Shown piece by piece: positions 1 through 64,000 of a stretch of DNA of 64,000 nt. Within the stretch, counting starts at the first letter, position 1; every line of letters starts with the position of its first letter. Both the position numbers and the translations under genes were made by a program. The DNA is from Cephalotus follicularis (taxonomy: Eukaryota > Streptophyta > Magnoliopsida > Oxalidales > Cephalotaceae), in NCBI GenBank assembly GCA_001972305.1, contig BDDD01002295.1, forward strand, positions 256,602 through 320,601, in the 5' to 3' direction. The notes under the pieces were generated by a model that was not told the DNA's origin, ran no database searches, and saw nothing but the letters and a program-made list of their open reading frames with translations.

Positions 1-713
1 ATTCCTTCTCTCTATCACATGCACCTCTCTTTCTCTCTTGTTTCTATCTCTTCCCACCTTTCTCTTCTTTCCATTCTGTTTTGCAGGTTGCGGGAGGATA
101 GAAGACATGCAAGCATGCCTTTTTGCATGGTCTGGCATCTCCTGTCTCGGGGGACACCTGCCCTCCATGCAATCCTCCTTTGGTTCAGTCTCACAGGTAT
201 GCACAGACACCTGTTCTGTACCGATCCAGTCGACTGGATGCATTGGTCAGTCGACTGTCCACAGCATGCATCAGGCAGTCGACTGCACCCCTGTGACAGT
301 CGGCTGCCCCTTCATAAACTAGGCAGTCGACTTCCCCCCTGTGGTAGTCGGCTGTCAAGGGCTATTTTATGGTTTCTTATGCTTGATTTTCACCAAATTG
401 CATCTCCATTCTTCCCAAGAAATTACCAATCACAAATTATAATAATTGGTCATTAAATTCAAATGAGTGCACATTTTATTAATCATTATTACAATGTACA
501 CGAATTGAATTTGCGGTTATTACAAGTATTGTAAAGGATTTGTATTGTATTAAATCGTATGGATGGATTATTGATATTGTAACTTCCGCAAATGAGATAC
601 ATTGCAAAGTTTTAAGTTTTTCCGCATTTTTATATTGCTAGTCCCGACCATTGTATTGTGTATTGGATAGAGAGTAATGCCACATGTCCGCCCTGCGGGT
701 GCGGGGTGTTACA
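1..713 (+). mobile_element. L1: 3' part of a Ty3/gypsy-type LTR, cut by the window edge
   Basis: The right end reads GGGGTGTTACA at 703-713, the usual terminus of the gypsy LTRs in this window (compare G4 at 20218-20227). It is followed directly by the 3' non-coding part of copia C1, so it is read as an LTR inserted into C1. The first 90 bases are pyrimidine-rich and end in TTTTGCAG/GT, which resembles a leader or splice acceptor. A motif array follows at 227-354. The 5' LTR end is outside the window, so whether this is a solo LTR or one end of a full element is unknown. The short reading frames here are not convincing coding. Confidence 0.7.
227..354. repeat. Array of the palindrome CAGTCGACTG (6 sites, 21/28-bp register)
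   Basis: Sites begin at 227, 248, 276, 297, 324 and 345, giving steps of 21, 28, 21, 27 and 21 bp. Three are perfect 10-bp palindromes and the others are one- or two-base variants such as CAGTCGGCTG. The bases between sites differ, so this is a spaced motif array and not a simple tandem repeat. Confidence 0.85.
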
Positions 714-1254
714 ATATGCATTTCATATTTCATTGGTGCATTCTTCCTTAATTTTGATGTTCTTGAAAAACAATCTAACGATTTGTAATTCGTTTTGCTA
801 TTGTGTCTATGAACAATTCAAAGTTTGTAATTCAGTTTGATATGGTGTTTTTCATTGTTAATCTACTTGGATGATTTGTAAAATGAAAACAATTGTTTAG
901 TTTGTTGTTTAAATGTTAGGAGTTGAATGGTTATTGATTTGTTGGTATGAATGGCTTGTAATGGATTTGATGTTATTGTGTTTTGTTAATTATGATTAAA
1001 CCTTTTTGATTGATAACAAAAAGGGGGAGAAAATAGTGAGGAGATTGATAGTGAGAAAATGACAAATTAAAATACCACTTGTAGGGCGAGTTAATGAACT
1101 AAGGTGGAGTTTATAAATTGAGGGGGAGTTATGTGTTTCTTTAAACTTATGCATTAATGTAATATTATTTTAAGTTGTACAATTTTTGTTTAAAAATGTA
1201 GCAATTTTTCTTTAAAAATGTAGCAAATTTTGTCATCATCGAAAAGGGGGAGAT
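714..1254 (+). mobile_element. C1: 3' untranslated internal remnant of a SIRE-like copia element
   Basis: This AT-rich stretch has no credible coding frame. It holds repeated purine tracts (near 1018-1030, 1117-1126 and 1241-1254), typical of the region between the last ORF and the 3' LTR of SIRE-like elements. It leads without a break into the LTR at 1255. All pol and ORF3 sequence of C1 lies to the left, beyond L1 and outside the window. Confidence 0.65.
1241..1254 (+). promoter_or_regulatory. Polypurine tract of C1
   Basis: The sequence GAAAAGGGGGAGAT directly abuts the TG of the LTR at 1255. This is the expected position for the plus-strand priming PPT of a copia element. The equivalent purine runs in C7 and C2 read AAGTGGGAGAT and AATTGGGAGAT on the minus strand. 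Confidence 0.8.
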
Positions 1255-2464
1255 TGTTGACATTTATGTCTCAATCCTAGTTTTGATGATAACATATTTG
1301 TATTTAACAAAGTTTCTTTTTGTGCAAGTAAAAATAGAATGTTGCAAAAACAAACCAGAAAACTGCAAATACAGGTTAAAGCGTCGACGCTTTAAAAGTA
1401 AGGGTCAACGCTTTGTGAAACTGTCGAAGCCTGGGTACAAAGCGTCAACAGTTGGAGCATTTCGAGCAAAGGAAAAATTTCCAAAACCATCAACGCTCTG
1501 AGGAAAGCGTCAGCGCTTTGAGGCTAAGAGCCAACGCTTAAGATGCCTATATCAGCGGTTAAAAACAGGGACTTTTGGGCCAATGAAAATTGCCCAAAGC
1601 GGCGACGCTCAACACAAACCGTCAGCGCTTTGAGGGAAACCGTCTACCCTAAAACTCAAGACCGCCAGCGCTTAGAGAAGAGTTTTCAAATTCAAAATTC
1701 CAACGGTCAGATAAGCGTCGACGCAAATTCCAACGGTCACATAAGCGTCGACGCTTTGCGCACTGGAGAAAATATTGACAGATTTTTAATGCGCCGTCTT
1801 TGAAGCAAAAAGCCCCAAGACATAACCAACGGATCTTTAACCTCAAAAACGGCTTCAGACACAACATTTCTGCACTGAACAAGTAGAATAACACAAGATT
1901 ATACAAGAGAACAAGAGAATAAAAAAGCTACATCAAGATCAATCAAGTACAAGAGCAAATCACAAACTTTCATATCAAAGAAAAGCAATATCAAGATCCT
2001 CTTTGTTTATTTGTGAGCTACAAATTTTCTGTAATCAAACCTTTAAGAGGTTGTCCAAAAACATAAATCATTCTTGTAATCTACACTTGTAAAGGGGAGT
2101 GAACCCTAAGTAAGCTTGGGGAGTGAATCCAGAAGAGAGATTGGGTAGAGAACCCATTGTGATTGAGGTCAATTACTAAAAATTGTAAGGTGTTACGATT
2201 TGCACCCTCAATCCTAAATCAAAGAAGGAAACTAGTGGAATCTCAAGAAGTTCCTTGAGAAAGTGGACGTAGGCACTACATTTACCGAACCACTATAAAA
2301 TTGCGTTTGGATCTCTCTAACTCTCTCTTTAATCGCATTTCTTAAATTACTTTATTTATTTGTTTTTGATTGCATATTTGAATGTGTCCATAATCTTAAT
2401 TTAAATTTAAAAAGTTCATTGATTTACTATATACTACAATTCACCCCCCCTTGTAGTACTTTCA
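1255..2464 (+). mobile_element. C1: 3' LTR, SIRE-like Ty1/copia (about 1.2 kb)
   Basis: The LTR starts TGTTGACATTTATGTCTCAA and ends ACTTTCA, directly after a PPT. The first 75 bases almost match the start of the C5 LTR at 34861. The end (a C-run, then TTGTA...TTTCA) matches the reverse-strand ends of C6 and C8. The U3 part carries a GCGTCGACGC array (1381-1756). I see no strong TATA box after the array, only TTTTTAATGC-like sequence near 1785. At 2465 it meets G1 in the middle of its pol, so C1 was inserted into G1; the right TSD copy would be CTAAC. Confidence 0.85.
1381..1756. repeat. Array of GCGTCGACGC-type motifs in the C1 LTR
   Basis: Core GTC (or its variants) begins at 1383, 1404, 1423, 1444, 1489, 1509, 1530, 1551, 1601, 1621, 1642, 1664, 1717 and 1747. 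Steps of 19-22 bp dominate, with gaps of 30-53 bp where a site appears lost. Perfect palindromes occur at 1381, 1715 and 1745. Variants such as GTCAAC fit CpG decay and others such as GTCAGC do not. The spacer sequence is unrelated from step to step. Confidence 0.85.
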
Positions 2465-3486
2465 CTAACTTCCAAGTTCAACCTTTGGAAATTTCTCACT
2501 AATTCCACCTGTGTGGTAATCATGATTGCTAAATTTCCCGTGCTCTTTTGACTCACGGCGTTTTCCTCGACATTTGCTTTTCATGGATGATACTGAATAG
2601 TGCAGTCATAATCCTTAATAAGTTCCAGCCATCTCCTTTGCCTCATGTTTAACTCCTTCTAGGTAAAAATATATTTAAGACTTTTATGATTGGTGAAAAT
2701 TTCACACTTCTCTCCATATAAATAGTGCCGCCAAATCTTTAGTGCAAAAATGACTACATTCAATTCAAGATCATGAGTAGGGTAATTCTGTTAATGCACT
2801 TTAAGCTGCCTAGAAGCATAAGCGATCACATTCTCCTGTTGCATCAACACGCAACCAAGCCCTTTGCGAGACGCATCACTATACACCACGTAACCTTCTG
2901 ATCCAGAGGGTAAGGCTAATATTGGTGCATTCATCAATCTCTCCTTTAATTCCAAGAAACTCCTTTCGCATTGGTCGGACCATTCAAATTTGACATTCTT
3001 CTGTGTCAACCTTTTAAGAGGGTTCGCAATACGAGAGAAATTTTTGACAAATCTTCGATAATTGCCTGCCAATCTCAGAAAACTTCGTATTTCGACTATC
3101 GATGTTTTTCTCTGCCACTCTCTTATCGCCTCTGTCTTAGCGGGGTCTATTGAGATACCTTCCTCTGTGATCACATGACCCAAAAAGGATACCTCCTCCA
3201 TCCAAAATTGGCATTTACTGAACTTAGCATAAAGCCGTTCCTTCCTCAGTGTTTATAACAAGCTAATCAAGTGCTCTTCATGCTCCTCTCGACTCTTTGA
3301 GTATACTAAAATGTCATCAATGAAAACTATCACAAACAGATCCAAAAATTCGCTAAATATCCTATTAATCAAATCCATGAATACAGCTGAAGCGTTCACT
3401 AATCCAAATGACATTACCAAAAACTCGTAATGACCATATCTTGTTCTAAAAGAAGTTTTTGGTACATCTTGTTTCTTAACCTTCAC
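2465..3486 (-). pseudogene. G1 pol remnant: RT palm C-terminus and RNase H of a gypsy chromovirus-like element
   Basis: On the minus strand 3486-3253 encodes the RT palm with the catalytic box [10 protein letters not shown], the gypsy form of the YxDD motif. After a break, 3201-2791 encodes the RT thumb and RNase H start ([16 protein letters not shown], then [16 protein letters not shown], then [18 protein letters not shown]). RNase H-like sequence continues in degraded frames to about 2600. The integrase is absent because the C1 LTR interrupts at 2465. Stops and at least two frameshifts show it is dead. In life this enzyme copies the element RNA inside virus-like particles. Confidence 0.85.
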
Positions 3487-3525
3487 TTGATGGTAACCCG
3501 ATTGAAGATCAATCTTCGAAAAATA

Positions 3526-4470
3526 TCATGCGTTCTTGAGCAGATCCAATAAATCATTGATCCTTGGTTGCGGATACTTATTCTTGATGGTAACTTGATT
3601 CAATTCTTGATAATCGATACAGAGTCTCATCGTCCCATCTTTCTTCTTCACGAACAACACTGGTGCACCCAATGGTGATACACTCGGTCGGATAAACCCT
3701 ATATCCAAAAGTTCTTGCAATTGATTCTTTAACTCTTTCAGCTTGGTTAGCGCCATATGGTAAGGACTCTTTGAAATAGGAGCCATTCCAGGTACCAAGT
3801 CAATTGCAAACACTACTTCTCGATCCGGTGGTATACCAGGTAGATCTTCAGGAAATACATTCGTAAAGTCCTTAATAAGATGAACATCTTCTATCTTCAT
3901 CTTTTCTTCATCGGTATCCACCACATACGCTAGGTAACCTTCACAACCGTTTCTCGACAATCGTTTAGCTTGAATTGTTGAGATGAAGCTTAAAGGTTTA
4001 CTAACACCGGTAATTTGAAAAATAAACTCAGGTTGATTAGGTATAGCAAACCTAACATCCTTCTTCAAGCAGTCAACGCTAGCATGATTTGCCGAGAGCC
4101 GATCCATGCCTAGTATTACGTTAAAATTCAGGATTTCTAGAGGTACTAGGTCTACTAGCAACTTCCTATCACAAAGCTCTAGTTCACATGACCTATATAC
4201 TTTATCGGCTATCAAGGAATTTCCATTGGGCGTTTCAACTGCTAAACCTATATCCAAATCTTGTGATGGGGTACTTAAATATCTCACAAAAGATAAGGAC
4301 ACAAATGAATGCGTCGCTCCGGTTTCAAACAATACATGAGCACCTTTAGAGCATACGGGAAAAGTACATGTCACCACGTCATTAGGATTCTCCACCTCAT
4401 CCATTGTCATAGCATATGTCCTAGTCGGTGCTCTAGCTTGTTGTGCTCCACCCTCTCCTTGTCCTCCCAT
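3526..4470 (-). pseudogene. G1 aspartic protease and RT N-terminal part
   Basis: This 314-codon minus-strand frame starts with a protease domain. The motif [11 protein letters not shown] replaces the usual D[ST]G with ETG, so the catalytic Asp is lost; [16 protein letters not shown] follows. It continues through the protease-RT linker ([18 protein letters not shown]) into RT fingers ([20 protein letters not shown], then [15 protein letters not shown]). Order and wording fit Tekay/Del-type chromoviruses. A frame break near 3520 separates it from the catalytic palm. It lies downstream of gag (4407-5445) and upstream of RNase H, as expected. Confidence 0.85.
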
Positions 4471-5445
4471 TTTTGGTCGAGTACACTAGTTTGACATGTG
4501 CCCTTCCTGACCACAATTATAGCATCTAATTGGTTGTTGAGCTTGATTTTGTCCTTGCTGATACTCCCTTGCCTGGTGTCCTGGCTTTCCACACTTATAA
4601 CATACCCCCTTTCCTTGCAAGCATTCCCCATGATGAGTCTTCCCATATTGTTTAAGAGTTTTAGGGTCTCTTCCCCCATCAGACCTCGCTTTCTTGTTTT
4701 TATTGCCAGAGGATTCGCCTGCCTTCCTCTTTCCTTGTCCCTGCTCTGCTCGTTTTTATTGTTACCTTTGATTGTCAATCTCTATTCTCAGCGCACACTT
4801 CAATACTGCTTCGTAGGTTTGTAGGTATTGTGCTATCAAAAACCTTTGAATATGAGGTTTTAGACCTTGGAAAAACCTGTGTGCCCTTCTCTCTTCTATT
4901 GCTACCATGTGAGCCCCATATCTAGACAGCCTCGCAAAATTTGCCTCGTATTGACCCACAGTTTCTGACTCACCCTGCTCTAATCGCAGAAAGTCCTCCT
5001 CCATTTTGTCCTTCATTGTCTGAGGAAAATATTTGTCCATAAATATTTCCTTAAATCTTTCCCATGTCATTGCGTCTAACTCCCGTTGTGTCTTCGTTCT
5101 CTCAATCATGCTCCACCATTGATCTGCTTCTCCTTCTAGCTTGTAAATTTAAAATTCAACTTTCTGACGGTCAGTGTAATTCAACGCTCTGAAAATCTTC
5201 TCAATCCCTTGGATCAACGTCTCGGCTTCCATAGGATTTACCGTTCCCGAGAAAGTCTTCAGATTTTGTCTTACGAATTGCTCAAGGGTTGGCCTTGCTG
5301 GCAAAGGCGCTTGATGGTTATCATTGTTGTTATTAGCAATAACTTGAGCCAATTGACTCAACACCGCGGTTAGAGAGTTATTTTCTCCACCGTCTTGGGC
5401 ATTCCCATTTATTCTTTGACCACGATCTCTTCTTACATTAGCCAT
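4407..5445 (-). pseudogene. G1 gag, frameshifted, with two decayed zinc knuckles
   Basis: The likely start is the ATG at 5445 (MANVRRDRGQRINGNAQDGG). The capsid-like region contains TFSGTVNPMEAETLIQGIEK and, after a break near 5110-5149, DAMTWERFKEIFMDKYFPQ and FLRLEQGESETVGQYEANF, which are typical plant gypsy Gag wording. Near 4490-4610 a third frame encodes two CCHC-like knuckles, CYKCGKPGH... and CYNCGQEGHMSN, each lacking its last Cys. The protein would package element RNA. At least two frameshifts make it non-functional. Confidence 0.8.
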
Positions 5446-5741
5446 CTAGTTAGCATTCACATGTTAGTTCTTACCCTTCGACAATTCTACTCATATGTTA
5501 GGTAAAAAAATTAAATCCTAATACCCACGATCTTACAAAGAACTAACAATTTTATTTATCTTACACTTCCTTTATACATATCTTACATTTCTACATTTCT
5601 ACATATCATACAGAAAGCTTCTTCCTTGTCACTCTAATCCTCATCACCAGAAGTATTGTCATCGGATATCTCCTCTCAAATACGTCTTATTATCATCATC
5701 AGATTTTCTCTAACTCCTTGCATAATTATTCCATTGATTCC
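5446..5741. other. Non-coding spacer between the G1 leader ORF and gag
   Basis: This stretch is AT-rich, with no supported reading frame or structure. It separates the 93-codon leader ORF (ending 5742) from the gag ATG at 5445 on the minus strand. Confidence 0.5.
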
Positions 5742-6023
5742 CTAGATATATCTTAAAAGGACCTTTAAACCTGGTTTAATTTCTCTAAGAATTTTGTCAT
5801 TTCTTTCTATTTCCTGGTTATACTCTTCTTCCATTTGATATATATGTGTATAGAATTCTTCTCGGTTATTTGCTAAAATATGTCTCAAATTTTCCTTTTC
5901 TTCTCGAAGTTCCTGATTCTTAGCCATTAAAACCTGTACTTGCCATTCCACTGGCTCAAATGATCCACAATAAGAGAATCTCGTGCTAGCATCCGAATTG
6001 TAAGATTCACTTGTTGTTGACAT
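5742..6023 (-). CDS. Small ORF in the G1 leader, predicted coiled coil, function unknown
   Basis: This 93-codon frame lies on the element's own strand between the PBS (6082-6092) and gag, about 60 bases after the PBS. The N-terminus is Ser/Thr-rich (MSTTSESYNSDASTRFSYCG). From about residue 33 the sequence is heptad-like and strongly charged (AKNQELREEKENLRHILANN, then EEYNQEIERNDKILREI), which predicts a coiled coil. I do not recognise a family. It is uninterrupted although gag and pol of the same element are broken, but its shortness makes that weak evidence. It may be a real leader ORF or a chance frame. Confidence 0.4.
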   Translation of the reverse strand: MSTTSESYNSDASTRFSYCGSFEPVEWQVQVLMAKNQELREEKENLRHILANNREEFYTHIYQMEEEYNQEIERNDKILREIKPGLKVLLRYI

Positions 6024-6081
6024 CTAAAAAGCAGGTTAGCAAATACACAATTTATATCCTCAAATATAACAATAATAAATT

Positions 6082-6092
6082 CTCTGATACCA
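6082..6092 (-). promoter_or_regulatory. G1 primer-binding site (initiator Met tRNA)
   Basis: The minus strand reads TGGTATCAGAG, the complement of the plant initiator-Met tRNA 3' end. It lies five bases from the LTR terminus (TTACA at 6102-6098). This fixes the 5' LTR of G1 on the right and the minus orientation. Confidence 0.85.
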
Positions 6093-6097
6093 ATCTT

Positions 6098-6161
6098 TGT
6101 AATGCCCCCGATCTGAGTTTGCTAAATGCTCAAAGCAAACTTCGAGGATTCGGTGCGTTAC
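6098..6161. repeat. Imperfect inverted repeat at the U5 end of the G1 LTR
   Basis: The segment begins TGTAATGCCCCCGATC and ends GATTCGGTGCGTTACA, which pair as imperfect inverted ends. An internal stem GAGTTTGCT / AGCAAACTT surrounds a short loop. It would fold as a hairpin in RNA next to the PBS. Confidence 0.55.
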
Positions 6162-6985
6162 AAGGGGGGTGAGACCTTTAATCATTCTAACAATCTCGAT
6201 GTTAAGACCTAATCAAAACCTCATAATTTAAAAACTAAACTTCCAAACATCCTACTCTCAACGATATACTATAACAATTCAATTCTAATGTTTTTACAAA
6301 ATACATAATTGGTCATATTACAAATACACAACGGAAATATAAACTTGTTACATCACAAAATAGTTATTGCATAACATAATTTCGTTCCCAAAACTTCTTT
6401 TATGAACTTCCTCTAAAGCTCGAAAAGCCACGTTCAACCACTTCCTGGAAAATTTTATTTGAAAACAAAATCATTGAAAGGAGTGAGCATCAAATAGCCC
6501 AGTAAGGGTTTCTTTCTGATCATATCTCATGAATCAGAACATTTAATAAAAACTAACCCAATTGAACCATGCTTCATCAGGGCATTGTGCACTCCCCGAT
6601 TACTATCCTTACATCACATGCATGTTCGCGAGTACTCAATGTGACACCCCGCTTAAGAGTGGGCAAGGAGACAGAGCTCTCAATGCCATCCTAAAGGAAA
6701 GAACCAGATCCATCCATGAGATGAAGCCGCCCTTGTGACAGGAATGAACTGGATCCATCGAAATGGAGAAAAGTATGGCTGTTCTATATAAGAAATGATC
6801 CTAGAACCTAATCATATGATGTGCCTTTCGATGGATTGGCTTAGGAGTTAGTGGAAGCTCTAAGGTTAAGCGTGTTACGCTCAAGAAACCAGGATGGATG
6901 ACCTCCTGGGAAGTCTGACCAATCCATCAAGTAGGACAAAATCATGATGTACCACGCCCATGGGACAAAAGCGGACAATTTCTCT
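6098..6985 (-). mobile_element. G1: 3' part of its 5' LTR, cut by C2
   Basis: On the minus strand this LTR ends GGGGGCATTACA next to the PBS. The left end forms an imperfect inverted repeat (6098-6161). The rest is non-coding. The other LTR end is not found: at about 6986 the sequence becomes the 3' LTR of C2. A TGTGACACCCCG string at about 6647 could be the start of yet another LTR but has no partner end. Confidence 0.65.
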
Positions 6986-8888
6986 TGTGGTTTTTTGGAA
7001 GCAAGAATAGGTTGAAGGCATGTTTTAGGGTTTAGGTAACTAAAATGAATAACTTTGATTTTTATGTCAAAGCATTCCAACCCTTGGGAATAAATCACAA
7101 GACCTAAGCTCATAAACATGTATCAACCTCCAAGGATCTCTAATTAAGGCACCAACTAAACAAAAGCATAAGAAGAAGGTAAGGGTTTGGCCATAGATAG
7201 AAAGAGGGGAGAATCATCACCTTGGAATGAAGACTCCTTCCTTCAAGATCCCTCTACACTTTGTCAAAGTTGAATCAACAAGATAACCCTCCTTGAATCC
7301 GTGAGCTCCTTTCCTCTAATGCTAAATTCACTCCTACTCAAAATACTCTAATTTAAACTAAGATCATAACAAGAAGTGCTAACCTTCAAGACAAAGACTA
7401 GCACCACCTATTTTGATCAATAGAAAGGAGGAGATTAGAGAATATCTCTCACAAAAGTTCTAAACTTTTTCACTCTTAGTTTTTCTTCTTTACCCTTGCC
7501 TTTTCTTTTAGATGAATTGAAGAAGAATGAATGAATAATGAGTGAGAGCATGTGTGATAAAGAAGGAATTTTGGATTTTTCACCTCCCAAAGGTATATTC
7601 CAAAATTACATGTGCTAAGCCATCATTACTCACACAAAATATCTCATTTTTAATCTTTGTTTAATCACTTCGTTCATATGCATTACAAGTGTTACCATAA
7701 GAACTTGCCAAATGTCATACAAAGAATTATGAAACAAAGTAGCTTCTCCAAGAAGCTTTCCTCCATCAAGTGACACATGCACTGCATATGTTACTTGTCC
7801 GAAAATCAGGCGGGACCCGATTGCCCGGATTGAAATATGGTAAAGACGATAAGTGTCCGGAATTTTCTCAGGATTCCGTATACTCATTTCAATTAGTCAC
7901 CCGACCATCAAAATGAACCTAGATCAACATCTCACATTATTCTAGGTGTGGAATTGACTTCCACGTATTGCATCCATTTACCAACAATCCAGTACAATGT
8001 CCTGACTACAGTAGATGTCACTATTTCCCTCATCATGATCTTGGCTCTGACTATGACTTAAGGTAAGGATATGTGTCAACACTAGTAATGTCATAATTCG
8101 AATTAATCCGTAATCCCAATACGACTATTGGTGTACCTTTCTGGAAACCTTGTTTCCAGTCCACCTACACCTGGCCAGGTATTTACAAGCTCATAATGGA
8201 TACAGATACTTTAGATCCTATCACCCTCGCATTGGGTGTGATGATTCCATGTTGCGTACTCTCCTACATCCATATAGATCCTCAAGACCCAAAGACCATC
8301 GTTTTGCCAGCTCCCCGAAAGAACTGAGTAAGGTGGAGATCAAAGCCAGGAAGTCTCTACACAATGCAGAGCAGCCGCTCAGGTCTAAGGAAATACGCAG
8401 ATCCTCTCAGGTTCTGCATGTCATTAAAGGCTGTACTCTAGTATAATAGAGAGGATTTACTACTGACACTAGATATGCGACTATCCAAGTAGTGTTCCTA
8501 TAATAGGTCATGTTCAGTGTACATGCTCCAAGCATGCACCCCATATTAGCTCTAAGGACTTCACCCAGGTGGTAATGAGATCATCCAATACAGCAAGTCT
8601 ATCCGGTTCATTAATGCCTAAAAAGTGAACCTATGACTTGGAACAATTTAGTCATAGGGGATAACGGAGCCGATCTCATAGCCCTCGGGTTGACATCCAA
8701 CCCTTTATGACAAGGCTCCATATATGTAAGCAGTTTAATAAAGCAACTTCATAAATACAATAAAACATATATAGACTGCCTTTATAAATAAAGTTTGCAC
8801 ATAGTAACATAAAAGAATATGATTATTTACATCAAAAGTAGAGTTTACATGAACAATTAGGGCTTGACTGGTCACTCACCCTGTAACA
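6986..8888 (-). mobile_element. C2: 3' LTR, Angela/Tork-like Ty1/copia
   Basis: On the minus strand it starts TGTTACAGGGTGAGTGACC (right end at 8888) and follows a PPT (AATTGGGAGAT, 8899-8889). Blocks along its length match the LTRs of C7, for example GGCGGGACCCGA near 7810 against 48560 and 61254, and the GGGTTGGAT/GGTTCAC block near 8630-8700. The left boundary is inferred by alignment to the C7 LTR start and is uncertain by tens of bases. Reading frames inside it (such as 8150-8446) are not real genes. Confidence 0.75.
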
Positions 8889-11001
8889 ATCTCCCAATTG
8901 GCCTTCAAGCCACGAAGACCTATAGATTAAGCCCATTGTACTACGATGACGCTCATGTACAATGTTTGAAAGGGCCTTGGTCAGTGGGTCTGCTATATTT
9001 GCCTATGAGGCAACTCTCTCTAATATAATATCTCTTCTATCAATGATCTCTCTGATCAGATGATACCACCGCTGGATATGCTTTGTGCGTCGATGAGACA
9101 TGGGTTCCTTGGTTTGTGCAACAGCCCCATCATTGTCGCAGTGTAGCACCACTGGATGACTGATGGGAGGAACAACACCTAGTTTAGAGATGAACTTATG
9201 CATCCAAACGCCCTCCTTTGCAGCATATGAGGCTGCAATGTACTCAGCTTCTGTTGTGGAGTCTGCAGTAGTCTCCTGCTTGTGACTCCTCCAACTAACT
9301 ACACCGCCATTCAGGATATAGACATGCCCCGAAACGGATTTGTAATCATCCGGATCACTGTTGAAACTGGAGTCTGTGAAGCCCTCCAATCTCAACTCAC
9401 TGTCTCCTCCGTAGATCAAGAATAAGTCTTGAGTCCTTCTAAGGTACTTTAAGATTGTCTTGACTACTCCCCAGTGTTTCTCACCGGGATCAGACTGAAA
9501 TCGACTTACTTGTCCTAAGGCAAATGTGACATTAGGACGGGTACATAGCATGGCATACATGATCGATCCCACAGCTGAAGCATAAGGAATCCGACTCATG
9601 ACATGCCTCTCATCAGATGTCTGTGGTGACATCTTCTTGGAGAGATGAATTCCATGACCAATTGGAAGTAGGCCACGTTTGGAATTCTCCATACTATATC
9701 GCTTCAGTATTTTACTGATATACCGGCATTGGGAAAGACCAAGCATCCTTTTAGATCTGTCCCTGAAGATCTTAATACCCAGTATATAGGACGCTTCTCC
9801 GAAATCTTTCATGGAGAAATTCTTGGAAAGCCATATTTTCACGGATTGCAACATCCCTACATCATTCCCAATGACTAGGATGTCATCCACATATAGCACC
9901 AAGAAAGTGATACAGGGTTCATTCTATTTTGCGATAAACACATGGCTCATCTATGTTCTTAATGAAGCCAAATGTTTTTATAGCATCATCAAAACGAATG
10001 TTCCAGCTACGAGATGCTTGCTTAAGACCATAGATCGATCTTTGGAGCTTACACACTAAGTGTGAAGTTCATTTGGATGTAAACCCCTCGGGTTGGGACA
10101 TGTAAATGTCCTCTTCAAGACTGCCATTTAGAAAAGATGTCTTGAAATCCATTTGCCATATCTCATAATCATAATGAGTAGTAATAGCAAGCAAAATCTG
10201 AATGTATTAGAGCATAGCAACTGGTGAGAAAGTTTCGGTATAGTCGACTCCATGTCTTTGTCTATACCCTTTGGCAACCAACCTTGCTTTGTATGTCTCT
10301 ATCTTTCCATCAGCGCCAATCTTCTTCTTTAAGATCCATTTGCAACCAATAGGCACTATGCCATCGGGAGCTTTGACCAAATTCAAAACTTGGTTGGCGT
10401 GCATGGAATCCATTTCGGATTTCATGGCTTCAAGCCATGCCCCAGAATCAGTGCCTTGCACTGCTTCCTGATAGCTGATAGGCTCATCATCCTCGATGAC
10501 GTTAGGTTCATCAGTGCCATCAATGAGAAAACCGTATCTCTCAGGTACAGTAGAAACCCTGCCTAATCTCCTCAGTTGAGGATTGCCTAAATGAGATCCA
10601 ATCTCATACTGGGATCTTACCCCAGCTGTGTCTATAGAGGTCCCAACCTCTAAGCCGTCATCATCCTGTGGTGTTTCTCCAGATGGAAACTCCTTGAGTT
10701 CCACTTTACTCCCACTACTTCCGCTGAGAATGTATTCCTTCTCCAAGAACACAACTTTGAGAGCTACACAGAATTTGTCCTCACTGGGGTGGTAGAAAAT
10801 GTATCCCATTGTTTCCTTGGGATACCCCACAAACTGACATCGATTCGATCATGCCTCTGGCTTAGAAGGTTCCATCCATCTCACGTAAGCTGGACAGCCC
10901 CGAACCTTTAAGCGGTTTAGGATGGGTTTCCTTCCTATATACACTTCGTAAGGTGTGGAAGGCACGAATTTTGAGGGAATTAGATTCAGGATGTATGCCA
11001 C
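8889..11001 (-). pseudogene. C2 pol remnant: end of integrase, RT and RNase H (Ty1/copia)
   Basis: Read on the minus strand, 11000-10840 holds the integrase end (KFVPSTPYEVYIGRKP). The frame 10830-10207 then runs from YPKETMGYIFYHPSEDKFCV through the pol linker to the RT start (CKWILKKKIGADGKIETYKA, then RLVAKGYRQRHGVDYTETF). The middle (10206-9903) is frame-broken. The frame 9902-9003 has the catalytic MVLYVDDILVIGND, GEASYILGIKIFRDR, IPYASAVGSIMYAMLC and the RNase H blocks (TDSSFNSDPDDYKS, ADSTTEAEYIAAS, LHCDNDGAVAQ, KHIQRWYHLIREIIDRRD). Wording fits Angela/Tork-like elements. Gag, protease and the integrase core are missing because C3 interrupts at 11002. Confidence 0.9.
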
Positions 11002-12295
11002 TGTACAACATTTCTAAAACTTAGATTTCATATAGAAACATTCATTTTCAGAGAACACTTAAAACAGTAAAGTTATAATAGACATCTTAAAGAATTCAGA
11101 AAGATACAGTTCATAAATTTTGGTTGAGAAATGAAGCTGCAATGAATTTTTAAAGTTGCATGTTCCATATTTTAGTAGAACATGAGTAGTAAATTTAAAC
11201 ATAGGTTTTCGTCAAGAAATTGACAGAAATTCGGAACACATGAAACATAACAGTTATACAGAACATCTTGAAGTTTTCAAAACATTCAACCATTCAGATT
11301 TTCATTAAGAAACCAGAAAGTTATGATTAAAACAATCTACTACATAATTCCAGAAATAACAGAGGAAAACATTAGCATAAAAGTGTAGGATTTTCCTTAT
11401 TTTGATTCAATCTCCTTCTTCCTTCTCTTCACTGAATTACTCTTACCAAAACTCAGCATAAACAATCTATTTTCCAGTCATATCTACACATTTATATATA
11501 GGAAGAGTGAAAGTTGGGATGCAAGCTTGCATAGGTGAGTCACCATGCCACCTTGCCCATGTGATGCTACCTCTTCATGATGACACACACACACTCTCTC
11601 TAATTTGGTAACATGTGTCCTTTTCATCATTCCTAACATTAAAATATCTTAATTCCTCATTCCCTGGATTGACATGTGTCCCTTAATTAGTACAATTAAA
11701 TCACAAAGAGATAAAAAGTTAGATTTTGCAACTGATCTTTAGGCCAAAGCACCGGCGGTTTGGATCAAGCGTTGCCGCTGACGGGCTTCGTCAAAGGTTC
11801 TTCAACTGATACGCAGGTTAAAGTGCTGACACTTGAAATTGAAGCATTGTTGGTTTACACAAAGCGCTGCCGCTTTCATGCGAAGCGTCATCGGTTGAAA
11901 GTGTTGCCAAGATAAAAACGCATTGGTTTAAAGCTCTGTTGGTTGCTACACAAGCGTTGTCGGTTAACTACCAAAGCGTCGCCAATTGTGTGCAACCGTC
12001 GGAGCTTGGAACTAACTTGCTTCTGCTTTATCAGACAGTCAACACTTTCAACACAACACATGATACCAAACACAAAACATGATGCAAAACACACAAAATA
12101 ACATATTCCACAACATACGAAACTTAGAGCAAGCACATTTCCATAATCAATAAATTCAACATAAATTCCGGTCATTACATTGTGTGTGGTTGAATTTTTT
12201 CATTTTGTCTATTGATTATTTATCTGCATTATCAGATATTCTATTTGATTCATATAAAATAAAGGAAACATATTGTGTTGTAATTTTTTCTAACA
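11002..12295 (+). mobile_element. C3: 5' LTR of a Ty1/copia element
   Basis: The right end TTTCTAACA (12295) is followed by a PBS-like GATATCAGAGCC, which fixes the plus orientation and the 3' LTR boundary. The left boundary (TGTACAACATTT at 11002) is where the C2 integrase similarity stops; the TSD candidate is GCCAC (10997-11001). The LTR is AT-rich with a degenerate motif array at 11740-12015. No coding is seen. Confidence 0.65.
11740..12015. repeat. Degenerate GCGTCGNCGGTT-like motif array in the C3 LTR
   Basis: Repeated forms such as AAGCGTTGCCGCT, AAGCGCTGCCGCT, AAGCGTCATCGGTT, AAGCGTTGTCGGTT and AAAGCGTCGCCAATT occur at intervals of roughly 20-40 bp. The array resembles those of C1 and C5 but the central GTCGAC is rarely intact. 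It is more decayed or a distinct variant. Confidence 0.6.
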
Positions 12296-12297
12296 AC

Positions 12298-12310
12298 TGA
12301 TATCAGAGCC
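12298..12310 (+). promoter_or_regulatory. C3 primer-binding site (variant of initiator Met)
   Basis: TGATATCAGAGCC lies two bases after the LTR end. It differs at one position from the usual TGGTATCAGAGC, and is followed about 35 bases later by the gag ATG. Confidence 0.7.
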
Positions 12311-12346
12311 TTGTTGAGTGGTTTAGAATTCTTGTGTTAGTCCACA

Positions 12347-12727
12347 ATGAAAAATTCATATATGACCGAAAATACTTTGTTGAAACTCAAGCATTCCAAT
12401 TACTCCATATGGAATAACTGTTATGGAAAATATACTTTGTAGTAAGGACCTATTAGACCATATTGATTTGAAGGGGGTCAAACCAACGAAAACACAAGAT
12501 GCCAATTTGAAGAAACTCAACCGAAAAGTTATTGCTATGATTAGGCAATGTATGGATCATAACATTATCCATCATATCGCTCAGGAGATCAATGCTTACA
12601 TGCTTCGACATAAATTGGTGGGTGTGTATGAGAGCAAAAACTCACAACATAAGACCTTCATGATTAGAAGGCTTATGCACATGAGACTACATGATGGTGA
12701 AAATGCCACTAGATACCTCATCACGTT
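12347..12727 (+). pseudogene. C3 gag, N-terminal part (UBN2-type copia Gag)
   Basis: The ATG at 12347 opens a short frame (KLKHSNYSIWNN) that shifts to the frame starting 12423 (MENILCSKDLLDHIDLKGVK, then MIRQCMDHNIIHHIAQEINA, then MIRRLMHMRLHDGENATRYL). This is the standard copia Gag pattern. The sequence stops matching Gag at 12727, where solo LTR G2 begins, and resumes at 27170. One frameshift lies near 12420. It is dead. Confidence 0.85.
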
Positions 12728-12930
12728 TGTAACGACACAGGTCCAATTTTGGGTATTGGACTTGTTGTTTTGCGCCTTGGAAAATTTTTCTTTTCCTTTG
12801 GGAAGAGTTGTGCCTTAAGTGTTTGGGTTTGGCTTGTTTCGGTCTTGTTTGGTTTTGCTGATACCTTATGCGTTTATGAGCCAATGTGTGAGGTAGTGTG
12901 CACGTGGGTGTGGTAGGTTATGTAAGGAAT
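12728..12930 (+). mobile_element. G2: left fragment of a gypsy-type solo LTR inserted in C3 gag
   Basis: It starts TGTAACGACACAGG directly after ACGTT (12723-12727). The same ACGTT follows the right end of G2 at 27170-27174, where C3 gag resumes. The insertion of G3 (TSD GGAAT) at 12931 splits it. This part is T/G-rich and non-coding. Orientation is inferred from the TGTAAC start and TGTTA end and is not certain. Confidence 0.8.
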
Positions 12931-13559
12931 TGCCACACCCTGTTTTCACGAACAACATTTAAATGGTAGCAATTAACATAATATCCTAGCTTATCCATTT
13001 TCAAGATAAAATTTAAACTTTCAAATAGTTATAACACTTACGGAAGCATTCGATAATAAGCCGAATTAAAAACGCAACATGCGTCCCATACCACGTGTTA
13101 CCAATAACATAATTAAACCATTGTTAATTACCATTAAACGGAGCATGAATTAAAATATTCGTTACGGTATCTGATCATATACAGATATCCATCAAATACA
13201 TTATCCCCTTTAATACAGTTATCCAAAAGATTAATCTATTACAATAATCGGAAATCCATCAGTTACAATAACATAACACAATAACAATTTAGTAATCCTC
13301 AACAGCGATTACAACTCCACCAGTCAACATTATTACAACTTATACTTCTCCCTGCTTGTTCACATTGGTCCCACTGTATCAACTTAAAGTAGTAGGGGGT
13401 TAGCATTTGTCCTCATTCGGCTTATAAACGCAGTTCGGGGTCAATAATAATGAGGTCATGTATGAATGCATAATGATGCAGTACATTATATATAACAATA
13501 CATATACATATATTTATATGTATATTTATCAGTATAACTAAACATGTCCTCAGGGGGAC

Positions 13560-13745
13560 CACTCAATCACATTCAGTACAAACAATGCCCACGTTACTTG
13601 CATGGCAGCATTAACAACAGTCCGGACACCGTAAACGATACTAGCACGGCGGCTAAGTACCAACAGTACCCCGCTAACGGCAATAGTAGAAACGATACCT
13701 AGCACGGTGGCTAAGTAACAACAATAACCCGCTAGTGGCAACAGT
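13560..13745. repeat. CTAGCACGGYGGCTAAGTA short repeats in the G3 LTR
   Basis: The phrase AGCACGGCGGCTAAGTACC and close variants recur (near 13640 and 13700), with CAGTA/CAACAG strings between. The same phrases occur in the right LTR (22810-22900) and in gypsy LTR G5 (39753-39815). They mark a conserved sub-block of this LTR family. Confidence 0.6.
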
Positions 13746-14084
13746 AACAACCACATTCAACAGTCAACTTAAGTGATGCATAGTTATAGACACTTGAAAC
13801 AGTAATATCGATGTATAAGCCCTCTCTTAAATAGTTCACAATAATTGGGGATTACTTCCCCAGTCATTCGAAAATATATGTATTTTCGTACAAAATAAAG
13901 ATTCGCTTAAAATCATGTATAAACTTCAAAAATGATAAAACACTTTAGAAAACAGTCACAATTCGTTTCATAATTCAGTTGACAATACAATATATAATGC
14001 AAACATATGCTCATAATGCATCTATGATCATTGACGTCGCGCCTATGTTTACCACCTTTTCGAAGATACAATTATTCTCTATAA

Positions 14085-14276
14085 CAGTCGGCTGCTTTCC
14101 ATAACAGTCAGCTGTTCCCTTGAGTTAGTCGACTGTCTTCCTTAGCAGTCACTAATCTGGCACGAGTATCAACAGTCGACTGTTCTGGGCAGGCAACACA
14201 TGCACAGTCGACTGTTCTTCTTAACGGTCGGCTGTATACTTTGAGCAGTCGACTGTTGTACCTCAACGGTCGGCTG
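14085..14276. repeat. CAGTCGACTG array, 9 sites, in the G3 left LTR
   Basis: Sites begin at 14085, 14105, 14126, 14146, 14173, 14205, 14225, 14246 and 14267. The steps are 20, 21, 20, 27, 32, 20, 21 and 21 bp. Forms include CAGTCGACTG, CAGTCGGCTG, CGGTCGGCTG and CAGTCAGCTG. The spacers are unrelated to each other. Confidence 0.88.
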
Positions 14277-14844
14277 TTATGCGAAAAACAGTAGCACTCA
14301 ATTCATTATATTTCATCCAACATTCAATTACAAACCATTCTACCATATTCATACCATATCATATCATGAATGATCACTTCACAGTCCACAGACATAACTC
14401 AGTTCATGCATTTTCTCCGTTTTATCACAATATAAGTGGAAGCCAACCATGGTAATGCAAGAAAACCAATGATTCTCAATTAAACTCAGTACACATATAA
14501 TGTTAACAATCAACAGTAAGCACGATATTTATTCCTTTATTTCACAGTCCATTAACCACCCGATTCATCAATAACATCATTATTTTTAAACTCAAATAGC
14601 ATGTATAATTGCTCCACAATTTTCCCCTACCTTTGCTTTCAAGTTAGTAATCTGTAAGTCCACCTCTTTATGTCTCCTTTCCCGTAACTTTGAGCTTCCC
14701 AGTAGCGCCAAGAACAACTCAGTAGCTCCAACCCGAGCTCCAAGCTTCAACAATGGAGGGTCTCCTTTTCTCTCACAATTTCTCACTAATCTTTCTCTGG
14801 TTTCTTTCTTTCTCAATGCTCAGAGAGGGGGACGAAGAGAAGAG

Positions 14845-14855
14845 TGTTTTTATGC
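14845..14855 (-). promoter_or_regulatory. TATA-like box in the G3 left LTR
   Basis: The minus strand reads GCATAAAAACA, followed by a pyrimidine-rich stretch (CTCTTCTCTTCGTCCCC). The same block is conserved in the right LTR at 24041-24051. This is the most likely U3 promoter of G3. Confidence 0.55.
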
Positions 14856-15095
14856 AGTGATTCTCTCCCCCTCTCCCTTATCCCGTTTGCATGGAACTAA
14901 ATGCCATTTTCCCCCTTCAACAAATGCATGTACACACATATGTCACTCCCCTTCTTCCAACTCAGTCTTTGCAAGTTCAGGAGCTGTGGTGCATGTCTGC
15001 CACGTTTTATTTGGCATCTGATGGTGCCTGAAAGATGCCCTTTTTGTCAGTTGTTGCATGTGATCTCGTCACATGCAACAAAATAGAGCACAAAC

Positions 15096-15196
15096 CAGTC
15101 GGCTGTTCCTCCCAGATAATCGACTGTTTTCTTGGCCTTGGTTACCATGTGGCTCGACAGCCCGCCAGTCGGCTAGTATATTGTACCAGTCGACTG
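15096..15196. repeat. Second CAGTCGACTG cluster in the G3 left LTR (4 sites)
   Basis: Sites begin at 15096, 15117, 15166 and 15187, with steps of 21, 49 and 21 bp. It lies upstream of the TATA-like box in the element's sense. The right LTR has six sites here (24292-24440). Confidence 0.85.
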
Positions 15197-15350
15197 CCCC
15201 AGTCCACATTTCAACAATTATACTTCCAAGTTCTTAATTTTATTTGGAAATCAACATATTAGCCAGAAAACTCATCTTTCTCATTATTTCAATAATAATA
15301 TTACATTTGAGATTTGAATATTACAACCAGCTAAAATCCCTGGCGTTACA

Positions 15351-16860
15351 TCCAACCCTCCTTCAAGGAATTTCATCCTCAAAATTGTAACAGTACTAGA
15401 ACAAGTACGGGTAACAATCTCGGATATCATCCTAACGTTCCCAAGTGGCCTCATCCGGATGGTGGAACTGCCATTGAACCTATACCATTGAAATGGTTTG
15501 GTTCCTCAACATTTGTGTCTTCCAATTTGGAATCCGCACTGGCGACTCCTCGCAAGAAAGGTCATCTCACACAGGAACCGAATCATAATCCAAGACATGT
15601 GATGGGTCTCAGATTTATCTCCTCAGTATAGACACATGAAAGACGTCGTGAACGTTCGACAGTGCAGGAGGTAAAGCAAGCTGGTAGGCTACCTCTCCAA
15701 CTCTCTCCAGAATCTCAAAAGGACCAATATAGTGTGGGGCTAACTTGCCCCTTTTCCCAAACATTTGCATGCCCTTCCATGGTGAAACCTTCAAGAATAC
15801 ATGATCGCCAACATCGAAGGCTAAAGGCCTCCTCTTGACACTGTCAACATAGCTCTTCTGTCAGCTTTGAGCAGTAAGCAGCTTCTCCTTCATCACTTTG
15901 ACTTTCTCTGAAGTCTTTTCAACCAGGCCAGACCCAAGCAATGGTCGCTCACCAACCTCATCCTAACAAATGGGTGATCTACACTTCCTCCCATATAGGG
16001 CCTCGTATGGGGCAATAGATATACTGGAGTGATAGCTATTATTATATGAAAACTCTATCAGAGGGATGTGGTCCTCCCAAGTACCTTCAAAGTCAATAAC
16101 ATAGGCTCGAAGCATATCCTCCAAGGTCTCGATGGTACGCTCAGACTGTCCATCTGTCTAAGGATGAAAGGCAGTATTCAGGTTCAGCCTCATCCCGAAA
16201 GCTATCTGAAATCTCTTCCAGAAGTTGGAAGTGAAGATCGAATATCTGTCACAAACAGTACTTACAGGAACACCGTGCAGTCTTACAATCTCCTTAACAT
16301 ACAGTCAAGCCAACTTGCTCGCTGAGTCTGTGACATGAGTGGGTAGAAAATGAGCTAACTTCGTGAGTCTATCCACGATAACCCACACAACATTGTGGCG
16401 ATGTCTAGTTACTGGGAAACCCGAAACAAAGTCTATAGTTATGTGTTCCCACTTCCACTACGCCACTGGCAATGGTTGCAATAACCCTGCCGGTCTCTGG
16501 TGTTCGGTCTTGAACTGCAGACAAAGTCAGACACTTTGCAACGTACTCGACAATCTCACATTTCATACCTGACCACCAGTAATTCATTTTCATATACTGA
16601 TATATTTTGGTACTACCAGGATGGATACTGTACCGAGACTTTTGAGCCGTATAGAGTAACTCACTCTTCAATTCGTGTTCATCCGGAAGACACACCCATC
16701 CCCGAAATCTCAGAATACCATCGGCGTGTACCTGAAAATCAGACTCTAGGTCCAGGTTCTCTCGAATATGTTACAATTCAGGATCATGTGCTTGAGCGTT
16801 CTTTATTTTGTCAAGCAATGCTGGCTGTACTCGCATGTCAGCCACAAAGATACCCGGTGA
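15351..16860 (-). pseudogene. G3 integrase with C-terminal chromodomain remnant
   Basis: On the minus strand, 16695-16405 encodes the integrase zinc-binding region (SRYSIHPGSTKIYQYMKMNY, then CEIVEYVAKCL), with the CxxC end damaged. The catalytic core follows in broken frames. Near 15480-15405 the sequence reads VQWQFHHPDEATWE followed by a stop and DDIRDCYPYLF, the signature of the chromodomain at the end of Tekay/Del integrases. That domain is thought to guide insertion to heterochromatin. An AAGGAGGGTTGGA purine tract next to the LTR (about 15363-15351) is the PPT. Confidence 0.8.
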
Positions 16861-16869
16861 CTAATTAAA

Positions 16870-18153
16870 TGGGGACTACTCTTGGAAGCCTTCCAACATT
16901 TTCCATTGCGATACCATCGTACTGGCAATCATAGCCTTGAAACTCAAGGTATCAATGTCCACATTCGCTTTCCCCGGGTGATACTGAACACTGCAATCGT
17001 AGTCATTAAAGAATTCCACCCACCTTCGTTGCCTCATGTTCAGTGTATCCTGGCAGAATAGTTACCTCAAACTCTTATGATTTGTAAAGATTTCAAACTG
17101 CGCCCCATAAAGATAGTGCCTCCACTTCTGAAGGGTGAAGATAATCGATGCGAGTTCAAGGTCATGTGTCGGGTAGTTCTCCTCACAGGTTTTCAACTTC
17201 CTCGAGGCATATGCAATCACTCTGCCCCACTGCATTAACACACAGCCCAAGCCCTTACTCGATGCATCGTTGTAGACTGCAAAACCCTTATCACCCTTAG
17301 GTAATGCCAAGATAGGTGCAGTAACTAACCGATTCTTCAGTTCACAGAAACTAGCTTCACAATCTTCATCCCATACAAATAACATCTTCTTTTGGGTCAG
17401 TCCAGTCAAAGGCACGGCTATCCTTGAAAAGTTCTGGATGAACCTCTGATAATACCCCGCCAATCCAAGGAAGCTACGCACCTCCGTCACATTCTATGGT
17501 TGCGGCCAGTCTCGCACATATTCGGTCTTTGACGGATCCACCGTCAAGCCTTCTCCAGATACGATGTGATCGTGAAAGATCACATGATCAAGCCAGAACT
17601 CACACTTGCCAAACTTGGCGTACAATCGATGCTCTCTGAGAAAATGCAATACTAACCTCAGATGATGAGTGTGTTCCTCCTCACTTCGCTAGTATACCAG
17701 TATATCATCAATAAACACCATGACAAACTGATCCAGGTATGGATGGAATACGTCATTCATCAATGACATGAAAGCTACTGGTGCATTGGTAACACCAAAC
17801 GGCATCACCAAGAACTCGTAGTGACCATATCATGTCCAGAAGGCAGTCTTCTCAATATCTCCTTCCCTTACTCTCAGCTGGTGATAACCTGACCTCAAAT
17901 CGAGTTTGGAAAACACCCTCGACCCTGGATGTGGGGTAAAGGATACTTGTTCTTGTTAGTTGCCTTATTCAACATTCGGTAGTCGATGAAAAGCCTCATC
18001 GACCCATCCTTCTTCTTAATAAATAACACAGGGGCACCACACGGAGAAACACTGGGTCTAACAAAACCTTTATCGATTAGGTCTTGCAACTATAACTTCA
18101 ACTCTCGCAGCTCCGCAGGAGCCATCCGATAAGGTGCTTTGGAGATAGGAGCC
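16870..18153 (-). pseudogene. G3 RT palm to RNase H
   Basis: Reading on the minus strand, RT fingers ([20 protein letters not shown], 18089-17895) are followed by the palm with VFIDDILVY and an immediate stop near 17690. The thumb/RNase H frame runs 17490-17062 ([20 protein letters not shown], then [20 protein letters not shown], then [20 protein letters not shown]). In the first RNase H motif an Asn (YND) stands where Asp is usual (YSDAS), so activity would be lost. Several frameshifts and stops occur. The frame is interrupted at 18153 by G4. Confidence 0.88.
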
Positions 18154-20227
18154 TGTAATACCCTGCTCGTTCGTAAATGTGTTTTACGGACTTTAATGTG
18201 TTTGTGTTCCGGCTTTTTAATTGTGTTTAATTTTAAAGTCCGGTTGCCCTGTGTTTTGGGCTCATATGATTTGGGCTGACTGATACCAGTCCAATTTTGG
18301 GTACGAAATGCTATGTTGGATTTGGATTTAATTTATCAAATTTTTTATTTCGTTAAAACAATTTATCTTTTATTTTGAAATCCTTAAAATCCTTTTTGAT
18401 TCATTATTTTAATTATTTCTTTATTTTTCTTTTTCTTTTCTCTTCTTTCCTATTTTTCTTATTCTTCCTATTCTTCTTCCTCTCCTCACCCGAAGTCACT
18501 CTCTCCTTCATCAATATCACACGGTAAGTCCATTCTTTTCCTTTCTAATTCCCCACAAATCCTCCTTTCTTCCCTTTTTGGCAGATTGTGTCTCTTTTCT
18601 TCCTTTTTTGTGAGACATTGCCATTATAATATGAATGTCACTCTTCTCTGTTATGTGCACTGCTGAATTCTGCCTGTTAGTGTGAGATAATCTGCTGTGG
18701 ATTTTTTCTTCAAAGTTGAAGAGTTGTTTGATCAGTGGATTCGTGGTATTCTTGCTGTGTTTTCTGTGTCCTTAACATCATTACAGATTGATTGTGATTC
18801 AAGTGAAGTTTGGTTTAAGTCAACTATTCGTAAGTACTTGTGAGCGCATAAGGTACGGATTTTCTGTTCCTTGGCTATCTGACATTCAAACTGAAACAGT
18901 TTTGATATACTTCTTCGTTTATCAAATCGATAATGTTTTATGGTTTTGACACATTTTGAATATAAAGTTGGTTTGACATTCTAAATGATTCCGACTTTAT
19001 ACATATGATATGAAATGGTACGATATGTTATGAAATGTATGTTATGATACCGTTGTGAGCGGTTTTCGAATATGTTAGGTGAAAACATATTTTATGTGAT
19101 TTTAAATTGATTTTGATAAATCAATGTTTTTGAAATACTGAGTATTGTACCCACCTATGGGGCGTACCTGTTAGATATGGGTGTCCCTGCATGCCACGAG
19201 GGGTGGCTGTACGCAAATGTATAGACACTCTTTATGTAAACATTCTTATTTCCATTATTGTTTTGAGTGCAATTTTTATTTTAAGTGGCATTTTTTGTTA
19301 TATGTAACCTTAATGTCCTGAATGTTTTTCTTCCGCTGCTTTCCCAATTTCCAACAGTACCATAGGCACGTCGTGGGCCTGGCACGGGGACGTGACACTT
19401 CCGTAGCAGTGTGATTAGTCTACGGCGTCTCTGAGTGTATGAATAAATCCCATGAGGTGGATTTATGGATCCGCTATGTATGATAGAGGCGTATGAATCT
19501 ATTCTAGTTGATGAGATCTGAGGTGTGATCAGATATGTGATCCGAGGTGTGATCGGATATATGATATATGAGAATTGACTAGTGTAGTGCCGTATACTTC
19601 AATTCTAGTGGGCATGTGGAATTAGCGCCTCCCTTGCCAAATTTATGATATGTGATATGTATGTGACTCAGTATGATTTGTGATTTAAGATTTGTGTATC
19701 GAAAATAATGTTTTGAAAAGTTTCGTAATTGTTTCGAAAGACATGCAATTGTTATTTGAATATGATTAAACTGTTTTAACTGTTTAAGATTTCTGTTACG
19801 AAGTTTATTGAAATATTACTGTTTCTAAATTATCGTTTACTGTTTTATTTTCCTTATCAGTAATGAGGTTTGCTCAGCCGCGTTTTTGGTTCCATGCGGC
19901 AGGTTTACAGGAGCAGCGGGGGAAAGTGTGATGAGTGATGACCACCTTTTGTGTTAGGATCCCTAGGAGTGTGATCCTTGTTTCATGTCTAGTGGTCATG
20001 AACACATTTTGAGATACATATGTTTATGTTTTAATTTCGAAACTGGGTTATGTTTTAAGTTTAAGTTTATTTTCCGCAATTGTTAAAATCGTTAAGTTTT
20101 GAACAGTTTGTTTAAATTTCAGATATGATATGACCACCAGGTTTTCAGCTGTTAAGTTATGTTATCATAAGTTATGTTAAGATATGATATGACCCTGTGA
20201 CGACTCCCGCCATCCGGGGGTGTTACA
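18154..20227 (+). mobile_element. G4: solo gypsy-type LTR inside G3 pol (2.07 kb)
   Basis: It starts TGTAATACCCTGC and ends GGGGGTGTTACA. The flanking copies are GAGCC (18149-18153) and GATCC (20228-20232), a 5-bp TSD with one change; removing the block rejoins the protease-RT linker in frame. It is non-coding: a pyrimidine-rich stretch at 18420-18520, short GGTGTGATC repeats near 19515-19570 and AT-rich ends. No internal domain remains, so it formed by LTR-LTR recombination. Confidence 0.88.
19514..19572 (+). repeat. Short imperfect tandem GATCYGAGGTGTGATC repeat in G4
   Basis: The phrase GATCTGAGGTGTGATC is followed within about 25 bases by GATCCGAGGTGTGATC. A third ATATGATATATGAG stretch is less similar. 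It is a small local duplication inside the LTR. Confidence 0.55.
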
Positions 20228-20462
20228 GATCCGTTCCAGGAACAAGATCAATGACGAACTCCATACTCCTCTTCGGTGGTAAGGACCCCAAGTTGTCAGG
20301 AAATACATCTGGAAATTCACACACAACTGGAATCTCCTCCATACTCAAACTTCTCTCCTTCCTTCGATCAATTACGTAAGCCAGGTATCCTTTGCATCCC
20401 TTCTCTAGATACCTAGATGATCAAATAAAGGGTATGATCGGTGTGGAGAACCCTTTGTCTCC
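20228..20462 (-). pseudogene. G3 protease-RT linker remnant
   Basis: On the minus strand this encodes linker wording such as the DLVPGTD phrase next to the G4 insertion, and a conserved GYLAYVID-like segment near 20380. It joins the protease (20783-20463) to the RT fingers at 18153 across G4. Frame breaks are present. Confidence 0.7.
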
Positions 20463-20783
20463 CTAGAACTGAAATGTCATTCCATTGGGCAGACAAAAAT
20501 CCACAATTTGATTATAGCAATCCATGCGAGCACGGTGTACCGATAGCCAATCCATCCCCAGTATAACATCAAAGTCACAGATAGGTAGCATAATCAAATC
20601 TGTATACAAGGAAATACCTGCCATAGACATCTCACAACTCCTATATACCGAATCAGTGTATATAGAAGTCCCAGTCGGTGTACTCACATCTAGCATATAT
20701 GACGTGAAGTCAGGGGTAACATCTAAGAAAGATGCAAAACGTGCAGATATAAAAGAATACGATGCTCTAGAATCCATCAACAC
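20463..20783 (-). pseudogene. G3 aspartic protease
   Basis: The frame contains LMDSRASYSFISARFASFL, where the catalytic D[ST]G is changed to DSR. VYRSCEMSMAGISLYTDLIM and DFDVILGMDWLSVHRARMDC follow, the typical second half of gypsy proteases. It would cleave the Gag-Pol polyprotein. The lost Gly indicates inactivity. Confidence 0.85.
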
Positions 20784-20834
20784 CCTAGCAGAAAAACCAT
20801 AGATATACAGAGTACCTCCAATAGTAGATGTTGA

Positions 20835-22022
20835 CTATGGAACCTCTATCTGAGTAAGTACAAAGACTCTACCTTTTGCGATGCCCTTGCCGGTGTCTCT
20901 CCTCTGTGACTGTCCCGCTGCTGCACCACTACTACTCCCAGGCCCAGTAGGTGCTGCCATTGAATTCTTCGGACAATCTCTGACTGAATGGCCAGATGCC
21001 CCACACCGCAAGCACAACCCATTCTTCGCTTAACAATCTTTCACCTGATGACCTAAACGATCATAGTGAAAGCGAACACCAGACCTTGCATTACTCCCTT
21101 GACTCGGAGTACCTTGTGTAGCAGTCTGGTCAGATATATTTTTGGAGGATTTCGTTGGAAACCCACTGCCTTGCCATTTCGAGGAAGTCGGTCTAGATAG
21201 TGTTGGGCTCTGCTTATTCTGCTGTGCACAGTCCCTCTCTTCTCGGTCTTCACTAGATATACTCTCCAGCAGTCTCACTTTCTGAGCGACCTCTGAAAAA
21301 GTCCCAAGCTCCATAGCCCTCATCCTTGATCAAAGATCTGGTCGCAGACCTCTCAGGATCCTCTGTATCTTCTTCACTTCAACATCTACTAGATAGGGTG
21401 AATGTCTGGCTAGCTCTATGAAGCTTGCTTGATATTCTGCCACTGTCATCTCTCCTTGACGTAACTCAAGGAGCTCTGTCTCCATCAATTCCTACTCAAT
21501 TCGAGGAACTTAAGTCTCCAGAAACTCTGTCTAAAACCTAACCCAGGTATTGTCGAGCCCCATGGACTCCCATTTTGCTTTGCTCATCTCCCACCAGTGG
21601 GTGGCCTCTCCCCATAGACGATATATGGCGAACTTCAATTTTTGATCCTCCGTATAGTCCATCACATCAAATATCTTCTCCAAATCTTGTAGCCATCTCT
21701 CCGCATTGGTGGCATCGAGTTCCCCTCAGAAATTGGGTGTATTTTGCCGCATGAACCTCTCAAGGTCCCTTCAAAACTGATTACCATCCTCTCCTGGGCA
21801 ATGGTCCAGAGCTCTATGTCATAGCCGAGCTTGCACGTAGTATTGATACATCTCCTCCGAATTAGCCATATTAAAGGCCATCTGCTATTGAAAATAATCT
21901 GCGATATGGACCATCGGATCCCTCTCATGTTGGGGAACATTCACCCCTTGCGGAATATTCTCTCCCTTAAGGGTATTTGCTCCAGCAGCTCTAGCTCTAG
22001 CGCATGTTCTCCTTCTGTCCAT
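20835..22022 (-). pseudogene. G3 gag with two zinc knuckles
   Basis: The ATG at 22022 (MDRRRTCARARAAGANTLKG) starts 92 bases from the 5' LTR. The capsid region carries ERWLQDLEKIFDVMDYTED-type wording near 21700-21650. Two CCHC boxes lie near 21090-20970: one ending DRLGHQVKDC and one CLRCGASGHSVRDCP. A Gly/Ser/Ala-rich tail (AAPTGPGSSSGAAAGQSQ) follows. Frame changes occur near 21740, 21500 and 21030. The protein is the RNA-binding capsid precursor. Confidence 0.82.
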
Positions 22023-22099
22023 TTGTTCCTATATCTAATCTCAAGGAACATTAGTCAATTACCAAGGAAAATATCCTAGCTAAGCATATATGGAATATG

Positions 22100-22111
22100 C
22101 TCTGATACTAC
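22100..22111 (-). promoter_or_regulatory. G3 primer-binding site
   Basis: The minus strand reads TAGTATCAGAGC, one base off the initiator-Met PBS TGGTATCAGAGC, two to three bases from the LTR end at 22114. Confidence 0.75.
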
Positions 22112-23258
22112 TCTGTCACACCCCATTTTCATGAACAACATTTAAGTGGTAGCAATTAACAGAATATCCTGGCTTATCCATTTTCACGATAAAATTTAAA
22201 CTTTCAAACAGTTCTAACACTTGCAGAAGCATTCGATAATAAGTTGAATTAAAAACGTAACACGTGTCCCATACGACGTGTTACCAATAACATAGTTAAA
22301 CCATTGTCAATTGCCCTTAAACGGAGCATGAATTAAAATATTCAATACGGTATCTGATCATATACAGATATCCATCAAATACATTATCCCCTTTAATACA
22401 GTTATCCAAAAGATTAATCTATTAAAATAACCAGAAATCCATCGGTTAGAATAACATAACACAATAACAGTTTAGTAATCCTCAACAGGGATTACATCTC
22501 CACCAGTCAACATTATTACAACTTATACTTCTCCCTGCTTGTTCACATTGGTCCCACTGCATCAACTTGAAATAGTAGGGGGTTAGCATTTTTCCTCACT
22601 AGGCTTAGTAGAGAAGTTATAAATGCAGTTCGGGGTCAATAATAATGAGGCCATGTATGAATGTACAATGATGCAGTACATATACATATATTTATATGTA
22701 TATTTATAAGTATAACTAAACATGCCCTCAAGGGGACCACTCAATCACATTCAGTACAAACAATGCCCACGTTACTTGCACGGCGGTAGTAACAACAGTC
22801 CGGCACGGTAAACGATACTAGCACGGCGGCTAAGTACCAATAGTACCCCGCTAATGGCAACAGTAGAAACGATATCTAGCACGGTGGCTAAGTAACAACA
22901 ATACCCCGCTAGTGGCAACAGTAACAATCACATTCAACAGTCAACTCAAGTGCCGCATAGTTATAAACACTTGAAACAGTAATATCGATGTGTAAGCCAT
23001 CTCTTAAATAGTTCACAATAACTGGGGATTACTTCCCCAGTCATTTGAAAATATATGTATTTTCATACAAAGTAATAATTCACTTAAAATCATGTATAAA
23101 CTTTAAAAATGATAAAACACTTTAGAAAACAGTCGTAATTCGTTTCATAATTTAGTTGACCGTCCAATATATAATGCAAACATATGCTCAGAATGCATCG
23201 ACGATCGTTGTCGCGCCTATGTTTACCACCTTTTCTAAGATACGATTATTCTCTATAA

Positions 23259-23472
23259 CAGTTGGCTACTTTCCATAACAGTCGACTGTGCCCCTAAGTT
23301 AGTCGGCGCTCTTTCTTAACAGTCAACTAATCTGGCACGAGTATCAACAGTTGGCTGCCTTTCTTCCACATTTAACTGTTCTGGGCAGGCAACACATGCA
23401 TAGTCGACTGTTCTTCTTAACAGTCGGCTGTATACTTTGAGCAGTCGACTGTTGTACCTCAATAGTCGGCTG
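23259..23472. repeat. CAGTCGACTG array, 10 sites, in the G3 right LTR
   Basis: Sites begin at 23259, 23279, 23300, 23320, 23348, 23369, 23401, 23421, 23442 and 23463. The steps are 20, 21, 20, 28, 21, 32, 20, 21 and 21 bp. There is one more site than in the left LTR: a 21-bp step between 23348 and 23369. Confidence 0.88.
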
Positions 23473-24291
23473 TTCTGCAAAAAACAGTAGCACTCAATTC
23501 ATTCTATTTTGTCCAACATTCAATTACAAAGCATTCTAACATATTCATACCATAGCATATCATGAATGATCACTTCACAGTCCAAAGACATAACTCAGTT
23601 CATGCATTTTATCCATTTTATCACATTATTAGTGGAAGCCAACCACGGTAATGCATGAAAACCAATCATTCTCAATCAAACTCAGTACACATATCATGTT
23701 AATAATCAACAATAAGCACTATATTTATTCCTTTAATTCACAGTCCATTAACCACCCGATTCATCAATAACATCACTATTTTTAAACTCAAATAGCGTGT
23801 ATAATTTCTTGACAATTTTCCCCTACCTTTGATTTCAAGTTAGAAATCTGTAAGTCCACCTCTTTATGTCTCTTTTCCAGTAACTTTGAGCTTCCCAGTA
23901 GCGCCAAGAACAACTTAGTATCTATAACCCGAGCTCCAAGTTTCAACAATAGAGGGTCTCCTTTTCTCTCACAATTTCTCACTAATCTTTCTCTGGTTTA
24001 TTTCTTTCTCAATGCCCGGACAGGGCGATGAAGAGAAGAGTGTTTTTATGCAGTGATTCTCTCCCCCACTCCCTCAACCCATTTGCATGGCACTAAATGC
24101 CATTTTGCCCCTTCAACAAATTGATGCACACACACATGTCACTCCCCTTCTTCCAACTCAGTCTTTGCAGGTTTAGGAGCTCTGGTGCATGCCCGCCATG
24201 TTTTATTTGGCATCTGATGGCTCCTGAAAGACACCATTTTTGTCAGTTGTTGCATGTGATCTCGTCACATGCAACAAAATAGAGAACAAAC

Positions 24292-24440
24292 CAGTCGGCT
24301 GTTCCTCCCAGACAGTCAGCTATTTTCTTGGCCGTGGTTGCCAGGTGGCTCGAGAGCCCGTAGTCGGCTGGTTCGTCCAACTAGTCGACTGTTCCTTTAA
24401 ACAATTCACCAGTCGGCTGGTCTATTGTACCAGTCGACTG
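24292..24440. repeat. Second CAGTCGACTG cluster in the G3 right LTR (6 sites)
   Basis: Sites begin at 24292, 24313, 24361, 24382, 24410 and 24431, with steps of 21, 48, 21, 28 and 21 bp. Compared with the left LTR (15096-15196) it has an extra 49-bp block made of one 21- and one 28-bp step. Confidence 0.88.
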
Positions 24441-24599
24441 CCCCAGTCCACCTTTCAACCATTATACTTCTAAGTACTTAATTTTATTTTGAAATCAACA
24501 TATTAGCCAAAAAACTCATCATTCTCATTAATTCAATAATAAGATTACATTTGAGATTCGAATATTACAGCATGCTAAAATCCTGAGTGTTACAGGAAT

Positions 24600-27169
24600 G
24601 CAGTGCTCCATCTTGTCAAGCACACACCACTTCACGTCAAGGCAGCATATGCACATAATGGAGCTGTTGTATCAGTGTTTGGTGCCAGAAGTGAGTAGTT
24701 GAGAGAAGCGTGTAAGTTTTCTACGCTTTTCTTCTTTCCTTCTAATGTTTCCTTTGGCGAAGATGAGTTTTTCTTGAAGATCTTGGACCTTGTGTTTGTA
24801 GAGGTGAGCTATTCCTGTCTTCGTCTTCTTTCCTCTGTTTGTTTGGAAATGTGCATGCCAAACCTCTCATTTACGGTTGAGTCAGAGATGATGATGGTGA
24901 TCGTGATGCTCCATAGTGGAATGTTGAGCGTTGTGGATGGTGAGGATGACTATCCGAGGAGACGATCATGCATTGAAGGTCACATGCATGTTTTCCTCTG
25001 TTTTTGTACAGACTGTGCTAAGTATGTGCTTGTTGTTCTTTGTTCTTGTAGCTGAGGAGCCGAGCGTTGATCCTGAGCTATAGGAGTTGTGCGGAGGTAT
25101 GGATAAGTGGTGAGTGGGACATTCCTTCTTATTTCCTGAAACAGTTGCGAGTCTTAAGCTTATTGTGTGTCCTCAGGTTTTATGTTATTTCCTTCCATGG
25201 TGTCTTTCTTGTGGGAGTCATTTCTTCCTTGTTTGACATATTCTTTTCAGTTGATATCGATTTCCGAGCTGGTGAGCTCGAGGTTCTGGGTGATATCTCC
25301 CCTTATTATATCCTATTTTTATATATATGTCATAACTCTTTTGATAACATGTGTTGTGGTTCTGGATTCTAGATACTGGGGACCGTGGTGACTGATTGGA
25401 TACCCCTCTATGGGATTCCCGACGAAGGATGGTTTGAGCGGTGATTCGCTGACCTACCTGTTGAAGTTCTCATACACGATTGCCGACAAGGGTGGTGCCT
25501 TGCTCCCTTCTAACAAAATGTTCCAAGTCGTAGGTTCACTTTCTTAGGGAAATTGATAAACCGATGTTCGTGATCTGCTAGTCTCCCAAGGGCTGGGTTC
25601 GACACAGATCAGTCGGCACCTCTGGTGGAAGGCCAAGACTTGTGGCTCTCTGCATCGATACATGGATGGTGGTGCCCTCCCTGCAAGCCTATGATCTTTA
25701 TCTCCAGTCAGGGACTTTGAGGTATTGCTGCCATGAAACTCGACGCCAGCAGATGTATGGATTTTGCCGAGGTGGGTTTTGGTAATGTGGCAGGTACCAG
25801 TATTCCTCTGATCAATTGATCCCTGGAGTTTTTGATCCTTTTGTTGGGTCATCGGGAAATTGGGTTTGGACACTTTGGTTAATCTTATCTCTCATACTAT
25901 TGTTTTATAGCATTGTGATATATGCATCTTTGCTATCTTTATATATTCCAAGTTGTCTTTTGATTTTTGTTGAGGTCCTCAGATGGTTAGCGGAGGTGAG
26001 CTTGTTGGCCAATCGGGCATAACCTCTTGCTCAGCTCCCAGTATCGTCAGGAGTTATGGAATCCTTTCTTCCCCTCTCACTAGCATTTGGACTAATCCCC
26101 TCCCAGGTTGTTGTTTTGCAGTTAAGGAAGCAGGAGAAGTCTTCCCCATGTCGGACCACATTAAGGGCTTGTTGCGAGGTAGACCGAGGAGTTTGCTCTT
26201 CCACTGGCCTTCTCGGCTAGTTCCCTTCATACATTTGGCACATACTTTTGGGTTATGTTTTTGGGTTGTTTTGTATCTTTTGTAACAAAGACTGTACATG
26301 AACCTTTGGGAGAATATTGATGTATGATTCCTCTTTATATCAGATGGCGAATTGTTTATCATCCTCCTCGGGAATCGTATTCTTGTTGATGCTTGATGTT
26401 TAGGTTCCTTAGACCTTTGTGTTGAGCTCTCGATGTGAGGTGTGGATGTATGGTGATAGTGGTTGGGCTTTGGTTGACCTTAGGTTTGACCTTGGTACAC
26501 GGTAGGCTTCCCCGGCTTGAAGTCAGACCATCTCGGTTGCTGCCCGAGCACGCTTTCTTGGACCTAGGGATATAGAAGCCAGACCGGTAGGTTAATTGCA
26601 CTCCTCGGATGTGAGGGATGCTTGGGAACCTGGTTATGGTGAGTCCCCTAGACTTTGGTGTGTCCCCGGGTATTTGGTGTGTCCTGGAACTTGAGCGAGT
26701 CCTCAGACTTTGATGTGTTCCCAGTTTCTTTGGTGTTTCCTCGGACACTTTGGTGTCCACGGGCATGTTGGTTCCTTGGGTATCCATGAATGTTCGGTTC
26801 CCGTTAGGGCCCAAGTGCTTAGGCGGTTGTTGCCGAGGTGAAGAGTTGTAGTGCTTGGCTCCTTGGGCTTTTAGTAGACCTTGGTGTTTGGTGTGCACAT
26901 GTCGAGCGCATGTGAGTTCCTCTGGCTTAAGTGAAATAGGGCGTTTTGGGTTCCCAGTAGTTTCTTTTGAGTCCTCAGCCCTTTTCCTTGGGCACTGCAT
27001 TGTATCGCGTGTTCCCAACCTTGGCGTTCTGGTCGGGCTTTTCTATTTTAGACACCTGGAACGTTTGCTCGGTGTTTTCGTTGGGATGTTTTGGTTTGGA
27101 GGGTTGTTGAAGGTGTGCCATCCTGGACAGAGCTCGTGCCCCCGGGAGTTTTTGGAACGGGTCCTGTTA
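24600..27169 (+). mobile_element. G2: right fragment of the solo LTR
   Basis: This continues 12728-12930 across the G3 insertion and gives a solo LTR of about 2.77 kb. It is T/G-rich, with no domain I recognise in any frame; the frames up to 219 codons on either strand have low complexity and are read as chance. The end GGTCCTGTTA lacks the usual final CA (other LTRs here end TGTTACA). The ACGTT copy follows at 27170. A TTTGGTGT-motif array is at 26653-26785. Confidence 0.75.
26653..26785 (+). repeat. TTTGGTGTGTCC-like motif array in G2
   Basis: CTTTGGTGTGTCC-like copies begin near 26653, 26672, 26708, 26728, 26748 and 26768. Most steps are 19-20 bp, with one of 36 bp. The spacers share little. 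Related CTTGG/GGTGTT phrases continue to about 27080. The layout matches the other LTR arrays but the motif is different. Confidence 0.6.
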
Positions 27170-27365
27170 ACGTTTTAATGTGTGTTAAATCAGTTATGTG
27201 CCATGAAGATAGAATTTGATGATGATGTACAAGCATTGTTCCTATTATGGTCTCTACCTAATAGTTGAGAGACCTTAGTTATTACCGTTAGTAACTCAGC
27301 TCCAAATGGGAGAGTTTTCATGAATATAGTCATGGAAAGTATACTTGTTGATGGTGAGAATCACC
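27170..27365 (+). pseudogene. C3 gag, continuation after G2
   Basis: After the ACGTT repeat the frame reads through a stop (CAA to TAA) into LNQLCAMKIEFDDDVQALFL, then LWSLPNS, a stop, and ETLVITVSNSAPNG, ending in LVDGEN. This is the C-terminal half of a UBN2-type copia Gag and continues 12347-12727. Similarity ends near 27365, where unassigned sequence begins. C3 pol is not seen. Confidence 0.85.
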
Positions 27366-27727
27366 AACATTGAATTTTTTATTCCTCTTCTCTATGGTTG
27401 AACTGAAAAGGGTTGCTGAGTGGTCTTCAACAGCTGGGACGGGCTTGGAACCAAAGAGCAATAGTGAGAAGGTAGCACGAAGTGGTCTCCAGGACTACCC
27501 TTTGATGATCAAGCCAGAGGTAGTCATTATATGTGTGTTTTTGGGTATTTTTGGTGTGTTGACCGCGGTGTTTATGCGTGTGCCAAGATGATTGGGTCAG
27601 TTGTAAAGAGAGAAAGTTGCTCACCTTTTTAAAAGCGGTGGTTGGGGGTATTTATAGGGGCAATGATAACGCCTAAAATTTGATATTACCCCTGCCAATT
27701 GTCCCTGAGTAAGGACCCTTTAGAAAC
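27366..27727 (-). other. Unassigned segment with a minus-strand TATA box (possible LTR promoter)
   Basis: No coding similarity is seen. On the minus strand GCCCCTATAAATACCCCC (27661-27644) is a good TATA box, followed by a purine/pyrimidine leader toward 27600. The segment interrupts C3 gag on its left and is cut by LINE N1 on its right; 33800-33856 may be its continuation. It may be part of another LTR, but I could not find its ends. Confidence 0.45.
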
Positions 27728-28178
27728 TTTTTTTTTTTGGAACTGATTTGGTGTTATAAAGTAGAAAACTATGACAGTTACAAAAAGATGCAGCTACTTG
27801 TTTACAAAAAAAATACAAGCATGCTCATATCTCATCATATACCCTACTGGTATTTCCCAAAACATGCACTGACAGTGAGCAAACATAGCCAAAAGCAAGC
27901 TAGGAAAACAATAGAGCATCGACAATGTGCCCAGGAGCTTCTTGAGAACCAGCCGCAAAGACCATACCTCCATGACATCTCATGCCAACCTCAGCTCCGC
28001 TCCGTACCATACAACCGGGATCTATTGTGCCTCCTCCAGAAAAAAAAACCCCAGCTAATACAAATGCTATGGTGCCTCTCCCTTCTCGGTATTTTCCCAC
28101 CCGTGAGCAAATTCCAAGCCACATCTTGCCTTATCTTCTGGATGATATCTAAAGTGGGGAGGAACTGATTCTTGAAGC

Positions 28179-31100
28179 TTATGCGATTTCTTTCCAGCTA
28201 TATGTGATACACCGAAGTGGAAAACGCAAGCTTCCCATCGTGGTTGGGAACGTGTTCCCCATGGAATGGTCTATTATCCAATGTACTTCTTCTATCCATA
28301 GGAGGATTGGCCTGGATATGTTACACATAGCAAGAACTTCCATCCATATGTTTTTTGTATAAGGGCATTGGAAGAAAAGATGTTCTAATGATTCCACCTC
28401 TCCACAATGGAAAACACAATCAGACATCTGCACCACTCCAACCGCAAGTAGTTTATCCTTAGTCCTGTGAGCTCCTCTAATCGCAAGACAAAGGCAAAAG
28501 GCATGTTTCGGTATCCGAGAAGGGAACCACACCAAGTTATGCTAAAAGACCTCACTGGAACGAGTCTGAATTCCAAGCCATGCCTTGTTGGTAGAGAAGG
28601 AATCCCGCGGTTTCCCAAAAAATACAATCTGGGGAGAGACAGATAGGGATGTCTTGTACTCTCTGTTGAATCTCAATAAGATCCCCAGAATTCGGTGGCC
28701 AACACCACTTACCCTTACAAATCACCTCCTTGACTAAAGCTAACCTTCCCTGACTTGCATCATAGATGACCCTATGTCCATATAGAGCATGAATCGTCTC
28801 GCCATGAATCCACAGATCAAACCATAAGGAGAACTTATCTCCACTTCCACATCTATATACAAGGTGCTCCTTTGCCAACGGTCTGAGCAAAAGGATCTGC
28901 CTCCAACACCAGGAATGTCCGCCGTGTGAAGGGATGGACCATAAATTGGACTACTTTACAAGGTAAGCATGACACCATCTAGCCCAAAGAGACTGATCTA
29001 TCAGGACATTCAATACCTGTTTTAGAAGCAAAGCCTTATTCCAAGTCTTCAAGTCCTTGATCCCAAGACACCCTTCCTTCAATGGCACCTTTCCCTAGCT
29101 ATGACTACCCCAAAGGAAATTTTTGAGGACATGTTCACAATCCTTGACAATCAAAATTGGTAGGAGGAACATACTGCACCAGTAAACTTGCATACTTGCC
29201 AAAGTAGCTTTGATAAGTTGAAGGCGTCCTGCAAACGAAAGGGCTTTACTTACCCAGCTATTCGCTCTAGCCATGAGGTGTTAAAGTAAAGGAGCACAAT
29301 CTAATCTATAGAGTCTATTTGTTACTAGAGGAAGCCCCAAATAAGTCACTGGCAAGGAACCTTCACTAAACTGCACCCTTTGGAGAATGTCTCTCTTAGT
29401 TCTTATATATGTATTGCAAAAAAATATAACACTCTTATGAGTGCTCACAGTGAGTCCCAATACATCTTTGAACTTTTCCAATCCCTCCATAAGGAAGCTA
29501 ATAGATTCTGGCTTGGCTGCTGAGAAAAGAAGAAGATCATCAGCATAACAAAGGTGAGTCATGCCTAACACCTGACATTTCATGTGAAACTTGAATGACC
29601 CTATTTGTTGACCCTATTTGTTTATTCGGGCGGAGAAGATGAGAAAGGTAATCCATACCTATAGCAAAAAGGTATGGAGATAACTAATCTCCCTACCTCA
29701 AGCCTCTTTTTCCAGAGAAAAAACCATGTAGCCCTCCATTAATCGCCAGAGAGGTCAGGTTAGTAATGCACTGCCGAATCCAAGACACAAAATTCCCCGG
29801 GCAACCAACCTTGCTCAACATTGCTAGAAAAAACTCCCAACTCATGGTATCATAGGCTTTGTGTATATCCACCTCAATAGCACATCTAGAAACACCTCTA
29901 TTGGAATGGTAGCCCTTTTGAATTTCTTGGGTCAAAAGGACGTTATCCTTAATGTTTCTTCCCTTGATAAAGGCTGATTGTAATGTCTTGGAGAACATGT
30001 TTCAAACCATTGGCAAGAATCTTTGCAATGGTCCTGTAGAGGTAGTTGCAACAAGAAATCGGCCTAAAAACCCCCCATCCAATCCGGGTACTTAACTTTA
30101 GGAATAAGCACTATAATGGTAGCATTAAGGTAGTGCGGAAAATATCTATTAGCGAAGAAATCGATGTTGGCAAAAATGCAATCATCCCCAACAATACTCC
30201 AGGCTTTCCTATAAAAGCATCCATTATATCCATCTGGCCTTGGTGCTTTATTGGGATTTTGAGACAAAAATGCTTCCTTAACCTCCTTTCTAGAAATAGG
30301 ACATCCTAGGGACCTCCTTTGCTCACCTATGATCCGCTTGCCATAACTATCCAGGTTGTATACACTAGATACACGGTCCCAAGGGGAGTCCATGATCCTG
30401 TGGAAGTGATCTACCCCCACTTGTGCAATATCCGCCTCCAACTCCACCCAAGCCCCAACTTCATTTCTGATACTCACAATGTGATTCTTTGACTATCGAA
30501 TTTTAACCATCCTGTGAAAGTAGGCTGAGTTGGAATCACCTTCCTTCAACCATTGGATTCTCGATTTTTGTTTGAAGAAAGCTTCCTCCAATCTAGCTAC
30601 CCTCCCAACCTCCCGCCTTAACTGCCTTTCTCTCTCAACCATAGATAGGTCCACAGCCCCATTCATCATCTCTTGCTGAACCGAGTGTAAGTTGAGTCTG
30701 AGCTCCTTAGCTCTTGAATCCGGTCTGGTGCAAGACTTCCTAAGAAGGCCTTTGAGACTTTTAAGCTTGTTATGAATCACAATTAGAGGGGAACCTGAGT
30801 ATGTCTTATCCCATTCTTGTTTGACAGTCTGAATGAAGTTATCACTTTCTGCTCAGAAGTTAAGAAACTTAAAGGGCCTACCTCTATAGGGCTGCATTTG
30901 TCTCAACTGGATAAAGACCAGAGAGTGATCCGAAATCTCAAGAGGGTGGTACTGCGCATATGTGTCTCCCATCATCTTGAACCAATTCCAGTTTCCCAAA
31001 GCTCTATCAAGATTTTTTGAGATAGCTCCGGTGCCCACTCTCATATTATTCCAAGTGAAATGGAATCCAGTACCTCTCAGGTCCTAGCATTGTTAAATTC

Positions 31101-31600
31101 TTGCATTGGTTTTGTCACTCTATAGCTAGAGCTATGCTCAGCCCCATATCTAGTAACATTAAAATCCCCCAAAACCACCCATGGTTCATCTTTAAACCGA
31201 TTTGCACAGTGAACCAAGTCATTCCAAAGTGGTAATCTAGAATTTCTGTCACACATACCATAAACAAAAGAGACACAGATGCACCTATTGTTAGTAAGAA
31301 GAACTTGCCAATGAATGGCCTATTCGTTAACATAAGTGGGTACAAAATTAATGAGGGAAGAGTCCCACATCTACAATTCTTCCCAACATGGAAACACTAT
31401 GATTAGAAAAATAGTTCCAATTCTTATTAATATTTCTAGATACTTTGTCTAGGTTACGCAATCTAACCCTTGACTCCAAAATGCCAAGAAAGGAAATGTT
31501 ATTGGAGCTAATGAAATGTCTGGCCTCACCCTATTTTGAGAGGTCATTCGAGCCCCTCACATTCCAAGCAGTTGCTCTAGTAATTTGGATGATGGAACTG
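28179..31600 (-). pseudogene. N1 ORF2: AP endonuclease, reverse transcriptase, zinc-binding domain
   Basis: Reading on the minus strand, the endonuclease begins ATAWNVRGSND near 31590 and has [14 protein letters not shown] near 31170 and [20 protein letters not shown], then EISDHSLVF, at 31000-30900. RT blocks follow: NPNKAPRPDGYNGCFY (30280-30230), AIEVDIHKAYDTMSWEFF (29880-29825) and the catalytic LCYADDLLLFS (29555-29520). The C-terminal zinc-binding domain typical of plant LINEs (zf-RVT) is at 28535-28179, with the C...HLFFQCPY Cys/His pattern. Catalytic residues are partly kept, but frames break repeatedly. It once nicked target DNA and primed cDNA there. Confidence 0.88.
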
Positions 31601-31836
31601 AATGTAGCCCCTGCCCCTCCTGGCCCTTCTTCTTTTTTCTTCTTGTGGTTACTTGAACTCCCAAACAACAACACCTTAGGAGTGTCTCCTGTCCTTCTGA
31701 CACAACATCCAACCTCACCAACCTCCCTAGCCATACCTCCAACTTCATTCGGGGAGGCTGTGGATAGATCCATGGCAGATGGTGCTGTCTTCACAGGCGT
31801 TTTAGGGGCCTGCTTAGCTACTTCCTCTCCACCTCC

Positions 31837-33300
31837 TTACGCTTCCTCCACTGGAGGAAAATTTAACTGGGCAGGAACATGAACATGCTCAGTAGGGTTA
31901 CCTTTTGTTTTAACAGTAATCCAGACCTCAACATCATCTAGCTTCCTCTGTGCTATCACCATTGGTTTAGGAAAACATTCTCTCCGAGCCACTCTAGGGA
32001 AAGTCTTATTAGAGTAATAAATAACCTTACATAAGGTACACAAGGCCGGCCTCCATGGGTACTCAACCCCTATGGTAGTTTTGTTACCATCTTCTAGCTC
32101 TAAAATTATGTTATCTAGAAAGGTACTAGATGTTTCCATATCAGCACAAACCTGGGCAAAAGACATAGCATGCCTATTTGTGGTGCTCACGTCCATATGG
32201 AGAGGCTTCCCAAGAACACTTGCAATATAACTCAACCCTAATTTAGTACAATATTGAACAGGAACTTTGGACAACTTCACCCATACCGGTATCGATTTAC
32301 AATCCTCCAAAGTACGAGACATTCCTTCGCTCCATTTCCTAAGAGCCAAATAATATCCCCAAATATCCCAATGCCATTGTCCATAACCCAATATGTAGCC
32401 TGCCCATTATCAAACTTCACCATGAACAATCTGTTACCCATGACATGAAAGGAAAAGTGTCCCACCTGCCCCCACTTCCTTTCAAGGACATCTTTGACGT
32501 TCTTTCCTGATAGTCTCTTTCCAATAAGGAAAGCAACAAGAGAGTGCTCCCACTCCTATGCTCCCTTACCTGCCACTTCTAGAGGAGGCTTTGCACGCGG
32601 GACCCCATCCACAAGAAGGGGTTCAAAGAACTCCAAGGTTGAATCTAGATTGTTGGAGGGGAAGAAGAGATCTTTCCAAGACTGAGCAGGTTTTGAAGGA
32701 GTTATTTTTGAAGAAGATCCAGTAAGAGACGAAGAAGGAAGCACGGGTGATGGGATGTGCGCCTCACTTTTTGAAGGGACCTGTGCAATGACTTGTTTTC
32801 CTTTTGGATTTTTCAAACTGGTATCCGGTACAAAGGAGTTGTTTTCACGAGTTCCCATGACCTCAGGTGCTAAGATATCTTTTCCAGCCTGAATAGTGTA
32901 CTTCTCTGTAGGACTGCACGTGCTAGGGTTACAAGGACCCTTAGGTAAAGGCTCCAGGATAGCCAGGTCTCCTAACTCCCTGTTCTTACTTGAAACTTCC
33001 TCCAATTCTTTAACCACCGTACTTTCACGGGCAACAAAAGTTTCTGTCCATGAAGTACTTTTTCCCTCACTATCTCCTGACATATGTGACGCATTCAACT
33101 GTGCTTCTTGTGTTTCTAGAACCATGGACATTTGTGACAACTCCGTACATAGTTCACCCTTAGCTTGGAGAGATATGATAGAGTTTCTCTTACAAGCATG
33201 ATGAGCAAGATCGCTTGGGTTAGAAACTCCATCCTCATGAGATATACCAATAACGTGGACAACCCCTCTAGGCGCCACAAGATGATCCACATAAGAGGAT
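31837..33300 (-). pseudogene. N1 ORF1: DUF4283-type RNA-binding protein with zinc-knuckle region
   Basis: The N-terminal part (33290-32556) is a Ser/Pro/Lys-rich stretch of 240 codons without a recognised fold. The following part (32465-31837) contains [20 protein letters not shown], a frameshift near 32390, then [46 protein letters not shown] and YPWRPALCTLCKV. This is the DUF4283 pattern and the start of the CCHC region found in ORF1 of plant L1 elements. The product would bind LINE RNA. It is directly upstream of ORF2. Confidence 0.8.
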
Positions 33301-33674
33301 CCATCCGGGAGATGACGAGTGCTCCATGAATCTCAAACATGTTTCATGGAGAGAAGAATGAAAACCAGGAGAGAACGCTTAGGGGACTGGGAAGGGGAGA
33401 GAAGAGAGAGGAGACGCTAGAGTTTCTAGTTCAAAAGAAGAGGCGGGAAAGGAAAAGAGAAGGCTAGGGTTATGGCAAGGTTAGAGAGAAGGAATAGCTT
33501 CCTTCTTTAACCCATCGGTCATGTAATTCTAATATATATATATGTATATATAAATCCATGGGGATCACTTTCAGAGATGAACCATAAGGGTCATCAATTG
33601 TGATTGAACGTATGGGACACTGCCGTATAAGAGACTAATGTTCTTAGAGAAAAGACTTATGAGATCCCTCTAAC
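33301..33674 (-). promoter_or_regulatory. N1 5' leader with AT-rich TATA-like stretch
   Basis: On the minus strand, 33556-33530 is an (AT)n-rich TATA-like block. It is followed by a pyrimidine-rich leader (CCCTAGCCTTCTC and similar, 33480-33400) before the first ORF1 codons. This layout suits an internal LINE promoter but is inferred only from composition. Confidence 0.4.
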
Positions 33675-33780
33675 GAGATGAACCATAAGGGTCACTGACT
33701 GAGATGAACCGTATAAGGGTCATCGACCGAGATGAACCATAAGGGACACCGACCGAGATGAACCATAAGGTTCACCGATC
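33675..33780. repeat. Tandem repeat of 26-28 bp at the 5' end of N1 (4 units)
   Basis: Units start at 33675, 33701, 33729 and 33755, each beginning GAGATGAACC, then ATAAGGGTCACCGACC or a near variant. A single outlying copy lies at about 33574. In LINE sense this is a tandem array at the very 5' end, upstream of the presumed promoter. Confidence 0.8.
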
Positions 33781-33799
33781 GAGATGACCCTTTTGTAAC

Positions 33800-33856
33800 T
33801 TCACTTGGCCTTAAATGCATGGAGGTCACATCAGACACTCCTCCCCAAAATCCAGC
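33800..33856. other. Short unassigned segment between N1 and C4
   Basis: Fifty-seven bases without features lie after the probable LINE TSD. They may continue 27366-27727 in the pre-insertion sequence. Confidence 0.4.
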
Positions 33857-34860
33857 TGTTATGTAATGACCCAAACTATTGAAATGTATTTTATCATAAT
33901 TATGCATTATTTGTTAGAGATGGTGAGCCATCAAGCCATTGGGTTGCTGGATGTAGCCGTTATTATCTCTGGGTTAAAACAGTCTTATTCCATTTATGTG
34001 ACATATGTGCAGACTTTATTTTATACGCACAAGCCGTATGTGTTTTTTCACATCATCGAAGCAGTTTAAATTTATTATCTGCTTACAAATATGGTGCCCA
34101 GTCACATCAAGGGTTGGATGTTGGGCTTGGGTGCTATGAGAATGTCTCCCTTATTCCCTGTGACTAAACCGTTCCAAGTCAGAGGTTCACTTATATAGGG
34201 CATAAGTGAATCGGTTAGACTTTTCGTGTTATGCTTGCTCCCACAGGTTGGAGGGTGGAGTAACTCAATGCCACTTGGGAGGAACCCTAAATCTAATACA
34301 GGGTGTGCGAAGGGAGCATGTACATTGAACTTAACCCACCATAGAAATGCTATTTGGATGGTCACTAATCTCGTGTCAGTAATGATTCCTATCTGTGGTG
34401 GTAGTGTATAGGCATTTAGTGCCTAGAAGGACCTCAGAGGACCTGTGTGATCCTTAGCCTTGAGCTGCTACTCTACATTATGTAGAGGAAGTTTGGCTTT
34501 GATCTCCGCCCAACCCAGTTCTCTCCCGTGGTTGGCAAACAAGCGGTCTTTGGGCATTACCTAATTTGCATGAATGTAGACGAGTATGCAAGATGGAATC
34601 ATCACACCTGTAGCGAAGGTGATAGGCTTTATTCTATTTGTATTCATTACAGACTGAAAAATACCTGCGCAGGTTACGAGGACTGAAAACTGGGTGTCTA
34701 GAAAAGTCTATTGATAGTCGTAGTGAGTTTACGGATTTAAAAGCACTGGGAAAAACTAGGGTTGACACCTCTCCTTACCCTAGGTCGCAGCCGGAGTCAA
34801 CAATGATGAGGGATTATAGTACACGATAACCATCAACATGAAAAAATACTGGGTGAATCA
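33857..34860 (+). mobile_element. C4: 5' part of an Angela/Tork-like copia LTR, cut by C5
   Basis: It starts TGTTATGTAATGACC. It matches the reverse complement of the C2 LTR (8888 leftward) and of the C7 LTRs in blocks: AGGGTTGGATGT near 34105, CCAAGTCAGAGGTTCAC near 34174, TGTTATGCTTGCTCC near 34228 and AACTTAACCCACCATAG near 34330. The LTR breaks off at 34861, where C5 begins. It is non-coding. Confidence 0.75.
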
Positions 34861-36150
34861 TGTTGACATTTATGTCTCAATCCTGGTTTTGATGATAACA
34901 TATTTGTATTTAACAAAGTTTCTTTTTGTGCAAGTTAAGAAAAGAGGTTGAAAAATCAAAACAGAAAAGTACAGATATAGTTATAAGCGTCGACGGTTAC
35001 AATGAAACCCTCAGCGCCTTGTGAGACCTTCGACCCCCAAGTGAAAAGCGTCAACAGTTGAAGCATTGTGAGCAAAGGAATAAATGCCCAAACCGTCGAC
35101 GCTCTAAAGCAAGTGTCAGCGCTTTGTGCCAAGGCGCCAGCGCTCAAGAGCCTTATATCAGCGGTTAAAAACAGGGAGTTTTGGGCAAATTTAAATTGCC
35201 CAAAGTGGCGACTCTCAGAAGAAAGTGTCAGCGCTTTGATCTAAGGCGTCAGCGGTTAAAAGACTTGACATCAGCGGTTAAAAATAGAAACTTCTGGGCC
35301 AATTAAAATTGCACAAAGCGGCGACGCTCAACACAAACCATCAGCGCTTTGAGGTAAACCGTCGATATCAAGATCAAGACCTTTAGCGTTTTGAGCATAA
35401 CTTTCAAATTCAAATATCCAACGGACTCTTAAGTGGCGACGCTTTGAAGAACAGCGTCGACGCTTTGCGCGCGGGAAACAATTACTGACAATAGTTTTAA
35501 TGCATCGTTTGAAGTGGAAAAAACTTTAAAGATTGATGGAACAACTTCCAAGACTGATAGAACTATTCCTAAGACTGATTGAACAACTTCCAATCCAATA
35601 GAATCAACTCCCAAGGTCAAAACATCAATACTATTAAATCAAAATCTGAAAACAACATAAGAAGAATAAGAAATTGAAAAAGAAAGAGAAGACTATTCAA
35701 GCAAGAGAAAAATCAAGAGCAAAAATCCAACACCTTCAAATCATCATCAAGAAGTCTTTTCAAGATCATATTTATTGTTGAGAGCAACAATTTTATTGTA
35801 ATCAAAATAGCCAAATCAAGCCTTTGAGAGGTTACACAAAACACATACAATTATTTGTAATCCACATTTAGGGGAGTGAAACCTTGTGATTGAGGTCAAT
35901 CACAAAACTTTGTAAGGTGTACTGAATAGCCCCCGTAAAGATATTCGGAGTTTGTGTTTGGGTGGAACACTAGTGGAACCTCAAGGAGGACCTTGGGAAA
36001 GTGGACGTAGGCACGACCTTTGCCGAACCACTATAAAATCCGTTCGCATCTCTCTAACTTTCTCTCCGCAAATTTCTTTATTTATTTAATTTTGATTGCT
36101 TGTTTATGTTGTGTTTATTGTTTAATTTGTTTAAATCTGAAAAACTTATT
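34861..36150 (+). mobile_element. C5 5' LTR, fused to gag
   Basis: It starts TGTTGACATTTATGTCTCAA as in C1. The block CTAGTGGAACCTCAAGG...GTGGACGTAGGCACGACC is shared with C1 and, reversed, with C6 and C8. Compared with C1, the final part (C-run and TTTCA) and the PBS are missing: after AAAACTTATTTAATTGA the sequence becomes gag. It carries a motif array at 34987-35470. Confidence 0.82.
34987..35470. repeat. GCGTCGACGC-type motif array in the C5 LTR
   Basis: Core positions include 34989, 35010, 35029 and 35050 (steps 21, 19, 21). Further copies follow to the intact GCGTCGACGC near 35455-35464. It shares order and some spacers with the C1 array but has extra and missing steps. Confidence 0.82.
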
Positions 36151-36155
36151 TAATT

Positions 36156-37055
36156 GATGGAAACAATTATAGCCATTGGAAGACAAAAATGACAATCTTT
36201 ATTCCATCCCCAGATTATAACTTGTGGGACCTAATTGTTGATGGTCCATATCTACCCTCTATTAGAGATGAAAATGGTGAAGTCATTCCTAAACCTAGAA
36301 ATACATATAATGAAGATGATAGGACAAGGGTACAATTGAACGCTAATGCCAAACATGTCATAATTTGTGCCATAAACTCTAGCGAATTTAATAGAGTTTC
36401 ATCGTGCAATTCCGCTAAAGAAATGTGGGATAGACTTGAAGTCACCTACGAAGGAACAAACCAAGTAAAAGATGCTAAAATCAGCATGTTAGTTCACGAC
36501 TATGAATTATTCTCAATGAATGAAGATGAGGACATTAAATCCATGTTTACTAGATTTACTAACATTATCAATGCATTGCAATCTCTTGATAAAACATATT
36601 CTAATAGTGAATTGGTAAGAAAGATTCTCAGGTGCTTGCCTAGATCATGGTTACCGAAGGTCACCGCAATCGAAGAGGCGAAGAATCTAAGCATTCTTCC
36701 CTTGGAGGATCTACTAGAGTCACTAATGACCCATGAGCTAACTATGCAAAAGAGAGTCGATGATGAAGAGAAGGAGAAAAAGAAGAAAAAGGTGGCAGCC
36801 CTAAAATCATCCAAAATAGATTACTCCAATGATGATGAAGACCTTTCTCTCTTCACAAGAAAATTCAAGAAGTTCCTTGCCAACACAAAGAAGTTTGGTG
36901 GAAAACCAAACAAGAAATTTCATCAAAAGGGAGAGTCAAGCAAAAAGGAAGAAGTCGTATGTTACGAATGCAACAAGCCGGGGCACTACAAGAGTGATTG
37001 CCCCAGACTAAAGAAAAAGGAATTCATGAAAAAAAGAAAGAAATGGTCAGCTTGA
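36156..37055 (+). pseudogene. C5 Gag (UBN2-type) with CCHC zinc knuckle
   Basis: The frame is open from about 36141. An ATG at 36189 lies inside the conserved start (NNYSHWKTKM...), so the true N-terminus was lost with the leader. It contains DYNLWDLIVDGP, CNSAKEMWDRLEVTYEGTNQ, VHDYELFSMNEDEDIKSMFT and VRKILRCLPRSW, all standard copia Gag wording. A Lys-rich stretch and the knuckle CYECNKPGHYKSDCP follow, near codons 258-272 counted from 36189. The product would form the particle shell and bind RNA. Confidence 0.88.
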
Positions 37056-37396
37056 ATGTGGACACACGAGAACACGTAGCACAATTGGCTTTGATGGCAC
37101 TCGAGGAAGAAGGGGAGGAGGAAAGTGAAGAGGTAACTTATGATGAACTTATTATTATGTTTGAAAAATATAACTCTATGATTGCTTCTCTAAAGAAAGA
37201 GGTCAAAACTTTGACAAATGAAAATGATGAACTAAAAACAATTGATTTGACGAAGGAAATCAACTCTAAGGACGTAGAAATAGACTTTCTAGAAAATGAA
37301 GTAGCTCACTTAGAGGAAGAAAATAAAAATCTTATGGTAGAATTATATGCCTTAAACAAACCTATTCAAAGTTCTCTAGTAGTAGTGAAAAGCTAG
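36998..37396 (+). pseudogene. C5 Gag C-terminal extension, coiled coil, frameshifted
   Basis: After the knuckle the sense frame shifts. This frame continues with SEEVTYDELIIMFEKYNSMI and ASLKKEVKTLTNENDELKTI, then VDFLENEVAHLEEENKNL-like heptads, a predicted coiled coil. It is typical of SIRE-like Gag tails and ends at a stop at 37394-37396. Confidence 0.7.
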
Positions 37397-37552
37397 AAAA
37401 CCTTTTAGGGATGCAAAGGTGTGTCTTTGACAAAGCTGGATTAGGATATGAAGAGATGAATAATGTAAAACTATATCAAAAGTTCTTTGAAAGGAAAGAA
37501 ATCATAGAAAAAGATAAAGTAGAAAAAAGTATCTTTTAAGAATAAAGTTGCG

Positions 37553-38011
37553 AAAATTAATTGTGAATATTGTTGTAAGATAGGACATAAATCTTCTTCT
37601 CGTTATCATAAAAGAAATGCCATGATTAAAAGAAATGATATTAACTCTTGTAATTACTGTGGAAAATATGGTCAAATTTCATCCTCTTGCTTTCACAAGA
37701 AAAATGCTATGTCCAAGAAAATTGTAAATACTTCTTGTATTCATTGTGGTAAATTCGGACATAAATCATCATTATGCTTCTATGATAGAAATATCATGCA
37801 AAATAGAAATATCGTGAACACAGGAAAAATAAATGTATCTTGTAATAATTGTGGCAAACTAGGACATGTTTCCACAACATGCTTTTATAAAAGAAATATT
37901 TTGCATGATTCAAACTTTGTTAGAATAAAGAAAAATTGGTTTCCTAAAGGAACCATTGTGACTAACCCCAAGGGACCCAAGATTAGTTGGGTACCTCAAA
38001 CAAAAACTTGA
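37553..38011 (+). pseudogene. C5 tandem zinc-knuckle region before the protease
   Basis: Four CxxCxKxGHxxxxC-like units follow one another: CEYCCKIGHKSSSRY (last Cys replaced), CNYCGKYGQISSSC (His replaced by Gln), CIHCGKFGHKSSLC and CNNCGKLGHVSTTC. They are separated by about 25-40 residues. The WFPKGTIVTNPKGPKISWVP stretch leads to the protease. The frame is open from 37622 and, less clearly, before it. Nucleic-acid binding is inferred from the knuckles. Confidence 0.75.
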
Positions 38012-38025
38012 ATTTACTTTTGTAG

Positions 38026-38745
38026 ATGTGCTTGAAGGCACTATCCAAGAAAACGCAATGGTACTTGGATAGTGGATGCTCCAAGCATATGACTGGTGAC
38101 AAAAGTCTTTTGGTCAACTACGAGTCAAAGGAAGGGGGAGTTGTTACTTTTGGAGATAATGCTAAAGGGAAGATTATGAGTTTTGGCTCCATAGGTAACG
38201 CTCAAACCTCTATCAATAATGCATTATATGTGAATGGACTAAAACACAATCTCTTGAGCATAAGTCAATTATTTGACAAGGATTGTAAAGTCACTTTCGA
38301 AAAGGACATGTGTAGAGTAATAGATATCAGTAGTGATCAAAATAGATTCATAGGTCATAGACAAGGAAATGTATATATTGGAGATTTGAATGACCTACAA
38401 AATTTTAAATGTTTAGTTTCAATAAATGAGGATAGTTGGCTATGGCATAGGAGATTAGGTCATGTAGGAATGTCAAACATTGCGAAGCTCTTAAACCATG
38501 AAGTAGTTAAAGGACTTCCAAAAATTAGCTTCGAGAAGGATAAAATTTGTGACACATGTCAATATGGAAGACAAACTAGGGCATCCTTTAAGAATAAAGA
38601 CATAGTCTCTACATCTAGGCCATTGCAACTCTTACACATAGATTTATTTGGTCCAATAGATATCAGAAGTCTAGGTGGTAAATCTTATGCCATGGTCATA
38701 GTCGATGACTATTCTAGATATAAATGGACTATTTTTGTTGCCCAC
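38026..38745 (+). pseudogene. C5 protease and N-terminal half of integrase
   Basis: The frame opens with TQWYLDSGCSKHMTGDKSLL, the copia protease active-site motif with its Asp. It passes through the GAG-pre-integrase zinc region (LWHRRLGHVGMSNIAKLL, then KICDTCQYGRQTRASF, an HHCC finger) to the first catalytic Asp of the integrase (LLHIDLFGPIDIRSLGGKSY, then AMVIVDDYSRYKW). It is intact up to 38745, where C6 is inserted (TSD CCCAC), and resumes at 43211. Confidence 0.9.
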
Positions 38746-39187
38746 TGAAATAAAATAATAGCTCTTGCAAAATACAAATGGGGGGGGGGAATGCTGGGGA
38801 ATGAATTGAATAATAGAGCAATGACAAACAAATAAAAATTTAAAGTGAAGAGAGTAGGGATAGAAAGATTCTTTGTTTTTAGAGTGGTTCGGCTAACTCT
38901 TGCATACGTCCACTTTTCCCAAGGGAGCTCCTTGAGTTTCCACTAGCTCGAATTGATTAAGGAAGAAATTCGTTACACCTCACAGTTTTGTGATTGACCT
39001 CAATCACTAGACCTTGACCTCAAGACCTTTAGAGGATTCACTCTTCTGTTTTACAAGTGTTTGTAAGGTGTTTACAATGTAACCTCTCAGTAGGTTTGGC
39101 TTACAATAAAGAACAAGAGAGAATTACAGGAAGAACTTCAGAAAAAATATAGCTTTGAAGCTAAGAGCTCTTTGAACTTTGTATAAT
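38746..39187 (-). mobile_element. C6 left LTR fragment (3' LTR, U5-side part)
   Basis: It matches 41930-42310 closely (AGAGTGGTTCGGCT, CAATCACTAGACCTTGACC, AGCTCTTTGAACTTTGTATAAT) and is cut at 39187. It contains a G9 run at 38782-38790 near the LTR end. The U3 part with the motif array and TATA box is missing. Confidence 0.85.
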
Positions 39188-39510
39188 TAAAGGACCGAAC
39201 AAACCATCAGTTATGCATCAACGGGCCAACAATCCAGTCCAAGTCCGATATCTACCACCCGAAGGTTGGTAGTATCACATATCGATGCTAACCGGCACGT
39301 AGGCGGGGAAAGCTCGATCAAACAATCAATCAAACACGTCCAAGGGACCAACCACTACGAAGTGACGTAACCGTCCCAGACAAGAAAAGCTCGTGGCTAT
39401 CTGGCCCCAAGCTGGGAAAGCTCACCCCATGTCGATACTAACCGTCCAGGGCTAGGAAAGCTCACAGCCTAACCGGCACATGGCTAGGAATAGCTCGGCC
39501 ATCCGTCAAT

Positions 39511-39735
39511 GATGCTAACCGGCCCTGAGCTAGGAAAGCGCACAGCTAACCGTCTCGTGGTGCTAGGAAAGTTCAACAATCTAAAGATGCTAACCGGCCC
39601 CGAGCTAGGAAAGCGAGTAGCTAACCGTCCCGTGGTGCTAGGAAAGCTCAACAATCCAAAGATGCTAACCGGCCCCGAGCTAGGAAAGCGCGTAGCTAAC
39701 CGTCCCGTGGTGCTAGGAAAGCTCACAATCAATCA
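39511..39735. repeat. 75-bp tandem repeat, 3 units, in G5
   Basis: Units are 39511-39585, 39586-39660 and 39661-39735 (the third diverges at its end). Each has GATGCTAACCGGCCC, GAGCTAGGAAAGCG and CTAACCGTC..TGGTGCTAGG. Looser copies of CTAACCG...CTAGGAAAGCTC extend left to about 39280. Each unit itself contains two related half-units. Confidence 0.88.
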
Positions 39736-40173
39736 ATAACATCCACGTTACTAGCACGGCGGCTAAGTAACAACAGTCAATACACGGTAAACGATACTAG
39801 CACGGTGGCTAAGTACCAACACTATTCACAATCACGATAACAATGCAATCACAGCACACACAATACCACTCAAGTAATTTATAAAATAAATACTTGATCA
39901 AAACATCTCGTTCAAAACATTGCAGTTCGTTTCCAAAACGTTTAAAAGTATAGATACTTACAACATATATATATATATTTGTCAATATATATAACAATCC
40001 TTTTGGAAAACATACATTTCCATATAACAATGATTTAATAAACCATTTATACACTTCTAAAATGAAGAACATTTTAGAAAACAGGTGATAGCTCAATCAA
40101 CAATTGTATGCAACGCAAACATATGCTCAATAATGCAAACGGGATCTATTCGCATCAACATACACCATATAGG

Positions 40174-40445
40174 CGTTAATGTTCAACCTAGTCACTTAAG
40201 CGTCACCGCTTAACTCTTAGCGTCAATGTTTTCAACCAGAAACTTTATGCATCAACATCCCATCCCTTTGGTGTCGATGCTCTGAGGTAGGAACCTCAGG
40301 CGTCAACGACATACGTGTCCATCCTCACACACAATGAGTCGTGGCGTCGACGTTTTCTGTAAGCGTCGACGTTTATCGCGAATAAGGACTCATTGTCCCT
40401 ATAACAATCCATAGCGTCGACGCTTCTTTCCTAAGCGTCAACGGT
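40174..40445. repeat. GCGTCGACG-type motif array in gypsy LTR G5
   Basis: Core positions include 40202, 40222, 40251, 40273, 40302, 40345, 40364, 40416 and 40437. The steps are 20, 29, 22, 29, 43, 19, 52 and 21 bp. It lies where the homologous G3 LTR has its CAGTCGACTG array, but the motif type is the one seen in the copia LTRs. Confidence 0.8.
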
Positions 40446-40959
40446 TAAGCGAACCAAAACACGGTTCCTTCAACACGTCTCAAAACCAATAGGACTCAAT
40501 CATAAAACACATGCCATTCAATCCGCAATCATTGTAAAACGCAATATGCATTACAGGTTAACTATTCATAGTAACCCTAACAGAATCACAGTCACACAAT
40601 TCACAATCCGCAAACCAAGCATTTCATCAATAGCAATACAATATTATTGAACTCAAACTTGCATGTATAGCTTCCCCTACCTGTTACAGCAGTAACAACC
40701 GTACAGTCGAGCTGCATGTTTAATTGCCGAACCTTTTCGATAACCGTTGAACTGAAGCCGGTTCTTGCCAATTGATCAGTTCCTCACTGCCAAATCCAAT
40801 TGCCACTTACACACTGCACATACAACACATTTCCGTTATGTTCCACACACAAAACATTTCCGTCGTCGAAACGCCGGCCGGATTTTGACCGACACAACCA
40901 GGCGACGAAACACCCATCAACGGGTTCCACATTGAACGGTCTACTCAAAACTGGTCAAG

Positions 40960-41170
40960 ACTCGCTGGGAATCGGCGCTGAACGCCGCGCCACGGCTGGC
41001 AGTGAGTTACGACTCACTGAGTCAACTCGCCAGACCTCCACAAGTCCGATCACCACCCAAAAATGCCACATAAACACCAGTTATATGCGTTAATGCCCGT
41101 GACTCGCCGAGACTCGGCGCCAAACGCCGTGTCTCAGGTGACAGCGAGTCAACTCGCTGAGTCGACTCAG
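40960..41170. repeat. GACTCGGCG / GACTCACTGAGTC module cluster in G5
   Basis: It contains AATCGGCGCTGAACGCCGCG, GACTCACTGAGTCAACTCGC, GACTCGCCGAGACTCGGCGC with CAAACGCCGTG, and GAGTCAACTCGCTGAGTCGA. These are palindromic GAGTC/GACTC elements. Nearly the same phrases occur in the LTRs of copia C7 (47760-48065 and 60455-60770). Confidence 0.75.
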
Positions 41171-41842
41171 TCAATTAATTCCGGCCGTTTTCGGCCGAAT
41201 CACGCCTCACCGGTGGTCGAAATGGGTAGAGCTAGTCCTCTACTCCAAAACCCACACCACCCGCGACGCTAATGGCGCCGGGAAACGCCGGGAAAGAGGC
41301 GCAACAATGGTGGGGAGAAAAGAAGAAAAAGAGGAGGAGGGGGAAGGGCTTACCGGCGGGTTGAGGGTCTGGGTTGCTCGCCGTCGTCCCCTGTTCCGGT
41401 GGGTAGCTCCGGCGCCCTCTCTCTCCCTCTGCTCCGATCTCTCTCCCAATCCCTCTCGTACTCTCTCCCTGTCTTTCTCTCCCTCTAATCTGCAGGTTCA
41501 ATTAGCACGGGCGCGCTATGCGCCCGTGTCTCTCCCTTTTCTCTTTTATTATTTTTCCTTCCCCCTTAATATTTTCTGGTAAAATACTAAGGTCTGGGTC
41601 CCAATTTTTCCGTAAATCGCGACATAAATTATCCAAACGACCACCAAAATAATCGCAATAAAAATGCGAGCATTCGGGCTTTATTGTCGATCGTTAAAAA
41701 TAGGTTTTATTAGTCGTCTTAGCTAACACGATTACGACTTAAATACGTAATGCGTTTTTATTACTCCGGGCTCTATCGATTTTATCACGATCGTACACGC
41801 ACCAATTTCATAATAATTATGTATGAAATTCGAGGCGTTACA

Positions 41843-41929
41843 AAAATAGTCATCTTTGCTTTCCAGTGACTGTAGTTGTTACTGTCGAAGAAAGGAGGCT
41901 TTGAGATAGACATGCTCTCTTTGGTTGAT
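41843..41929. other. Unassigned 87-base segment between G5 and the C6 right LTR
   Basis: It may be internal C6 sequence. Nothing is recognised in it. Confidence 0.3.
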
Positions 41930-42372
41930 GAATAATAGAGCAATAACAAACAAATAATAATTTAAAGTGAAGAGAGTGGGGATAGAAAGATTCTCTGTTT
42001 TTAGAGTGGTTCGGCTCACTCTTGCCTACGTCCACTTTTCCTAAGGGATCTCCTTGAGTTTCCACTAGCTCGAATTGATTAAGGAAGCAATTCGTTACGC
42101 CTCACAGTTTTGTGATTGACCTCAATCACTAGACCTTGACCTCAAGACCTTTAGAGGATTCACTCTCCTCTTTTACAAATGTTTGTAAGGTGTTTACAAT
42201 GTAACCTCTCAGTAGGTTTGGCTTATAATAAAGAACAAGAGAGAATTACAGAAAGAACTTCAGAAAAAAATAAAGCTTTGAAGCTAAGAGCTCTTTGAAC
42301 TTTGTATAATGAAACCTTACTTGATTGCTTTAGTTCTTTGTTTCTTGGGGATTTCTGAAGGCTTGGACCCTA

Positions 42373-42384
42373 CTTTATATAGCC
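42373..42384 (-). promoter_or_regulatory. TATA box of the C6 LTR
   Basis: The minus strand reads GGCTATATAAAG, about 100 bp after the last motif of the array. The equivalent position in C8 reads GGCTATAAAAGG. Confidence 0.75.
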
Positions 42385-42482
42385 AAACAATCCATGTATC
42401 CGTTGCTTAAATCATGGAGATTTAGATTTGAAAAACTGATGATTTGCTGTAAACTCTATTATGTAGCTGTTGGAGCAAAGCC

Positions 42483-43090
42483 GTCGATGTCTGTGATAAG
42501 TGTCGATGCCTTTACCAGTTTACTAGCCGTTACGAGAATCCAGGGCGTAATTGTTGTTGAAAGACGTCGATGTCTATAAATGGCGTCAATGTCTTTTCTG
42601 GAGTTGTCGACAGTCTTTGAAGATATGAGCAACACATCGATGACTTTAATGGGCATCGATGTCCTTTCTGGAAACATAAAAGTTATGACAAACACATCGA
42701 TGTCTTTGTAAAGGGATCGATGTCTTTTGATTGGACGTCGATATATTCATAGAATGGGATCGATGCTTTTCTTCAAAAATGGCCTGTAACTTTTATGGCA
42801 TAAACACATCGATGTCTTTGTAAAGGGATCAATGTCTTTGAGTTAAACAGTCGATGTCTTCTCTGAAATAGATCGATGCCTTTGAATGAAAATTGCCTGT
42901 AACTTTCTGTGCTAAAGACGTCGATGTCTTCTCTGAAAGGGATCGATGTCTTTAGTAAAAAATGACCTGTAACTTTGGGTGCTAAAGACGTCTATGTCTT
43001 TGGAGAAAAGGATCGATGTCTTTCATGAATAACCACCTGTAACTCCTGGTTCTTTAAAGGCGTCGATGTCTTCCTTCAATAGCGTCGATG
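42483..43090. repeat. CGTCGATGTCTTT motif array in the C6 LTR
   Basis: About 25 copies of GTCGATGTC or ATCGATGTC occur. Example core positions are 42483, 42502, 42566, 42585, 42606, 42636, 42655, 42696, 42716, 42737 and 42759. Most steps are 19-22 bp. Copies are followed by CTTT and separated by unrelated bases. Confidence 0.88.
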
Positions 43091-43210
43091 TCTTTTATGT
43101 AAAAATGATTTTTGACTTTTGTGAGATATCAAGTATCTTGCACATAAAATAAACATGTTAAAAGCAAACATGTTATCATCAAAACTAGGATTGAGACTAA
43201 AACATCAGCA

Positions 43211-44033
43211 CCCACAAAAGTGAAGCTTTTAAAGAGTTTTCAACCTTTTGCAAATTGTTCAAAAAGAAAAGGACACTTCTAGTTTTAAAATTAGAAGTGA
43301 TCATGGAAAGGAATTCGAAAATCCTTTGTTTGAAAACTTTTGTAATGAAAACGGCTATACACATGAGTTCTCCCCTCCTAGAACACCTCAACAAAATGGG
43401 GTTGTTGAAAGGAAAAATAGGACTCCACAAGAAATGTGTAGAACACTTCTAAATGAAAATAATTTGCCAAAATATTTTTGGGCAGAAGAATTAAATACTT
43501 CATGTTATATCCTAAATCGTATATCGATAAGGCCAATTCTCAAAAAGACTCCATATGAATTATGGAGGGGGAGAAAGCCTAACATTGGTTACTTTCACGC
43601 ATTCGGATGTAAATGCTTCATCCACGAAAATGGGAAGGACTATCTCGGTAAGTTCGACTCCAAAGTCGACGAAGGTATTTTTCTTGGATACTCAATCTTT
43701 AGTAAAGCCTATAGATGCTTTAATAAAACAACTTTACTTGTTGAAGAGTTTATGCATGTAGTCTTTGATGAAACTAACCCGAAACTTCCAAAGGATGTTA
43801 TAAATGTTGACTCTTTAGAAATTATAGAAAATAAAATTGAAGAACTAAACTCAGATAATGACAAGAAGGAAGAATCTAAGAATGAAGCACCCTCTCAAAG
43901 CTATCAAGAAGCTTTACACAATAACACCTTAAAAGTAGTAAGAGGTCACCCCCACGAAGCAATCTTAGGTAATCCTAGATTAGGAGTAACTACTAGGTCT
44001 AGCATGAATCATAACTACATTGCTTTTTTATCA
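43211..44033 (+). pseudogene. C5 integrase C-terminal half
   Basis: It continues 38745 across C6. Integrase blocks IRSDHGKEFENPLFENFCNE (second catalytic Asp), THEFSPPRTPQQNGVVERKN (catalytic Glu), FWAEELNTSCYILNRISIRP, KKTPYELWRGRKPNIGYFHA, CKCFIHENGKDYLGKFDSKV and EGIFLGYSIFSKAYRCFN are intact. The linker to RT ends with a stop at 44034. Catalytic residues are kept, so only the insertion and the downstream stops disable it. Confidence 0.9.
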
Positions 44034-44036
44034 TAA

Positions 44037-45557
44037 ATAGAACCTAAAAATATAGAAGAGGCTAAAAAAGATGAAAACTGGATAAATGCTATGCAAGAAG
44101 AATTAAACCAATTCGAATGTAGTAATGTATGGAACCTAGTACCTAGGCCGAATGACCAAAATATAATAGGTACTAAATGGGTTTTTCGAAATAAAGTAGA
44201 TGATCAAGGGATAATAATTAGAAACAAAGCTAGACCAGTTGATAAGGGATATTCTCAAGAATAGGGAATTGACTTTGATGAGTCATATGCTCCCGTAGCT
44301 AGACTACAGTCCATACGTATGCTGCTTGCATATGCATCCTTTAAGGATTTCACTATGTTTCAAATGGACGTTAAAAGTGCCTTCTTAAATGGTGAAATAA
44401 AGGAGGCAATATATGTCAAACAACCTCCCGGTTTTGAAAACCCTCATTTGCCAAACCATGTCTTTAAACTGCCTAAAGCTCTATATGGCTTGAAACAAGC
44501 TCCTAGAGCTTGGTATGAAAAATTAAGTGGTTATTTGCTTGAAAATGGTTTTAAAAGAGGAACAATAGATATTACACTTTTTACGTAAACTTTTAATAAA
44601 AAAATCTTAATTTACGTTGATGATATCATCTTTGGGTGTACTAATGAAAAGTTGTGCAAGAATTTTACTAAGATTATGCAGGAGGAATTTGAAATGAGCA
44701 AGATGGGAGAGCTCAACTACTTCCTAGGACTTCAAGTCAAACAAATAAAAGATGGGATCTTCATCAACCAATCAAAGTACATCAAGGACCTAGTAAACAG
44801 GTTTGGATTGGAAAGTGCTAAAAAGAGTAAGACTCCGATGAGCAAAACTACTAAGCTAGATAAAGACAAGGATGGTAAACCTATAGACCAAATATAATAT
44901 AGAAGTACGATAGCATCTTTGCTATATTTAACAGCTAGTAGGCCTAATATCTTATTTAGTGTTTGCTTGTGTGCTAGATTTCAGGCTTCCCCTAAGGAAT
45001 CCCATTTGCATGCTGTAAAAAGAATTTTCAAATATTTAGCCTACACACCCGCTTTAGGATTATGGTACCCAAGAAATTCTTCTTTTGACTTGCACACATA
45101 CTCCAATGCCAACTTCGGAGGTTATAAAGGTGATAGAAAAAGTACTAGTGACACATGACAATTCTTAGGTAATATGCTCATCTCTTGGTTTAGCAAGAAG
45201 CAAAACTCGGTAGTACTTTCTACTACCGAAGCTGAGTATATTGCCACTGGAAGTTGTTGCGCACAAATAATGTGGATGAAACAACAACTTCTTGACTATG
45301 GTTTTAACTATGAAAAAGTGCCAATTAGGTGTGACAACACTAGCGCAATTTGTTTAGGTAAAAATCCCGTACATCACTCTAGAACAAAACATATTGACAT
45401 AACATATCACTTCATAAAAGATCACATAGAAAAAGGTGATATTGAACTTATTTTTGTACCCACTCAAGAACAAGTCACGGACATTTTCACAAAACTGTTA
45501 GACGAACAAACCTTCTCGAAATTTAGATTGGAATTAGGTTTATGTGAAATTGATTGA
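44037..45557 (+). pseudogene. C5 reverse transcriptase and RNase H
   Basis: It reads WINAMQEELNQFECSNVWNL, GTKWVFRNKVDDQG, FDESYAPVARLQSIRMLLAY, FQMDVKSAFLNGEIKEAIYV, LYGLKQAPRAWYEKLSGYLL, then IYVDDIIFG (catalytic), LNYFLGLQVKQIKDGIFINQ and the RNase H blocks NANFGGYKGDRKSTSDT, VVLSTTEAEYIATGSCCAQI, IRCDNTSAICLGKNPVHHSR and KHIDITYHFIKDHIEKGDIE. In-frame stops lie at about 44263, 44586, 44895 and 45156, otherwise the frame is kept. In the first RNase H motif Asn replaces Asp (SNANFGG). Confidence 0.92.
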
Positions 45558-45659
45558 TTAATATGATTATATGCTTGTCTGTTTTTGCTTGAAATGTGTG
45601 TATATTGATAATTATATCAGTTGCATTCATGCATTCGCGTTATCGATAAATCGGTAGAA

Positions 45660-45850
45660 AAACAGAGCAAAGCCTCGACGCCCAGAATGTAAGCGTCAGT
45701 GCTGAACACTATGCTTAGAATTAGAATTTTGCAAAAAAATGCAAAGCGCCAGCGCCTGAATTAAAAGCGTCAGCTCTTTACACTGAAGTTAGGGCTCGAA
45801 ATATGAAATTCAAACAAAGCGATGACGTTTTAAATAAATTCGTTGACTCT
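45660..45850. repeat. Motif array in the C5 spacer between pol and the third ORF
   Basis: It contains GCCTCGACGCCCAG, AAGCGTCAGTGCTG, AAGCGCCAGCGCCTG, AAGCGTCAGCTCTT and AAGCGATGACGTTTT, degenerate members of the same motif family as the LTR array. It lies just upstream of a TATA-like TATAAAA (45861-45867) and of the third ORF. Confidence 0.7.
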
Positions 45851-45860
45851 TTAGTCGGGT

Positions 45861-45867
45861 TATAAAA
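45861..45867 (+). promoter_or_regulatory. TATA-like box before the C5 third ORF
   Basis: TATAAAA in the context GGGTTATAAAACCCTG lies about 120 bases before the ATG at 45989, with an AC-rich leader between. It may be an internal promoter, inferred from position only. Confidence 0.45.
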
Positions 45868-45988
45868 CCCTGAACATTGACTGATACGCATTTTAAACAC
45901 AATCCCTAACCCCCAAAAACTCTTTTCTGGCAATTTCATTACGAATTACTGTCACAAATCATTTCTAAACCACAACCAATCATGAAAA

Positions 45989-46852
45989 ATGCCTAGAAGT
46001 AAACACATTGAGGATGGCCAAGGTTCAAGAACAAAAAATAAGCATCTTGGGGAAAAGAAGAAGAGGAGAACTGTTGATCCACCATCACCACAGGAGATTC
46101 TGCCAGTACCAAGGCATCTCGAAGCCTACTTTGACCGAAAAAAACTTGTAGGAAAGACCTCAGATTTTGACTTTTTCAATAGTGAAGGTTTCCCCATTGT
46201 AGGATGGCTAGAAACTCAAGGATTAGCCCATTTGTTTCAAATTAATTTGCCCTACTATCCTAAGCTCATAAAGGAATTTTATGTTAGGATTCTACCTAGC
46301 TCTAAGGTAGATTTAAACACAACTATTAAACATACGGAGATAGGATTTAGCTGCTCAACTCTAGCCACTATCTTAAACATCCCATATGATGGTGCTAGGG
46401 GTTGGAATCAAAGAATTGGATTATTAATGATGACTTTAACAAAGAAGAGTGTGTGAGAATGTTATTTGGAGAAAATCCTGCTTGTATGCAAAGAATGTAT
46501 ACTAGGAATCTTAGCTTGCACCATAGGTTCCTACACCGCGCCATTTCCACACATATCCTACCTAAGGCCGGTAGTTTTGATGAAGTAACCCACATGGAGG
46601 CATACAAGATGTATCACATTATCACGGGTAAAAAGATTAATGTGCCCAACTTAATAATCCACCATATGCGAGCAATACATGAAATGGAAAATGTTAGGCT
46701 AGCTTATAGTACAATAATCACTAAAATACTCATGCATTTTGGAGTTGATTTGAGTGGAGAGCTACACCACTCACTCTAAAGCACGGATAAGCTAGGAAAA
46801 GGGACCCTAGGTAGAATGGGGTTTAAGAAGCATAAGAGACTAGGGACTTGGA
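45989..46852 (+). pseudogene. C5 third ORF (plant-transposon-domain protein), frameshifted and truncated
   Basis: The first frame (45989-46456) reads MPRSKHIEDGQGSRTKNKHL..., FDFFNSEGFPIVGWLETQGL, INLPYYPKLIKEFYVRI and CSTLATILNIPYDGAR. After a frameshift near 46400, the frame 46402-46779 continues with LHHRFLHRAISTHILPKAGS, FDEVTHMEAYKMYHIITGKK and INVPNLIIHHMRAIHE. This is the domain described in plants as a putative plant transposon protein, found after pol in SIRE-like elements. It aligns in order with the intact C8 copy (54479-55666). G6 cuts it at 46853. Function is unknown; env-like roles have been suggested for such third ORFs. Confidence 0.8.
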
Positions 46853-47329
46853 TGTAACACCCCGTAGCTATTTTAGAAGTCTAAGATTTTTTTTTAAGGT
46901 GAATAATTTTGGTTTTATGGGCTTTGGACTTAATTGAGTAAAAGAGGAAAGTTAAGTATTGTTAAATGTTATAAGCCCAAGTGTAAATCATGATTAGTGA
47001 TAGTTAAAGGACTTAAGTGCAAAACTTGTTGAGGAAGCTTCCTAATCCCAAGCTAAATGACGGCTTATGTTGGGAGTTGTGGAGATATATCTGGTGATGA
47101 AGTCTTTCTTTTCTTTTAGTTACAGCAGACTAGAGAGTTTTAGAGCGAGAGAGATAGCTCTAGTTCTTCTTCTTCTTCTTCTTCTTTGTTGACGAGCGGG
47201 AGGAGAACAGCAGTTCGAAGCTTTCCAAGCTTAGTGGAGAAGCATCCAGGCGCTGTAGCAGACGAGGAGATAGAGGAGAAGTTATCGTCAGAGGAAGCTA
47301 GTTAGAATGCAGCCAAGAACTGTGAGTGG
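46853..47329 (+). mobile_element. G6: 5' part of a gypsy-type LTR inserted in the C5 third ORF
   Basis: It starts TGTAACACCCCGTAGC, the standard chromovirus LTR start; the TSD candidate is TTGGA (46848-46852). It contains a CT-rich leader with a (CTT)n run (47169-47191). It is split by C7 (TSD AGTGG) and continues at 62381. No coding is seen. Confidence 0.75.
47169..47191 (+). repeat. (CTT)n microsatellite
   Basis: Seven to eight CTT units lie in the pyrimidine-rich leader of LTR G6. Confidence 0.8.
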
Positions 47330-49684
47330 TGTTGGAAACCTGGAAAGGGTTCCCGGTCGATTTGGTCCTATGACGCAAGTGTGTATAACTTTAATTTTTC
47401 AAAAACACCAACACTGAAAGTCATGGTCCACACTTACATCTTAGTACCAAATTGAAAAGCCTAGGATCTCCATTTAATTAACAATCGAACTAAAAACAAG
47501 AACAAGCATGCACAAAAGGATAAACCGAACACATGTCGGTAAAGATAAAAGTAAGAGTGAAGCAATCATACCAACATTGTAGGCTCCGCCTTTTTGCCAC
47601 TACACGCTTGCAGTAGCAAAAACCGGTCACTGGTAACACCGCCGGTTTTTGGACAGTCCATGTTTGGTCCGATCTTGACACCAACGGACTCAAAAAAGAT
47701 TGCTCAACCCGAAATAGGAGGACACTCACCCGGAACCGCGCCAGAACACGGCGGCCAGAGGCGACGACTCACTGAGTTCGGACTCAGTAAGTCTCAGTCA
47801 AATCGTCATTGACCGGCCTTGACATATGTGGACGCAAACACCCCGACGAACACACTAGTGGCTGAGACTCGGCGAGACTCAGCCTGGAACGATGAAAACA
47901 ACCGGCAGCGAGTCACGGGGTTGACTCGACGTTCGTCGTCAGCAGTCTCACAGCCACCAAACGGCTCAACGTCACCAGCCCGATACACCCAGGCCACAGA
48001 GTCGCTGTGACTCAGGGTGGAATGCCAAGTCACAGCAGCCGGATGCGTCAACTAAGCAAAGTCGACTCACAATGCAAAACGTCCAGAAAAGGACCAGAAA
48101 ACGCAAAAGAAGGATCAATATGGATAGAGCCATTGATTGGCTCCACCCATGGTGATCATCGGAGGTGGAAGAGGTGCCGAGAGCAAGCGGCGGTAGAAAA
48201 TACGATCTGCCGCCAGGGAGCAGAGAGAGGAGAAAGCGGGAGAAAGTGGGAGAGAGAGTGGAAGAGGCATGACAAAAAAAAATTGCTTAATTCAAATTTT
48301 AAATGCCAAAATTTCTCCCTTTTGGATTTAATTAAAATCTCTTTCAATTTATAATTAAATCTCTCTACTATGATTTAATTTAATGTCTCTCACATTTAAT
48401 TAAATCAACCCCGAATATTAAATCTCTTATATATCAATAAGGCAAATTGTGGAGAGTAAAACCAACCACAAAAATGTCTAATTAATATATACTAGTTAAC
48501 AACTAGATTTACCACCAAACGAGCATGTGTGCAGCATGCGTCACTTTTCCAATAATGAGGCGGGACCCGAAATCCTGGTGATTTCCGGTACGATGATAAA
48601 TTTCTCAGAACATCCCGAAGTTCTGGTATGACTATCCAGCTAATAGTCCCGGTGTGATCTATAATGACCCCCGGATCTGCGGAACAAAAAGTACCACGTC
48701 TATGAATCGTTAATCGGTTCCCTATTACTTTATCACTATCATCGCTTTGCGTGCCACGTATCCTTTATCATCTTGGCTCTGACCGCGGACTAGGGTTTGG
48801 ATAATTGTCACCCCTAGGAAAAACTGCGATAACTGTAATTCTATGAACACACTGAAACTATGGGAGATATCCTTGGAAACCTCTTGTTCCCAATCTCCCA
48901 GTACCCGGCTGGGAATTTTAAGTCTTCAACGGTCATAGATGTTATAGAGCCTATAACCCTCAACACGAGTGTGACGATCCCATCTTGCAAACTCTCCCAT
49001 ACATCTCAATGCAGCTCCCACAAGGCCCAAAGACAACCCTTTCGCCAGCACGTGGCTAGTGTTGGGGAAGGTAAAAATCAAAGCCAGGCAGTTACTACAC
49101 AATGCATGCCAGCCGCTCAGGTCTAACGATACAACGTAATCACATGTGATCAACTAGTCATCTTTGACCTAGCACTACCGCAACAATAGGAACTCTATTG
49201 ACAGAGGTGTTGACTCTCGAAATAGATAACCTATGGTGGGTCGGTTCAGTGTCATGCCTCTGCACGCACCCCGCATCAGCTTTAGGGTAAAACCCAAATG
49301 GGAATGAGATGATCCATCCTCCTTTACCATTCGGAGCAAGCATAATACGACAAGTCTTTGCGGTTCATCAATTTATCTAAGAGAGTGAACCTATGACTTG
49401 GAACTTTTCTCACAAGGGAGTAAGGATCTCATTCTCATAACCTCTCAGGCACGAGATCCAACCCTTTACGGACGTGGTGCTATATGTGTATTCTGTTGAT
49501 ATGGTGATCAACTGATCTGTAGAGACAGTATGGGATAATACATATAGCCAGATGCCAATCTTTTATTTAAAATGCACAATTAAACATGAATGGAACTAAG
49601 AATGTACGATTCAAGAGTGTGTCATATGTCAACAACATATGTTTGCAGCCTTCTCGTGGCTTGCAGGGACACCCTAATCTAACA
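47330..49684 (-). mobile_element. C7 left (3') LTR
   Basis: It aligns with 60023-62375 over its whole length. It contains the GACTCGGCG module cluster (47760-48065), a purine-rich GGAGAAAGNGGGAGAGAGAG stretch (48230-48265) and a TATA-like GATATATAAGAG (48435-48424, minus). Frames such as 47490-47729 and 48007-48354 are not genes; they recur only because the LTR is duplicated. Confidence 0.9.
47760..48065. repeat. GACTCGGCG module cluster in the C7 left LTR
   Basis: It contains GACTCACTGAGTTCGGACTC, AGACTCGGCGAGACTCAGCC with TGGAACGATG, GAGTCACGGGGTTGACTCGA, TGACTCAGGGTGGAATGCC and AAGTCGACTCAC. The recurring consensus is GACTCGGCGYNGAACGNC. The same modules are in gypsy LTR G5. Confidence 0.75.
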
Positions 49685-50826
49685 ATCTCCCACTTGGCCC
49701 TCCTGCCACGAAGACCTCTAGCCTAAGCATATCGCACTCTAGCACTGCTCATGGCCTTGGTCAGTGGGTCTGCTAAGTTCGCTTCTTGCGCGAGTCTCTA
49801 TATGGTGACATCTACTCTCTTGATGTCTCCTTTATTTCCTCCATAACACCTCTCTTGAGACATTGTATTCATCGATGATCTCCACCATCAAATGATACCG
49901 TTGTTGTATATGTTTGGGCGGTAATGAGACCCAGGTTCCAAGGTTTGTGCAAAGCCCCATCGTCGTCCCTATGCTGCACAGTTGGACAACGATGGAAGGA
50001 ACCTCATAAAGTTCCATAATGAACATTCGCAGCCAAACGAGCTACCACAACCGGTATCACAGGTTGCACATACTTTTATTCTCTGGTGAAGTATGCAGTC
50101 CTCGACTGTAACAAACTCCTCCCACTCACACAGCACTTCCATTCAGGATCAACACATATCTTGAAATGAATTTGTGATCATCTAGATCACAATTGAAACT
50201 AGAGTTAACCCAACTCTTACGTCTCAATTTACTATATTCTCCATGTGTCGAGAAATAATCCTGAGTCTTTCACAGGCACTATCTCTTGACTATGTCCCTA
50301 TTTCTCTTACAGGGGCTGGACTGAAATAGACTAGCCAAACCCTTAGGCATATCAACATCAGGCCTAGTACAAAGTATGGCATACATAGTGGAGCCTATTT
50401 CCGAAGCATATGGTTGTCTATTCATGCGTGTCCTCTCCTCATAAGTCTTAGAAGACATCCTCTTCGAAAGGTGAATTCCTTGGCTAATTGGCAGTAAGCC
50501 ATATATGGAATTTGTTCCATAACATTTCAGCACTCTACTGATGTACTGGCTTTGGAAAAGTCCAAGCAATCTACTTGATCTACTCTTTAGATATTCATTC
50601 TCTAAAACGTAGAAAGCCTCTCCCAAATCCTTTGTGGAGAAGTCCTTGCTAAACTGTACTTCAACATACCTACATCATTCTCTATATGTAGTATGTTTTC
50701 TACATACAGCGGCCAGAAAGTGATATCTGGGTTATCCTGTTTCTGGTAGACATTAGGCTTATCCATATCTTTGATAAAATCAAAAGTGGATATTTCAGCT
50801 ATGGGATGCTTGCTTAAGGTCATAGA
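49685..50826 (-). pseudogene. C7 RT and RNase H remnant
   Basis: On the minus strand, 50823-50602 has a decayed catalytic box (LYVENILHIENDVGML, where YVDD has become YVEN). The frame 50626-50279 has EAFYVLENEYLKSRSSRLLG, LFQSQYISRVLKCYG and PYASEIGSTMYAILCTRPDV. RNase H shreds follow to 49832 (RYHLMVEIIDEYNVSREV). Wording matches C2 pol, so C2 and C7 belong to related families. The PPT AAGTGGGAGAT abuts the LTR. Confidence 0.82.
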
Positions 50827-52480
50827 CCTTTGGATCTTGCACCTTTTGTGCGAATGCTCCTCGGATGTAAACTTCTCAGGTTTGGGACATAAAAAATGTC
50901 CTCTTCAAGATAATCACTCTTGCAGATTGTCTTGGCATCCATTTGTCATAGCTCATTATCACAATGAGCGGCAAAAGCAAGCATAATCTGAATGGACTAA
51001 AGCATTGCAACTGATCAGAAAGTTCTTAGTATACAGACCTCTTGTCTTAGTGTATAACCTTTCACGGCCAATTGCGCTTTAAAAAGCTTTCAACCTTTAT
51101 CATTAACGCCAATCTTCCTCTTAAAGATTTACGTGCATCTGATAGGATTTTAAGCCTTCGGGTGCGTATACCAAGTCCCTCACTTGGTAGGCGTATATGG
51201 AGTTTTTTTTTGGATTTCATGATTTCTTATCATGTCCTGGAATCAGTGCTCTTCACTGCTTCCTTGTAGCCGACAGGCTCGTCATCTCGCTGACGTTAGG
51301 TTTGTCAGTGCCTTAATGAGAAAACCTCATTTCTCAGGCGTTGTGGAAAACCTTTGCCTGTTCTCCTCTCTAGAGGAGTGCCTTACTGAGACTCTATATC
51401 AGATTGGGATCATTTCCCAATTATGTCTTTAGAAGAATAAACTTCTAGTTCCTTATCATCTTATGGGTCTCTACATGGTGGAAACTCTCTTTGTTTCACC
51501 TAACTCCCACTGCTTCCTGTAATCAGGTGTTCATTCTCTAGGAATTTTACAGTACGCGAAATAAAACCATATTTGTTCACAGGGATGGTAGAAGTAATAT
51601 CCTAAGCACATCTTAGAATATTCCAGAAACCGGAATCGTCTCAATCGTGGCTCCAGCTTAGAAGGTTTTCGCCTTCTTATATAAACTGAACAGCCTTAAC
51701 CCTTAAACGGTTGAGGTTGGGTTTCCTCCATTTATGATCTCCATGATCATATGATATCCTCTCGATATCAGAGGAAACAAATTTCAAAGGAATCTGGATT
51801 AGGATATGCTCTGCCAACTGCAGTGCATTACCCAGAAAAAGATTTGGAAGATGTATAAAAGACATAATGGACCTTACCATTATTTACTTCTCGTCATAAA
51901 TCCATGACTCTTTCTTAGGATTTTAGACTTGTTTTCCTCTTGAAACACTTACCCAAAATCGTGATAAAACACCGATGATGGTATTGAAGTAGTCAAAATC
52001 TCCATTTGCATTAATCGATATTGGTTCACTACCGTCGGTGTGGACTTAACCTAATATGTCCACCATCTTATCTCCTCGCACGGAGAAGGGAGATTTGGTC
52101 ATCAAACCAATCACACATGGTGCACACGTTGGATAGGATCACACGTCCTGGATGTCCTCATAGATCATCCTTAACCATTGTGTTTTCCTAGCATCTCTAG
52201 GATGACCTAATCAACAATACAATAAAAAAAGAAGGATTTATATCTTTTATTAATTTGTTCCTTTGGATTGTTAATATAATGTTATGGTAATTGTATAAGA
52301 CGTATATCTCTTATGTCCACGTGCCTCTTGCACTAATTAGAACATTGAAATCTATAAGACTAAGAATTTATACCAAAAATTTGAGCTTCCAGCTCATCTT
52401 ATACATATATCACATAGAAACAAAATTCCATACAATGTTCTTCATATATAGAGATCAAATCTTTATTACATAACCATTTA
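50827..52480 (-). pseudogene. C7 RT start and integrase remnant
   Basis: This is decayed pol in several frames. Recognisable are an integrase piece near 51880-51680 (LGNALQLAEHILIQIPLKFV) and, near 52110-52060, TKSPFSVRGDKMVDILG, the region just after the integrase zinc finger. No uninterrupted frame remains. The part 52200-52480 is AT-rich with nothing recognised. Confidence 0.65.
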
Positions 52481-53186
52481 CAAAAATATACAATTCATAA
52501 ACGCCAACTACATAGGTGTGAATCCTCGATGCATCACCATGGCGCCAGTCCATGGCTTTGTCAGCTCTCTCAACTGTCTAGCGTCTCTCAGCAACCTGCA
52601 AAGAGTTACAAATGTTAGTCTCACAATCTGAGCCAACTACTCAAATTGAACTTTCATTGTAAACTAGATAAAACATGAAAGTACCTAACCATAAGGTATT
52701 TCCTGCTTTGGACTATAGGAACATATTATATCTCTTCCAATTGCCTCAGCTTCCTACGATGGAAGTAGGCAAACTCCATATAAAACTTTTGATCCTTTCA
52801 AGAATGGAATCCCTTTGCACTAACTTCCTCTTCCTTGGGTTTTCACCCTCGGAACTTAGATTCACTTGATCTATCTCCCCTTAAGATTATTCAAGTAAGA
52901 AATCGAGGCATCATAGACGACCTCGACCTCTCTTGGTCAAAATCCACCTTTACAGTCCTCGAATAGGTGCCATACAACTCCTCGAGTTGTGTAAGCATGA
53001 CACACAAGGTTTGTGAGTGCATAACCCGATCATGTAAAAAAGTGGCAACATGCCAACAATTGATAGGGTACGAGCTCGATAATATTCGTTACACCATTTA
53101 GCCCAACTGGCCTTATGATGGTCGGATACATCATTCACTAGCTAGGGATTATCTCAGTTATGACATGAGCGACTCTCATGCTCGTG
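52481..53186 (-). pseudogene. C7 gag remnant (C-terminal side)
   Basis: On the minus strand the phrase LTQLEELYGTYSRT near 53000-52960 resembles the LTHLQELYGEQSR block of Angela-type Gag. Upstream, YRARTLSIVGMLPLF fits the preceding helix. The rest of this stretch is decayed. The frame is broken on its N-terminal side by C8 at 53187-53191 and continues at 58443. Confidence 0.55.
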
Positions 53187-53726
53187 AGAATTGAAATAAA
53201 ACACTCTTGCAATATACAAGAGGGGGGGTGAATTGAATATCGAGGAATATGCAAAAATTTAAAAACTTTAAATGTAAATAGACAAGGAAAGAAAAACTTC
53301 TCCGAGTTTTAGAGTGGTTCGGCTAACTCTTGCCTACGTCCACTTTTCCCAAGGGAGCTCCTTAAGTTTCCACTATCTCGATTTGATTAAGGCAGCAAAT
53401 CGTTACACCTAACAAGTTCGTGATTGACCTCAATCACAAGACTTTGACCTCAAAGCCTTTAGAAGATTCTCCTCTTTTACAAGTAATATGAAAAGTGTTT
53501 ACAATAACCTCTTAAGTAGGTTGATGTGAATAAATATAGCTCACAAAAAGAAACACTCAGTTACACTCAAAGAAAGAAGCTTAGAAGCTTTGTTGAACAA
53601 TGTGGAGCACTTTGAGTGTTTGGCACACTAGATAGCTTGAATTGGATTTCTCTTGATGTTGTGTGATTGATGTAGATGATTCTGAATTGTAGTAGTTCTT
53701 GGTATATCTTCTGAGGTTTCATGCTT

Positions 53727-53738
53727 CCTTTTATAGCC
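53727..53738 (-). promoter_or_regulatory. TATA box of the C8 left LTR
   Basis: The minus strand reads GGCTATAAAAGG, about 95 bp downstream of the last array motif (53833). It is repeated in the right LTR at 57694-57705. Confidence 0.82.
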
Positions 53739-53832
53739 TGAAAAGGTTTATAGCCGTTGCTTAAATTGTGGAAGCTTTTGATTAAAGAATGTGAGTTGCA
53801 TTTGTTGAATTTATCTCTGCTGGTACAAAGAC

Positions 53833-54350
53833 GTCGACTTCTTTGAGAAAGGCGTCGATGTCTTTTGGTTGGTAGCCGTTGGAAGTGGTTAAACTAGCCG
53901 TTCCAGCTTTCCCGGGTGTTGTCTTCTTGAAAAGGCGTCGACTTCTTTTTGAAAGACGTCGATGTCTTTTCTGGGAAATCTCCAGGTGCAGAGGCTTTGA
54001 GTGTCACGTCGATCTCTTCCTTGTAGTCGATGCTTTTTCTGGGAATTATGAAAATGGCGTCGATCTCTATTGAAAGGCGTCGATGTCTTTTACTTGGACG
54101 TCGATGTCTTTTGCTGAGGATCGATGTCTTTGAGTGCATTTTCATACAGTAGCTTCTGTCCAAAAAATGACTAATCGCGTCGATGTTTTCACTGAAGTAG
54201 TCGATGTCTTCTTGAATGTAGTCGACGTCTTCTGGAAGTAGTCGATGTCTTTTGGTACGGACGTCGATGCCATAACTGGGTGGACGATGCTTTCTTTGCA
54301 GTTAATTCTGTTACAAAAGGCGTCGATGCTATTTGGAAAGGAGTCGACTT
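53833..54350. repeat. CGTCGATGTCTTT motif array in the C8 left LTR
   Basis: Core positions include 53833, 53854, 53937, 53958, 54008, 54026, 54059, 54079, 54100, 54120, 54179, 54200, 54221, 54241 and 54263. Clean runs show steps of 21, 21, 20 and 22 bp. The motif GTCGATGTCTT or GTCGACTTCTT is constant while spacers vary. Confidence 0.9.
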
Positions 54351-54427
54351 CTTTTTCTGCAGATGGTTTTAGACTTTGATATTCAACTTGTAATTCCTTG
54401 CACATCAAGTAACTTAGTTAGATGCAA

Positions 54428-54452
54428 NNNNNNNNNNNNNNNNNNNNNNNNN
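54428..54452. other. Assembly gap (25 N)
   Basis: An N run of 25 replaces the start of the C8 3' LTR and the PPT. The true gap length is unknown; about 45 LTR bases are expected from the right LTR. Confidence 0.98.
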
Positions 54453-54478
54453 GATAAGTATTCCTGAAGGTTGTGTGA

Positions 54479-55666
54479 CTACTGTTGTAGAAGATACTGA
54501 ATTTCCAGTGTCCTAAGATCACCTTCCAATCTTCCGACCCGAGTCTTGATCTCCTGAAAATCTTCCTTAAAAGAGGATTGCATGGAAGTGAAATGATCTT
54601 GCAGGGATTGCATCATCTCCATGATCCTGTCAAGGTTAGCAGTGGATGAGGAGGGGGCTGTCTGTGCAGGGGCAGAGGCTGCTGGTGCAGGGGCATCATG
54701 TTCCCGAGGGGGGTTGTCCTCTTGCTCTTCCCTTGCAAGCCTAGGAGCTTGATCCGCTCTAGGGTGATATATCCATATACCTTGCTCCTTCTTCCAGCCC
54801 ATTCTGTTCAGCGTACTCTTATTGTACGTATCCTCCTTCTTCAATTTTGTTGAGATCTCCCCTTCAAGAGGAATGTGATAGTGTAGGAAGACAAGAGTGA
54901 GAAGGGATCCATAAGGAAGGACTGATTTTTTTTGGGAATAAGCACGTACCATAGTTTTGAGAATCAAGAGGGGGAAACAAAATTCGATCTTTGATATAAT
55001 GCACCACATGATAAACACTTGCATCCGAGATAATTTGGCATACCCTCCACCGGTGGGTAAAATTTGATGCACAATGAGGTGGTGGAGGAGCCGATGATCA
55101 ACAGACAGACGATTGGTTGTCAAGGCCATGTTTGGATGGACGTTGGGATCATTTGGATACAAAACGAAGAGAATTTGGTTAGGGTGAAAACCCTCAACCT
55201 CCGGCCATTTTTTATGTTCGAAAACATAAATGCCGTTATGTGGAATATGAAGAATTGAAGCTAGAATTCTAGCATCAAGATACATACGCTGACCTTTAAC
55301 AACAGAAGTAACAACGAATTCTTGGTTTTGTTCCGAAACCATTTTGAGGTTTGAGTAAAAATCTTTAACCAATTTTATATAAAAAGGGTTAGAGATTTGG
55401 ACAAGAGGGAGTAAATGTAGGTTATCTAACCATGAAACAAAAGCAAATTCGGAGGAACAGAAATCATAATCTATATTTCTTCCTCCCATAACCCGTTTTT
55501 CTACAAAACTTAGGGTTCGGATTGGAACAGGGTGTTCTGATGAGGAATCGAAGTGGGAAGACTCAGAAGATGATTCCCTAACCTCTAATCTCTGCTTCTT
55601 AGCAGATTTCTTTGGTTGGGAAGGCGAGATAGCCTTCTTTTTGGTAGCTTTCTTTGTCCTTGGCAT
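54479..55666 (-). CDS. C8 third ORF: putative plant transposon-domain protein, 395 aa, intact
   Basis: A single uninterrupted frame runs from an ATG at 55666. Residues 1-27 are very basic (MPRTKKATKKKAISPSQPKK...), NLS-like, followed by a Ser-rich acidic stretch. Residues about 50-280 form the domain seen after pol in SIRE-like elements: SFVEKRVMGGRNIDYDFCSS, LVQISNPFYIKLVKDFYSNL, ILASILHIPHNGIYVF, DHRLLHHLIVHQILPTGGGY and KSVLPYGSLLTLVFLHYHIP. A Pro/Ala-rich linker (about 310-345) and a C-terminal coiled coil (MQSLQDHFTSMQSSFKEDFQ onward) complete it. I see no signal peptide or membrane segment, so an envelope role is not supported. A degenerate relative is in C5. Function is unknown. Confidence 0.85.
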   Translation of the reverse strand: MPRTKKATKKKAISPSQPKKSAKKQRLEVRESSSESSHFDSSSEHPVPIRTLSFVEKRVMGGRNIDYDFCSSEFAFVSWLDNLHLLPLVQISNPFYIKLVKDFYSNLKMVSEQNQEFVVTSVVKGQRMYLDARILASILHIPHNGIYVFEHKKWPEVEGFHPNQILFVLYPNDPNVHPNMALTTNRLSVDHRLLHHLIVHQILPTGGGYAKLSRMQVFIMWCIISKIEFCFPLLILKTMVRAYSQKKSVLPYGSLLTLVFLHYHIPLEGEISTKLKKEDTYNKSTLNRMGWKKEQGIWIYHPRADQAPRLAREEQEDNPPREHDAPAPAASAPAQTAPSSSTANLDRIMEMMQSLQDHFTSMQSSFKEDFQEIKTRVGRLEGDLRTLEIQYLLQQ

Positions 55667-55870
55667 TTTGACAAACAGTTAGTGTGCACAAGGAGAAAGA
55701 ACAAAGAGTGAATCGAATCAGTGGATTTTGATAGACGAAAAAAGGTGTTTGTAGTAGAGAAGAGATGAGAGATGATTTTCGAACAGCTTAGAAAGATTTT
55801 TGACGAAAAACAGAGAGATTGGAAAATTTTTGAAAAAACCAGGAGAGAGAGGGAAAGTGAAAAATGAGGA
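55667..55870 (-). promoter_or_regulatory. Pyrimidine-rich leader upstream of the C8 third ORF
   Basis: On the minus strand this is CT-rich (CTCTCTCCTGG, CATCTCTCATCTCTTCTC) and has no ATG-led frame of note. It lies between a motif array (55875-56160) and the ORF start. A TATA-like ACATAAAAAG sits near 55893-55884. Together these look like an internal promoter and 5' UTR, by inference. Confidence 0.4.
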
Positions 55871-55874
55871 AAAT

Positions 55875-56160
55875 GTCGACTTTTTATGTAGAAGTCGAGT
55901 GTCTGAGGAAAAGACGTCGACGTGATTCCAAAAGGAGTCGACGCGATTTTAAAATTTGGCTATAAAAACGGTGCGTTTTAAAAAGGATCGACGTATGTTG
56001 AAAAGAGGTCGATGTGTTTTAGAAAAAACACAAAAGGATCGACGTCTTTCAAAAGAAGTCGACGTGATTTTCATAAGATGCAGTTTTTCCAGAAAAGGAG
56101 TCGACTCTATTTTACAAAGCACAAAAAATTCCAGAAAAGGAGTCAACGTTTTTCAATGCA
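55875..56160. repeat. GGTCGACG motif array between C8 pol and its third ORF
   Basis: Core positions include 55875, 55893, 55916, 55937, 55987, 56008, 56038, 56058 and 56100. Steps of 18-23 bp dominate. Motifs include GACGTCGACGTG, GAGTCGACGCG and GGATCGACGT. It is a separate array from the LTR ones but has the same core. Confidence 0.85.
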
Positions 56161-56256
56161 GAACACAAAAATCAAGCCAAAAACAGAATAAATAACAGAG
56201 AAATCATCATATCAAAACATCATACAATCAAACATGTCATTCAATCATAATGTATG

Positions 56257-57157
56257 TCATTCAAGTTCACATAATCCTAATTCTCTTCTAAACTTAGAAA
56301 AAGAATTCTCATCTAAGGGCTTGGTGAAGATATCCGCCACTTGTTTTTCGGTGGGGATATACTCTAGCAAAATGTCACCAGATTCTACATGTTCTCTTAG
56401 GAAATGATACCTAATGTCAATGTGTTTTGTCCTAGAGTGATGTACGGGGTTCTTGGCAAGACAAATACTACTAGTATTATCACACTTAATGGACACATTC
56501 TTAACATAAACACCGTAATCAACTAATTGTTGTTTTTGCCAAAGAATTTGCGCACAACAACTACCAACAGCTATGTATTCAGCCTTAGTGGTGGATAAAG
56601 CTACTGAATTTTGCTTTTTGCTAAACCAAGATACTAGCATGCTTCCTAGGTATTGGCATGAACCACTAGTACTCTTACGGTCTACTTTATAACCACCAAA
56701 ATCGGCATCCGAGTAAGAGTGCAAATCAAAACTAGAGTCTCGGGAATACCATAAGCCTAAGGTAGGAGTGTATGCAAGATACTTAAAAAATTCTTTTCAC
56801 AGCAAATAAATGAGATTCTTTTGGATTAGATTGAAAACGGGCACACAAGCACACACTAAATAAAATGTCGGGTCTACTTACTGTCAAGTATAACAAAGAA
56901 CCTATCATACTTCTATAAAGCTTTTGATCGATACATTTACCTTGTTCATCTTTGTCAAGCTTTGTAGAGGTACTCATTGGTGTCTTACTTGTTTTAGCAT
57001 TCTCCATCCCAAACTTCTTGAGAATATCCTTTGTGTACTTCGTTTGGTTGATGAAGATCCCATCTTTATTTTGTGTCACTTGTAGTCCGAGAAAGTAGTT
57101 GAGTTCTCCCATTAAGCTCATTTCAAATTCGGCTTTCATTGTATTTGAAAATTCCAT
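56257..57157 (-). pseudogene. C8 RT C-terminal part and RNase H
   Basis: The frame 57157-56783 reads FEMSLMGELNYFLGLQVTQN, IFINQTKYTKDILKKFGMEN and LYLTVSRPDILFSVCLCARF. After a one-base shift near 56785, the frame 56724-56257 gives RNase H (HSYSDADFGGYKVDRKSTSG, LSTTKAEYIAVGSCCAQILW, IKCDNTSSICLAKNPVHHSR, KHIDIRYHFLREHVESGDIL). The RT catalytic YVDD is absent because the region before 57157 is deleted. It is closely related to C5 pol. Confidence 0.9.
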
Positions 57158-57159
57158 TG

Positions 57160-57320
57160 TTGTGAATGAAACACTTACATCCGAATGCTCGAAAGTAACT
57201 AATGTTAGGCTTTCTCTCCTTCCATAACTCGTATGGAGTCTTTTTGAGAATTGGCCTTATTGATGTTCTATTTAAAATATAACATGCGGTGTTTGTGGCT
57301 TCCGCCCAAAAATACTTTGG
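57160..57320 (-). pseudogene. C8 integrase fragment between two deletion junctions
   Basis: On the minus strand it encodes the end of the integrase (FWAEATNTACYILNRTS, then KKTPYELWKERKPNI, then FGCKCF). On one side it is fused to the LTR at 57320/57321 with a 2-base GG overlap. On the other side it jumps at about 57157-57175 into the second half of RT. These are two separate internal deletions. Confidence 0.8.
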
Positions 57321-58437
57321 GGAGCTCCTTAAGTTTCCACTATCCCGATTTGATTAAGGCAGCAAATCGTTACACCTCACAAGTTCGTGATTGACCTCAA
57401 TCACAAGACTTTGACCTCAAAGCCTTTAGAGGATTCTCCTCTTTTACAAGTAATATGAAAAGTGTTTACAATAACCTCTTAAGTAGGTTGATGTGAATAA
57501 ATATAGCTCACAAAAAGAAACACTCAGTTACACTCAAACAAAGAAGCTTAGAAGCTTTGTTGAACAATGTGGAGCACTTTGAGTGTTTGGCACACTAGAT
57601 AGCTTCAATTGGATTTCTCTTGATCTTGTGTGATTGATGTAGATGATTCTGAATTGTAGTAGTTCTTGGTATATCTTCTGAGGTTTCATGCTTCCTTTTA
57701 TAGCCTGAAAAGGTTTATAGCCGTTGCTTAAATTGTGGAAGCTTTTGATTAAAGAATGTGAGTTGCATTTGTTGAATTTATCTCTGCTGGTACAAAGACG
57801 TCGACTTCTTTGAGAAAGGCGTCGATGTCTTTGGTTGGTAGCCGTTGGAAGTGGTTAAACTAGCCGTTCCAGCTTTCCCGGGTGTTGTCTTCTTGAAAAG
57901 GCGTCGACTTCTTTTTGAAAGACGTCGATGTCTTTTCTGGGAAATCTCCAGGTGCAGAGGCTTTTAGTGTCACGTCGATCTCTTCCTTGTAGTCGATGCT
58001 TTTTCTGGGAATTATGAAAATGGCGTCGATCTCTATTGAAAGGCGTCGATGTCTTTTACTTGGACGTCGATGTCTTTTGGTTGAGGATCGATGTCTTTGA
58101 GTGCAATTCCATACAGTAGCTTCTGTCCAAAAAATGACTAATTGCGTCGATGTCTTCACTGAAGTAGTCGATGTCTTCTTGAATGTAGTCGACGTTTTCT
58201 GGAAGTAGTCGATGTCTTTCGGTACGGACATCGATGCCATAACTGGGTGGACGATGCTTTCTTGGCAGTTAATTATGTTACAAAAGGCGTCGATGCTATT
58301 GGGAAAGGAGTCGACTTCTTTTTCTACAGATGGTTTTAGACTTTGATATTCAACTTGTAATTCCTTGCACATCAATTAACTTAGTTAGATGCAAATATGT
58401 TATCATCAAAACAAGGATTGAGACTTAATCGTCAACA
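57321..58437 (-). mobile_element. C8 right (5') LTR, truncated at its 3' end
   Basis: On the minus strand it starts TGTTGACGATTAAGTCTCAA at 58437. It contains the array (58330-57795) and the TATA box (57705-57694). The last 160 or so bases of the LTR are lost with the PBS in the deletion at 57320/57321. Differences from the left LTR are few, such as C/T at 57345. Confidence 0.9.
57795..58330. repeat. CGTCGATGTCTTT motif array in the C8 right LTR
   Basis: It has the same order and nearly the same spacing as 53833-54350, starting with AAGACGTCGACTTCTTTG near 57796 and ending GGAGTCGACTTCTTT near 58310. Confidence 0.9.
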
Positions 58438-58442
58438 AGAAT

Positions 58443-60010
58443 GTTACGCTAAACGCGTTTCCATTCAGTGAAATACTGATGTTCAAGTTTAGGAGTGTTA
58501 AACGAGTTTGATGTTGGTTTGTGTTGTTTGCCAATTTGAGTATATAATCAAGTATGTGAAAACTAGCAACCTATATGAGGAAAAAGAAAGAGAATATTAA
58601 CAGATCATTCCATTTATGTTATTACCATAATCCTTGGTCTTTTGTAATTATGGCTCCTCCCACTATTCTAATCGTATCCCACACCTCCAATGTGGAACTC
58701 GAGAAGCCTCTTGCCTCCTAGTGGGGATCAGAATCTATCCCGCCCTATCATGATCTCAGCTTTGGCATGACAAACCACAATAGCAAATAGTTAGGCTTCA
58801 AGCACCATATTTACATTAGGGCCTCTTGCCCAAAATGTAAGATCTGATACAAGTTACGGCCTCCCAGCTCATTCAATCCACAGCCTTGGCGTGCCATTAG
58901 TATGGCCCCGGTATAAGTCCGAACCCATAATACTCAAAGAAATGAACCCGTTTTGACACCCACACGCTTTGGCCTATCAAAGAGCCAAAACATGATTATT
59001 TCCTTCCAGTGCACCTGACACTAAAATTGAACAGAAATGGTCATACGGGGGACCTCTGCTTTGGCACTGCTATCCCCAATATGTCCACACCATTCAACGA
59101 AAACTATGGAAGGCCAACGACGGGACAGCCTTATGTCCCACCGCTTATGGACTTATTATTTCACAGGTTCGGAGGAGTTTGGTCTCATCAAATTTTATAT
59201 ATTACCATGCTGTTAATTATATTGATTTTATCTTCCAATCCAGTTGAGTGGCTTTAGCATGCTTGACGCGTTTGGATTGTTTGCAAAAAAAAAAAGAAAA
59301 AGAAAACATCCATCTCATGCAACCTATCTCCCACTTAGAAATAAATATGGCATGGCCAGGGACTAAATCTATGAGTGATCACACATGCCAATGTGACCAC
59401 TCGATCTCCTAGGTGAACTATTTAAAACTACTTTATTACAAAATGCACCACGCATACATGGCCTTCACTTGGTCTTGTAACTTCCTTTATCTTCCTCTAC
59501 AAGTTCCTTTGTTATTCTTCTCTTCTTTGTTTACAGAAAGAAATTTCTCAAAATACATTTAAAAATAAAGAATAGAATACAAAATGGAGGGAGAGAGAGA
59601 ATAATACAAATAAGGAATCAATGGTGCTCGCAGGCAATCAAATTACAGACCAAATAAAAGCATAAGTTAACAAAGCAAATTAAACCATCCACAAAAGAAA
59701 TCAAAAGCTAGGTCCAGTCCCATAACCAGCCATCATGCATAAGACATTTAAAATCTACATCCACTATAGACTTTAAATAAACATAAGTAATTTCAATTTC
59801 CGATGGCCAATTGAAATAATTCCACAAGTCCGCTGACACTCCAATAAACCTCCCACTAGATTATTTCAAACCTAGTTTCCCGAAAAATAATATTTTATTT
59901 TACAAAACAACCATGGTAAGGGAATTAAACCAGAATTTCAGGTACTTAAATTATTCCAAAATAGCCACCAAAACCGAAATTAAAGTCCAATTGAAATTAA
60001 AACGGATCAT
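58443..60010 (-). mobile_element. C7 gag N-terminal remnant and leader
   Basis: The first 120 or so bases (58443-58560) are the N-terminal side of decayed C7 gag, on the far side of C8. The rest, to the PBS, is leader-like non-coding sequence. The stretch 58640-58960 shows no feature I recognise, an A-rich run is at 59285-59300, and 59510-59720 is AT/purine-rich. No uninterrupted frame above 82 codons exists here. Confidence 0.5.
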
Positions 60011-60020
60011 TCTGATACCA
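60011..60020 (-). promoter_or_regulatory. C7 primer-binding site
   Basis: The minus strand reads TGGTATCAGA, two bases from the LTR end (60023). It fits an initiator Met tRNA and gives the minus orientation of C7. Confidence 0.85.
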
Positions 60021-60022
60021 CT

Positions 60023-62375
60023 TGTTGGAAACCTACCAAGGGTTCCCGGTCGATTTGGTCCTAGGACGCAAGTGTGTATAACTTTAATTTTTCAAAAACA
60101 CCAAGACTGAAAGTCATGGTCCACACTTACATCTTAGTACCAAATTGAATAACCTAGGATCTCCGTTTAATTAACAATCAAACTGAAAACAAGAACAAGC
60201 ATGCACAAAAGGATAAACCGAACACACGTCGGTAAACATAAAAGTAAGAGTGAAGCAATCATACTAACGTTGGAGGCTCCACCTCTTTGCCGTTACATGC
60301 TTGCAGTAGCAAAAGCCGGTCACCGGTAACACCGCCGGTTTTTTGACAGTCCACGTTTGGTCCGATCTTGACAGCAATGGACTCGAAAAAGATTGCTTAA
60401 CCCAAAACGGGAGGAGAGTCGACCAGAACCGTGCCGGAACATGGCGGCCAGAGGCGGCGACTCACTGACTTCGGACTCAGTGAGTCTCGGTCAACTTGTC
60501 ATTGACCGGCCTTGACATATGTGGACGTAAACACCCCGACGAAGACGTCAGTGGCTGAGACTCGACGGGACTCGGCCTGGAACAACGAAAACAACCGACT
60601 GTGAGTCGCGGGGTTTACTCGCCGTGCGTTGTCAGCGGCCGCCAAACCACCAAATGGCTCAGCGTCACCAACCCAAACCACCCAGGCCATAGACTCGCAG
60701 TGACTCGGCGCGGAATGACAAGTCACAGCAGCCCAACGCGTCAACTCGGTAAAGTCAACTCACAACGCAAAACGGCTAGAAAACGACCAGAAAACGCAAA
60801 AGAAGGATCAATATGGATAGAGCCATTGATTGGCTCCACACATGGTGATCGTCGGCGATGGAAGAGGCACCGAGAGCAAGCGGCGACAGAAAACGTGATC
60901 TATCGCCAGGGAGAAGAGAGAGGAGAAATCAGGAGAAAGTGGGAGAGAGAGTGGAAGAGGCATGACAAAAAAAAATTGCTTAATTCAAATTTTAAATGCC
61001 AAAATTTCTCCCTTTTTGATTTAATTAAAATCTCTTTCAATTTATAATTAAATCTCTCTACTCTGATTTAACTTAATGTCTCTCACATTTAATTAAATCA
61101 TGCCCCAGATATTAAATCTATTATATATCAATAAGGCAAATTGTGGAGGGTAAAACAAACCACAAAAATGTCTAATTAATATATACTAGTTAAAACCTAT
61201 ATTTACCACCAAGCGAGCATGTGTGCAGCATGCGTCACTTTTCCAGTAATCAGGCGGGACCCGAAAGCCTTGTGGATTTCTGGTACGATGATAAATTTCT
61301 CAGAACATCCCGAAGTTCTGGTACGACTATCCAGCTAATAGTCCCGTTGTGATCTATAATCACCCCCGGATCTGCGGAACAAAAAGTACCACGTCTATCA
61401 ATCGTTAACCGGTTCCTCAATACTTTATCACTATCAACGGTTTGCGTGCCACGTAACTTGACCATCTCGGCCTAGACCGCGGACTAGGGTTTGGATAAAT
61501 TTCACCCCTAGGAAAAGCCGCGATAACTATAATTCTATGAACGCACTGAGGCTATGGGAGATATCCCCAGAAACCTCTTGTTCCCAATCTCCCAGTTCCC
61601 GGCCAGGAATTTTAAATCTTTAACGGTCATAGATGTTATAGAGCCGATAACCCTCAACACAGGTGCTATGATCCCATCTTGCGAACTCGCCTATACATCT
61701 CAATGCAGCTCCCACAAGGCCTAAAGATAACCCTTTTGCCAGCACATGGCTAGTGCTGGGGAAGGTGGAAATCAAAGCCAGGCAGTTACTACACAATGCA
61801 TGCAAGCCGCTCAGGTCTAACGATACAACGTAAATCACATGTGATCTACTAGTCACCTTTGACTAAGAACTACCGTGACAATCGAAACTCTACTGACAAA
61901 GGTGTTGATTCTCCAAATAGATAACCTATGGTGGGTCGATTCAGTGTCGTGCCTCTGCTCGCACCCCGCATCAGTTTTAGGGTAAAACCCAAATGGCAAT
62001 GAGATGATCCATCCTCCTTTACCATTCGGAGCAAGCATAATACGACAAGTCTTTGCGGTTCATCAATTTCCCTAAGAGAGTGAACCTATGACTTGGAACT
62101 TTTGTCACAAGGGAGTAAGGATCTGATTCTCATAACCTCTCTGGCACGAGATCCAACCCTTTACGGACAGGGGGCTATATGTGTATTCTATTGACATGGT
62201 GATCAATTGATCCGTAGAGACGGTATGGGATAATACATATAGCCAGATGCCAATATTTTATTTAAAATGCACAATTAAACATGAATGGAAGAATGTATGA
62301 TTCAATAGTGTGTCATATGTCAACAACATATGTCTGCAGCCTTCTCATGCCTTGCAGTGACACCCTAATCTAGCA
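60023..62375 (-). mobile_element. C7 right (5') LTR
   Basis: It is the pair of 47330-49684 and starts TGTTGGAAACCT on the plus strand. The GACTCGGCG cluster is at 60455-60770, a purine-rich stretch near 60905-60960, and a TATA-like GATATATAA near 61130-61118 (minus). The start of transcription would be in this LTR. No genes are seen. Confidence 0.9.
60455..60770. repeat. GACTCGGCG module cluster in the C7 right LTR
   Basis: It contains GACTCACTGACTTCGGACTC, TGAGACTCGACGGGACTCGG with CCTGGAACAACG, and GTGACTCGGCGCGGAATGAC. The last is nearer the gypsy G5 phrase GACTCGGCGCCAAACGCC than the left-LTR copy is. Confidence 0.72.
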
Positions 62376-62380
62376 AGTGG

Positions 62381-62733
62381 GACATCCTTTCTATATTTGT
62401 AGTGGTTTCATGATGTTCTTGATACCTCCGTCAGTTTTCATTCCGGTACAGTGAGAGTTTTCTAGCGGGAATTTGCTTTTCCCTAGCATCTTGTATGTTT
62501 CCCTTAACAGAAGTGAGAAAGAGATTTTTCGAGCACTAGAGCTCAAGCTTTGTCCCCAGTGAATTAGTCATTTTCATGTAAGGTAATGTGTATGTGCTCA
62601 GCCCAACTCCTCGGCCAACTATTGTCTATGATGGGAAGTCGAGTGAGTCTGCCCCCGGGTTCCATACCTGGATTTCCTTTACACTATTGTCTATGATGGT
62701 GTTTGGGGTGAGTGCAGCCGAGCACTATGTACA
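62381..62733 (+). mobile_element. G6: continuation of the gypsy-type LTR after C7
   Basis: It continues 47329 across C7. It contains a local duplication of ACTATTGTCTATGATGG (near 62618 and 62683). It is cut at 62734 by the start of LTR G7. No coding is seen. Confidence 0.6.
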
Positions 62734-64000
62734 TGTCACACCCCGTTTTTGACAACGCATATAAGGTGGTAAGGCAATTAACATTAAGATTCAGCTCATG
62801 CAAATACCATAAAATTTAAACTATTAAACAAGACATCAGTTGTGGAAGCATTAAACTCATAAGTTGAAAACAGGTAACGTGTATCCCATACTGCATGCTA
62901 CTCAAAAAAACCTGTCATTGTTAAAAGCCCACAAACGGAGCGTGATTGTAATACATTAACCCAAAAGTAAAGTACAACAAAACCATCGGTACAGTACATC
63001 AGTATCCTTAAACAAAACTAGTTTATTACAAAGCAGATTAATATAAAGCAACAACAACTACAATAAGGCTTGTTCTTCGTCCATGCTAGTCCAACCGGTC
63101 CACTGCATCAATCTGTAAAGTAGGGGGTTAGCCTTTGTCCTCACTCAGCTAAGTCATAAAGGTAGCTCGGGATCAACATTAAATGCATGTCATGTAATGT
63201 GTGCACAATGATGCAGTGTGGGAAATACCAGTTTATATATATATGAAAAATATATATATTTTAGCAGTACAGTAAAATAACAGTAGGGTCATATATTTTA
63301 AAAATATATGTATGCAATAACAGTACAGTAGTAGTCGAGCCAGTACTATGTCAGCAGGCACAATAATGTCCGAAACGGACCAACAGACAGTACAGTAAGT
63401 TCGTAAAAGGACCACAACAGGCATGCAGTATGTGTAATGTCGCCATCTCCTAGCCCCACGTTACACTCCCACTTCGGTCCCTTCTCCAGGCAACCAAACG
63501 AGGCAACAATACAGTACAGTGAGTTACCCAGCCAACTCCTGGCTCCTAGGTCAACCCTACCACTAGCCGGCGCTGGTAGTCTCCGCCATGCAACTAGTGG
63601 CTCAAGCACAAACACAGTAAATTCACATAGCAAATACAGTGAATCAATACAGTAAACAGTGCAGTAAACAGTAGAGTAGTGATCGTTTAGATCGACAACA
63701 AGCAGTTTATTTCAAAATGTTTTCAAGAGTCATAACATTTGAAATATGTATTTTAAGTAGTGGAAAATACTTTTCAATAGTTTAGTAGGGTGGAAATCAC
63801 TTTCCCAGTTATTTGAAAACGTATCATTGTCAAATAGCTATTTTGCATTCAAAACTGTCATTTTCGGTTTCACCTATGCATCTCCAAATGAACATTGTAA
63901 TCTAGAAATCATAAACAGTTATAATCAATCAATAAACAGGCGGTATTCACTATATATGCAATGCATACAAATGCTATAATGCATCCTAAATGAGATCATC
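62734..64000 (-). mobile_element. G7: gypsy-type LTR related to the G3 LTR, running off the window
   Basis: It starts TGTCACACCCCGTTTT on the plus strand, as the G3 right LTR does (TGTCACACCCCATTTT). It keeps the G3 order: TAAACGGAGCRTGA, GTAGGGGGTTAGC, CTCGGGRTCAA, CACTTTCCCAG and ATATGCAATGCATAC blocks. The window ends about where G3 has its motif array. Orientation is assigned by analogy to G3. Confidence 0.75.
63265..63675. repeat. ACAGTA/CAGTACAGTA motif cluster in G7
   Basis: CAGTACAGTA occurs at 63265, 63321, 63388 and (as ACAGTACAGT) 63511. CAGTA or ACAGT singles are at 63281, 63341, 63614, 63635 and several more to 63675. Some steps are 20-21 bp but others are irregular. Confidence 0.6.

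Follow-up and report, generated by a model that had tools for sequence, protein, structure and literature searches.

Phased palindrome arrays in copia and gypsy LTRs of Cephalotus follicularis, and a candidate element-encoded protein that may bind them

We analyzed a 64,000-nucleotide stretch of Cephalotus follicularis DNA (contig BDDD01002295.1, positions 256,602 to 320,601), hereafter the window, in which copia and gypsy retrotransposons carry arrays of short sites centred on GTCGAC. The sites occur in several types, which we call flavours. The features concerned are as follows.

227..358, strand not assigned: CA-flavour array (L1), gaps mostly 21 bp, running off the window, no family assigned
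1255..2430, + strand: copia LTR C1, GC-flavour sites 1381-1754, LTR end approximate
12931..15350, - strand: 3' LTR of gypsy element G3, CA arrays 14087-14275 and 15098-15208
15351..22113, - strand: G3 internal region, integrase zinc-binding domain 16408-16770, RNase H 17065-17493, protease 20466-20834
22114..24594, - strand: G3 5' LTR, 88% identical to the 3' LTR, CA sites 23281-23470 and 24363-24452
34861..36105, + strand: copia LTR C5, GC-flavour sites 34989-35461, end approximate
36141..38745, + strand: C5 gag and first part of pol, interrupted by C6/G5 insertions
38760..43205, - strand: copia LTR C6, AC-flavour array 42482-43093, split by a nested gypsy LTR, boundaries by eye
39192..41928, - strand: solo gypsy LTR G5, GC-flavour array 40273-40442, assigned to gypsy by LTR homology
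45660..45867, + strand: C5 internal promoter, GC flavour, three 14-mers with at least 11/14 matches
45990..46870, + strand: C5 PF20167 ORF, clade B, interrupted
53192..54427, - strand: copia C8 3' LTR, AC-flavour array 53833-54349
54482..55666, - strand: C8 PF20167 ('Transposase_32') ORF, clade A, E 6e-22
55875..56148, - strand: AC-flavour array of 10 sites before the C8 PF20167 ORF
56257..57256, - strand: C8 copia pol remnant (RVT_2)
57320..58427, - strand: C8 5' LTR, AC-flavour array 57800-58316, LTR end by eye

A preliminary description of this DNA had claimed that GTCGAC-core arrays occur in LTRs of both copia and gypsy elements, and this proved correct: between the two G3 LTRs lie protease, RNase H and integrase zinc-binding domains of Ty3 type, and copia domains are present in C8 and C5. 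CA arrays are carried by elements with Ty3 gag, RVT_1, RNase H, integrase and a sub-threshold chromodomain match. In the G3 3' LTR, the array at 15098-15208 lies in U3, approximately 240-350 bp upstream of CATAAAAA near 14850, and the array at 14087-14275 lies downstream of the promoter in a presumed intron, promoter and intron both being placed by eye. The C6 array at 42482-43093 lies approximately 100 bp upstream of TATATAAAG near 42374-42382, and the C8 5' LTR has CTATAAAAGG at 57694-57703; both were taken as TATA boxes by eye. PPT-like tracts stand at 1022, 1121 and 1245, immediately 5' of the C1 LTR. The array at 55875-56148 does not lie in an LTR, as had been described, but precedes an ORF. 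Rfam and tRNA scans of the window gave no matches.

The window contains 42 copies of GTCGAC against 9.3 expected from base composition. We extended the counts to a 264-kb sample (258 kb without N), made up of the window and 20 tiles of 10 kb from the same genome. The exact core occurred 131 times in this sample against 21-30 in five dinucleotide shuffles, and the core with at most one mismatch occurred 918 times against 602-662. Among the 64 palindromic 6-mers, GTCGAC had the highest observed/expected ratio (5.9). Exact copies of the described motifs stand in the window where they were said to be (CAGTCGACTG 10, GCGTCGACGC 5 and CGTCGATGTC 14). Genome-wide, paired CAGTCGACTG was found 48,675 times against 165 for the reversed control, and paired GCGTCGACGC 4,230 times against 7. 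Core density was 0.85 per kb in detected LTR pairs and 0.40 per kb elsewhere, a class that takes in LTRs with an undetected partner. Some LTR families have no arrays: the pair 47330/60023 has one GTCGAC per LTR, and two 2.6-kb LTR pairs in contig C1 have no core at all. Site scans were seeded by GTCGAC with at most one mismatch or by three flavour strings, so that sites with very different cores are missed. Array-scan runs of no consistent flavour also occurred (e.g., window 60418-60561) and are probably due to chance.

The repeat unit is a 14-bp palindrome (AACAGTCGACTGTT, AAGCGTCGACGCTT, AGACGTCGAYGTCT). Types defined by the flanking bases do exist, although one of the three motifs originally distinguished, CGTCGATGTC, was dropped as an off-centre reading of AGACGTCGAYGTCT, the 14-bp AC flavour. 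The flavours are CA, GC, AC and CGTYRACG; they occur in copia and gypsy LTRs with a spacing of approximately 21 bp. The two flanking bases agreed across the dyad in 86 of 269 array sites (shuffles: mean 35, maximum 53), and flank identity was 0.34 within arrays against 0.13 between arrays; these tallies include array calls without a consistent flavour. The tolerated changes also vary, being GYCGRC in the CA flavour and GTYRAC in clade C, much of which has GTCAAC or GTTGAC.

The arrays are helically phased. The best period was 10.3 bp in gypsy arrays (116 sites, R 0.57, null maximum 0.27), 10.2 bp in copia arrays (83 sites, R 0.65, null maximum 0.34) and 10.4 bp in clade C (172 sites, R 0.56, null maximum 0.24), for sites scoring at least 9/14 against three flavour strings in hand-chosen intervals, those of clade C being entire 3.7-kb loci; both LTRs of an element and related elements were counted, and thus the sites are not all independent. 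Phased distances also fall near 31, 42 and 50 bp. In two diverged sets, sites were more conserved than spacers (0.78 vs 0.70, rank 6 of 281 shifts; 0.80 vs 0.62, 8 of 432), and the excess was weak or absent in GC LTRs (57 of 484), clade C LTRs (216 of 449) and G5 (182 of 290).

Four copia lineages, clades A to D, contain an extra ORF of the PF20167 family, and the sites in its promoter have the flavour of the same lineage's LTRs. We examined 20 elements (clades A 1, B 8, C 10 and D 1). The clade C loci are 10 of 150 scored PF20167 places (13,073 candidates) and six clade B loci come from 150 scored places (10,909 candidates), all chosen for long open frames; clade D and L042 were reached through a list of CA-pattern matches. 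At least one flavour-like 14-mer (at least 11 matches) precedes the ORF in 20/20 elements, and at least two in 17. The site totals exceed those of shuffles in every clade (A 4 vs 0.08, B 32 vs 0.26, C 23 vs 0.76, D 6 vs 0.07). By one-mismatch core count, L035 and L036 have one site each, which shuffles reach in 96 and 93 of 200 cases. Of the 18 promoters from clades B and C, 14 have a core that begins 18-20 bp ahead of a TATA-like box. In the C5 promoter the last core is 19 bp before TATAAA (45861). This distance was not seen in C8 or clade D and is 39 bp in L025, and no TATA-like box was recognised in the promoters of L038-L040.

The LTR matrix of an element's own clade fitted its internal sites best in 19/19 elements of clades A-C, with the clade A element scored with its own LTR, L035 and L036 resting on one site each, and a narrow result for L040 (5.24 to 5.16). 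When clade D was included, with clade C LTR sites pooled including those of L034, the matched assignment of clades to flavours was the best of 24; for clades A-C alone the permutation P is 1/6, and clades A and D are one element each. The flavour match of clade D is no independent test, because the element was found through its CA arrays. The array downstream in L034 is AC-like, unlike the promoter of L034 itself.

The ORF is under purifying selection, with a median dN/dS of 0.15 for 34 diverged clade C pairs and 0.18 for 13 clade B pairs; closely related pairs gave higher values (0.81 and 0.52 among the pairs listed). Some elements with gag and the ORF, in which no pol was seen, retain both the ORF and its sites. 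We considered and set aside the idea that the clade C ORFs are gypsy genes, which arose because no pol was found upstream of them. At 4 of the 10 loci the frame before the ORF looks by eye like the end of a copia-type gag, with no Pfam match for the L033 piece, and at the other six nothing was recognised in that frame. The product encoded in C8 has a basic N-terminus and a C-terminal coiled coil. A Pfam scan of 36 ORF proteins gave PF20167 in all 36 and otherwise weak matches, many of coiled-coil type, among the 25 families listed of 29, a PDB profile search gave three matches (E 1.3-2) over the coiled-coil part, and a single-sequence structure model (pLDDT 43) was confident for the coiled coil only. 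None of these three approaches found a known DNA-binding domain or fold for PF20167. The internal promoter sites, the helical phasing and this ORF all lie beyond what the preliminary description could see.

The earlier interpretation, a cis-acting module bound by a dimeric host or element-encoded factor, is partly supported: a set of sites for a dimeric protein is the simplest reading of the module in copia and gypsy LTRs. From the arrays, their palindromy and phasing, the promoter position, the flavour match and the selection on the ORF, we infer binding, activation, the identity of the binder and its use in trans. We propose, tentatively and with slightly less than even confidence, that the arrays are phased enhancer or anti-silencing sites for such a protein, most likely the PF20167 product, exploited in trans by gypsy elements. 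On this reading, a dimeric protein that recognises a specific DNA sequence would bind the clustered sites, and their spacing of approximately 21 bp, two helical turns, would align the dimers on one face of the DNA, where they may enhance the LTR promoter or counteract its silencing. In the Sirevirus-like copia elements, the arrays would also serve the internal promoter of the extra ORF, which stands in place of the Sirevirus env-like gene; its protein would activate its own promoter and the LTRs of its element, and the flavours would co-evolve with it. No match to PF20167 was found in the G3 internal region by tblastn, nor any PF20167-type ORF in the gypsy carriers examined, and therefore a binder encoded in cis cannot account for these carriers. 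Ty3/gypsy elements without the ORF may have gained sites of a matching kind and rely in trans on that factor; the 59 sites of their CA arrays reach 13.3 bits under the clade D matrix and at most 6.0 under the others.

A somewhat less likely but serious alternative is that host factors are the binders, unrelated LTRs having converged on sites for abundant or stress-induced host transcription factors. It would cover gypsy and copia without needing the ORF. The CA sites (CAGYCGRCTG) contain GTCGAC or GCCGAC, which we take to resemble the DRE/CRT core of CBF/DREB proteins, and CAGCCGACTG occurs 37 times in the 264-kb sample, both strands counted. In the available parts of Bousios 2010 (PMC2829016), PLACE matches of Sirevirus boxes are mainly to sites of stress-related factors. 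However, the flavours tolerate changes at different positions, so several host factors would be required, a monomeric AP2 protein would not need a dyad-symmetric site of 10-14 bp, and the flavour tracks the ORF lineage.

We also considered the possibility that the module moved physically between LTRs by recombination or template switching, implying common descent rather than convergence; this bears on the origin of the arrays and not on their function. Gypsy CA arrays and copia clade D have the same flavour. In addition, the LTRs of G3 and G5 are partly homologous and yet differ in flavour, as described earlier: they have a common block (85% over 82 bp), from which the CA and GC arrays lie approximately 420 and 450 bp away. 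However, gypsy and copia arrays gave 0 matching pairs with the motifs masked, in line with the earlier claim that these LTRs are unrelated; with spacers of 7-11 bp the comparison has little power, and its result is compatible with a transfer long ago whose spacers have since eroded. We regard such transfer as unlikely.

It seems still less probable that the palindromes act in RNA, through transcript hairpins that act as signals or as a source for small-RNA silencing, a role proposed for the palindromes of maize Sireviruses. In 8/8 arrays the folded RNA is more stable than that of dinucleotide shuffles (z -2.7 to -5.7; three control regions -1.8, -0.1 and +1.1), and small RNAs map to the palindrome clusters in the LTR cis-region of maize Sireviruses, which the parts available of PMC10760457 and PMC5311732 (citing Bousios 2016) treat as RNA structure and small-RNA hotspots; there, Ty3 elements are generally without the structure peak, and a Copia palindrome also occurs in Helitrons. 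However, every palindrome array folds, so that the z-scores do not discriminate; RNA folding needs neither DNA helical phasing nor a fixed TATA distance, and an array that precedes the TATA box is upstream of where transcription starts. Finally, neutral short tandem duplications with decayed spacers are very improbable. In their favour, a few blocks are true tandem repeats. Against them, a CpG-bearing motif should decay at least as fast as its spacers (the opposite holds in two diverged sets and is unclear in the other three), and the phased distances near 31, 42 and 50 bp argue against a minisatellite.

Under the PF20167 proposal, the flavour match between promoter, LTR and gypsy LTR predicts that each PF20167 protein binds its own palindrome. 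If this is so, elements from separate superfamilies would share one another's activators or steal them, a form of transcriptional parasitism between elements, and the phased arrays may be sequence-specific handles on silent chromatin, as with VANC. The function of the plant Sirevirus env-like gene is described as unproven in the available parts of PMC2829016 and PMC3414828. A wider claim, less likely than not, is that the Sirevirus-type env-like ORF would encode a lineage-specific DNA-binding activator or anti-silencer rather than an envelope, with Ty3/gypsy evolving matching arrays, so that one trans-acting network would be common to two superfamilies.

The preliminary description knew of no comparable system, and for the copia part this is not borne out: the copia arrays are of the Sirevirus RM-box kind, already known. 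In the accessible portions of PMC2829016, RM boxes are palindromic and element-specific in sequence (the Vitis box, CGGTCGACCG, has GTCGAC inside), number 8-32 copies, and precede both the TATA box of the LTR and the env-like gene; their clusters delimit CpG islands, and they are called Sirevirus-specific, from a set that is Ty1/copia. The arrays here likewise have a palindromic box in many copies per element, read directly upstream of the LTR TATA box in C8, C6 and the clade D LTR, with extra sites before the ORF in the env-like position in all 20 elements. The copia carriers also resemble Sireviruses in RVT_2, Retrotran_gag_2 and an extra ORF after pol, a genus placement made from features rather than a tree, and in repeated PPT-like tracts (several each in L022, in L038 and upstream of C1, a single tract in L035, while L026 has none that fits the pattern). 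Unlike RM boxes, the core is GTCGAC/GTYRAC without the CGG-CCG signature, which Tnd-1 likewise lacks (PMC2829016, in part), and the grapevine box CGGTCGACCG has 0 copies in the 264-kb sample. The arrays also occur in Ty3/gypsy LTRs and are thus not restricted to Sireviruses. Evidence on the arrays from other species comes from the literature; among open-licence papers, titles, abstract openings and passages contained no report of such arrays in gypsy LTRs and no relevant report of the motif with LTR retrotransposons.

VANDALs are DNA transposons. In Arabidopsis, their VANC proteins counteract silencing, with binding and demethylation established by experiment and a motif of YAGTATTAY (available parts of PMC5735166 and PMC10398659). 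By analogy, both systems would combine repeated short noncoding motifs, differing between related families, with an element-encoded protein, the binder there and a candidate here. Unlike VANC, to which the Pfam scan of the 36 ORF proteins showed no sequence link, the binder here is proposed from the match between flavour and lineage. In foamy viruses, which infect animals, the single factor Tas serves both the LTR promoter and an internal promoter driving Tas itself; the likeness would be one of promoter logic, with no homology claimed. Compared with the RM-box account, so far as PMC2829016 was available, what is new here is the Ty3/gypsy carriers, the helical phasing, the match of flavour to ORF lineage and PF20167 as a candidate binder.

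The window is plant DNA in which LTR retrotransposons are nested in one another. GTCGAC occurs there 42 times (9.3 expected). Adding 200 kb of the same genome raises the count to 131, where five dinucleotide shuffles give 21-30, and no other of the 64 six-base palindromes has as high an observed/expected ratio; the enrichment of GTCGAC-core arrays claimed in the preliminary description is therefore real. Genome-wide counts (1.577 Gb, 9,746 contigs) gave 48,675 paired CAGTCGACTG sites with 5-30 bases between them versus 165 for the reversed pattern, and 4,230 paired GCGTCGACGC sites versus 7 for a control pattern. The dyad symmetry reaches past the core: of 269 array sites, 86 have flanking dinucleotides that agree on the two sides of the dyad, against a mean of 35 and a maximum of 53 after shuffling. 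The core is surrounded by AACA.TGTT (CA flavour), AAGC.GCTT (GC) or AGAC.GTCT (AC), and one lineage adds a form with a GTYRAC core. Flank likeness is 0.34 inside arrays and 0.13 among arrays, which bears out the suggestion that the flanking bases define types. Other features of the window are:

31840-32406, minus strand: DUF4283 fragment; with a zf-RVT match in one of 72 scanned window ORFs, probably a LINE-type remnant
33674-33787: 26-bp tandem repeat CGAGATGAACCATAAGGGTCACCGAC, 4.3 copies, outside all annotated elements
39507-39730: three 75-bp tandem repeats (CAAAGATGCTAACCGGCCCCGAGCTAGGAAAGC...), inside the solo gypsy LTR G5
54428-54452: 25-N assembly gap, bordering the 3' LTR of copia element C8

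We then considered the spacing of sites, taking as pairs all cores with at most one mismatch. The main peak lay at 21 bp, with 81 pairs where shuffles gave 1.8; a second one lay at 42 bp (38 and 2.4), and weaker ones near 31 and 50 bp. Tested separately, the best periods were 10.3 bp for gypsy, 10.2 bp for copia and 10.4 bp for clade C, one of four lineages (A-D) of copia elements with a PF20167 ORF; vector strengths were 0.57, 0.65 and 0.56, against maxima of 0.27, 0.34 and 0.24 in 500 jittered controls. Some elements contributed both LTRs to these sets, and some copies are related, so the counts overstate independence. These periods match the DNA helix repeat, and therefore the sites lie on one face of the helix.

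Both superfamilies carry the arrays, as had been proposed. The LTRs of the window element G3 enclose Ty3-type protease, RNase H and integrase zinc-binding domains. Outside the window, one gypsy element (L018/L019) has Ty3 gag, RVT_1 and integrase, with a chromodomain match under the Pfam cut-off, and another (L015/L016) has Ty3 gag, protease and RNase H. The two LTRs of the latter element differ by about 0.5 kb that holds the second CA array (L016 2760-3255) and is missing from one of them. The LTRs of a further gypsy element, L042, are 98.7% identical over the 558 bp matching within the locus, and have four intact CAGTCGACTG sites apiece at spacings of 21, 28 and 21 bp.

Descent of all carriers from a single LTR had been put forward as an alternative to be checked by spacer alignment. 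Unmasked, matches connect 25 of 26 array pieces; after motif masking, 12 pairs matched, none of them gypsy with copia. This speaks against single descent, with little power because the spacers are 7-11 bp, although same-family copies matched nonetheless. The homologous gypsy LTRs G3 and G5 carry different flavours, as first described, next to a common block, and the same is seen in L014 (CA) versus L019 and L011 (GC/AC), whose adjoining blocks are 72-74% identical. Thus, gypsy and copia LTRs have motif, spacing and position in common, and, as far as seen, do not share the surrounding sequence.

As for position, the array of the C8 LTR ends at 57800, about 100 bp upstream of the TATA box CTATAAAAGG at 57694-57703, and that of copia C6 ends about 100 bp upstream of its TATA box (both by eye); in the clade D LTR the distance is 51 bp (L001 1723 and 1774). 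For the gypsy LTRs G3, L016 and L018, reading by eye places one array in U3 and a second 3' of the promoter, after a splice-donor-like sequence, and is weakest for L018.

The Sirevirus-like copia elements have an ORF matching PF20167 (E 6e-22 in C8) in place of the Sirevirus env-like gene; in clades A and B it follows pol. The protein has a basic N-terminus, one domain and a coiled coil, and a structure profile search found no solved relative of the domain. It is up to 96% identical to Cephalotus proteins, which make up all 120 listed of 384 matches and, in the clade C search, 96 of 96; the top match of the window's copia gag (82%) is also from Cephalotus follicularis, and the 120 listed of its 777 matches are mostly Cephalotus with a few other plants. 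For clade C, 34 diverged pairs gave a median dN/dS of 0.15; for clade B, 13 pairs gave 0.18. Saturated pairs yielded no value, and close pairs had higher ones (e.g. 0.81). Therefore, the ORF is under purifying selection. In four of 10 clade C loci (gag end by eye) and the clade D element, the ORF follows gag with no pol seen between. These gag-ORF elements (L025, L031, L033, L034 and L001/L002/L041) are copia-derived, with the ORF open or nearly so and promoter sites present. In L026-L029, an opposite-strand stretch about 1.1-1.4 kb past the ORF resembles its coiled-coil end.

Such sites also recur upstream of this ORF. Among 20 elements (C8 in A; the element at 45.7 kb of the window, L022 and L035-L040 in B; L025-L034 in C; L002 in D), all had at least one flavour-like 14-mer (at least 11 matches) and 17 had at least two. 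Totals against shuffles were 4 and 0.08 in clade A, 32 and 0.26 in B, 23 and 0.76 in C, and 6 and 0.07 in D. By one-mismatch core count alone, 18 of the 20 had at least two sites, and L035 and L036 had one each, not above shuffles. Of the 18 promoters in clades B and C, 14 have a core that starts 18-20 bp upstream of a TATA-like box; the distance is 39 bp in L025, no such box was recognised in L038-L040, and the 18-20 bp distance is absent in C8 and clade D.

When these internal-promoter sites were scored with LTR matrices, all 19 elements of clades A-C fitted their own clade best; here the A element was scored against its own LTR, L035 and L036 had one site each, and L040 was narrow (5.24 vs 5.16). 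The single clade D element has CA sites both in its LTRs (L001 and L041, 96% identical) and in its ORF promoter (L002). The matched assignment of flavours to the four clades was the best of 24; since D was located through the CA pattern, the independent test is limited to A-C (1 of 6). The D matrix gave gypsy CA arrays 13.3 bits and no other matrix more than 6.0, and G5-type arrays fitted B and C equally (13.2), so that both tested gypsy flavours have a counterpart in PF20167 lineages. One case counts against the flavour-lineage match: 3' of its clade C ORF, L034 has an AC-like array (2900-3500) that differs from its own promoter and is possibly a different inserted LTR.

Diverged copies showed higher conservation of sites than of spacers in the internal promoter of clade C (0.78 vs 0.70; rank 6 among 281 mask shifts) and in copia AC LTRs (0.80 vs 0.62, 8 of 432), and a weaker difference in GC LTRs (0.80 vs 0.705, 57 of 484). 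For the LTRs of clade C (0.945 vs 0.941, 216 of 449) and for G5 (0.917 vs 0.918, 182 of 290), where array copies are 92-95% alike, no excess was seen. Based on symmetry, phasing, TATA distance and conservation, we consider it very likely that the arrays are DNA-level promoter sites of a dimeric protein. The PF20167 protein is the candidate binder, and gypsy elements may exploit it in trans; taken jointly, we regard these two steps as slightly less probable than even, the main rival being that a host factor binds the arrays. The RNA of eight arrays folds strongly (z -2.7 to -5.7), but this is expected from any palindrome array and does not tell an RNA-level role from a DNA-level one.

The preliminary description knew of no comparable system, a view that no longer holds for the copia part. 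According to Bousios et al. 2010 (PMC2829016), Sirevirus LTRs have palindromic repeated motifs 5' of the TATA box and of the env-like gene, in 8-32 copies with a CGG-CCG core and a Vitis version CGGTCGACCG; our copia arrays resemble these in kind, with a GTCGAC or GTYRAC core. Later maize work ties such palindromes to small RNAs (as cited in PMC10760457 and PMC5311732), and describes Ty3 elements as generally without a structure peak and the Copia palindrome as present in Helitrons too. VANC of the Arabidopsis VANDALs is an element-encoded, proven binder of repeated motifs that differ among families (PMC5735166, PMC10398659). Gypsy carriers, helical phasing and the PF20167 flavour match do not appear in the consulted passages of these papers. 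Thus, we suggest that the Cephalotus arrays belong to the known Sirevirus kind and add to it gypsy carriers, helical phasing and a flavour match that points to the PF20167 protein as the candidate binder.
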